From NCBI RefSeq assembly GCF_963675165.1, contig NC_087382.1:372001-436000 (forward strand): a stretch of DNA of 64,000 bases. Direction: 5' to 3'. The stretch's first letter is position 1; each line of letters begins with the position of its first letter. Under the pieces are notes generated by a model. The model had not been told where the DNA came from, did not search any database, and saw only the letters and a program-made list of their open reading frames with translations. The position numbers were made by a program, and so were the translations under genes. The DNA comes from Halichondria panicea. Its lineage: Eukaryota; Porifera; Demospongiae; Suberitida; Halichondriidae. Positions 1 through 64,000 of this stretch are shown here, one piece after another.

Positions 1-240
1 TGTTGATTTGCACCATACACACTTTGTGCTCGTTGCAATAGCTATACAGACACTGTGGTCACTACTGCAGACCTGTATTCTACCCCCGGTACTGAACTTC
101 AACACTGCATGTGCTGCAATATGTAGGAGAAAATGTGCAGCTGTTTTTAATGAGAATGAACCAACTCAACTGCAAGTCTGGCATCAAACCCACACCCCTC
201 ACACACACACACACACACACACACCCCCACACCCACACAG

Positions 241-5325
<5,085 letters not shown>

Positions 5326-5565
5326 CAACTCACGTAGCTGTTACTTTTTACTGTAATAACTGACTATCATGTGTGCTTCATTATGTTACATTTTATTATG
5401 TAGAATAATAATTATGTATTTTTACTGATAAGTTTTGCACTAATCATGCGGCCACTGTTTCTTAAATATTGGCCATAAATAATTATAGTGATATCCATGT
5501 TGCAGGTTAATTTGTCTTCATACATTAATCGATAATTGTGTGTACATTACAAACTTAACGATAAT
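5326..5565. other. 3' flank of kinase copy A, shared with copy B
   Basis: This stretch matches 43,596-43,835 of copy B closely and should hold the 3' UTR. Homology between the two copies stops at about 5,565, where the repeat nest of copy A begins. I see no canonical AATAAA signal close to the stop codon. Confidence 0.7.
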
Positions 5566-6867
5566 AATTATGCGACACCCTCGATCTTTTCCAATCTTCT
5601 GACCTAAAAATAGCGACTGCAGCGTTCACAATTCCAATAGCCATGTGCATGGTCTGTTTTCTCATAGGAAGGAGATTGGAAACGAACGGTGTCATAAAAT
5701 TTTAGGCCCCCCATGAGATTGGGCCGCCCCGGGCCTAGAATTTTAACATTCTAGGCCCCCTCTTAAAAGTTTAGGCCCCCCCATTACCAGCGCAACATTA
5801 ACAGCAGTACATTATTATTAGCATTGAATGTGTATTCTCAAAAGTACAACAACATAAAACCAGCTATATTAGTATATAATACAGTATTTACAGTCTATGC
5901 AGTGACAGTTGCTGAATGAAGCTCTCCTCACACACACACACATTGATTTCATGCAACTGGTCGTCACAGGCTGTGACACAGCCATCGCAGCACCATGCAT
6001 TCCATGAATCAGTTCTCATGCAGCACGAAGCACATAGGGGCCCAACTGTCCCGAATTGGTCAGTCAGATTACAAAGGAAACTGCTATTCACCTCATATAT
6101 CCCGGATTTTCAAGGTTGCTGCTTCTGAGCAGCTGGGTTACTCCAAAAAGCTTATCAAGCCTGGACTACTAGAATCTTCAAACAATTAATGAGCTTTACA
6201 CAAGAGAAACTAGCTGATCAGTCTAACAAGTGGGCAGGGCTCACTTACTAGTGCACTTATTACATGCATGTATTCCACCATAGATAAAAGAGTTTCTCTC
6301 TTCTCTTTATATGGTTCCATATTGAGAGCTGAGATAGTGATGCTATATACTGCACTGGAGCATATACACAACAATTTACATCGATCTAGGAAAACATATG
6401 GAAGAAGATATGAATTGTTGTCTTTGCACTGAAAATCGTGTGCTTTATAATTATTGTGAATTCACAAAATTTCGCCTTCTTTGGCAGCCAGCCGTTCGGG
6501 GATAACGCTACCATGTTTTGTCCTGCTGGGAAAGTTGGAATGGCGAACCTAGCATAAAGTTGCAAATAATGTTATGGTGATAGCTATATGCACAACATCG
6601 ATTGTCTTACATGCAGGCAGATCCAACATTGCAGAGCTGCATGCATCAAAGCTCTTATATAGGTAATGAGCATGAGTAACTTAAAGGTAAATCTTCCTTC
6701 ACTTTGATAGCTAACATTTTTGCTAATATTTTGTTAGTACTTTTTATACAAAGTTTTTGCATGCATGTCTCTTTGATGCTTTGTCAACTAATAGAGCTAA
6801 CCTTACCAATTATATTATATCTCTTTGAGTTCGTCCATCTTTGTTCTATCGAAGGATAGCAGAAAAG

Positions 6868-7060
6868 AGGGGGCCTAGAATTTTAACAAATGGACCCCCT
6901 GGGGGGCCTAAACTGTTAACATTCTAGGCCTGGGGGGCCCAAAATATTAAAATTCTAGGCCCTGGGGGGTGTAAACATGGGGGGCCCCCCTGGGCCTAGA
7001 ATGTTAACAGTTTAGGCCCCCCCTGGGCCCCCCACTGTGAGATTAGGCCCCCCTCTTCTG
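6868..7060. repeat. GC-rich cluster of small hairpins
   Basis: Five or more copies of GGGCCTAGAATTTTAAC-type words occur in both orientations, separated by runs of G or C. Related words occur at 5,700-5,790. The local C/G runs contrast strongly with the AT-rich surroundings. It looks like the subterminal region of the enclosing fold-back element. Confidence 0.8.
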
Positions 7061-7085
7061 CTATCCTTTTCTGCACGATAGAACC

Positions 7086-7402
7086 TAGTTGGGCGGAGCC
7101 CGACCGTCCCTGACGGGAGGTCGGGTTGCAAGCCTATCTGGGATTTGTTCTAGCGCCACTATAGTGGCGCCCTATCAGATTGCAGCATTTTTCACGTGGC
7201 TTGGTTACACTTCCGCTTGCATCTAGTTGCAAAACCGCATGCAGTATTGCTGTGCCATCCTTGTGGTTTACACGTCTCAAGTCGGTTAACACCCACTTGA
7301 GAATAATAATATTCATAGCAGTACTACATAATGCGCAGAACAAATCCCAGATAGGCTTGCAACCCGACCTCCCGTCAGGGACGGTCGGGCTCCGCCCAAC
7401 TA
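7086..7402. mobile_element. Mutator-like MITE, 317 bp, 9-bp target duplication
   Basis: The terminal inverted repeats are 66 bp long and identical, beginning TAGTTGGGCGGAGCCCGACC. The element is flanked by perfect 9-bp direct repeats GATAGAACC (7,077-7,085 and 7,403-7,411). A 9-bp duplication is the hallmark of Mutator-like transposons (established knowledge); membership of that superfamily is inferred, because no transposase is present. It is nested inside the 4-kb fold-back element. An internal 18-bp perfect palindrome GCGCCACTATAGTGGCGC lies near 7,153. Confidence 0.9.
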
Positions 7403-7414
7403 GATAGAACCATA

Positions 7415-8880
7415 GATACACGAAAGAAAGGATAGGCAACACCAAGGGCGTATACAGAGAAGAGGGCATGCAACTCACTGTGTATCCTACGTACTCATCC
7501 GACTTCGTATCAGAGACCGGATATGCTAAAAATAGAATCCAGTATACGGACGTGAACAAGTGGGCGGTGTTGTTTACGGAGTTATAATTATGGGCGTGTA
7601 CATCAGAGCTGCCTAGCTAGCTAGCTAACAGTGCAGTATTATTTTAGAGAAGTGTCATGACCAGTCCTAGTCCAGCCAGGTCCAAGACAACCCCTTCGAG
7701 CATGAAGTTGAGTGCTGGGCGCATTGTTAAGAAGTACCAGAGACTCAGGAAGACAGATTATTGTACCTAGGTTTCATCTTCTTGGAGTTGCAACTGTTGG
7801 ATGGTTTGCCTTTGCCTTTGACACTGCTAGTACAAGCCATACTGCTGCTGAGAACTAGTTTTACTATGCTGCAATCGAGCTAGCTAGCTGGCACAGATAT
7901 AAAAAATACTTTGATTTACCTTGTGCGGTCAAAGGTTACGCGTGGGCGTTTTTGTGGGCAGTTCTATATAAAAATAGCTCAATACGAAGTCGGATGATTC
8001 TGAGAATGGGGCGAGTTGCATGCCCTCTTCTCTGTATACGCCCTTGGCAACACCCAGCACTTCCGTTGGATGAGGCGAGTTGCTAAAAAGGGGCGTGTAA
8101 TGAGCAAAAAGGGGTGTGTACACTCAAAATGCAGTAAAGATATTAATAGTTTTTAGTATTATAGCAAACTGTGCTCTTGAGGAGACACCAGATACACTTA
8201 GACATAGGCTATTAATCTTTTAGAGCTACTATATGCAAAGTGATGAGAAAGTGAGCTCCAAAGGGGGTGTCAGTACACTCTACAAACCATAACAGGTCTG
8301 TTCCCAAGTCCTTCAAATGCCATCTCTTCGATCACACAATACAGATAAAGATACTTGTGTTCCACTTTCTAATACCTAAACTGTGTCTTAGAGCACTTTA
8401 AACTACATTACCATGTACAGTAAGAGCAGGAGAGGTACGCAAACTTTCTGGACTTCGGACAAACGTTTCATGGTGCTACTACTACTTCACTGCATTGAGA
8501 GCTGGAAAATATGCTTTGTTCCATGCAGTTATAAACACACTTTAATTCTGTGAAACGTACATGTTATAAAATTATTTCATATTGGAAATATAGGTACATA
8601 AACTGACAAATCGGTATTTTTTCACACAAATCAAGCTGAATAAAAGAAAGCTCGGCACTAACATAGCAACTGTAGCTATCAGTAGTGCTGGGTGTATGTG
8701 TGCATGATGCCTGATTGCTTTGAATTTCTCTTTTAGGCCCCCTACGAGAAAAATAAGCAGATATAGGGATCATTGTGTACTTTCTTGAGTGCAACTCGCC
8801 TCCAACCAGAGGTGTGACGTCACACACTGCATTTACCTAGCATCACGTGGGGCGTTGCCTATCCCTTTCTTTCGTGTATC
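7415..8880. mobile_element. Inverted-repeat element nested in the fold-back
   Basis: GATACACGAAAGAAAGG at 7,415 is mirrored by CCCTTTCTTTCGTGTATC ending at 8,880, each next to a GGCAAC/GTTGCC word. A second inverted block, GGGCGTATACAGAGAAGAGG near 7,448, is mirrored at about 8,018-8,045. The structure implies two superimposed inverted elements. No coding potential was recognised. Confidence 0.6.
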
Positions 8881-9716
8881 TACTGTATGATAGAACAAAG
8901 TCAAAGAGATATAATAATAATTTATATGGTAAGGTTAGCTCTATTAGTTGACAAAGCATCAAAGAGACTGCATGCATGCAAAGACTCTGTATCAAACTAG
9001 CAAAAATGTTTGCATTATTATTCTATCAAAGTGAAGGAAGATTTACCTTTCAAGTTACTCATGCTTTACCTATAAGAGTTAAATGCTTTGATGCAGCTCT
9101 GCAATGTTGGATCTGCCTGGAAGACAATCGATGTTGTTGCATAGCAATCGCCATATTTGCAACTTCGTGCTTACTTTCTTAGCCAAATTTCAGGACAAAA
9201 AGTATAAAACACACAATTTCAGTGCAAAGACAACAATTTATATCTTCCTCCATGTTTTCCTATACATAGAAGATGTAAATTGTTGTGAGGATGCTCCAAT
9301 AGCATCACTGGCTCAGCTCTCAAGTAATGTGGAATCACAGATAGAAGTCAAGAGAGAAACTGTTGTATCATGGTGGAATCACAATAGCAGTTTCCTTTCG
9401 GGACAAGGGTAATCTTGGACAGTCCTGACCAATTCGGGACAGTTGGCACCTATGTGCTTCGTGCTGCATGAGGCCTGATTCATAGAATGACATGGTGCAG
9501 TGTGATGGCTGTGAGACCAGTGGTATACTACTGTACATGCATGAAATGTGTGTGTGAGGAGAGCTGCATTCAGTAACTGGCACTGCATAGACTGTGAAGA
9601 CCATAGAAGACTGTATTGGTGTATTTTGAGAATGCACTGTCACATAACGTTACCGCTGTTGCGCTGTTAATGGGGGGCCTAAAATTTTATGACACCGGGC
9701 CGCCCTGTGTAAATTG

Positions 9717-10359
9717 GTGAAACACTCCGCGTTTATGATTTCGCGCTCGCGAATATTTTAGTTTTTACCGTACTCAGGTTGTATTTCAACTGTTTCTAGC
9801 TCTCCTATCCACTATCGATCACTCAGAAGCTGGGAGGTACTCTAGAGAAGTAAGTTTACACCACTGACAAGCTCTAAGTCCCTTGTCTTTACTCTGTTTT
9901 TACTTTTTGTTGAGTTTAGCTTGAAATACTCCATGTCAACTTTTCTCTTTCCCTGCTGTGAAACCTAAACAGCAAAGGACATTGCTTGACTTGGTTATTA
10001 TGTATCTAAGTGCTATATAGGATGGTTTCATGCTATGGATAAGCTGTACTGTTCATAAACGTTTGCAGTATAGTCCTTCAAACTGCTTTAGTATACTTTT
10101 AGAGACACCACGGGCCTTGACCTCCCACGACTTCATAGTAAGAGCTATTCCTTCTTGTATAGCATTTATTTGTTTAGTGATAGTGGCTGCGTTGCTTAGT
10201 CTACCTTTTAGAGCTAAATTCTCTTTACTTTTTAGAATAATCAACATTAACAATTTCACCATTTCTATGTACAACACATTGTATGGCAGCAAGATAGGTA
10301 ATGAGCATGCTGACTATAAATGTAGTTTTAGCCACACCCTATAACGCGGAGTGTTTCAC
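9717..10359. mobile_element. 643-bp MITE-like element
   Basis: Perfect 17-bp terminal inverted repeats (GTGAAACACTCCGCGTT) bound the element. No transposase frame is visible, and no convincing target-site duplication was seen. It abuts the fold-back element, adding to the repeat nest between the kinase and protease genes of copy A. Confidence 0.7.
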
Positions 10360-10619
10360 GCAAACATTTTCGTTTCCAATCCCCTTCCTTTGGTTTTCTC
10401 AAATTGCTTCACAATTATTTTTTTATGTCGCGTCCTAAATAGAGGTCAAATCACAGCCTCGATTCCAGGCCGCAAGAAATGTAATTTAAGCGTCCTATAA
10501 TCGAGGACAGTAGAATAACCTCCAATTAGATGCGACCCTCTAAATATGCGACACCAGGACTTCAACATAATTTTTCAACCTCCAAAAGAAACGACCTTTG
10601 GCTTCGTAAAGTGTCGCTT

Positions 10620-10825
10620 TAAATCGAATAAGTACGGTAACTCGAGAACGAAGCATTTTTTGCAAATCCACGAATTAAAATCCAAGTAAACAAGACTAGA
10701 AGCCTATAGAAACTCTTACTTGCACTTGATTCATCCTTGAGCAGCTGTAGCAGTCTACACAGACACACACAGACACACAAACACACTACCGTATACCTTG
10801 CTTGCGCATGCGCACCGAGGCATTA
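10620..10825. repeat. Dispersed repeat, inverted copy at 26,385-26,585
   Basis: The stretch from CTCGAGAACGAAGC through an ACACAC-rich run to GCGCATGCGCACCGAGG reappears in reverse complement at 26,385-26,585. It ends just before the start of the dead protease gene and may have carried in new upstream sequence, replacing the promoter seen in copy B. Confidence 0.7.
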
Positions 10826-10847
10826 TTACCAGATGCTGAATTTCAAG

Positions 10848-11670
10848 ATGCAATTTTATGTAGCAGTAGTTGTCTTATGTACTGCACACTGCATGCAGTA
10901 CAGTGCTGCAGTAGCTATCAAAGGCAGTGAACAATCATCTTTGGGATGGGTAAAGCACTTGAGACTTGGAGATGTCATCTTTGCGAAGCCTCCCGATAAT
11001 TTTATAAAGGAAATGTCCGACTACATTACTGAAATGAATTACCAAGACGATGGTACTGCTTGCTTTGGGTCGGCTGCGACTACTGTGAGCGAAGACGATC
11101 CGCTTATCCCATTTATAGAGAAATCAAGCAGACAAAAGCGTGATTACGAATACGAAGATTACGATACCCAGTCCTATGAATGTTTGAGAGAAGTGGAGAG
11201 TGTTTACTATTATCCTGAGTATGCTGTCGGTGGATTGGACAACGGGTGCACAGCTTTTCTTGTTGGACCTTATCATGCAATGACATCTGCAACATGTGTG
11301 CACGACTCTGACGAGTGAACGTGGGAGCATAATCTCGATTTCTGGCGAGCAAGGAATGGCTCAGGCTATCTGCAAAGAAATTGCTTTAAGCGAATGGAAA
11401 TGCAGTGTTGTTAAAATCACGCTGTCAACTTTCGGGGTGGCCCAGTCTTCGATAGATATGATTTTTATGGCTCTAAAATTCCACCTGTAGTTCAGTGGTA
11501 TAAGCACTTGCTCTAAGGAAGCTGACGATGAAATGGAATTGGATTCAGAGCAGAAAAGTGAAGAAATTACACCTGACGTAGCGCGACAGTCAAGTTTTAC
11601 TCTGACATGTTTTCGACTGTTTGTATGTTATTAAATGGAGAACAGTGGATATGATATCCCAACTGCAAGA
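10848..11670 (+). pseudogene. Serine-protease homologue, copy A (dead)
   Basis: This is the duplicate of the intact gene at 44,188-45,219. It keeps the signal peptide, the RQKR furin-type site and the NGCTAFLVGPYHAMTSA segment. A CGA codon has become TGA (11,316-11,318), ending the frame about halfway. Further on, a 219-bp segment (copy B 44,717-44,935) is missing, and small insertions such as the extra CAGT near 11,492 break the frame again. Upstream sequence differs completely from copy B. No product resembling copy B could be made. Confidence 0.9.
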
Positions 11671-11850
11671 AACTTTAAACACACAGAACATACCTATTAT
11701 ACTTATCAAATCTGTCCTTTTCTCAACTCGTTTTTGTACTACGTGTATCAGTTTCACTTTGTGTTGTTATTGCAAAAGATAGTGTGTGAAATTCTTATAT
11801 AATATTATATATAATTATATAGATACGGAAACCTGATCTTAGACTAGCTG

Positions 11851-11906
11851 AGCCTCGATTCAAGGCCGATTAAAATACGTATTTTAATCGGCCTTGAATC
11901 GAGGCT
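11851..11906. repeat. 56-bp perfect palindrome
   Basis: AGCCTCGATTCAAGG at the left is exactly mirrored to the right, with the axis at ATAC/GTAT. The direct word AGACTA flanks both sides. The matching place in copy B (about 45,398-45,410) lacks it, so this is an insertion. Its ends resemble those of the TAGCCTCG-type elements elsewhere in the window. Confidence 0.85.
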
Positions 11907-12535
11907 AAGACTATAACTATGCAAATAGACTATACGACATTGTCAGTAATCTGGTGCAGTTGACACGGTTTCCTTGCCAATTATCATATATCAATGACGA
12001 TTTCCTTAATTGCTGAACATGTCAAATGGGGATATTAGCATACCACAGTGCTCTGATTGTTTGATGTGAAGTTGTTGTGTCTCAAAAAGAAAATTATTGA
12101 AATTAAGTCTATAGAGCAGCCCTATAACAATATGTATGGCATTACAGGCATACCAACACAATACCACCAACATAATTATGGATAAATACGATTATTTTGC
12201 TGTTGTTTTGACATCATGATCAGGGATTAACATGCCCCTACTTTTTGGCTAAGATGTCCGACTAGATTTGTACGTTTGTACTGAGTGTAGACACATTATC
12301 ATATGAATAGTTTTGTAAGGCGTTTGTAACATACATAAAATTAATGTCTAATTCCAGATGTGCTGTAACTCATGCAGTGACTAAGGCATCCTGTATTCAT
12401 AGTCACTTCCATCACTGGTTTGTGGTAAGACCATCAGCTAGATGAACTAATTTCAACAAACCCAATAGCCATCAATAGGTCACTGATTATGCTATATATA
12501 CACATTATATCACATCATTCGAGGCACTTAAATTG

Positions 12536-12584
12536 TAGTCTCGCGGACCCAGACCCTGAATATATCGACTGGTCCACGAGACTA
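12536..12584. mobile_element. 49-bp micro-insertion, Mutator-like ends
   Basis: The ends are TAGTCTCGCGGACC and its near-perfect inverse. It is flanked by perfect 9-bp direct repeats CTTAAATTG (12,527-12,535 and 12,585-12,593). Outside these, CGAGGCAC and GTGCCTCG form an older inverted pair, so it appears to have landed in an earlier small palindromic remnant. Confidence 0.85.
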
Positions 12585-12773
12585 CTTAAATTGTGCCTCG
12601 AAAATGTCACGCTATAATTTTATACGTAATGGGTTGATTCATAACTATTTACTATTATTATAATTATTCGTTCTGTTCTGTTCTGTAATCACCCACCTCT
12701 CTCATGCATACATAACTATTTTTGGAACGCTAAAAATGTTATCGGCCTAGATTGGAAGATGCGACTATAGACA

Positions 12774-12798
12774 TAGCCTCGACCCCAGGCCGAGGCTA
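12774..12798. mobile_element. 25-bp micro-insertion, Mutator-like ends
   Basis: The insert runs from TAGCCTCG to CGAGGCTA, with only nine bases between. It is flanked by perfect 9-bp direct repeats CTATAGACA (12,765-12,773 and 12,799-12,807). It is the smallest member of the TAGNCTCG family seen here. Confidence 0.75.
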
Positions 12799-12809
12799 CT
12801 ATAGACATA

Positions 12810-13750
12810 CAGTGCCTGTAACCTATAGAGAGTAGAATACCACACATTTGTGAATTTTGGTACATAAAATTAATGTGAATATCTTGACATAAAACATTTC
12901 TAAGAAATTTTGATGATACCAAAATGTAGGTGAATGCTTGAGCTTCAACATATCCAAAAATGTTTCCATGGCAACTTAAGGTGGTGGGTATGTGGTTGCT
13001 TTTACAACACAACAAATTGTTATAGTGAGCAAATTAAAGCTTAGGGAGGAAAAACACCAACCGTTGTCGGCTAAGGTCTGGAACTCTGGCATAACATCAG
13101 TGGATAGTCGAGCTAACATAATTATGCATGGATTAAAATCGTTTACACACGCTGTTTCACTCCATTATGTGTGTTTTTAGGTGCCTTTTCGCTTAGGGAG
13201 ATTTCAAGTAAAGTTTTCAGCTAAGGTCTATCTTTTGGTAGAAGCAATTTTTCCAAAAACACTTTACTTCCAGAGATTTGATGTTACATATTATTTTTTT
13301 ACAATCATCCCCGTTTTTTCACCTAAATGATTTAAAATAATTATCTGTATAATTATAGATGGCAACACAAAAGACTCGATGAAATATTTTGGAGATCATG
13401 CAGGTATCCATGCAAGTTTGAAATGGACCAGCTATCAAACCTTTCCATGATCATACTATAATAAACATTTTATATTACTTTATATACACTATACACGTAA
13501 GTGTACCAGTGTATTGTATAGCGCTATGTAACCACATACAGTCATGCACTATACTTATTTACTGCTTTTCATTTAATACTTGTATAGTAAGTTCAAGGAT
13601 TTTTGGTATTGTATTGGAATATCTGAATACTAATCTGAATACTTACAAAGAAAGAGTATAATATTATAGGTGAGATGATGATTGTTTACTACATATGCAT
13701 CAAAAGTAAATTAAAATTCTATGTAACGTTCGCCCATGCAATAGCTTGCC
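12810..13750. other. Intergenic, no gene recognised
   Basis: AT-rich sequence without convincing exons. Short phrases such as GCTTAGGGAG and CTAAGGTCT occur twice (about 13,040 and 13,190), suggesting an old local duplication. Confidence 0.5.
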
Positions 13751-13753
13751 TAC

Positions 13754-15302
13754 TTAATTAGTAATGCTTGGATTTAGATATCGATCATAGACCTCCTCCA
13801 CCACTCTGTGTGCATTGTAGTCCTCATCTCTAACTCTCCTCTTGTACCAGCGAGCCAGGAGGCAGTACAGGACAAATCCAAGCAGACTCATAGCGGCCTT
13901 GATTCCAAACATGATTAGCACCATTGTATTAGTTGTTAGGTGTATTTCACCACTTCCATAAATGCCAGCAATTGAAGCGGTCACATAATTAATAAGCATA
14001 TACACAGCAAATAATCTTCGCATGTTGTATGGGGGCCTGAGCACAAACTAACTCGAGTATTGCACACAGAAAAAAATTTGACAGCAAACCACTCAATGCG
14101 AAAGATGTAAAGCTTTTTATCAATTCGATTGCCTCAAAACTGTGAGAAACCTGAAAGGATTCTAGAATAATATAACTTACACTCAAAACCAGAGAAAGGA
14201 AGGAACCAACACCGATTCTTTTGAGAATACTTGGAAATTTATCTCTGAAAAGCGGGTAGAAAAAGAATTCATTAATCAAGATATTGATCATAGACTACCA
14301 ATAACCACTGTATGTGAAAGAGAAAAGCATGTCAGATTCGCAGGTGGTGAGATTAGGAAACTTGACAATGTGATGCTGTAGTGCAATGCCATGAAATGTA
14401 GGATTAAAAGCAAGTGCAAACAGCATTAACCACAAGGGTAGGCTCATAGCAAACAATCGTAGAATTGATTTCACGTCTTCAACTTGTTCTGTAGTGAATG
14501 GTCCACCGTATCTCGACTTTCCTAGGTCCATTCTTGAAGGTATGTCTTCCTCCCAGTATGTGAGAGCACTGCGATTGAGAGGAGCCTTGTGCTTTACAGC
14601 AAACTTAAGAACACAGTAGATCAATGTAAACGATTTTGGTTGGTTAGGCTCGATAATCAACCAGCTTTGAGCGAAAAGGAAGTCGAGAACAAGGATAGTA
14701 CTTGCAAATAAAGCAGCACACAAACTATAAAGCTGGGTAACACTTACTAAATCTTCAACTAATCCGAAACAATTATCCTTCAAGACAACATGCAAAAGCT
14801 CCCCAATCCAAATGCCAGCACTTATACTGAACACATACCAAGCGATAAAACTAGTGATGCTAGAAGACGAAGCATCAGGCATCTGATCCAGGCCTAGCTG
14901 TAGTGTGCAGACAAAACATATCAGCGCCACCAAAAACACACACCCCACTATACAAAGTACGATTTCATTGAGAAGTCTGTACTTTTCAAAGCGGTGTTCT
15001 AGCCTATAACCAAGGATTAGGACATATACGCTGGAAACCATTGTTACAAAAAATAGGGTGACAATTCCGATCCTTATTATTGTGTAATCTTGAAGCTTGT
15101 AATTGGCTAGCAATCCGAGACAAAACGTTAGGAGCAGAAATAACGACAGTGGTATTGCACCTAGCCAATCTGGATAGTCTGTAGAAACCGACTGGGTTAA
15201 GCTATGGCTAGCACTAGCTGCAGCACTCACCAGCAGTGTCCAAGCTAGCACAAGGTAGGCTCCCTTTGAGTAGAACTTTCTCACTCTATATTTCCAGCTC
15301 AT
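13754..15302 (-). pseudogene. POT/PTR (SLC15-type) transporter, single exon, two lesions
   Basis: The reading frame starts at ATG 15,302 (MSWKYRVRKF; the GTG further out is not used) and encodes a multi-pass membrane protein of about 515 residues with many hydrophobic segments. Motifs familiar from proton-dependent oligopeptide transporters include LGLDQMPDASSSSITSF, NRSALTYWEEDIPSRMDLGK and RYGGPFTTEQVEDVK. An in-frame TAG (14,297-14,295) interrupts it after YSGYW. One extra C in a C-run near 14,033 shifts the frame before YNMRRLFAVYM. The frame then stays open to the stop at 13,754. Lack of introns fits either a family norm or a retrocopy. Two lesions in otherwise well-kept sequence suggest recent death; a sequencing error could explain the C-run but not easily both. 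Confidence 0.75.
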
Positions 15303-15319
15303 TTTTTTCCTGTACACTG

Positions 15320-16130
15320 AGCAAGCTAGATCTGCTTAACCTCTACAATAACGCTGCTGTAACGCTATATATATATACGTATTCAGTAATGGTAAAAGGG
15401 GACAGGTGTATAGTTAAGCATACAGTGTCAACAAGTTAGAATAACATTGAAATATAAACAATAGATGTAGTTCTACGTACTCTGTAAACAACGAAAATGA
15501 ATTGACGACAACACTCAACAACAAGATCATGCTTCGACAGTGAAATAGTATTTTGACACAGCATAATACTGTATCATAATAATACACACAGACGTTATCG
15601 GAGCTCTCTCCTGCCATGCCCACTCTCAACTCTCTATTATTATTTCACATACACTTGTACTTCTATATGCACAAATTCAAGTATATATCTAGATCTAAAG
15701 AAAAACTAGCTTATGTCTTGGGTAACTTCATGATCCGCAAAAAATGTTCTGCATGTTGAATTTAAATTGAATTATCACTTCATTCTGAATCACCATGCAC
15801 CAGGCGAATATACGATGCCATCAACTTATAATAGCAATCTCAGTAACCTATACGCTGTCATCAGCTTATAATTATAGCAATTAATCTCAGTAACCTATGA
15901 ACACAAACAAATACACACACTTTACATATAATCGTTTCCAAGACCAAGCTATGTTTAATAAGTAAAACCTATCACCATTTATTAGTTAGTATACTTATAT
16001 ACTGACTGACTTGAGCAGTTTGTAGTGATATTGGTACCAGACCTTCCACCACCAGTTTGTACTCGTTAGGGGCGGGGGCTCTAAAAACTCATAACCCTGA
16101 GACGGAGGTTGTACATGCACTGCAGTGACC
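15320..16130. other. Intergenic, no gene recognised
   Basis: AT-rich. A short tandem duplication around CATCAACTTATAATAGCAAT (about 15,810-15,900) is the only structure noted. Confidence 0.5.
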
Positions 16131-16149
16131 ATTTAGTGGGACTAGCTAT

Positions 16150-16331
16150 GTCTCTACCCCCATCTCCATGACAGTGACTGCTGATGAGGTAGTAGCATCT
16201 CCTACATGTAACACTAACCAACTCAGACGCCTCACTTATCAAATCTCTTCTAACTTGGTGCAAGAGTCTGCCTGCATACAAGGCCTTCAGACTGACACTA
16301 CTTATGAGGTGTGCCTGTTCCCTATATACAG
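16150..16331 (+). pseudogene. Fibronectin-III-like exon fragment
   Basis: A frame reading TPISMTVTADEVVAS and ending GLQTDTTYEVCLFPIY has the closing T-x-Y-x-V pattern of fibronectin type III domains. It stops at a GTACGT donor-like site. No neighbouring exon completes a domain. It may be a relic of a receptor ectodomain or of a repeat-borne exon. Identification is tentative. Confidence 0.25.
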
Positions 16332-17165
16332 TACGTTTCTTATCAATTTAATTTAAATGTAGCCATACAATTTATAAACCACATTTTTGGCCATAACACA
16401 TACACACAGTGGATTTGTATGCTATTATTCTACATGTAGGCCCTCTTAACCACCCTTCAACTGCTCAAACTTGTTTTTTTCCCTTCTAATTCTTTATAAT
16501 AGTTGTTGTCAAGGCATTTACATACACATTTACGTACAAATATGAGTGACTGATTATTGTAGCATGTATTTTTGGTCACACATTTTGTGTATCTGCAGGT
16601 AGGCCTTCCTAACTACCCTCCAAGTGAGCTGTCTGATTCTTTATACCGGACCCTGTCATACCAATGTGTGGATGTACTCGGTACGTTTCCTATCAATTTA
16701 ATTTAAATGTAGCTATACAATTTTATAAACCACATTTTTGGCCATAACACATACACATGCAGTGGATTTGTATGCTATTATTCTACATGTAGGCCCTCTT
16801 AACCACCCTTCAACTGTTTAAACTTGTTTTTTCCCTTCTGATTCTTTATAATAGTCGTTGTCAAGGCATTTACATACACAAATTTGAGTACTGATTATTG
16901 TAGCATGTATTTTTGGTCACACATTTTGTGTATCCGGCTGCAGGTAGGCCTTCCTAACCACCCTCCAAGTGAGCTGTCTGATTCTTTATACCGGACCCTG
17001 TCATACCAATGTGTGCATGTACTCGGTACGTTTCCTATCAATTTAATTTAAATGTAGCTATACAATTTATAAACCACATGTTATAAACCACATGTTGGCC
17101 ATAACACATACACACAGTGGATTTGTATACTATTATTTTTGGTCACACATTTTGTGTATTTGTAG
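16331..17165. repeat. About 347-bp tandem repeat with exon-like core
   Basis: The phrase GTACGTTTCCTATCAATTTA recurs near 16,331, 16,680 and 17,026. Each of the first two periods contains an exon-like segment, CAG then GTAGGCCTTCCTAAC up to TACTCG then GTACGT, which reads as VGLPNYPPSELSDSLYRT. Reverse-oriented relatives lie at 33,850-34,600. It looks like an exon-plus-intron unit amplified in tandem and then copied elsewhere; a purely non-coding repeat is also possible. Confidence 0.7.
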
Positions 17166-17199
17166 AGTACGTCACACACACATAATAGTATATACATGT

Positions 17200-18395
17200 G
17201 CACACACACTTATACAGGAAGGTTGAGGGTATGGACTGTCACAGTATAGTCGATCAGCTAGCAGTATTAATTGGATGTCCTAGCTATTATTATATCTACA
17301 TTTTTGACAATGAATTATTATTGTTCTTGTATATTGCATTATAATTGTTATAACTCTTCTCAATCAGAAAACTCATCATGATACATGTATATATATAATT
17401 ATAATTATAGTAGTGTGCCATCAACTTAGTAAAGAAAAAAATGTTGTCCGTTTAAAAATACAAGTGTCCTTTTCGATTATGTAGAGTTGATCTCCTTTTG
17501 TCTTCATAATTATGTAGAATACCGTGAGAATAAAAATCATCATAAGTTAATGATGAAATGGTTTCTGAAAGTTCTAAACAGGTGCTTCTCAAGTGAGGGG
17601 TATTATCAACTACTTCGAGCTGCCTGACCTTATTATCTTCTATGACATAAATATCTTGAATAATGCAATAAGTAAAATGAGTATGTTCAGCCGAAATGAT
17701 GGTGCCATGATCTTTGATACGAATAACGGAGTTCTGAGTGTACCGAACACCATGGATCTTTACAAAGTTTGGCCTGCAAAGATAATTAATTCAGTTATAC
17801 TAATATATACTATTACAACACGAGTTTGTATGTGACCAAACTTCTGTGATTAGCAAATCGCTTTGCTCAAGCCACTAAAAGTCTATATCTGGTTTGAGTG
17901 CATGAACACAGTACGTACCATATAATTATAGCAACAACTTCTGTAATGGAGGTAAGGGATGTCTATACTTCTAAAAGGCACGTACCAAACTAATTAATGA
18001 AGAGGTTGGACAAAAGTGTTGAAGTGCAAAGTCAGATAGTTTCAAACTGATCGAAGGTTTGTAGTGAAAACAAGACTGAAGAGCATTGTAATGGTTTCAT
18101 AGTTACTGTTGTTTTAAACAGAATACTGTGGGTTTGTTTGCTGACATCGTAACAATTAAAAATGTATACACTGGTACAAACTTGTTGTGAAAGTTAACGG
18201 ATAAGCAACAAGTGGCAGCTGAGGGTAGTCCAATCCATACAGTTGTGAAACCGGTGCTACCAGATCATTGTCCAAAATGACAGATTTTCCTAGGAAAAGT
18301 TAGCTCCAAAGTAATAATTATTCTGTATTTACAAACAGCAATAGAAATTTACCTGAGGATACATTCATCTCCTTAATTTGTACAAGAAATTTGAC
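17200..18395. other. Intergenic, no gene recognised
   Basis: AT-rich. The 80-codon open frame at 17,593 has no recognisable family and no coding-like composition. Nothing else is supported. Confidence 0.5.
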
Positions 18396-18399
18396 ATCT

Positions 18400-20235
18400 C
18401 TTGTCCAGGACGCACTGCTAGAAGGTGACAAGACCTCTGCTGGTGTCGGACACTCACACTGTATGGGACATTCTTAAAGCAGTTTGAGGTGAAACCTTTT
18501 AACTCCTTATTCTTGGATTCAAACCGCATACACCATGTGTTTCGCGGTGGACCAAATCTAATGAAATAAAGTATATACTTTATGCATTAATTTAGACATT
18601 TTAATAGTTCGTCAGGTAGATGCAGAAGATAATGCATCTTTGGAACATAGGGCGAGTTTGGATAGAGTTGCACATATGTTTCTAGCAACAACTCTACTTT
18701 CCATGCCAGATCAGAAGCATCTGCCTCTGTAACCACAAATGCGGTCACCATTGTGCAGATATCCCACAGAGTTAGGAGAAGACCCCAGTGTTCATCGCCC
18801 TCTGGAACAAAGCCCCCCATGATAAACGGGAATAATCGGATCAGTGCTTTCATCTGAGAAGCTGCGTGTGATGATGATTTATGTGCTTTTTAATTATGAA
18901 AGTAAGCATTGTACAAAAGTGGGAAAAATGTTTAATGATATGAACATTCACCTTTCTGTTTGATATGATACTCCATCGTCGACCCAGCAATTGTGTTTGG
19001 TTTGGTGTCAAGCTCTGAATATCCGTAATGGTGGGATGCAAGAGACTGGTTGAGCTCTGACAAGGTGAGTACTTCTTAATATTGATAAAAGTAACAAGAA
19101 GCTCTTTGAGGAGACGTGGAGCAACACCTAATGAACAGAAGCAATAATGTACTCATATTTGCGTGCTATTGAATGAATTTTTACCTTCAAATATTGTGTG
19201 CATTATATGTCGTACGGAAGACATTTGGTGACATCAAAGAATGGAATGTCCAGAAGAATGCTCGCATTATTCACTCCATACGTAGTTGAGTACCCCAAAC
19301 ATCCATTCACATCACTTTCCACTAGCTGACAGTAATGGTTGTGACTATGAGAGTCTCTCAGGGTATACGCACCAACATGAAACTATAAGTAGTTAAAAAT
19401 TAATACAATTAGCACCAGTGGTTTTTTAACTCACACATTATCTTTTAAATCTTCCTTCGAACAAAGACACTGCCTGCATTTCCGTAGCGCAAACCCTCCA
19501 AGAAAATTACTAGCAGGTATGTCACCACAGAGACAGACGACAGCTCCATGAAGTACTACCACACCTGAGTCTAGCTCTAACCTGTATCCTTCATCCTGCA
19601 ATAGCATATCTGAAATGTACATAACTGCATACACACGAGACATCCATTATCATAGGTACGTCACAGTAATGTTAAAAAAAAGAAAACTACCAGCAACACT
19701 TACTGTTGAAAGCAATTTCATACATTGAACAAAGTTTCTGAGGAGGATATCACGTGCACTCTGATTCATGTCCGATGACTTAGCCACTCCAAGTAGTTGA
19801 ATAGCTTGGAGCGATGATCGAAACACTGGTCTTATGTTTCCCAATGTATAGTAAAACACACCTACATGTCATTATAAAAAGGTATAAACCAACATATAAT
19901 GCAATTCTCACCAAGCTTATGAACTCCAGCACTGGTTCCGAGAGGATTACAAACTTCAATGTCATCATGATACTGTAAACCATCTGGATGTGCTCGAAAG
20001 ACATGCAGGATGTTTCTTAACAAAGTCCCCATCACAGATATCGCGCATGATATACCATCTGTACTGACATGACTTTTTCCAATGATCTCTTCTCTAACAG
20101 CAGGATTTGATAGCAAACTCTGACAATTAAGTTATAAAAATAAAACCAGTGATTGAGTTGGTAAATAGCACAAACCTTCAAGCTCTCCCAGAGATCAATG
20201 TAGTACCCCTTAGCCTCAACCTCCTTCAGATGCAT
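18400..20235 (-). pseudogene. Multi-exon transposase-like gene, decayed
   Basis: On the minus strand exons join with good GT-AG borders: 20,235-20,176, 20,119-19,912, 19,861-19,704, 19,595-19,437, 19,382-19,185, then blocks near 19,133-18,955, 18,850-18,590 and 18,570-18,400. The product contains DDIEVCNPLGTSAGVHKLG, YYTLGNIRPVFRSS, GDIPASNFLGGF, KCRQC, a PYDIMHTIFEG-like block, PYVPKMHYLLHLP and WCMRFESKN. These blocks recur in a widespread, poorly named family of invertebrate and fish proteins that I take to be transposon-derived. A two-base TA insertion in the block near 19,205 breaks the frame, and the last junction lacks a proper donor. A 40-bp micro-insertion sits just upstream. The exact superfamily is uncertain. 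Confidence 0.6.
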
Positions 20236-20243
20236 CTTGCCGT

Positions 20244-20283
20244 TAGTCTCGAATACTAAGGTTGAGGCGGGTATTCGAGACTA
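20244..20283. mobile_element. 40-bp micro-insertion, deletion derivative
   Basis: The ends are TAGTCTCGAATAC and its inverse. Flanking 9-mers are TCTTGCCGT and TCTTGCCGC (8 of 9 identical). Read in reverse, its first 25 bases equal the first 25 of the 625-bp element at 58,618, followed directly by that element's other end. Confidence 0.8.
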
Positions 20284-20317
20284 TCTTGCCGCGGTCATTC
20301 ACCCACTTGCAGCCATA

Positions 20318-20530
20318 ATTTTAGACTTGAACTTTTGGCATCGATCATTTTTAACAACAATCATGGTTGATCATTACGGTTGATTGCATGCAGCAAAATT
20401 AAAGATGTTCATCATGATAATTATAATCAATGTGTGTATAAAAGCTAGCTATTAGTAGTTTTATGTTATGCAGCTTTGGCACCTCCACCGAGTCATTAGC
20501 ACCTGCGGTGCTTTGATTGAACAAAGTGTT
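20318..20530 (+). promoter_or_regulatory. TATA-box module, second copy at 26,720-26,935
   Basis: GTGTGTATAAAAGCTAGC (TATAAAAG at 20,437) is followed about 60 bp later by CCTCCACCGAG and a hairpin AGCACCTGCGGTGCT (20,498-20,512). The same arrangement appears at 26,720-26,935. It lies 120 bp upstream of the decayed gene at 20,646 and could be its core promoter, but repetition shows that it moves or duplicates as a unit. Confidence 0.4.
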
Positions 20531-20645
20531 AATGCTTTGTATCCGCAATTTTTTTGCCACGAAATACCCTTATTCTGTGGTGTTAAGTTTGAGACATAAT
20601 TTATATTATATATACATTATTTTATAACTACAGGAAAATTGCTCC

Positions 20646-22343
20646 ATGAGTGGTACGATACGTCAAATGAGTGCCAGCTATAATCTGATAGAGGATTACA
20701 ACATGGGGGATTTTGATGACGAAGCTGTGGCCAACTATCCTCTAGCAATGCTGCCTGCAAGAAGTGATGAAGCAGCTGAACCACCTGCTAAAAAGCCACG
20801 GACAGAAGAGTACGAAGTGCTGGCAGCACCTACAAAGACCCTACCAACTCCTTGCCCACTGGTGCTGGCAGCACCTACGAAGACCCTACCAACTCCGTGC
20901 CCACTTCCACCAGTATTCAGTGAGAGAGTAAACAGAGCAATAAAAGAGAAACAAATTTACGGAAAAGACAAACTAGCATTAATACGAGAAGCTTCCCTCT
21001 TCTATTATGGTCTTTGCCCGAATCCGAAGGGAAATCAGTACGATGAAATGGCTAAGGTTTTGTGTAATAGCTTTGAGCAGCTACGAAACAAGATTGTAAT
21101 TAACGGATGCTATTGGGTGAGTATTATATAATAATAACAATGCATGCATGTATTATACACATAATTGCAAATTTCATAGCTATATAATTAATCATACAAC
21201 ATGCAGCATACAGTGAAGCAACAGGTTACTATGTTCTTCCGAAATCGGAGAAGGAGGTCAGTACCGTCAGCAATCAAACCTCTGAAGACAGAAAAGGCGC
21301 ACTTAGTGCAAATAATTGCAGCAAAGCCAGCTGAAGCCGCTCCTGGCCAAGACTCCGTTATCAGTGTGGACAAATGTGCATACGATTGAAACCACGGTCG
21401 GTTGTGCGACCAATTCACCAAGAAAGCGCCTAACAACGCAGCAATTACACAGTTAATAAGGGAGACGCACCAACAAAGAAGGAAGAGAATTGGAGATTCA
21501 GGTGACAAGATGTCAATTCTTCTTTTGACATATCCTTTCTTCACAAGGAATCAATGGGTAAGTGCGTTAGCTCTTTAAATTGTTTATTTAACCATAACTA
21601 ATGTTTTCTTGGTTATTTATTGAGTCTTGAAATGTTATAGGTGTTATTTCATGGAGTTCACGCTAATGTGTGGGGAGAAATCCATCTCTCGAATCAGAGA
21701 TTCTTGGACTAGGATTGTTCCAACTCTGCTGAAAATGGATGGTGAAGTGCCCACTGATTACTCTGAAGAAACTCGGAGCTACAAGGCACTTCTGTTCATT
21801 GACACACAACTCAGGCCCGCAAGAGTAGGCTCTAAAGCTGCAGCTGCTTTTACTTTGTATCAAGTAAGTAAAAACAACAACGTATATACGCATAATTATA
21901 GCTGGTAATCAAATATTTTGTCTCCCGAAAATTACCGGCTATACGGATGCAGTAACACAGTAATTCCTTTCATATGTCATTATTGTGGAAGCACACCTCA
22001 AATTTAACTCTTATTTGTTGCAGGTCAGGACTGATATTGAGGAAGTGACAGCTGAAAAGACGAGCCAAGGCTTGCAATTTTTGCTGACAAGAACATGAAT
22101 GGCATGCAAGCGTTCATCCTTGGTAAAGGAAAGGTTCTGTTTGAAGTATTGGGCGACAGTGTTATTGACTCGATCATCAGCTTGTTCGCAACATACTACG
22201 CCTTCTACGTCAGTTACCCCAAGCCATCACCTGCCTCTGGTCTCCTTTTCTTCATACAGGAAGTGTTGATGGGTGTGAAAGAGACATCTGTAAAAAAAAC
22301 AGTGAGGTACTCATCATTCACAAACTCGCTAGATCAACATTAG
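20646..22343 (+). pseudogene. SAMD3-like uncharacterised gene, decayed
   Basis: Exon 1 (20,646-21,116) begins MSGTIRQMSASYNL, has an NLS-like AKKPRTEE and two tandem LAAPTKTLPTPCPL units, and ends NGCYW at a GTGAGT donor. Exon 2 (21,207-21,546) continues HTVKQQVTMFFRNRRRR. Later blocks (about 21,643-21,862 and 22,024-22,343) contain RDSWTRIVPTLLKM, DEPRLAIFADKNMNG and FATYYAFYVSYPK. The order of blocks matches proteins often labelled SAM-domain-3-like in invertebrate genomes. Lesions: an in-frame TGA after CAYD in exon 2, a frame mismatch at the exon 2-3 join, and a missing base before DEPRLAIF. The function of the family is unknown to me. Confidence 0.5.
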
Positions 22344-22580
22344 TTACCCCAACTGTACATTTACTGTTACCAAGTTAGTTACCTAGTTATTTACTGACTG
22401 TATACAGTTGTATATATCCAATTATGATTATGTTATATTCAGTTTCGCTTGACAATTATGTATAATTCCTGCGTTCATTTTGTGTATTTTTATTTATATA
22501 TTATGGTCATATTCTTGTAACCGTGACGTTTTAAAATGACATACCTCTGTTCGACACACCAAAAGTTACAGCATGTTTCA

Positions 22581-23564
22581 GTTTTGACACAGTAAAAATG
22601 ACATATATTAATTTGACACCCGTGTTAATGTGTTAATTTTTGGGAAAGCAGTTTGACACGCGTTTGCATGCTAAATTAACACCTTTCATTTATGTGTGTG
22701 CATGCATGCATGCATGCATGGAACGTACCCTTTAAACGGGCGCCTCTGAGGAACAACATGCAAACTTAATTTGTTGAGGGCCAAGTATACATAATTATAC
22801 TATCAGTTATATAACTGAGATTTAGGTATATATAATTATTGCATGCATGTAGTTAAGTTATAGCCTACCATTATAGCCTACCATGCATCATCTCTTTGAT
22901 CTACTAAAAACTACTGATTTATAGCCTTAATTACCTATTATATATAGAAGTAGGTCGTTACTGCATGGTAATATAGGGGTTTCACGTACACAATTAAGAT
23001 AGTACGTGCATGCATTATAGTTAATGCATGGTTGTACACTGACAGGCATGCATGTCTCCAATAATTATTTCATATAGGAGTTACAGCAGCTATACCTAGA
23101 CATGTTTCTGCTACCTATAGTCAAGGTGTAGCAACTAACATGTACCTGTCGCAATCATGGACAAATTGCCGTGAAGTTGTCTATGCTAATGACCGACTTA
23201 AGATGCTGTGAAATCAAATTTGCAATGAATAACATGGTGATGATTACCTTAATGTTACTATTATAGACGAGTAGTGGACTATGAAGTACATCAGAAAAAA
23301 AGAAAAAAAATTTATCATAATTTTTTAATTGCATTTTATTATTAGCGCATACTTAATTTAGCGTTAATTACAAATTCGCTAAAATTTGCTAAAATTAGTA
23401 CCCGTTTATAATAGTAACAAATAAGGTATCACTAATGTTACAACTGCACACATAAATGAAAGGTGTCAATTTAGCATGCAAACACGTGTCAAACTGCTTT
23501 CCCAAAAATTAACACACTAACACGGGTGTCAAATTAGTATATGTCATTTTTACTGTGTCAAAAC
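22581..23564. mobile_element. 984-bp fold-back MITE with about 120-bp ends
   Basis: The terminal repeats (22,581-22,702 and 23,443-23,564) begin GTTTTGACACAGTAAAAATG and match in inverse with about five differences. Each arm holds several TTTGACAC words. The spacer has no coding potential. No target-site duplication is clear. Confidence 0.85.
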
Positions 23565-23599
23565 CGGCACATGTGTGCTGATTGTATTGTGCTAAATTA

Positions 23600-26380
23600 A
23601 TTTCAAACATTAAAAACAACAATACATCAATTCAGTATTAAAATTGTATCTAAACAAACGATAAGGACATACAAAAGTGAAAGGTTTCTTTTAACATAGT
23701 TAAACATAGCAAGTCTGCACTCAGATCACTGCAATTGCAAGATACTGCCTTTGACTTCTCAGCATCACCTACATGCGTGAAGTAGAAAAATATGTCACAT
23801 AAAAGCCAGTAGAATTATAACCAAGTATAAGATATAGATTAGGTACATAACATCAGTCATAGCATGAACAAAGTATGCATTGCGATGAAACTTATAATTA
23901 TTATGGGGCGAAATAAGAAAAGTATTTGCTGTGATCCATGACAAATGCCAATACATGAAAAAGTACATGAGCCAAAAGCAAAGAATTCTTGCTACAGAAA
24001 GAGTCATATAACACAGGTAAGACCAAGAGGAAGAGTACGCAACACCAATAATCTGTACACAGGAGGCAAACTCACTATTGCATGTAACCACAGTCACTTG
24101 AGATACAATAACAATGCTGATAAGGAAAAGCAATGAATAAAATTAGTGGCAACAGCATGTGGTTGTGACGTAGGTTAGACAGAATGCTTACTACGGTTAG
24201 CGGAGTTGCGTACTCTTCCTAATGAACTCTTAGTAAGACATTATAGTCGTTTTTACGCACAATTAAGTTTGTGAGACTATAATAATGCAAATGAGTTCTT
24301 ATTGTGCTATTATAGAGCAGCATCAATATTTGGGCCCATCAATTATCTCGTACAGAGAGCAGATTGAGAAGTTGTCTTCCACTGACAATACTCGTTGTAA
24401 GGGCTAAACAACAAATATAATCCACTACAAGCCTTCCCTTAATTGTCAGAAAAGAGCTGCATATAAAGCTTAATCCGAAACGATATAAAAGTTTAATTAA
24501 ACTGCGTTGTCATATAAATTATTATATCAATAGAACTGTTTCAAAAATCGTTTTGCGCACAAGGAAATTTGGGATTTCTGTAGCAGCAATTTTTATCAAT
24601 TATGAACTTATATATAAAATCCCCGTTCCGTTTACGTAGTACGTGCATAATATACACTGATACAGCGCAAATTAAACGCTAAAAAGGACGCTCAAGATAA
24701 GAGCTTTTTTCTGTTGTTAAAATTACTTTGGTCACCCATGCAGCTATAGTTATCATGAACTTTTGCAGCTTGCTAGCTTTGTATTATAGTGCGGTGAATG
24801 GTGCGTTATATTTCTTTGTTAGATCTATGTAGAACTATAGGCTTATAGCTAAGCAAAATTTAGCTGGATGTTATGTTACTAGAAGATTGTCGCTTTGTAT
24901 TCAAAAACACAGCACACCGCATTTGTAAAGTGCAATGGTATATAGCAACGGTACAGTAAAATACGCTTTTAATACAGTACTTATCAAAATGGAAACACTT
25001 TAAACGTACTACGCAAACGGAATGGGATATTGACCGCTGTATACGTATATAGACAGATAACTAAGTCAGATAAGTATGGTATACTGTTGCAATTGTTTTT
25101 TTGGGTGAAGCTACTATACCTAAAACATTGTGGCAATACAGCAGCATAATAATACATACCTCCAATTGTGTCGATACTTTACAGTGGTGTGGTCATACAA
25201 GGGTGTCCAGTATAATGCTCTCTCCAACATGTGTCACTTTCAACATCATCCTGCAATATGTTTTTTCACATCAATTCTTACAACAATAATTAATTATAGT
25301 ACCTTCAAAAAAGTACGACCACCATTTTGAAAGAACTTTAGACGTGAGAGGGAATTAGGCATATTTTTGCGAATGGCGTGGTTTCCCTCTGGGCAGTTGG
25401 TGTCTCACAACTATAATGTATATACACGTGAAAAGCAGTAGATCTAGTATGTACAATAATTATAAATCAATATATTGAAACATAGCATCAAGTATGTACA
25501 GCATATAGCTAAGTAACTAGTCTAGCTACGATACTCGATCGAGGTGACTAAGATTGTCTCTTTGTTTGTTTTTTTTGCAAAATGTATACTTGCAACGTGC
25601 AACGGTAAATTGCAACGCTTTTAATACAGTGTAAACGTACTGGCGTACTACATAAACGGAACTTATATTGACTGCATCTATACAATAATAGTGCAACGTA
25701 CGCTATGACAAGTACAGTCGAAAACGGCAGTGGTTCTTGGTCAGACATGCATGCAATGGAACTAAGCTTTATGTGTTAACAAATAGCTATAGCGCTCCGG
25801 ACATTCACCGGGCGGGACCAGAGTAGTCTCACAGTAAAGAAGCCAGAACTCAAGCGTGGCTGTATAGTGCGCATTTGATGTATCAAGCTTCAAAATGAAA
25901 CTGTATTTAGCTAGCTTCAATGCATGTGTGTACAAGGTTTAATTTGTACTTCTTAGCTTTTACCCAACTAAGCTTTTTACCATTTGAAAATCTGTCAAAA
26001 CAAATCACTTTTTTTTGCTGAGGCTATCTATCCTAGCTAGCTGTAAACGCAGCGCCATGGCATCTAAGTGAAAATACACACACAAACAAACACACTTACT
26101 ATACCGTCTTTCTTCTAATTACAGTGCTGCTAAAGATTTTCAGTGGCGCACAAATAGAACAAGAAAACCATAATTCCAGTTTGGGACTTAAAATATTATT
26201 TAGAGTAGTGCTTAGCAACGTAGAGTACTATATATAGTATAGCTGTTTCCACGAAGCTATCAGATCAGTTGTAAATGTAGCCTCGAATTAAGGATGCGTT
26301 ATTTCTAATGTAAGCGCTAGCAATTTGGCCTTAATTGGATAATTTATTTTGTGAATTTGGCTCTTCAATTAGAGTGGCGC
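23600..26380. other. Long gene-poor stretch with diverged repeats
   Basis: CCGTTTACGTAGTACGT near 24,629 is inverted at about 25,003-25,018, bounding an old element. The segment 24,930-25,040 is repeated directly, with changes, at 25,585-25,690 (shared words GCTTTTAATACAGT and TAAACGTACT). A hydrophobic 112-codon open frame on the minus strand (24,133-23,795) has no recognisable family. No gene is supported. Confidence 0.5.
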
Positions 26381-26384
26381 TGTA

Positions 26385-26425
26385 ATTATGCCTCGCGGTG
26401 CGCATGCACAAGCGAGGTATACGGT

Positions 26426-26460
<35 letters not shown>

Positions 26461-26585
26461 AGACTATTTCAGCTGCTCAAGGATCAATGAAGTGCAAGTA
26501 AGAGTTTCTATAGGCTTCTAGTCATGTTTTCTTGGCTTGCTATTTGTGAATTTGCAAAATAAAGCTTCGTTCTCGAGTTATGCCT
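26385..26585. repeat. Dispersed repeat, inverted copy of 10,620-10,825
   Basis: Contains GCGCATGCACAAGCGAGG, a (GT)n run and AGCTTCGTTCTCGAG, the inverse order of the copy at 10,620. The GT run is a microsatellite of about 30 bases. Confidence 0.7.
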
Positions 26586-26719
26586 ACTTGGAATGCCATT
26601 GCAGCCTTTTCAGAAGAGTCCGTAGCAAAACTCATTCACCGAGTGTTGCTACTCTACTTAGTAGTTAGTTCTGCACTTAAACGCTAGTGAGAAGAGAGCT
26701 GCAAGGCTCTGCTGACTTA

Positions 26720-26935
26720 CAGCCATTAATTTTAGCTTTAGGCATCAATCGTTTTACAACAATCATGGGTCGATCACTACCCACTATTTGAGTTTCCCTG
26801 CGATTGCATGCGCAGCAAAAAGAATTATCATCAATCAATGTGTGTATAAAAGCTAGCTATTAGTAGTTTTATGTTATGTAGCTTTGGCATCTCCACCGAG
26901 GCATCAGCACCCGCGGTGCTTTCATTAGAAGAAGT
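26720..26935 (+). repeat. Second copy of the TATA/hairpin module
   Basis: Shares GTGTGTATAAAAGCTAGC, the CATCTCCACCGAGG word and a hairpin AGCACCCGCGGTGCT with the module at 20,318. The hairpin arms are identical in both copies while its middle base differs. No gene follows it here. Confidence 0.75.
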
Positions 26936-27064
26936 AAATAACTCACTTATTGTGCTATGAAACTTGGGCAATATAGACTTCAATTGGTCTCCACTTTGTT
27001 GAGCCCCATTCAACCTTTTACTTGCTTGTCCTTCCTGCATAATTATTATATTGTAGAGTTATTA

Positions 27065-27282
27065 CAGGGTGTCATACAGGATTTTAAAGTAGAGGGGGGA
27101 AATATAAGGCATTCTTTTAAAAAAAGTCAACTGCATGTTATTTCAATACCCTGGTTAGTAGCTATACAGGCTATGGATACTCAGTCATACAACATTACTA
27201 ATACCTGAATGCAAATTTTAGGGGGGGGGGGAGGTTGGAGCCAGGGGGGAGATACTCCCCCTGTGTACTGTATGACACCCTG
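27065..27282. mobile_element. 218-bp MITE-like element
   Basis: Perfect 15-bp terminal inverted repeats CAGGGTGTCATACAG. The interior is G-rich near the right end. Its right terminus is continuous with the 64-bp minisatellite, whose every unit repeats a version of that terminus. Confidence 0.7.
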
Positions 27283-27790
27283 GTACAATTGGTACAATAA
27301 TTATTATACAATAGCTGTGCAATTACATTGTACAGATGCTCCCCTGTGTACTGTATGACACCTGGTACAATACAATAGCTGTGCAATTACATTGTACAGA
27401 TGTTCCCCTGTGTACTGTATGACACCTGGCACAATACAATAGCTGTGCAATTACATTGTACAGATGTTCCCCTGTGTACTGTATGACACCTGGTACAATA
27501 CAATAGCTGTGCAATTACATTGTACAGATGCTCCCTTGTGTACTGTAAGACACCTGGTACAATACAATAGCTGTGCAATTACATTGTACAGATGCTCCCC
27601 TGTGTACTGTAAGACACCTGGTACAATACAATAGCTGTGCAATTACATTGTACAGATGCTCCCCTGTGTACTGTAAGACACCTGGTACAATACAATAGCT
27701 GTGCAATTACATTGTACAGATGCTCCCTTGTGTACTGTACGACACCTGGTACAATACAATAGCTGTGCAATATTATTACATTGTACAGTA
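27255..27790. repeat. 64-bp minisatellite, about 8 units
   Basis: Units of exactly 64 bp (ACAATAGCTGTGCAATTACA followed by TTGTACAGATG and CTGTRTGACACC) start near 27,307, 27,371, 27,435, 27,499, 27,563, 27,627, 27,691 and 27,755. The last unit is diverged. Overlapping minus-strand open frames of 63 codons are by-products. Confidence 0.95.
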
Positions 27791-27959
27791 TTGTTCAGCA
27801 TGTTGAGGGAAACTTACCTAGTTCCACAGTTTTGTCAAACAGCTCTCAAACCATGTCTAAACTCAACTTCTTTTCTTCTTTGCAAGAACAGCAAAAAAAA
27901 AAAATCTTTGTGTTGCTATGCAGCTGCACATCTGTTGTACTGCATGCCCTTATTTGGTA

Positions 27960-28235
27960 CTGAAAACAGCACTGTGCTGAATTAGCATGTTTACCTGTTT
28001 CAGCACACCCATTACATTTAGCACAGTCCATTTAGCCATAGATTGAAACTCTTCAATCTATGATTTAGCACATTAATCGAACATCAAAATCACAAGCCAT
28101 GAAAAAGCACACCAATACAACACGTAGGCTGTGCTATATGCCTACAAAACAGCACATGTAGTGTGCTGAATCACTGTTTAGCACACCACGTGCTAATATA
28201 GCACACACTCAGGGTCTAAAACAGCACACCTCTTT
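27960..28235. repeat. AGCACA-word cluster with small hairpin
   Basis: AGCACA/TGTGCT words recur about a dozen times in both orientations. A hairpin CATAGATTGAA-ACTC-TTCAATCTATG lies near 28,037. The pattern resembles a fold-back remnant built of short words; similar words occur next to the element ending at 23,564. Confidence 0.55.
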
Positions 28236-28634
28236 TCTCTGTGTGCATGCATGCCAGTATAGGAAAGGCAGGCAATGAGTTACTAATTCATTGCCTGCAC
28301 GCTATGCTATAGGGCCGTTGATTGCAGCTAGTGCTTACAGTTGTTATAATTTGTTTCCCAACAGCACAATCACTGACAATAGCACATTACCTTCCATAAT
28401 GGCTAACTGTGCTGCTAACATCATTGCAACAATACAGCAAGGTAAAATGCAGTTTTAGATTGCATGCATATATATAATTATGCAACAGGAGTGCAAAATC
28501 ACGGTTGAAAATTGGCAAATATTATTACAGGAAGAAGGCCTACAAGGAATCAAATTATATGTTCGGAAGTAAGTATAATTATAATTGGTTTTGCTGTCAC
28601 ATTAATTATTAAATTTTCACAAGCATTAAATTTA

Positions 28635-29217
28635 GAGTATGTCGCTGAACTCTGTCAGACATCAAAGTGCGTCAGGTAAAAGGGCGTGTAATGCACGAAC
28701 AAAACAAGACTGATTCAAACTAATTACACACACTAACAGATGACCATAGGACTACTATCCAGCGAAAACTTGGATAGGCCAAGTCGCTTCCAGTCCGAGC
28801 AGTGATCATTAATTTGAAAAAACTACAGATTTACGCCAGAACGTACACCGATCCCCGTTTTGCCTAGAGCTAACTGACACAAGTACAATCTAGATAGAGT
28901 GCAGTACAGCGTGGAGTGGAGCAATTCCCAGTCAGGCAACCCTGCAAAGCGGAGAGCTACACTTGTTTCTTTGTGAGGGTTGTAAAGTGCTGAGTCAGCA
29001 ATACTCCAGCTATACAAGCGCTAATATGTATACGCTATAGCTTGGAAGCGACTTGGCCTATCCAAGTTTTCGCTGGATAGTAGTCCCATGCATGGCCATC
29101 TGTTAGTGTGTGTAATTAGTTTGAATCAATCTTATTTGTTTGTGCATTATATACACGCCCTTTTACCTGACGCACTTTGATGTCTGATGGAGTTTGGCGA
29201 CTTACTCTATTAGGTCA
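28635..29217. mobile_element. 583-bp MITE with TA target duplication (Tc1/mariner-like)
   Basis: Long terminal inverted repeats of about 155 bp begin GAGTATGTCGC on the left and GAGTAAGTCGC on the right and share CAGACATCAAAGTGCGTCAG. TA flanks both ends (28,633-28,634 and 29,218-29,219). A TA duplication is typical of Tc1/mariner relatives. No transposase frame is present. Confidence 0.85.
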
Positions 29218-29219
29218 AC

Positions 29220-30330
29220 CTATATGTCAATGTATAAGTATGCCTTACGTTGTTCTAATTATAGAGAAAGTATAGGTGCATGGTCATGCAGTTGTCGGGT
29301 TGTACGTAAATATACAAATATACTGCATCATCTCTTTGATCTACTATAATTATGTTTGGTTTTTCTCAATAAAAATGCTTCCCTAATAATTATGGCCTCG
29401 TGCAGGTATCCCTGGGCTACAGATTCAACCATTGATCCTAGTTGCAGCTGTGCTACTAAGTCTCGTGCTTGCCCCCCAGAGCTATAATTAGTTGTATTAC
29501 AGTTACATTATAGTTGTATAGCATGCATGCATGCATATGCCATGAGATCTCGAACAATTTTCATTTTTCTGTCAATTTTGTAAGAAATGTAGCTGTAGCC
29601 GCTTATTCTAAATTGTAGGTTAGCTAGAACAATGATTTAATTGCACCTGCATGTTATTACTAGGACACAAATGCATTGAGGCATGTATATACCATGCATG
29701 TAGTCTAACCATATCCATTCCTGTTATGTATTTATGATGCATGCACCTGTGTATATGATCTCATCGTATTCATAGACTAAGTTGTTTTGTCTAACTGCAT
29801 GCATGTCTGGTATGTATAATTCATTCTCAGCACTTTACAGTAAACATATACTTCTGGTACGATTATGATGCATGGAGGGGCGGATCTATATAGGGAGGGG
29901 TTCTGGGGTTGCAACCCCCTCAGCTTCTCCCTCACTTTTATTGTATGAATAAAGAGGTGTATATAGCTATAGCTAAACAGAACACTGTTAATATAATATT
30001 ATTGTTACTGGAAACTATGGGATAAACAAAATGCTCCATTCACCCTGCATGGAGTGCAGTGTGTTGAGCTTCATTGTTTGGCCCTGATAATAATTATTTG
30101 TGCTTTTTTCTCCCATGCATCACTCTGATTATTCCCCAAAAAATGTGACATAATAAAATTAAGACGTATATACGAGGAGAATATGCACCCATATATCCTC
30201 CGCTACCGTGGTTAATCCGAGGCATAGCTGAGGGGTATGTAACAAATCTAATAAAATTCGAGATGATTAATTAACAATCAATACCTATAAAAAAGCGTTT
30301 TTTTTAAGCGTAACAATTCTTGGCCTGCAT
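29220..30330. other. Intergenic between MITE and GTPase gene
   Basis: AT-rich with no clear gene. GGGGCGGATCTATATAGGG near 29,880 resembles one end of a common element type, but its partner end was not found. Confidence 0.45.
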
Positions 30331-30333
30331 AAT

Positions 30334-32574
30334 CTAATTCTTGCCACTGTCTTTGTCCTGTTTAGGATCTTTATTCCACCAGCTTTTTATCTTCATCCAG
30401 AGACCTTCTCGATTTTCAATTTTTTTGTTTTGGCCGATATCCTCCTTGGCAATCCCTTGTGTGATCTGAGCTTGCTTCTTGGCACTTTCGAGGTACTGCA
30501 CACGCTCATCCCAACCAGTCTTGCATTCTGCTTTTTCAGATTTTATCATTATCTCAATATACTCTACTTCACTTAACGGATTCGGTTTAAGAGCTATATG
30601 GCCGAGGCGATTGACACTTTGTTGAACTTGCTGTATCATATCCATCACCAATTCATCCATTTGTGTTAGTCGACGCTCAGTTTCTTGTATGATGTACTCG
30701 ACTCTGGCCTTGCCTTCCTTTGCAGCATCGAACTTCAACTTCAGTTCCTCGGACGTTCTTTCTTCATCCTCCTGATAGATCTCGAAATAGTAAGGATTGT
30801 TGACATGTTGTCTCCACCCGCAATGCTCTGGGCAAACTTTGCACAAAGCACTCGAGTATCCTCCTCCGTCCATTGCAGCACATCCATATTTGTCTCGGTC
30901 ATCAGAAATACCACACCATTTGTGACAGGTGTAGTTGCATGTTAAACAGTTTGTTACGTATCGCCCACGTTCAAAGTCGACCCTTCGCTGCTTCGTAACG
31001 GTGATAGTATATTTAAATTGTTTGTTGGTTTCAATATCTGCCTCGTGCTCTTCCACTATTCTTCTTTCCTTTCTCATTTCTTCAATCTTTGCCAATCCTT
31101 CGTTAATTCTTGGCTGTAGGCCTTTCACATTGGCTTCAAGACGCTGACGCTCTTCAAGCACTTCTCTTGTGAGCTGCAGGCTACGGGGTTCAACAAGTTC
31201 GAAATTCATGAAAAAATTATGGAAACTTTTGATGCCCATTGTCCAAAACATTTCATCAAAATCTCCCTCCTCGTATTCTTCTTCATCTGCGATGATTGGG
31301 AACAAAGCAGAGTTGTTGAATTTGAAATACTTACGGTATGGTATGTCACTAGCATTAATTGCATCAACAACAGGTGGCTTTTTCCCATCAGCAAACGTGA
31401 TCATCATGAAGATGTTGTTTCCAATATCCTTTCCAAAAGTGGAGAGAATAGAATCAAAGATGTACTTTTGAGTGTGAGTCAGCCGTGCTAGAGAAGACTG
31501 TGTCACAAATCCGATTCCGTCGAGATGATCGATGCCACCGTCAATGCACGGAATGGAGAAAAATTCCTTGATTTGTTTCGTGATCTCTTTGTCTCGTTCG
31601 AGCCCACTAGTGTCACCGAATCCAGGTGTGTCAATGATTGTGAGAGTACATTTGCAAGGTGAGCCTTCCTGTTGATAAATGGTGTAAGCAGTAATCATGC
31701 TGGTTACACTTTTAGCTTGGGTTCCAGGATGTTCATTGATCATTTTGAATCGAAATTGATCATTCCATTCAACTCCAAAAAGATAGTTGACAATCCCGTT
31801 GATGAGAGTACTTTTTCCGGCACCTGTAGCACCAACAACCATAAGTACCTTCTCTTGGACTGATGTTGCAGGCTTGTTTCCAATATAGCATCTAGCAATT
31901 TTTAATCCAATCTTCTTGCCTTCACGTAATTTCAATTGATAAATTCTATTCTGTTTGTCACAAAGAGTGGAATTGGAAGAAGCTAGCATTTTTTCTGCAA
32001 GACGTTTCGGAGAGAGAGCCGAACGTACTTGCTGTCTTGCTACATTGGCTTCATCACGACCAGAAGGAATACACAATTTGGAAACTACACGTTCTTCGTC
32101 CGATGTAGTAGGACCAGGCTGATCTGTCTGTGGCAAGTTCGGTGTAGGAGAAGGCTGATCCGTCTGTGGCAAGTCAGTTGCCGCATTGTCTTCATTTTGT
32201 ACCGATGAAGTTTCCACAGGTTTTTCATTTTTGGCAGTGGGTGCAGTGGACGATGGTTGATTCTTGATGTCTGTAGGGAAAGGCTGATCTGTCCGTGGCA
32301 AGTCCGGCCGTGTAGGAGCAGGCTGATCCGTCTGTGGCAAGTTCGGTGTAGGAGAAGGCTGATCTGTCTGTGGCAAGTCAGTTGCCAGATTGTCTACTTC
32401 ATTTTGTACCGATGAAGCTTCCACAGGTTCTTCACTTTCGGCAGTGGGTGTGGAAGATGGTTGATTCTTGAGGTCTGTAGGTGGCACGTCAAGTGTAGGA
32501 GAAGGTTGATCTGTTTGTGGCAAGCCAGCTGCTACTTTATTTTGCAACGCAGAAGAAGTGGAGGAAGCGTCCAT
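30334..32574 (-). CDS. Large AIG1/GIMAP-like GTPase, single exon, 746 residues
   Basis: An uninterrupted frame with ATG at 32,574. Residues 1-160 are Pro/Thr-rich with six LP(Q/R)TDQP units, and a longer module holding NQPSSTPTAESEEPVE is internally duplicated. The GTPase core follows: P-loop GATGAGKST (248-256), G3 DTPGFGD (315-321) and a probable G4 TFAD (393-396). A helical, charged stretch spans about 465-520. A cysteine/histidine-rich block at 542-586 (NCLTCNYTCHKWC, CKVCPEHC) may bind zinc. The C-terminus is again helical. The order P-loop, DTPGFGD and coiled-coil recalls AIG1-type or septin-like GTPases, which act at membranes and are linked to immunity or cell death in other groups; the role here is unknown. 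Two palindromic hairpins lie within 900 bp upstream. Confidence 0.8.
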   Translation of the reverse strand: MDASSTSSALQNKVAAGLPQTDQPSPTLDVPPTDLKNQPSSTPTAESEEPVEASSVQNEVDNLATDLPQTDQPSPTPNLPQTDQPAPTRPDLPRTDQPFPTDIKNQPSSTAPTAKNEKPVETSSVQNEDNAATDLPQTDQPSPTPNLPQTDQPGPTTSDEERVVSKLCIPSGRDEANVARQQVRSALSPKRLAEKMLASSNSTLCDKQNRIYQLKLREGKKIGLKIARCYIGNKPATSVQEKVLMVVGATGAGKSTLINGIVNYLFGVEWNDQFRFKMINEHPGTQAKSVTSMITAYTIYQQEGSPCKCTLTIIDTPGFGDTSGLERDKEITKQIKEFFSIPCIDGGIDHLDGIGFVTQSSLARLTHTQKYIFDSILSTFGKDIGNNIFMMITFADGKKPPVVDAINASDIPYRKYFKFNNSALFPIIADEEEYEEGDFDEMFWTMGIKSFHNFFMNFELVEPRSLQLTREVLEERQRLEANVKGLQPRINEGLAKIEEMRKERRIVEEHEADIETNKQFKYTITVTKQRRVDFERGRYVTNCLTCNYTCHKWCGISDDRDKYGCAAMDGGGYSSALCKVCPEHCGWRQHVNNPYYFEIYQEDEERTSEELKLKFDAAKEGKARVEYIIQETERRLTQMDELVMDMIQQVQQSVNRLGHIALKPNPLSEVEYIEIMIKSEKAECKTGWDERVQYLESAKKQAQITQGIAKEDIGQNKKIENREGLWMKIKSWWNKDPKQDKDSGKN

Positions 32575-32660
32575 TGTTCAGAGTTTGACGTAAGATTTTC
32601 CAGTGATGTAGGGATATACAATTAAAGATAGCAGTCCCTATATATATCCAGATCATCCAA

Positions 32661-33449
32661 CAGGGGAAATCCATGGTTTTCCCCATACATAGATAATGGG
32701 AAAACCATGCAATTCCCCTGTATACAGCTGTTTGCATAGACCTTGCAAAATACTAAATCATTCACTGCTTACCACAAAACCACCATACAATGTTGCTATG
32801 CAAACAAATAGTATTGGATATACATTCACATTCACATGACTAAATAAAAAGTGACCAATGGTGCATGTCTTCTAGAATAAACTATGGAGACTCATAGAAC
32901 CGGGAGGATTTAAGTAGAGAATGGTTTACCAACGCCTTACGCTGAGACTTGTGCTGTACGAAAAATTGTTCCGCTAAAGAACCTACTAACTTGCTCACTG
33001 CGGTATACCGGTTTTGACTATCAAGTCCGAACATATTTTTCTACTAGATAAGCACCAAACAATATTTTGTGATCTGTTAGTGTTTAAGGTACTTCGTACT
33101 TCAGCCTTCAAACCTCACCATAATTACGTGAGTTTCCATACCACCAAGAGTAGATAAAGCATTACTCTTGATACCACCTTATAGCAGGTACTTTTCAAGG
33201 GTCTACTCAAAAAGTACCCATATACAACTTCTAGAACCCATCATTGCTCAGGACTGCATGTTGTTTGCATAGCAACATTGTATGATGATTTTGTGGTTTT
33301 GTGGTAATGCAGTGAGCTGATTATTTTTGCAAGGTCTATGCAAACAGCTGTATACTACATTGGTATATATTATTATACGGTAGTATATACAGGGGAAATC
33401 CATGGTTTTCCCCATACATAGATAATGGGAAAACCATGGAATTCCCCTG
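32661..33449. mobile_element. Inverted-repeat element with twin long hairpins
   Basis: Inverted arms near 32,721-32,806 and 33,258-33,356 share CAGCTGTTTGCATAGACCTT. Outside each arm lies the same imperfect palindrome (32,661-32,720 and 33,390-33,449), starting CAGGGGAAATCCATGG and folding on itself around CATACATAGATAATG. At the right copy the stem extends further through TATATAC/GTATATA. It is non-coding and sits in the 5' flank of the GTPase gene. Confidence 0.7.
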
Positions 33450-33849
33450 TATATACTATCGTATATACACTGTAAAAACAAGTGGGTTGTTTCAACACTG
33501 ACGTGCATGTCATTTGATTGTCCCTCCAAATGACATGACATGCTACACGTATGTCAAATTGAAGGTGTGTCGATTTGACCCACTTCTAGCGGGTCATTTT
33601 GGCACGTGTTATTAATCATTCCAATTAACGCCATTTCAATCTCATAAACAATAAACAATAACAAAACAATAACGAGTCTATAGCATGAAAATGAAACAGA
33701 AGTGTTTGCAAAACTTGCGTGCATGTATCCAGTTAATTATGAGTCTTTACTACAGTCCTTTGAACTTGTACTTCATAGCTAAAATAATGGTGAAAAAAAT
33801 ATTATAAGTTTTGAACGCATTGTATGAAATTACATACCTATTTCGAACC
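33450..33849. other. Intergenic with short inverted words
   Basis: CAAATGACATGACATG, TGTCAAATTGAAGG and similar words in both orientations between 33,490 and 33,610 resemble the TTTGACAC-word element at 22,581. No gene was seen. Confidence 0.4.
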
Positions 33850-34600
33850 AGTGTTAAGATTCAGACAGCTAGCTCACTTGGAGGGTGGTTAGGATGGCCT
33901 ACCTGCAGAATAATAACTCAGAATAATTATGCTGATGAGCTACACAATAATAGCTAGTACTCAAATTTGTGTAAATGCCTTGAAAACGGCTAGAAAAAAT
34001 AATCAGACCGCAAAAATAAATGTTAGAGCAGTTTGAGGATGGTTAAGAGGGCCTACATGTAGAATAATAGCATATATACACATCCAATGTGTGTATGTGT
34101 TGTGGCAAAAAATGTGGTAAAACTTGTATGTATAGCTATAACAAATTAAATTGATAGGAAACATACCTCAAAGTTGTACCCTGACAGGGACCAGTATTAA
34201 GATTCAGACAGCTAGCTCACTTGGAGGGTGGCCTACCTGCAAAATAATAACTCAGAATAATTATACTGATGAGCTATACACAATAATAGTACTCAAGTTT
34301 GTGTAAATGCCTTACAATGGCTAGAAAAAAGAATCAGACCGCAAAAATAGATGTTAGAGCAGTTTGAGGATGGTTAAGAGGGCCTACATGTAGAATAATA
34401 GCATACACATCCAACATCCAATGTGTGTATGTGTTGTGGCAAAAAATGTGGTAAAACTTGTATGTATATTTATAGCTAAATTGCGTACCTCAAATGTGTG
34501 CCCTGACAGGGACCAGTATTAAGATTCAGAAGCTTTAGCTCACTTGGAGGGTGGTTAGGAAGGCCTACCTGCAGAAGAATAATTATGCTGATGAGCTACA
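33850..34600. repeat. Tandem repeat, inverted relative of 16,331-17,165
   Basis: Three periods each contain TAGCTCACTTGGAGGGTGG and GGCCTACATGTAGAATAATA, the reverse complements of words at 16,600-17,000. Read on the minus strand each has the exon-like core between a CAG acceptor and a GTACG donor. The period is about 330 bp. Confidence 0.7.
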
Positions 34601-34699
34601 CAATAATATAGCACTCAAATTTGTGTACCGTATTCACCCGAATTACCGGGACACAAAAAAATAATTACGGCTTGCAGTGTCCCTTGGAATAGAGCAAGA

Positions 34700-35492
34700 A
34701 AAATTACGTTAAAGTCGAAGTGTAGCGCTGCGTTTGTTGTGGATCATATACTTTCTTGCCCACGCGGTGGGTTTCCTTCCCTGCGTCACAATGAAATAAG
34801 AGATTTAACAGCGAGACTCTTAACTGAAGTATGCAATGATGTGCAAATTGAACCAGAGCTTCAGGAGATCACCACAGAGACCATGTCCGGGAGAAGCGCA
34901 AATACCACCATAGGTGCTAGGCTTGATGTTGCTGCCAGTGGTCTCTGGGGAGGCAGACGCGAGAGAACCCTGATGGACGTCAGAGTCTTCAACCCTTTTG
35001 CTCCCTCAAATCGCAACACAACCCTAGACCAATGCTTCAGGAAGCACGAGAGGGAAAAGATCCGTGCATACGGACAAAGGGTGAGAGAAGTGGAGCATAC
35101 TACTTTCGTCCCCATTGTGATGTCTGCGACTGGCGGCCTTTCAAAACAAGCTACAAACTTCTACAAACGACTGGCCTCCCTGCTAGCAGAGAAATGGGAC
35201 CAACCCTACAGCACCACCCTGCACTGGCTGAGATGCTCCCTCTCTTTCAGCCTGCTCAGGTCCGCCATTCAATGCATACGTGGCGCTCGTTCATCAAGAG
35301 GCCACGCTATGAAGATGTCACCTGTGGACCTGGTTATAGCAGAGGCCAGCTTGCAGCAAAACTAACAAACTAACTGTTCACCTCATGTACACACTATTTT
35401 ACATACACTGTTCTTTGTTTTATTATTTTATTATAGTATTTTAATTTATTTATTACTATTATTTACTTGCTTCCACCAAAAAAAAAAAAGTC

Positions 35493-35520
<28 letters not shown>
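34700..35520 (+). mobile_element. 5'-truncated non-LTR retrotransposon with poly(A)
   Basis: The open frame to 35,365 begins within FVVDHILSCPRGGFPS and continues RHNEIRDLTA, ARLDVAASGLWGG, TLMDVRVFNP and FYKRLASLLAEKW. The D-x-V…DVRV spacing suggests a restriction-like endonuclease domain as found downstream of reverse transcriptase in some LINEs, and I recognise the block as the C-terminal part of a family common in sponges and corals. No reverse transcriptase precedes it. A 3' UTR of about 110 bp ends in A-runs (35,478-35,520). GTGTCCCTTGGAATAGAG before it (34,677) and GTATCCCTTGTATTAGGG after it (35,521) may be a worn target duplication. Confidence 0.7.
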
Positions 35521-35523
<3 letters not shown>

Positions 35524-35625
35524 TCCCTTGTATTAGGGTGTCCCGTAGTAATTAGAACGAATATTTCCCCATTTAAGGTATGTACACGGCCTCGATTCCA
35601 GGCCGAGGCTAGCTCTGCAGCTAAA

Positions 35626-35740
35626 ATGTCTAAACTGTCTTTCGTGCAGTTTAGAAGCTGTGTACGCGGGTTCCATGTCTACAAAGTGGTGTCTTCAACC
35701 GTCAGTGACATATTACGGTGCCAGAGAGTAGAATCCAAAG
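35626..35740 (+). pseudogene. HIRAN-like exon fragment
   Basis: A frame reading MSKLSFVQFRSCVRGFHVYK then VVSSTVSDILRCQRVES recalls the start of HIRAN-type domains (RGFHVYK…L.C.RE). It begins next to a GCCTCGATTCCAGGC repeat remnant and has no recognisable continuation. Probably a gene or transposon fragment. Confidence 0.3.
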
Positions 35741-35816
35741 AGTTTCTAAGAGTTTTGAGTCTCGCATGCTCTTTTTCGTTCTAATTAGATCAGGACGTCT
35801 ATCTAAAAATAAAGAT

Positions 35817-36789
35817 TTAGGAGGGATTAGGGGTTAGGGATAGAATTAGGAAGGAGGGGTTAGGGATAGGGTTATGTTAGGGTTTAGGAGGGGGGCACGG
35901 TTATAGGTTAGGGATATGATAGAGTTAGAGTATATAGTTTCAACTAAGTGTGATGTATACAATATTATTATACAGTTATACACTATACAAATATACTATA
36001 CACAATGTATAACATCAATATAAGGTGGTCTAATTATACAAATATACAGCTTTCTACTAAGTGTGATGTATACAATTATACAGTTTATATAGCCAACACA
36101 CAACTGACACAATAAATATATCAGTGTTTTATCTTGCTGACTTGAACTGATCCACACCATTTTTGCCATGAGAACATCGTCATGCAAAACTTTATGTAAT
36201 GATCTTTACCAAAAACGAACATTGATGCTAAAAGTATTCTAAGCACAATTTATCAGGGCCTATTAATCATTTATGCACAGCGGTAAAATGGATACAGTGC
36301 CTGCAGCCTATACAAAAATTAACTAACCCACTTAGACTATAATAGCCCACTCTTTTTTCAGACTATTTGAGCCGGAAATAAATCACTGATCTACTATGAA
36401 ATTGGACGTCACGCCAGCAACACAAGTTATGGCCTCTCAAAGTTAGCTCAGAACTGAAAACACACGCTTTTTTGTGAAAGCGTTGCTCATAGCTTCAATT
36501 CTGTAGACACTGAGAAACGTTAATTGTGGTCCGTGAATTTGTAGCTTTCGTCAATTTTTACTTTTTTCCTCCTGTTACTCACACACGTGCACAGTATATA
36601 TATACTATCATAATAATAATAAGAGTTCGGGATAAGGGTGAGGGTATGGAGGTTTCAATCTGTGTATATGTTTTTTTGTACCATAATTATTGAGAGTTTT
36701 GTTGAGGAAAAAAGAGTTCGGTTCTATTGAGATAAGGGTTAGGGTATGGAGGTTTCAATCTGTATTACTTTTTTTTGTACTATAATTAT
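35817..36789. repeat. TTAGGG-like stretch and 90-bp direct duplication
   Basis: At 35,817-35,930 TTAGGG-type words recur irregularly (GGTTAGGGATAG and variants). At 36,624 and 36,716 a segment containing GGGTATGGAGGTTTCAATCT is repeated directly. The second copy is cut by the element at 36,790, which allows comparison with the uncut first copy. Confidence 0.55.
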
Positions 36790-37085
36790 CAGGGGCGTAG
36801 CCAGGATTTTGGAGAAAGGGGTGCTATCGTAGATGAAAGAGGGCGCGAAGCGCCGAAATGTGGTTGACCGGAAGCCACACCTCTTATTAATGACATCATA
36901 ATTAACTTAATTTCCTTGGCTAGCTAGCTATTCATGTACAGCTAGCTAGCCTAACTGCAGCAAGATCTGGAAGAGAAGGGGTGCTCAGCTGGATAATCAG
37001 ATACATTTCTCTGTGATTTGTATACTTGACTCAGGCTGGTTGGGGGTACTCAGCACCCCTAGCACCCCCCCTGGCTACGCCCCTG
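36790..37085. mobile_element. 296-bp MITE with CAGGGGCGTAGCCAGG ends
   Basis: Perfect 16-bp terminal inverted repeats. The uninterrupted sister repeat near 36,680-36,715 reads ATAATTATTGAGAGTTTTG, and here ATAATTAT is followed by the element and then TTTTGTTGAGG, so the insertion point is precise to a few bases. No matching target duplication was found, so I do not assign a superfamily. Confidence 0.75.
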
Positions 37086-37306
37086 TTTTGTTGAGGAACA
37101 TTTTGATTACTGGATGAAGGTATACTAAGGTATTGAGAGTTCTTGGGGGTGGGCTGATGTTGCACATTCTAATCTACCAAGGACCATTAGGTTCAATGCA
37201 TATTTGTAAATTCAATTCCTATAGCGAGTAATTTTGTTTCTGTGTATAACCCCCCTCCCCACATCCACACACACACCCACAGATTTAGCACCCCCCTAGA
37301 GATGAG

Positions 37307-43595
<6,289 letters not shown>

Positions 43596-44187
43596 CAACT
43601 CACGTAGCTGTTACTTTTTACTGTAATAACTGACTATCATGTGTGCTTCATTATGTTACATTTTATTATGTAGAATAATAATTATGTATTTTTACTGATA
43701 GGTTTTGCACTAATCATGCGGCCACTGTTTCTTAAATATTGGCCATAAATAATTATAGTGATATCCATGTTGCAGGTTAATTTGTCTTCATACATTAATT
43801 GATAATTGTGTGTACATTACAAACTTAACGATATTATTATAGCTTTCTCTATATTCGATATTCATGATCAAAATTAAAATAATTATAATTATAGCATGAC
43901 GATTCCCAAGAGACAGCCTCACTGCTAAAGCCATATATACACATGACTGTGCTCTCTGAGGGTACAATGCATTAATTATTGCACACACGTGCACGCGTGT
44001 GTACAGGTGTACAGTAATTCTAGGAATGTGTGGGTGGGTGGCTTATCACTATTATCAATCATATCATCAATGTATTATGAGTGGGTGTTTAATTCCTGTG
44101 GGTACAAGAAACGTCACTGCGGGCTAAATTAATATTGCATAAAACTGCTGCCATAATTACCAGATTCTAAAAATTGAGAATTTCAAG
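43596..44187. other. Spacer between kinase B and protease homologue B
   Basis: Shared with copy A up to 43,835. From 43,838 to about 44,152 the sequence is unrelated to copy A, and homology resumes at ATTACCAGAT. The upstream part of this 0.3-kb segment presumably holds the promoter of the protease-homologue gene; I see no TATA box that I would defend. Confidence 0.5.
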
Positions 44188-45219
44188 ATGCAATTTTATG
44201 TAGCAGTAGTTGTCTTGTGCACTGCACACTGCATGCAGTACAGTGCTGCAGCAGCTATCAAAGGCAGTGAACAATCATCTTCTTTGGGATGGGTAAAGCA
44301 CTTGAGACTTGGAGATGTCATCTTTGCGAAGCCTCCCGATATAAAGGAAATGTCCGACTACATTACTGAAATGAATTACCAAGACGATGGTACTGCTTGC
44401 TTTGGGTCGGCTGCGACTACTGTGAGCGAAGACGGTCCGCTTATCCCATTTATAGACAAATCAAGCAGACAAAAGCGTGATTACGAATACGAAGATTACG
44501 ATACCCAGTCCTATGAATGTTTGAGAGAAGTGGAGAGTGTTTACTATTATCCTGAGTATGCTGTCGGTGGATTGGACAACGGGTGCACAGCTTTTCTTGT
44601 TGGACCTTATCATGCAATGACATCTGCAAAATGTGTGTACGACTCTGACGAGCGAACGTGGGAGCATAATCTTGATTTCTGGCGAGCAAGGAATGGCTCA
44701 GGCTATCTGCAAAGAATGGAGTGGGAAGAAGTGTACATCCCAAGGGAGTTCTTCAATCAAAGTATCCAGTCTGACGATTTTGATTGGGCCTTGATCATTT
44801 TAAACAAATCTCAATTTTCTCCCGTTTGGCATTCAGTTAATTACTGTCCGAGTAAATGCCCAGGACGTCACGTCACTTCTTACGGTTATGGAAATGAGAA
44901 CATGATTTTGAAAGAGTGTGAGATCAGCGAGCAGGATTGCTTTAAGCGAATGGAAATGCAGTGTTGTCAAAATCCCGCTGTCAACTTTCGTGGTGGCCCA
45001 GTCTTCGATGGATATGATTTTTATGGCTCTAAAATTCCACCTGTAGTTGGTATAAACACTTGCTCTAAGGAAGCTGACGATGAAATGGAATTGGAATCAG
45101 AGCAGAAAAGTGAAGAAATTACGCCTGACGTCGCAGTAAAGTTTCACTCTGACATGTTTTGGACTGTTTGTATGTTAATGGAGAACAGTGGGTACGATCC
45201 CAACTGCAAGAAACTTTGA
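44188..45219 (+). CDS. Secreted serine-protease homologue, probably catalytically dead, 343 residues
   Basis: Single exon starting MQFYVAVVVLCTAHC, a signal peptide. RQKR at 94-97 is a furin-type processing site, so residues 98-343 would be the mature chain. NGCTAFLVGPYHAMTSAKCV resembles the region around the catalytic histidine of S1/S1B proteases (compare xTAAHC), but lysine 148 replaces histidine. DDFDWALIIL keeps the aspartate (199). NFRGGPVF stands where GDSGGP is expected, with arginine 268 in place of serine. Two of the three catalytic residues are therefore missing. The fold resembles PRSS23/PRSS35- or V8-like proteins. N-glycosylation sites NGS, NQS and NKS are present. It lies 0.6 kb after a receptor kinase and was duplicated together with it; the other copy (10,848-11,670) is dead. 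Confidence 0.75.
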   Translation: MQFYVAVVVLCTAHCMQYSAAAAIKGSEQSSSLGWVKHLRLGDVIFAKPPDIKEMSDYITEMNYQDDGTACFGSAATTVSEDGPLIPFIDKSSRQKRDYEYEDYDTQSYECLREVESVYYYPEYAVGGLDNGCTAFLVGPYHAMTSAKCVYDSDERTWEHNLDFWRARNGSGYLQRMEWEEVYIPREFFNQSIQSDDFDWALIILNKSQFSPVWHSVNYCPSKCPGRHVTSYGYGNENMILKECEISEQDCFKRMEMQCCQNPAVNFRGGPVFDGYDFYGSKIPPVVGINTCSKEADDEMELESEQKSEEITPDVAVKFHSDMFWTVCMLMENSGYDPNCKKL

Positions 45220-47396
45220 ACACACGTTAATATTACATGAACAAACAGCACATAAATTATAGCTATTATACTTATCAAATCTGTCCTTTTCTCAATGCTC
45301 GTTTTTATACTACGTGTATCAGTTTCACTTTGTGTTGTTATTGGAAAAGATATAGTGTGTGAAATTCTTATATAATGGATACGGAAACCTGATCTTAGAC
45401 ACTATTATGCAAGTAGATCAACCTATTACATTGTAGTATTAATGTATTTCCTTGCCAATCACATGCATGGGTTAATGAGTATATCAATGGCGATTTCCTA
45501 ATTGTCACTGTAGTTATTTCTGAACATATCAAACGGGATGTTGACATGCCACAGTGCTATAGTGTACTGCATGATACATACTGGGACAGATTTATCAGTT
45601 GTGAAGTTGTTGTGTCTTGAAAAAAGAGATTTGTTCATTGTATTGAAACTAAGTCTAGAGCAGCCCTATAACAATCTGTGGCATTGCAGGCATACCAACA
45701 CAACCACCAACATATGGACAAACATAATTACTTTGCTGTTGCTTTCATTGACATTATGATCAGGACTAACGAACCTTTGCTAATGTTTTCTAGGATTTCG
45801 GGATAGTGGCCTAGACTATACAGCAGTCAAACTCTCACTAATAACAGGGTAAGCTTAGTGCATGATGAGCAGTCATGTCTTTAATCGTTGTTTGTTGTAT
45901 CATTATTTTGTAACATACTGAGAATCTATAATTAGTACCTCATTGCTATCAGATGTACTCTGACTAGTATACCTGTGCACCGATCTGACTAACACATCCT
46001 GTATTTGTAGTCACTTCCAGTTCATTGTGGTTGCTAAGGTAATCCACTGTCATGCATAACTCTGTGGTCTGTGGTAAGACCTTTGGCTAGTCATAGGAAC
46101 TGATTTCAGTAACCCAATAGACCATCAATAGGTCACTGACAGCTGTTGTGGGATAACCAATTCAAGCTATGCAAGTACATCAATCAGCATTATAGAAATA
46201 GCACAATTTAATATGCTAAAATTTTTATCCACAACTTAAATAGTCGACCTACCGGTATTTAAGGGTTGTCGTTTGCAACACGACGTTTATAGCTATTATA
46301 TGATACTGATTCATGAACTATTAATCATAATTAATTTTTGCTCAGTGAGATTTTCTGCATGGGAGAACACACTGCTAACACGATGACGTATAGGGATGTA
46401 CACTATTAACGGTTAAACCGTCACTCCCCATGCATGCACATGTGCTTTCACAGCAAAAACACATGTTATATGAGATGCATCAACGTATTTTAGTGTTAAA
46501 AATGACAGAAATATATGTCATTTCTACATGAAATTTCAAAAGATGTTGACATGTTTTATGTTACTGTAACGAATGTGTTTTTACCGTGTTGATATTGTCT
46601 ACCACAAGATCAGACGATGCATTTGGCTACTCGTGTCAACTTTGATCTACGGGTAACAATTACCGGTATGTAGAAGTTTAAGTATTTTGCATTTCCTGTC
46701 AATGACTACTAAGAAAATGTCCAACACCAGAAAAATTGTATTCATATAATTATTATTATTGATCCCCCCACAAAGAAAGAGGGTATGCATGTCTCAACCT
46801 TGCCATAGCTAGCTAGGTACGTGTGTTGTTCAGTCTGGTCTCTGCTACCCTATTGTCAATGTAGTCTGGGGGCCAATAAAATGTGCAATAAACAATGTTT
46901 GCTGTATTAATTTCAATAGTCTTACAACATGTTGGGATGCATGAGCACATTAATTTTACCTGTATGGATCTGCACTAGATCTAGTATTAATTGAAGATTT
47001 AAAGTTTCATGTGTTGCATAATCCTCTGGAGCCGCCCCCACATCACAGACAAAAATTAATTATAAGGTCAAAGTTCATGGACATATTCCTGTCTTTAGGC
47101 TCCTTGTACATAGACGGGCACGCCCATCTAGTAGTTACACTGAAGAATCAAAGTATAGCTAGCTCTTGGACATGCTGTTTGTCTGCCACTAATCTATACT
47201 AGTAATTCCCAGGCTGAAGACAGTCATCAGAAAAGGTGGGGCTCTTAGTGTGGTTTGCAGAGGAAGGGGGACTCCAGCCCCCAAAGCCCTGCCCCCTCCC
47301 TACGCCCTGCATGGATGTGCATACACAATTTATGATAATTGCACACACTGAACAACGTACCTTTTTTCATCATAACAATGCCATGCCACAGAAAAG
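45220..47396. other. Intergenic; end of the duplicated block
   Basis: Homology with copy A continues, with gaps, to about 46,140 (copy A 12,480). After that nothing is shared. GTAGTCTGGGGGCC near 46,862 matches one end of the inverted element at 51,179. Around 46,480-46,600 short ATGACA-type words recur. No gene is supported. Confidence 0.5.
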
Positions 47397-50300
47397 ATGT
47401 CTGACTATCTCACAATAGAAGATCTTAAGAAAGTGTACTTGGTCACGTTTGATGCTCGAGTTAAGTGGCGAAACATCTTGCTTGTTCTTGATGTATCCCC
47501 GGCTACTATCAACAACGTAGGTACGAAATGGCGTGACAATCCTGATGACTGCTACCGTGAGGGGCTATCAGAGTGGCTAACAGGTGGGGAGAGAAGCTGG
47601 GAAGATGTGATGGCGGCATTGTCTAGTCCTATTGTGGGCCACAGTGACATAGCTAGTACCATTGAGAGAGAACATGTACAGTCTACTGGTGCAAGCAATC
47701 CTACTGATGTGAAGTCAGAAGGTAAGCACTAAATAAAATGCACTGGAATGCACACATTGCTTGATTTTCTAGCTGCTATAATGTTCCTCACCCACTTTCC
47801 CCACATCTACATGTAATACACACAAAATATTCCACAGTTAACCAAAATCGCCAAAAAATCAATGGAGATTTAATAATTTTCCTGGACGAGCCACTCGGTA
47901 AAGGTGCATTTGGAGCAGTCTTCAAAAGCAGCTACAAGGGCGAGATTTGTGCAGTCAAAGTCCTGCTTCACGATGCTATGGAGATGCAGGCAAGTATTGC
48001 AGTCAGCAAAAGTGAAGATGCTACCGATGCAATTGATCGTGAGAGTGATTTTCTCAAATCGATCCAGCACCCAAACATTGTTCAGTTTTTATCGACTGCT
48101 AAGCATCCCAAATCAGGTGGTACAATCCTTGTTGTTGAGCTGATGGATTGCAATCTGAGATCTTATTTTTCTGGTCTTGATGAAGAGTCCCTAACTAGCG
48201 AATGTGAAATTAGCCTTTCCAAAGACATGGCTTGTGGTCTGGCCTACATTCACAGCAAGCAGATAATCCACCGTGACCTCTGTGGCGATAACATCTTGCT
48301 GAAGCTTACACTGCCAGTGCCTGTTGCAAAGATTTCCGATTTTGGTATGTCACGGCTATACGATCCCTCCAAGCTTAGCTCCACCCTCACAGCCATTGGT
48401 CAGCGTAGAGGGTATCTACCTCCCGAGGCATATCGATTGGAAGAGGAGAATTACGATAATAGCCTGGATGTGTTTTCCTTTGGGGTGATTGTGGCGCAGA
48501 TTGTTTGCAAGTTGGAGACGATCAAATCAGCCAAGGATCGATCATTCCATGTTGCCCAGATCCCTCACACACACAGGTTGAGGAAGCTTATCGATAATTG
48601 TTTGCAAGAAGACATGACAAGGAGACCATCTGCCAGGGACATCTGTGAGTCTATTTTGTGTTTACTCTTCCGAATAAGTAATATACATGAGTACGTGTTT
48701 ATTAATGTGATGTTGTAAGTATATATAATTATATCATCTCAGATGATTCACTGACAGGAAGCTCGGACCCAGTGGAGACAACAAAGAGGGAGTCAAAGGA
48801 CACTCAACCAGTCGAGAAGGTGTGTACATGATGTAGTGTGTGAATGAGATTACAACAATAGTTTTGTACTGTAACATGCCTGCCAACCTAGATTGTGCTT
48901 GAAAATTTTCTGCATGCTATTGAGACCAATTAAAAAATGTCTGCATGGTATGTAGAGCTGATGATGAAGACATAATTATTAGTAGTTTTTACTTTGTGCA
49001 CTTCCTGCCACCTATAGCTCATTGGATTCCAATAATTATTACTTCAAGTTTGCACCTATGTGCATGCATGCAGTATTTAAAAATCAAGCTTGTGCTTGAA
49101 ATTAGACCCCTTATATAGCTGTAATACCGGTAGTCTCGCAAGCCAGCCGTTACAATGTATCGTATGGCAAATTACACAGGAGCCTACTTGTGCAGCAGCT
49201 AGTGCTGTTGGATTGATAAGTGGTTGGTTAGTGGTTAGAGGACCGATGTGTGAAACCACATATTAATTAGATTTGCCAAATCTAGCTGTGCAGCTGTGCA
49301 GTTTCACAACTTACCAAACACTTCTCAGGCACTTAGATTGCCACTATATATTAGTGTATTAGGTCAACACAACTCTGTATACGGTCCGCGAGACTAGGAT
49401 ACCGGGAGGAGAGACCATTTTGAGGGATATTCCCGGTAAGACCGGGACAGTTGGCAGGTACTCAAGCCCCGGGCCCCAAAGCTCCCCACTGGATCCGCTA
49501 CCACTGGATTTGCCACTGGCACTGGTGGCCAGTAGTCTCATGGATCAGCCCCCTCCTAAGAAGGGGTCTGTCTTGAGGTCATTTCACAGTGGAATGTGCC
49601 AGACCAATGGAATGTAATCAATTCCTGATCTTACGCCCCCGCGTATTTGTTAATTGTACAAAACGTCAAGTGCAGGCATCTCTCTCTCTCTGAAGAAGGT
49701 GCTTCACATGTATGTATTTTGCCTGTGGTGCTAACTCTGTGCCCAAGGACCCCTGCTTGGCTTGCTTATGCTGCGTCTATGTATGAAGCGTTTACCATGC
49801 GTAATGCATGCATTAATGATTATCCAAATGCGTTGAGCAACGTGCAGTTCTTTATTGCCTCCTATAATATCACCTGACTAGAATAAGTCAATCTGATTGA
49901 GCTGCTGGAATTCCAGCATGTGCAACAAAACACATCAAGAGTGCTCAGACCCCTTCTTAGGAGGGGGCTGGTCCATGAGACTAGGTGGCCAGTAGGCTTG
50001 TCAGTGGAATGACGATACATTTGCACTGTCTGTAGACAAGTAGCACTTTCTTGAATCGGCCATCGCTTTTACAGAAAATTTATTGATAAGCATATTCATT
50101 GCATAGCTATAGCAACAGTGACGTCAAACAGTAGTTATAAGCATATTCATTGATGAAGCATGCATGACAGTATAGCCTCGATTCCAGGCCGCTCTCAATT
50201 GAGAAAGACGACCTGGTATACACTGTCTGCGCATGCGTTAATTGCCCCTAAGAATCTCGGGGGTCGAGATATCTTTAACAGTAAATTATTGTATATTTTA

Positions 50301-53300
50301 CAATGATTTCACTGCACAAATCATAACAAAATAACACAGATACTTGCAACATTTATATGGCCTAGACTAGTGACTAGTTTTGTTACCTCTTTTCTTTCTT
50401 GTTGTGATTGCTTCTACTTCTCTTCTGCTCTTGCTCTATAGCGTCTCCAATTGAACGCTAGGTCGACTCATAGCGTTCAATTGGAGACGGATCGGCCTGG
50501 GAACGAGGCTACTCTTGCTCACGCTCTCTCCAGTGTTGAAAAGTTAGGTTTTGTCTTCTTTTGTACTGTGGTAGAGTGGTGGGCGTTTTCTGTCAGTACC
50601 GACCAGCTCTGGTAAGTCTACTTGCTTCCAGACGCTTGTTTGATGCCATCTCAATAAGATCAGTGCTCCTCGTATGAGCCTAGAGTTGTGATGGTGATTT
50701 CTCTCTCTAGCTAGCTAGCTCTTGACACTAAAAGTTTAATCAACCACATGGGTGATCATAGTACAAAAGGCTAATTGATAAATTACAAAGAGTTTTACTA
50801 ACAAATTTTAGCGGGTAATTTTCGTGGGGTAAAATATTCATTATTTTCGTGGGCAGGCTGACCTCCACGAAATTTTAACGTAGGCGTGGCTTATCGGAAC
50901 GTAGGAATGCCGTGCAGCCACGAGACTAAACGAAATTTTTACTCACGAATACCACCGTTTCTCGGGTTGAACGAATTTTTTACCCGAAACTTACCCGTTA
51001 TACGGTATTGAATCCACCCACGCGCAAACGGTGGTTACCAGGCCCTCTAGTGAGAGGGGCTTGGATCGAGGCTATAGCATGACAGGAAATAGCTCTAAAC
51101 ATATAGTCTGCAGTTGAACTATGGCCAGTTATCAGTGTAGTGATATATTAAACATTCGTTTGACTTTGCCTATAATATTAGTCTGGGGGCCAGACCTTTT
51201 CTCAGAGGGGGGAGGGGGAAGAGAGAAAGAGGTCTGGAGACTCTTGCAGCACTTCTAGAGCACACGGAAATGTTGCAAGAGTCTCCAGACCTAATCCTAG
51301 CTCTCTAGATTTTGCCCGAGCTATTAGGTCTATAGCCCCCAGACTACAATACAGTAGACTCTCTTTAATCCGGTCACCCTTGGGACCATGCAGCTTGGCC
51401 GGAATAGCGAGGTGGCTGCAGCTCAGGAAATAGCCGCGGCTTAAAAACGACCTTACCTCGAATGTAATGACTACTTTTGCGGTTCTTGTCTCGAGGATAA
51501 TATAGGATAATTAATTATTTTGTTCTCTATTTAAGTGTAATTCAATTTTATTTGCTAAACCACACCCAAAACGTCATATCCGGCCGTAATACACGTATAA
51601 AATTACATTGAAAGCAGCCCTGTTTGGGACAGCCAGCACTGGCCGGTAACTAGACTCGCCAGCCAGCCCTTCCTCGGGGTAAGGGACTGGTGGATTGCCT
51701 ATCTGAGAGTTGTGCCGTTACCTGAATCTGGGTAATGACCAATCAGAGTGCAGTATCAATGTCATGTGACATTCTTACGCCCACAGTATTGCTTAGTTAA
51801 TTTCTTTGTGGTAGAATGCATGATAATAACAAAATAATGGATGGGCAAGACTGTGCTAGTGCAAGATTAAGCGACCAAGCAGAGCTTATCAATCAAGCTG
51901 CAATTGAGACAAATCCTCCAGTGACTTTAGTATGTAAATGATTTGCACCACTTGTCTTACATTGGAGAAAATCTTTCTTTTCTGGGGATGGAAAGGGCTT
52001 GACAGTAGCCTTCTACCACCAGTCTCAATGTTTCTTGGTTTCTCTGCCACAAACTAAGCAAGGGGAGCTTATTTGTAATTGTGTAGCTATTTGCAACCCA
52101 CGCATATCAGACATTACAAACCACATGATGATGTCATACATGATGTCATGCAACTCATTAAAATTCCACCGGCACAACTCTCAGATAGGCAATCCGCCAG
52201 TCCCTTACCCCGAGGAAGGGCTGGCTGGCGAGTCTAGCCGGTAACCAGAATAGCGAGTGGCCGTACTTCAGGGTGAGTTTTGTGCAGTAAACATAATTAT
52301 AGCTAGCATTCCGTGCCAAGCCAAATGGCCGGTATATCGAGGTGGCCGTACTTCAGGGAGCCGGAATAGCGAGAGTCTACTGTATACCTATAATATAATA
52401 GATCAGTTGTATATGCATGGAATGTGCTGAGCTTGTAATTACCTTGTGACGTCACGGCTATAGATGCCGTCCGTCGTAGGCATTATACATTATAGATCTA
52501 TACACAAGTCATATAATTATTGTAGAATTCATGAATTGAGACTTTTACAGTGCGCATGCTAATGTGTCCCAGTAGAAACAATTTCTGCTGAATTTGCAGT
52601 TCTTTCATGTGCAAGTTTGTTGTAAGTCAAAGGAGCGTACGTTCAGTTCGATCTATATAGAGATAGAAGAAAGAGGCAATAATTATGACTGGACATATTA
52701 TATACATGTTCCAAGGGAAACATAAAGACAAGAGATAACCATCTCCTTTCATATAGACTTCCTATAGATCCAAGCAAGAGCTGAATGGCTAGCAGAAAGA
52801 TTTTTTCAAGCCAGGTTCTTGCGTCTCTAGGAAGTCTGCGGAAAGAAACAGTTAATTGTTTTGGTAAGCTCGCAAAATATTATTAATACTGCTTTTTTGT
52901 CTATATCTCTAGAACTGAACAATCTTTTAACTTGCAACAAAGACTAACGCGCACTTGGAGAACTGCAGATTCAGCAGAAATTGATAGCATGCACACAGTA
53001 CACAAATTTCAAGTCATAAATTTTGCATAGATCTAACGCCCACGCGACGGCGGCATCCATGCAGCCGTGACGTCATAACAATTAGCTTTTACAAGCTATT
53101 TATGTACTTTCCTTTAGCGAAAATGGTTGCTTGTTAATTCTCGTTTTGTTGTACATGTGGAATGTTCTACTAATAATATTCACGCCTCATTTCTAATTCA
53201 ACGATCTCCAGCAATGTTCCCTATACACAGGGGACAGATAGAAATTGGCATGCATGCAGTCTGAGAGCTATAATATAGTTGATCCATTATAATTATTCAT

Positions 53301-54330
53301 GCTATATATATACTCTAGTATAGACTGGTGGGCGTCGCCTTAAGCTATTTAGAATACAAAACACTCGCTTATTATAGTAGACATGCACTATCCTAATTAT
53401 ATACGCTCATTCATTATTCAGGGTCCCCCTCCACTCACACTGAAATGGAGAAGAGGAATAGACATGCCAATCAAGATGAGTCGCTCGGTGCAAAGTGTTG
53501 TCATCGGTGACACAGTGTATGTTGGTGGAGGGTGGACAGACATTGATCGTGACAGGTGTACAGTGATGCAGCTCGAGCAAGATCAATGGACCATACTTCC
53601 AGAGTACACTGCCAGGTGCTTCGCTATGACATCACTCGCTAATCGACTAGTGCTGGTGGGAGGACATGATCCAAGATACAACCAACCAACCAATCAACTT
53701 GCAGTGTTTAATTCAGGGAGATGGACTCACCCGTACCCACCAATGAGCATTGCTCGTTATTGCTCAACAGCTGTCTCTTTCAATAACAACATCATTGTAG
53801 CTGGTGGGTGGATTGTTGCAGGACGTATTTCTTCTGTGGAGGTATTGGACGTGGCATCAAGAAGATGGTACATTGCTCAGTCACTACCTAACGCACGAAA
53901 TGACATGAAATCAACTCTCATAGGAAACACCCTCTACCTAATGGGAGGGTGGGATCATACTGGAGCAACCAAGACAGTGTACCACGTCGACCTCAATGAA
54001 TTAATTGCAAAGGCCCTTTCCAACCTGGACACACGCACTCTCTGGCAGACCTTACAGGAAATACCACTCGAGTATTCAGCTCCTCTCAGTATTGGGAGGT
54101 CACTATTAGCCGTAGGTGGACGAGTGAATGACAGACGCAACCCAGTTTCAAGTTCATCAATTTTCCTCTACCAGCCTGACACCAGGAGGTGGGTGAAAGT
54201 GGGAGACCTGCTTACTGCACGATACCGCTGCACATGCTCAGTACTTCCTAGTGGAGAGGTCATTGTAGCCGGAGGACAGATAAAATTTATTGATGATTAC
54301 ATCCAAACTGTGGACATCTCTTTTCTATAA
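47397..54330 (+). CDS. Death domain - protein kinase - Kelch propeller protein
   Basis: Four exons join in frame: 47,397-47,721, 47,838-48,644, 48,743-48,819, 53,422-54,330 (705 residues). Residues about 5-92 form a Death-type domain (LTIEDLKKVYLV…WRNILLVLDV…CYREGLSEWLTG). The kinase domain follows (about 120-375): GKGAFGAV, CAVKVL, HRDLCGDN, SDFGMSR, GYLPPEA and a final RRPSARDI. It is of the tyrosine-kinase-like class and all catalytic residues are present. A short linker leads to six Kelch repeats marked by GG pairs (YVGGGW, VLVGGHD, IVAGGWI, YLMGGWD, LAVGGRV, IVAGGQI), enough for a beta-propeller. Death domains link to adaptors, so an IRAK/RIPK-like signalling role is inferred. Joining exons 3 and 4 over a 4.6-kb intron rests on phase-0 agreement and the PPPLTLKW linker seen in other sponge kinase-Kelch proteins; otherwise these are two genes. 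Confidence 0.7.
49131..49396. mobile_element. 266-bp element, TAGTCTCGC ends
   Basis: Termini TAGTCTCGC and inverse. The flanking 9-mers TAATACCGG and GGATACCGG share seven contiguous bases, consistent with a worn 9-bp duplication. It lies in the large intron of the Death-kinase-Kelch gene. Confidence 0.6.
49533..49983. mobile_element. 451-bp Mutator-like MITE, 9-bp duplication
   Basis: 38-bp terminal inverted repeats, one mismatch, beginning TAGTCTCATGGA. Perfect 9-bp flanks GGTGGCCAG (49,524-49,532 and 49,984-49,992). No transposase. Intronic. Confidence 0.9.
50171..51076. mobile_element. 906-bp Mutator-like element, 9-bp duplication
   Basis: Termini TATAGCCTCGAT and inverse, with weaker inverted similarity for a further 15 bases. 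Perfect 9-bp flanks GCATGACAG (50,162-50,170 and 51,077-51,085). It contains a younger 75-bp insertion. No coding potential was recognised. Confidence 0.8.
50437..50511. mobile_element. 75-bp hairpin insertion nested in the 906-bp element
   Basis: Flanked by perfect 9-bp repeats CTCTTGCTC (50,428-50,436 and 50,512-50,520). The ends are TATAGCG and CGAGGCTA. The interior is a strong hairpin with arms GTCTCCAATTGAACGCTA around GGTCGACTCA. Confidence 0.75.
51179..51346. mobile_element. 168-bp inverted-repeat element, TAGTCTGGGGGC ends
   Basis: Perfect 12-bp inverted ends, plus an inner inverted pair GGTCTGGAGACTCTTGCA. No clear 9-bp duplication. It abuts the TA-flanked element at 51,352. Confidence 0.6.
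51352..52382. mobile_element. 1,031-bp pogo-like element, TA duplication
   Basis: Inverted ends CAGTAGACTCTC with TA on both sides (51,350-51,351 and 52,383-52,384). CAGT ends with TA targets are typical of pogo/Tigger relatives (family knowledge). A related left end lies at 54,414. A 586-bp element is inserted inside it, so the original was about 436 bp. Confidence 0.8.
51651..52236. mobile_element. 586-bp Mutator-like MITE nested in the pogo-like element
   Basis: 67-bp terminal inverted repeats with one mismatch, beginning TAGACTCGCCAGCCAGCCC. Perfect 9-bp flanks GCCGGTAAC (51,642-51,650 and 52,237-52,245). No transposase. Confidence 0.92.
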
Positions 54331-54413
54331 GTACTTATAATTATAGTTAATTGTTATGTTAATTTAGTTAGTTTCCTTGTTCATTGATGACTTAACAACG
54401 ATTGATATTTACA

Positions 54414-54590
54414 GTAGACTCTCATTAATCTGGTCACTCTTGGGACCATGCAGCTTGGCTGAATAGCGAGGTGGCTGTATCTCAGGAAATAGCCGCGGCT
54501 TAAAAACGACCTTACCTCGAATCTAATGCTTTTGCGGTTCTTGTCTCGTTATAATTATGCTAAACCACACCCAAAACGTAAGAAAACTTG
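54414..54590. repeat. Partial pogo-like element, left end only
   Basis: Begins CAGTAGACTCTC after TA and follows the left part of the element at 51,352 (shared GGGACCATGCAGCTTGGC and AGCCGCGGCTTAAAAACG). The right end is missing. It lies less than 100 bp after the Kelch stop codon. Confidence 0.75.
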
Positions 54591-54599
54591 CCAGCACTG

Positions 54600-55775
54600 G
54601 CCATAAATTACATGGATATGAAACGCCTCTAGATTACAGTGATTCCAGATAGTATCCGGAGTTTTGCTGGGAGAAGGATTGTCTCGCAGCTACCAGAAAA
54701 TGAAAGCTACTGGCAAGCAAAGAATCTGTTGTCACAAGAGTCTACGATTGAAAGCTGAAGTGACTATGATTGGCTTTAACTAGGTCTGTAAAGTAAGTTT
54801 TAGTTATGATTGTTCCAGTTAGAACGTTGTAGCTGATTTGTGGAGCTGAAAATGGCTATATTCACTCTTGTTTATTAAAAACATCGGCCGTACTCGGATC
54901 GCTGGCGCTGCCTTAAGTGTCAGTTGATCTGCTGTTTGAAAAGAATTACTGTGTTTATTTTTTGTGTAGTAGTTAGCCAGGTCATTGTCGATAGTAAAAC
55001 TCTGTCATTGGGGTCTGGAAGGCATTCTCTACATAGATTTTTCATTATAATGTCTTAAAAATGTCGTTCTTCGAACTTTTGTGATTCTGTGATTCTTTAC
55101 TCACTAATTTTGCAGCTATACCCGTCGTTTATCTAGTCTCTTACCCCTGACCAGTGTGGCATTCTTCTGTTGGCAGTGAAACAAAATAGAGGGTACACGT
55201 TGTTACGTACTGTCAGTTTCCATCAAACATTTTCTTGTTGCGAATCGTACACTTCAGTTACCACTCAACTTTGTATATACTCGAAGTTGTATTTTTTGAT
55301 GTAATGTGTGCATAGCATGTATGCGTATGCGTATACCCTATTTCCTACTACCATTGACTAATATTCGTGTTTAATTTTTCTTTTTGTAGTATTATGACCA
55401 AACTGACAATTCAACTGCCGAGTTTCAGCAATGCATAACTGTGATGTTATTCCGTTCCATCCGTCCACGATTCCAGAAGAGTCAGTGGGCGACTGTCATC
55501 TGTATCTGTGGAATTGTGCACTCAAAAACTAACTCCCCTCACCCCCTTTCAAATGTTCTGTTTGATGTATAGTGCTCATATTTTCTTGCTGCATTAATTA
55601 ATTGGAAGCTTTTGAATATAATATATCTACGTGTACCAAGTCTAACAGTGCATGGCCTTTTGAGATGAGATGATAGGAGACTATCAAGGTTTTCAACCTA
55701 TCCCTCAAGTCATAGTAGATTTAATTCCCCTAGGCCTTGTGCTTGTGCCTTTGTCCATTGCCCGGCCATGCACAG
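54600..55775. other. Intergenic, no gene recognised
   Basis: No convincing exon, hairpin or repeat boundary was found in this stretch. Confidence 0.45.
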
Positions 55776-55784
55776 CTCGGTCTC

Positions 55785-56021
55785 TAGCCTCGAGACCAGC
55801 CGTTCGTTATCTGAAAGAACGCCTGGTCAAGTTCCAATGTAGCACTCGTTCTAGCTGAGTCAGCGTTTTATAGCATCATAATGATATTCATTGGTAATAC
55901 ACCTTGGGCGGACCTTTGCGGGCAATTACCAGTCCAAGAAATTCCTGGACCATAGAACGAGTGCTACATTGGAACTTGACCAAGCGTTCTTTCAGATAAC
56001 CAACGGCTGGTCTCGAGGCTA
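55785..56021. mobile_element. 237-bp Mutator-like MITE, 9-bp duplication
   Basis: 69-bp terminal inverted repeats, two mismatches, beginning TAGCCTCGAGACCAGCC. Perfect 9-bp flanks CTCGGTCTC (55,776-55,784 and 56,022-56,030). Confidence 0.92.
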
Positions 56022-56030
56022 CTCGGTCTC

Positions 56031-56984
56031 AGATATTAAGAGTAGCTAGCTAATGGAGGGGTGGGGTCACATGAAGAAAGTGCATCAAACACGGTGAACT
56101 TAGACAAACCCCTCTGGTTACATCCGAGGCAATCATCATCCAGCCCAAACGTCTGTTTAAGGAGGAGTTTCATATCCATGTGACTGACCTGAAAACCTGT
56201 ACTAATATTTGGGCGCATGCGCAGTCTGCAATTATTGTTTGTCGGTTAGCGAAAGAAGGCGTGTCTTTAATCGATAGAAACTACTGTTGTTCTCCGGCTC
56301 CGCTTGTACACTCAGTACTCGACTCACTGTTGTATCATTTTGTTGATCAGGAGGAAGCCTCTGGATTATTATCAGTGAGTGCAGACACCACTGTTTTATA
56401 CTGTAGATGAGTTTTTCCTTGTACATAATTTTGATTGCTTAAATCTTATTTCACACTCTACTAGTACGTTGCACATGTGTTGTAGTACTGTGTGTATTTA
56501 ATTAATTCGAAGTGGCTATTCGTCCGGCACTCAACATTACGCATGTGCATGACCTTTGTCCTTCGAGTTTGGCTCATAAACTATCAGTAGAGTTTCGCAA
56601 GCAGACTTACTTGTCCTAGAGGGAACGTTCTTTCCATACATAGCTACAATAACCCATAGGCATAGGTCCAAAGTTATAAGCTATAGGAAATACCCTCTCC
56701 AGCTATTGTTATACCCCTTTGAGTTTCATCAGTGGCCTGCCCGGGGAATCCTTAGCCTATATAATAGCGATATAATTACATACACTCACAATTTGACCAG
56801 GAAACCTTTTTTTTTCTTTAAAAGCACATAGGGAAAACTTATGAGTTAAGCATGACATTGGCGACAAAACCATTGCTTACATTTCGGACTTTTCGTTTTA
56901 AGAGACACACAACAAAAATTAAACCAAGAGAGGCATGAATCACATGTGCACATAATAGAGTTTTCAGCATCGTCATCTATAGCC
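56031..56984. other. Intergenic, no gene recognised
   Basis: Two short open frames overlap at 56,036-56,426, but neither has a family I recognise. No repeat boundaries were seen. Confidence 0.4.
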
Positions 56985-58135
56985 TTCGAACACACTCTGC
57001 AATACCACACTGCATTTTTTTAACAACTTCTATAACTTGTTTCAAAGCAGCCCAAGCATCTTCACTAAAGTATTTCTGTACGCTTTGCACACAAACATTC
57101 TTATCCAGACATGAAGCTGGAATTTGCTCCGGTTTATCTCCACATCTTCCTCTTCTACAAGCCTTGTCTTTGCCAGCACAGCTTCTTTAACTTGGCGGTC
57201 AACAAACCATGATAGAATAACTACAAAAAGTCACAATTGCCGTGGCAGCCATAGTTAATGTACCTTCATCCTTGTTAGAAGTAGATTTATTCAAAAATGA
57301 CACTGGCTTCCTAACTTAAACCTTTTGCATGAAGGTAAGCCAATTACTGTCTTTCTCTGCTCCTTTTAAATGCCCTTGTTTCTTGATTACAGGAAAAAGC
57401 TTGAGGCTACCTATGTCTATATGTATAGATGTATGTACTTACTATCACTAATAATTACTATACCACATGCATGCCATGGAATTTAAATTCAATTTAGTTT
57501 TGCATGCTAATTAAGTTACATACCACAACTTTTGTCTGTCTTGGAACTATGAATACCACATTGGGGACTGTTATCATGCAGCAGGAGCACTGCAGTCATG
57601 ACCTCTATCCTTGGTGAAATCTTCACCTTCTGGAGTTTCATCTAGTGATGGTTACACAATAATTAACGCATGTCGACTGTCTCGATAACAATAATAGTAT
57701 AATAAAACGGTACAATGTATATACTGTGATGTACACTCCTTACAATGTGGCTTTTGATTATAACATACAAATGTACCAGAAGTATCTTCACCTATCACAT
57801 AAACAATTGTTTCTTTGCCCTAGCTTGATCCATGTGTCCCTCGAACTCTTCATAGCATCATAGCGTCTCCTGAACACAGCCATGCATTCCCACCTCTGAA
57901 GCAAGCTAGTGTGGCTAATTCTTGAGCCATTATGTAGAACTTTTGATGCTGGGATAGCATGGACTTTCCTTTCTCACGTGCAATACTAGTAACCTGTATG
58001 CCATGTGCACAATTTGTGAAATCAAACGCACCTTAAAGAAATACTTAACTTACTTCAACAGATGACACATCTGTGGCAGGTGTCTTCTTATTCTTGAACG
58101 TTTCACGGGGGGCATGTAACTTGCAGTCCATCTAG
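56985..58135 (-). pseudogene. Relic of an uncharacterised, probably transposon-associated gene
   Basis: Minus-strand fragments in shifting frames read KKQGHLKGAEKDSNWLTFMQ (about 57,390), RLVEEEDVE (about 57,150), KPEQIPASCLDKNVCVQ then KYFSEDAWAALKQVIEVVKK (about 57,120-57,020), and REKGKSMLSQHQKFYIMAQ (about 57,980). The second and third groups resemble a zinc-finger-associated module common in sponge repeat proteins. Several frameshifts and stops separate them. The parent family is uncertain. Confidence 0.35.
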
Positions 58136-58617
58136 GAGCTACACCAATAGCACTGTAATAATTATTATAGTGCACACCCATGTCAACTCAACACACAAAA
58201 ATGAGCACCCCTCCGATTTCAACAAAACTTGGTATATAGATACCTTACCATAAGTTATATAACTACACCCAATTTTAGCCCCATATGTCATATGGCTTCT
58301 TAGTTACGAGCCCTTGAAAACACTCAAACATTTACAAATTACGGTGACCCACCTATACGCTTCTTAGAGCATAACTTCTTCCGTGACAGATAAAAACTGT
58401 ACCACCGTACTCCTTATGATATAGTCTTTCAGGTGACGTGCTTAAAGGGGGTGGGCACTCGGTCAAAGGTCATTATTGTAACCCTTAAGTAAGCGTTACT
58501 CAAAAATGGCGTCTTTTTTTTACCAAACTAGTTTTTAGGTACTATTTTTTACCAAACTATATTCGGTATCTATGTCCCTCATCTTACGCCCTAGAGATTT
58601 GGGACACTATAACACAT

Positions 58618-59242
58618 TAGTCTCGAATACCCGCCTCAACCTAAAAGCTTGAGTCTGGTCAAACTCACATTGTGGTTTGGTTCAAGTGTGTCCAGGAATT
58701 TCTTGGACATTTAATTGGCCACAAGTGGGTGTGGAACATGAATAAAATTATAGTCTACATGAATATCATTATAGCTAACCGCCACAGCAGCATGGATTGT
58801 TACTAGTAGAAAGAATTAGCCCCAGACATGCAGAAGGCGACGTAGGAAAATTCATGGAGAGAGTTGTAAGGATATGATACTAGAACTCTCCAGACTAGCA
58901 ACAGGACCTTTGGAACACCTTGTCGAAATTAACAGCCTAAATGCTCATTTATGTGAATGTGACCGTCGACCATGGTTTCATGCCCCTCTAGCTCTGTGCA
59001 ATGATGGCTTCAAGCTCAGTGTTTTTCTCGTAGGCTTTCAACTCCTAGCCTTAATTGATACACTGTCTGATATAGCCCTCTAGCTCTGTGTATGTTCTGT
59101 CCCTAACATGCGGTGGCTTGTGGCTTTATCACTATGCTTGTGGGCGTGTAGTCCACTTGACTTTGCTGACTGTGCAGAACAAAGTTCATATGTGAGTTTG
59201 ACCAGACTCAAGCTTTTAGGTTGAGGCGGGTATTCGAGACTA
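58618..59242. mobile_element. 625-bp Mutator-like MITE, 9-bp duplication
   Basis: 53-bp identical terminal inverted repeats beginning TAGTCTCGAATACCCGCC. Perfect 9-bp flanks ATAACACAT (58,609-58,617 and 59,243-59,251). The identical ends suggest a recent insertion. The 40-bp insert at 20,244 derives from this type. No transposase; a 69-codon open frame inside is not recognised. Confidence 0.93.
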
Positions 59243-59251
59243 ATAACACAT

Positions 59252-60389
59252 AGATACCTCATGCCCATGTTCTAACTGCGATTTAACCTATTGGTTATAT
59301 ACCCCCAGAGGAGGGTGGACAGGGTCAAAAGGTCAATAATGAATCATCACGTGAGCTTATGTTTTGTGTAGTAAATTTGCAAGTTTGACTGCACATCGCG
59401 CCCTGATTCTTGTGATAAAGTAGCCCCTTCATGTTACTGCTGCTGCAAATATTAGTTAACTTTTAGCTACTGCGCCCCTCCAGAGAAATCGTGCAGTCCC
59501 TAAAAGGGGTGACCTCTCACAAAGGTCGTAGTTCTGTCATGAATTGTCAAACTGACCTCTGACCTTGGAGCTACCGTGCTGTAGAGTGAATGTATAGCTC
59601 AGCTATATCATCATCTAAGTATACTCTTGTTTCCAGAATGAAAAGGTGGCCTGCTGGCTAGAAAAGAGCTTGTTAAAGTAGGTTCAAGGTTCAAGTATTT
59701 TAATTATTTTAATAAAGACTACGTCATTATTAACTTTTTGGCTTCGTGTCCAACCTCCTCTGATATACCCCTTTACCGGTCAAAATGTTGTAAATTTTAC
59801 AACAACAATCTGGGAGGGAGCGTGCTATCAACTTGTGAATGTTGCATGATATTGGATTCTGTGGCAGATCGGATAGTATCATGAATGCGATTATCCTTTG
59901 ATGTTCTGCTAAGCTGTTCAATTAGGACACTTAAAAAAATAAAAAAATAAAAAAAAAATAAAGTTTAAAACAAGCTAGACAGCATGTAGGACTGAGTAGT
60001 ATCCATTGGTAGACCCTCTGGACTATCTTGGTAGCCATAGAATATTTTCGAAGAGGAAGCAGCAAGCCATTTGCATGTGTACACAGGCACTTCTTCACAA
60101 GTGGACACAAGCTCTACAATAGTCTACATGCTTGCTAAGCAGCTTAGTTGACCAGAGTGCAGCTTTTAAAGGCCACACATACTTCCATCGAGGCAGCAGC
60201 AAGGCATAAAATTGATGGTTAGTTTGTGCACAGCCATTGACCCACGCCCATCTCTACAAGCCATTAGCCACTTCATTGGGAGCGGAGATAACATCAAGCT
60301 AATTTGGTGGGTTGGGCTCAGATGCAAACTAAAGTGATGGAACTGTTCCAGATTTTCCAGATTGTGTGCGGCTGAACGGGAAAGGGATA
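59252..60389. other. Intergenic, no gene recognised
   Basis: Contains GGTCAAAAGGTCAATAATG-type phrases also found near 58,455, suggesting diverged copies of one repeat on either side of the 625-bp element. There is an A-rich run at 59,935-59,960. No gene. Confidence 0.45.
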
Positions 60390-60925
60390 CAGAGGATTTC
60401 AAGTTGGTTGGCAGAAGTTAAAAGTTGAAGTGCAGTCAACCATGACCACTAATTGCATTAGTATGAAGAAACATACAGTGTGTGGTCATGGTTGAGTGCA
60501 CTTAAACTTTTAACTTAAAGTTGAAGTGCAGTCAACCATGACCACTAATTGCATTAGTATGAAGAAACGTACAGTGTGTGGTCATGGTTGAGTGCACTTA
60601 AACTTTTAACTTAAAGTTGAAGTGCAGTCAACCATGACCACTAATTGCATTAGTATGAAGAAACATACAGTGTGTGGTCATGGTTGAGTGCACTTAAACT
60701 TTTAACTTAAAGTTGAAGTGCAGTCAACCATGACCACTAATTGCATTAGTATGAAGAAACATACAGTGTGCGGTCATGGTTGAGTGCACTTAAACTTTTA
60801 ACTTAAAGTTGAAGTGCAGTCAACCATGACCACTAATTGCATTAGTATGAAGAAACGTACAGTGTGTGGTCATGGTTGAGTACACTTAAAATTTTAACTT
60901 ATGCCAACCAACTTGAAATCCTCTG
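60390..60925. mobile_element. 536-bp MITE, TA duplication, carrying a satellite array
   Basis: Perfect 24-bp inverted ends beginning CAGAGGATTTCAAGTTGG, flanked by TA (60,388-60,389 and 60,926-60,927). Almost the whole interior is five copies of a 96-bp unit. Confidence 0.88.
60421..60900. repeat. 96-bp x 5 hairpin satellite inside a MITE
   Basis: Units start at about 60,421, 60,517, 60,613, 60,709 and 60,805. Each contains GTGCAGTCAACCATGACCAC and its near inverse GTGGTCATGGTTGAGTGCAC, so each unit can fold alone. Units differ at only a few bases. Confidence 0.95.
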
Positions 60926-62231
60926 TACTAGAAATGCACTATAGCTTAGCAACAGTCAACCTATATATAAACAGCCAACCTAGCAACTGCATCATTTCTT
61001 TTGAAATGTCCGAAGCCATTTCTACATCTCTGCTAAGAAGAGTTCGAGTCGGGCCTGTTCCACCGCAGTTTAATATCAGTATGGATGAATGGATAGATAG
61101 TCATAGCTCCACCCACATGCACAACCAGCTCCTCCCCCAGCTTTTCAACCAGGAAGCGAGCTGCTCCTACTCCTCCTACTCTCGAAACAAAGAAACCTAA
61201 GCTTGCAAGTGCAAGGAAACGAGCGGCTCCTACTACTACTACTACTGTCGAGCAAAACCGTGCAAACGAAGATACCTAAGCTAGAATCCATGCTGTCAGC
61301 AGCGCTTCTCTACAGCAAGTGAAGCAGAACTAACTAAGCTGTTTAAGCCTTTTGTTCCTAAGAAGATGCAACTGCATGGTCTCTAAGAAACTTCCATTGC
61401 TGGGTGAAGAACAGAAGCAACCAAGACCAACTGGAGAAGTGTCCTGAAAATCTACTGGAGGAAATGGATACCAAGAAGCTCAACTATTGGCTTGCAGTAT
61501 TTTTAGTCGAGACCAGGAAGGTCACTGGAGAATCCTATCCTCCAACTACTCTACACAACATTATGTCAGGCCTCCTTCAATACATGCGAACTGTTGATCC
61601 ACAGAGGTGTCCAAACTTTTTTGCCAGAAACAATGCCAATTTTGTCACTCTTCAGAGCACCATGGACTCTGTGTTCAGAACATTGAGGAAGGAAGGTATT
61701 GGATCGGAGAAGAAAACAGCAAAGCCATTTTCGAAGGAAGAAGAGCAGCAACTTTGGTCATCTGGAGCATTGGGTGTGCAAGACCCTATATCACTTCAAC
61801 CTGCTGTATTCTTTTCAAATGGCAAAAGTTTTTGCCTGAGAGGAGGAAACGAGCATCGTGAACTTAAACTATCCCACGTAGGCTACAGATACACCGAGAA
61901 TGCATCCAAAAACCGTGCAGGTACTGCAGAACAAAACTGTCTTCATAGCAACAGTTCCTGAAGCTGAAGAAAGATGCCATTGCTACCTACTGGACCTGTA
62001 CATCAGTAAGCTTCCTAGAAAAGCTGATTTGTTTTACGTCCGTCCCCTCGAAAATGTCCAACTCGAATCTCAAACATGGTATACTTGTGTCCCTGTAGGA
62101 AAAAACAAACTGTACAAAATGGTGAACGACATGTGTACTCTTGCTGGGATTCTGGGAAGAACGAACCATAGCCTCAGAGCAACAGGAGCTACCGAGCTAT
62201 ACAATGCTGGTGTTCCAGAGAATATCATTAA

Positions 62232-63156
62232 CCCTTTAACCGTCGGATTCTTAATTAACAGTGAAGTGAAATGTCTGTAAATTCTCTATCGGGTTTCCAG
62301 AGCAATAAAATGCCTAGTAACCATATACCAATAGAATGCCCATACAACAAGGAATAAAATGGTGCAACATATGTTGCCATAACAACCACGGTTATTACGC
62401 TCATCCGTTTTTATTATTTTAAATGCTCGGCCAGCGGTGAGATAAAATCCAAAAATTTTTTTTTATGGATCAGCCTATCATATAGTATAAAGGCTTGACT
62501 AAGCTTGATTTTCACATCATATGAATGTAACAGTGCTAAGATATATCAATTTGAAGTACAATACGTACATGTATTACTATATCGGTGAACGATCTATGAA
62601 ATTTACAAGCTCTACATAAAGACTGTTCATTACTGCTAATTCTATTTTAGCTATACTATACTTACTACTGATATTCTAGCTATACTATACTACTTGCCAG
62701 AGTCACACAGTTTGCCCTCTCCTGGTCTTTCACCGTCCTGGTCCATAGCTCTAGCGTCTAGGTCCATGTCATGCATGTCCTCAGTCCCAGACAGTTCATC
62801 AGCGTCTGGCATAAAGCTGGTAGCCTTTGGGAGGTATCCTACTATCCCCTCTCCTTCATAGGTACTGTCATCACCAGAGGAGACATCGCCATTGCTGTCC
62901 TCAAGCTGTTCAAGCACATCGGCACAAGTAAACAACCTAGCCATAGCTCTAAACTTCGTGCGGTAAAATGCTAATGAAATTTTAACATAGCAACGTGGCT
63001 TGGAAAATTCTAGGCTAAATTGCACGTGATTCTATAGCTCTTCCTCTATACAGGGATGTGCGTAGTTCGAGCTACTTCCTAAGTATCGCAGAATTAGAAT
63101 TTCGCAAAAAAAGTCACTATTGCGGGCCACGATCGTGGCCCGTGACGGTTAAAGGG
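62232..63156. mobile_element. 925-bp piggyBac-like deletion derivative in a TTAA site
   Basis: Ends CCCTTTAACCGTC (13 bp, inverted, identical), flanked by TTAA (62,228-62,231 and 63,157-63,160), the signature target of piggyBac elements. Next to the right end is an 18-bp palindrome GGGCCACGATCGTGGCCC (63,124-63,141). It carries a remnant of a transposase N-terminus on the minus strand. Removing it with one TTAA rejoins the host frame exactly. Confidence 0.9.
62690..62944 (-). pseudogene. piggyBac-like transposase N-terminal remnant
   Basis: ATG at 62,944 starts MARLFTCADVLEQLED followed by an acidic, Ser/Asp/Glu-rich stretch, 84 residues in all. Short acidic N-termini of this kind precede the catalytic core in PGBD-type proteins. 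The DDE core is absent, so the element is non-autonomous. Confidence 0.6.
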
Positions 63157-63350
63157 TTAAAGAGCGAACTGGGCATCGTTCTTTGGAGTGTCTACGCATG
63201 TACGAGCGTACCAGTGAGAAGCAACAGAATGCCGTGTCCAGAGTTTTATCTGCAAAAAAAGAAACCAGTTTCAATGTGGAGATGACAAAACTGGCAGAAA
63301 ACACAACGAACATGCATTGCAACTCACTCATGCATCTGTTCCAGTCATGA

Positions 63351-64000
63351 ACTTCCATAAATGCCAAGTGAACATCAACTAATACAGTCATGCATGGTCT
63401 ATCGCCGACAGTGGAGCTTCTCTCTACCATTAGTTATGTTATTATGTTACTGGACTACAATCATCTAGCTCTTATAATTATTTTGTTATTCCATTCATTG
63501 TAAATCACAATAAACTGTTATTGTTGTAGTTTGTAGCCCAGAGCAATCTATAGTACCGGTACTACAGCTCATAGTTCCCTGCTAAATACACTCAAATGGG
63601 ATCTAATGCTCGCCTTGTATAAGTTTTGTGATGGGATCAAGATATGGACTTTGCAATACAAGTTGGTGCAGTTATTGACATGCCTATGGGTCATTCCATA
63701 CGAATTCAACATTACCTAATGGCCGGGTGACTTCTCTAGAGTATAATTATGGTGAGGTAATAACACACATAAGAATTTAGGGTTATTTATTTTATGGCTT
63801 TTGAGGTATGGCCATCTGAATAATGCCGACGGTTTCACTCACTTAGTTGTACGTAAAGTACGTAAAGAGAAACAACTTATGATCAGAGTGTTTCCAAGGT
63901 GTATGACTAATATCATCTTGTAGCTTATGTAACATGGTTTCACATGGTATGTTATGCGGCTTCTATTAATTAATTTACTGATTATGGGATACATGTTAAA
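63351..64000. other. Intergenic to window edge
   Basis: AT-rich, no gene, repeat boundary or RNA gene recognised. Confidence 0.45.

Follow-up and report, generated by a model that had tools for sequence, protein, structure and literature searches.

MITEs are short, non-coding elements with terminal inverted repeats (TIRs) and a target-site duplication (TSD) of fixed length. Muta1 of Aedes aegypti is described as producing 8-9-bp duplications without apparent target preference, as having non-autonomous copies in which common terminal repeats enclose interiors of diverse origin, and as bearing a short imperfect palindrome at its tip; its TIR, given as 145 bp long, comprises nine subterminal tandem repeats of 12 bp each and a tip palindrome of 10 bp (PMC5225508). 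Tm1, a Mutator/Foldback system of root-knot nematodes, combines composite terminal repeats and mostly 9-bp TSDs with MITE-like members (PMC3169594), and Merlin elements have TIRs of 24-462 bp and make 8-9-bp duplications (PMC8101967).

Here, we analysed a window of 64,000 nucleotides of the Halichondria panicea genome (contig NC_087382.1) that holds a cluster of TAG-ended elements resembling each of these systems in part. The likeness to MITEs in general lies in short non-coding elements with TIRs and a fixed-length TSD; the difference lies in unusually short members (25-75 bp) and in a hairpin skeleton common to many ends. The Muta1 traits of duplication, copies and tip palindrome recur, but the TIRs of the best-kept elements measure 38-69 bp and contain one hairpin, which starts about 12 bp from the tip and has family-variable arms, and a transposase was not seen in the window frames scanned. 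Tm1 differs in that most of its TIR is a variable number of 13-15-bp units and in that its hairpin, a histone-type motif, is placed between the TIRs and outside the ends (PMC3169594), whereas the present hairpin lies within them. Merlin termini are described as a conserved GG (PMC8101967), in contrast to TAG here. In searches of open-licence PMC literature we recognised no description of such an end structure.

Results

A cluster of TAG-ended elements

The elements are listed by window position; none carries a strand assignment.

7086-7402, unstranded: 317-bp element; TIR 66 bp (66/66 identical); TSD GATAGAACC, exact
11850-11907, unstranded: 58-bp palindrome, 56/58 self-complementary; flanks AGACTAGCT and AGACTATAA, 6/9 by eye
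12536-12584, unstranded: 49-bp palindromic element; TSD CTTAAATTG, exact
12774-12798, unstranded: 25-bp element; TSD CTATAGACA, exact
20244-20283, unstranded: 40-bp deletion derivative (by sequence match) of the 58618-type TIR; TSD 8/9
35587-35611, unstranded: 25-bp relic, built as 12774-12798; TSD not seen
49131-49396, unstranded: 266-bp element; TIR 11/14; TSD 7/9 (TAATACCGG and GGATACCGG)
49533-49983, unstranded: 451-bp element; TIR 38 bp (37/38); TSD GGTGGCCAG, exact
50171-51076, unstranded: 906-bp element; TATAG ends; diverged TIRs (17/20); TSD GCATGACAG, exact
50437-50511, unstranded: 75-bp nested hairpin; right end TAGCCTCGTTCCC; TSD CTCTTGCTC, exact
50881-50928, unstranded: 48-bp palindrome-like relic with TAG ends inside 50171-51076; abutting TSD not seen
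51179-51346, unstranded: 168-bp element; ends TAGTCTGGGGGCCAGACC...GCCCCCAGACTA; TSD not recognisable
51651-52236, unstranded: 586-bp element; TIR 69 bp (67/69); TSD GCCGGTAAC, exact
55785-56021, unstranded: 237-bp element; TIR 69 bp (67/69); TSD CTCGGTCTC, exact
58618-59242, unstranded: 625-bp element; TIR 53 bp (53/53); TSD ATAACACAT, exact

The elements (13 counted) cover some 5.9% of the window; those past 49 kb occupy some 32% of the interval 49.1-59.2 kb. TIRs of 38-69 bp with 97-100% identity were found in five of the seven TAG-type elements longer than 100 bp (7086, 49533, 51651, 55785 and 58618), a set from which 51179 was left out and whose other two members are 49131 (11/14) and 50171 (17/20). 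A sequence-only reading of the window had stated that most elements begin TAGNCTCG, which mostly holds; the departures are 7086 (TAGTTGGG), 49533 (TAGTCTCA), 50171 (TATAGCC) and, at its left end, which is truncated to TATAG, 50437 (TATAGCG). This last element is an insertion nested in 50171-51076. Two further elements, 7444-8045 and 59306-59762, also have perfect 9-bp flanks, and their ends are unrelated to the TAG type.

The same reading held that the interiors share little, and this stands at the sensitivity of blastn with word size 7 (E <=1e-3; nine elements, namely eight TAG-type ones and 7444, against the window). Outside themselves, the TAG elements matched the window in just three ways: through the deletion product 20244, over 35 bp common to 55785 and 58618 (86%), and over 44 bp at the right margin of the query for 51179, a query that overran the end of the element.

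A fixed 9-bp target duplication

All nine insertions for which perfect 9-bp flanks had been claimed are exact (9/9) and correctly placed, 50437 having been checked separately from the scan, and the flanks called near-perfect at 20244 and 49131 match at 8/9 and 7/9 positions. The refuting outcome set beforehand was a lack of any excess of 9-bp repeats over shuffled controls. We scanned for exact direct repeats adjoining 8-bp inverted repeats (<=1 mismatch, 20-1500 bp apart), with six repeat regions masked; as control, the unmasked window was dinucleotide-shuffled 50 times. With the arrays masked, the window yielded 5 pairs at 8 bp, 10 at 9 bp and none at 10 bp, lengths at which the shuffles averaged 0.80, 0.28 and 0.10, with a maximum of 2 at 9 bp (n=50). 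TAG or TATAG starts occur in 8/10 pairs at 9 bp, in none at 8 or 10 bp and in one at 7 bp. A 2202-bp pair at 6767-8968 was rejected, its flank TGCATGCAT being nearly self-complementary and lying within a larger inverted repeat.

Pairing the exact TAGNCTCG ends blind to their flanks gave eight pairs: five with 9/9 matches, one with 8/9, one with 7/9 and one mis-pairing that is due to the nesting, in which 50173 was joined to 50511, an inner end (2/9). Seven ends were left single, including 14645, 26278 and 33680. A partner search over 17 left and 17 right ends found no duplication-bearing partner for 10454, 14645, 26278, 33680, 35587/35611, 50928, 51179 and 55134; a candidate 3.5 kb from 35587 with a 2-mismatch flank was discarded, as the ends were dissimilar. 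Control palindromes of the pattern TAG[TC]CTCG(9-39)CGAG[GA]CTA were taken from viral contigs (n=200; two patterns, 85 and 115 stretches). Exact 9-bp flanks were present in 0/199 of those with full flanks (121 distinct), the best being 7/9, in one.

Furthermore, a diverged duplicate segment at about 45400 is without 65 bp that include the 58-bp palindrome 11850-11907, whose flanks match at 6/9, and provides one empty site. The ends, the duplication and this empty site are direct observations. The 9-bp excess over shuffles, the viral control, the empty site, the nested 50437-50511 with its own exact TSD and the TIR identity of 97-100% all argue for transposons; the reading of these elements as transposon insertions that duplicate a constant 9 bp of target has good support. 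The cluster is MITE-like in its TIRs, its fixed 9-bp duplication, its empty site (one case) and the lack of a coded transposase in the frames scanned. Long TIRs of repeated units, the Foldback trait, were not found: tandem arrays overlap 0/13 listed elements checked, 50437 and 50881 being covered as parts of 50171-51076.

An apparent hairpin inside many of the terminal repeats

Within the terminal repeat, 9/15 ends carry under a fixed rule a hairpin, an imperfect inner palindrome of the form CCAG-N-arm...arm'-N-CTGG, which the sequence-only reading had not noted. The TIR of 7086-7402 contains the hairpin CCCGACC-GTCCC...GGGA-GGTCGGG. The arm letters differ between families, and their pairing is mostly kept. 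Single-sequence folding of 18 ends (plus 7444) gave z from +0.07 to -4.9, with p > 0.05 in 10/18; in 7/18, z was lower than the 5% point (-1.93) obtained from 150 random pieces of the window. As this was unconvincing alone, arms were swapped between ends. Own-arm pairing reached -47.3 kcal/mol, compared with -31.9 kcal/mol on average after permutation (p = 2e-5), for the nine ends, from eight elements of one window, that remained of 15 hand-picked ends after six had been dropped for a missing motif; 49131-49396 and 50171-51076 contributed both ends to the 15. Own-arm pairing is weak at 49131, 50173 and 12536 (own rank 3, 4 and 5 of 9). In an earlier swap test with positions partly set by eye (7086, 51179), p was 2e-5 over 10 ends; two subsets of 8 ends had p of 6e-5 to 2.2e-4. 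In a stem test on 11/15 ends the value was 42 against a control mean of 25.2 and was reached by 0/2000 controls; taken singly, 5/11 ends had p < 0.05. Stem-weakening changes mark the right end at 56021, with z of -0.43 against -3.64 for its partner.

In the nine ends, the distance from the tip to the start of the motif is 11-13 bases for CCAG and 33-40 bases for CTGG. By eye, 7/9 have an unpaired position separating CCAG/CTGG from the inner arm (C/T three times, C/C twice, C/A and A/A).

Searches beyond the window and for other features

A hairpin pattern of one fixed spacing gave no matches outside the window. The exact 16-base end pattern had three matches in viral contigs (G+C 0.495 to 0.636, one site each), and a 19-base end pattern had one in bacterial and archaeal genomes, within a reading frame; all were judged to be chance. 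That frame appears thioredoxin-like by eye. A GTPase frame of the window had no match in a protein search of plasmids, and scanning the window against Rfam at the gathering threshold and for tRNAs returned nothing.

Discussion

Which enzyme moves these elements? We propose a DDE transposase, most likely a Mutator-like one, whose gene lies elsewhere. It would recognise the terminal repeats, which mostly start TAGNCTCG and measure 38-69 bp in the five elements kept best, excise the element and join it to the target with 9-bp staggered cuts; gap filling would then leave the 9-bp duplication. Both the identity of the enzyme and the cut-and-paste mode we infer. Pfam scans of 111 window frames of at least 75 residues (10 and 101), a set that excludes two listed frames and 42918-43595, the near-copy of 4648-5325, found no DDE transposase, and the superfamily is for that reason a guess. 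The scans matched DUF3504 at 61362-61961, outside the elements, and the larger scan gave one DUF3504 and one Phage_integrase match, frames not specified. The earlier argument from a 9-bp duplication to a Mutator-like transposase is plausible but unproved, since the Merlin range also includes 9 bp; Mutator-like is our best guess. The idea of one enzyme mobilising many unrelated elements is right only in part: the terminal repeats have a common skeleton yet fall into several families with different hairpin arms, which makes several related enzymes as likely as one.

A chance or low-complexity origin of the 9-bp flanks is next to negligible: tandem arrays in the window do yield spurious pairs at 8, 10 and 12 bp, yet masking removes most of them and leaves eight pairs of the 9-bp TAG class. 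It is a more substantial objection, but still an unlikely one, that another superfamily with 9-bp duplications, Merlin-like or undescribed, moves the same elements. Merlin duplications measure 8-9 bp (PMC8101967), and ends that begin TAG or TATAG are unlike the G/C-rich first three bases reported for most arthropod MULEs (PMC13359780), a trait that does not define MULEs as a whole. However, Merlin ends are described as starting 5'-GG (PMC8101967), which none here do, Mutator-like elements make duplications of 8-11 bp, a range that includes 9 bp (PMC6446971), and animals have an active MULE, Muta1, whose duplications of 8 or 9 bp show no apparent preference for particular targets and whose derivatives enclose interiors from diverse sources (PMC5225508).

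We interpret the inner palindrome as a putative structural or two-fold-symmetric transposase binding site, kept while its letters drift. The arms could also be palindromic for mutational reasons, and template switching (quasi-palindrome correction) without selection for a hairpin is a somewhat unlikely source: the elements are rich in palindromes and their ends clearly subject to deletion and rearrangement, but such correction should have repaired the position beside CCAG/CTGG that is unpaired in most of the nine ends, and CCAG and CTGG keep to the distances from the tip given above. That the ends are recognised as extruded hairpins, in a superfamily conserving structure and not sequence, so that related enzymes act on many families and very short palindromes move as folded single strands, seems far-fetched at present. 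Tiny members of 25 to 75 bp account for 7/15 listed elements. The 40-bp element 20244-20283, composed of 13 bp of one 58618-type end and 25 identical bp of the other, is by this match shown to be a deletion product; the others probably arose likewise from longer elements, when repair after a cut, or replication, collapsed two facing palindromic ends. We consider it very improbable that the tiny palindromes (25-58 bp) are themselves mobile. Two 25-bp loci of the same build exist (12774, with an exact TSD, and 35587), and the TSD is exact in two, and 8/9 in one, of the six listed palindromes of 25 to 58 bp (11850, 12536, 12774, 20244, 35587 and 50881); against this, 20244-20283 is evidently what is left of a longer end, no TSD flanks the second 25-mer, and a 25-bp duplex would be too short to unite two ends in a known transpososome.

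In summary, the cluster probably consists of non-autonomous cut-and-paste (MITE-like) DNA transposons whose enzyme is encoded elsewhere and most likely Mutator-like, with a hairpin in many of their ends and deletion products as their tiny members. Should the hairpin skeleton fail, this would be a tidy, dense MITE cluster. If it holds genome-wide, a eukaryotic cut-and-paste transposon would show compensatory change in its ends, which would point to recognition of DNA shape and offer a sequence-independent way to find families within one superfamily. The skeleton would also account for the frequent shrinkage to tiny palindromes and provide a test set for the limit of transposon reduction.

Insertions and their 9-bp flanks

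The window holds a real, dense and partly ordinary cluster of non-autonomous DNA transposons that make 9-bp duplications. All eleven insertions listed by a sequence-only reading and said there mostly to start TAGNCTCG were present at their positions; the duplications of the nine claimed as perfect were exact (9/9), and the two claimed as near-perfect matched at 8/9 (20244-20283) and 7/9 (49131-49396). After masking six repeat regions, we searched the window for exact direct repeats adjoining an 8-bp inverted repeat and counted 20, 18, 5, 10, 0, 2 and 1 pairs at 6, 7, 8, 9, 10, 11 and 12 bp, compared with means of 11.8, 3.42, 0.80, 0.28, 0.10, 0 and 0 when the unmasked window was dinucleotide-shuffled 50 times. 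The 9-bp repeats were in excess over the shuffled controls (10 pairs vs a mean of 0.28), and 8/10 of these pairs start with TAG or TATAG. The 7- and 8-bp pairs likewise exceeded the shuffles, with a TAG end in only one, a 7-bp pair; both 11-bp pairs are elements 12536 and 12774 (named, as below, by left coordinate) read one base further in. A relaxed end motif occurred at 28 sites in the window vs 0-15 in 60 motif-shuffled controls, and some of the 28, those without a partner, may be chance matches.

As an outside control we took 200 palindromes of like outline from viral contigs. Full 9-base flanks were available left and right for 199 of them (121 different palindromes), and none of the 199 had an exact 9-bp flank, the best being 7/9, in one. 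A 31-bp palindrome with a variable middle, TAGTCTCGTAGGTANNNTACCAGCGAGACTA, recurs in either orientation in the viral contigs (L004, L016, L017, L038); it was found in many of those fetched, with A- or T-rich flanks where viewed.

Terminal repeats and small members

Left and right terminal repeats of 7086, 51651, 55785 and 58618 span 53-69 bp and are 97-100% identical, that of 49533 spans 38 bp (37/38), and those of 49131 and 50171 match at 11/14 and 17/20. Since element 50171-51076, with its diverged ends, hosts a nested 75-bp insertion (50437-50511) that is flanked by a separate exact duplication, the insertion events were not all simultaneous. The nested element has lost its outer left end, and TATAG now adjoins the duplication.

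Small members
12774-12798: 25 bp, exact duplication
35587-35611: 25-mer of the same build as 12774-12798, no duplication seen
20244-20283: 40 bp, first 13 and last 25 bases identical to those of 58618-59242

Judged by these identities, 20244-20283 is a deletion product with breakpoints within the terminal repeats, and the remaining small members were probably made by the same process.

A further member is seen against its empty site in a diverged duplication, 1-5571 vs 38560-43840 (95-97%) and, in pieces, 10821-12486 vs 44152-46139 (95 down to 78%). Copy A carries 65 bases at 11845-11909 that are absent from copy B, and these contain a palindrome of 58 bp whose ends are of the TAGCCTCG type; its flanks match at only 6/9, as expected of an old site. 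The same duplication includes a trypsin-like gene, which in copy A lacks 219 bp that copy B has and shows an early stop where copy B is open (ORF 44188-45219).

Other repeats in the window

7444-8045: 602 bp, perfect 9-bp duplication GGCAACACC, ends AAGGGCGTATACAGAG unrelated to the TAG type, TIR 34/35
59306-59762: 457 bp, perfect 9-bp duplication ATATACCCC, ends CAGAGGAGG, TIR 16/18
5884-9601: large inverted repeat, imperfect (several of its pieces align at 76-81%), enclosing elements 7086 and 7444, with GGGGGGCCTA-rich palindromes close to both ends
51350-51493 / 54410-54548: ~140-bp repeat, 92%, starting near CAGTAGACTCTCTTTAATCCGG, which may resemble pogo/Tigger-type ends
22572-23573: inverted-repeat element, long arms (127 bp at 94%)
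28633-29209: inverted-repeat element, long arms (168 aligned columns at 89%)
60421-60901: tandem array, 96-bp unit, also aligning to its own reverse complement
27306-27771 and 1697-2022: tandem arrays, 64-bp and 66-bp units

What moves the elements

No DDE transposase turned up when ten long frames of the window and another 101 with 75 residues or more were searched against Pfam; the matches were to kinases, a trypsin-like protein, a septin/AIG1 GTPase, kelch and crypton-like recombinase pieces (DUF3504). One crypton-like tyrosine recombinase fragment, with DUF3504 and QRICH1 domains, lies at 61362-61961; additional DUF3504 and Phage_integrase matches occur among the other frames.

By its length, the 9-bp duplication is compatible alike with Mutator-like elements, described with 8-11 bp duplications (PMC6446971), and with Merlin, described with 8-9 bp duplications and GG ends (PMC8101967). 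Derivatives of Muta1, an active mosquito MULE, are described as sharing its ends around interiors of diverse origin (PMC5225508), and are a precedent for the proposal, made from sequence, that one enzyme mobilises many unrelated elements. Our best guess is a Mutator-like mover; we do not class the elements themselves as members.

A probable hairpin in many ends

The unusual part of the cluster is a hairpin skeleton with family-specific pairing arms in many ends. Under a fixed rule (CCAG and CTGG, one mismatch allowed each), both motifs were found in 9/15 ends, CCAG 11-13 and CTGG 33-40 bases in; the 6/15 ends without one of them were left out of the arm-swap test, and two of the nine retained (50173, 51074) belong to one element. 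Pairing of each end's own arms (8 bases inside CCAG vs 8 inside CTGG) gave -47.3 kcal/mol vs a permutation mean of -31.9 (p = 2e-5; best of 50,000, -47.6 kcal/mol). The own partner ranked first in 5/9 ends, second in 51651, third in 49131, fourth in 50173 and fifth in 12536. Shuffling the non-motif bases in 11/15 ends, we obtained a stem total of 42, compared with an average of 25.2 in 2000 controls, the highest of which reached 37; p was < 0.05 in 5/11 ends taken singly. Read by eye, the base separating CCAG/CTGG from the arm is unpaired in 7/9 ends. Single-end folding gave p > 0.05 in 10/18 ends, so the hairpin signal is a cross-family pattern in a small sample. We found no description of this end structure in the literature searched, Repbase lying outside that search.

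We consider it likely that these non-autonomous transposons are moved by an enzyme encoded elsewhere, most probably a Mutator-like one, that many of their ends hold a hairpin and that their tiny members arose by deletion. The hairpin skeleton merits a genome-wide test.
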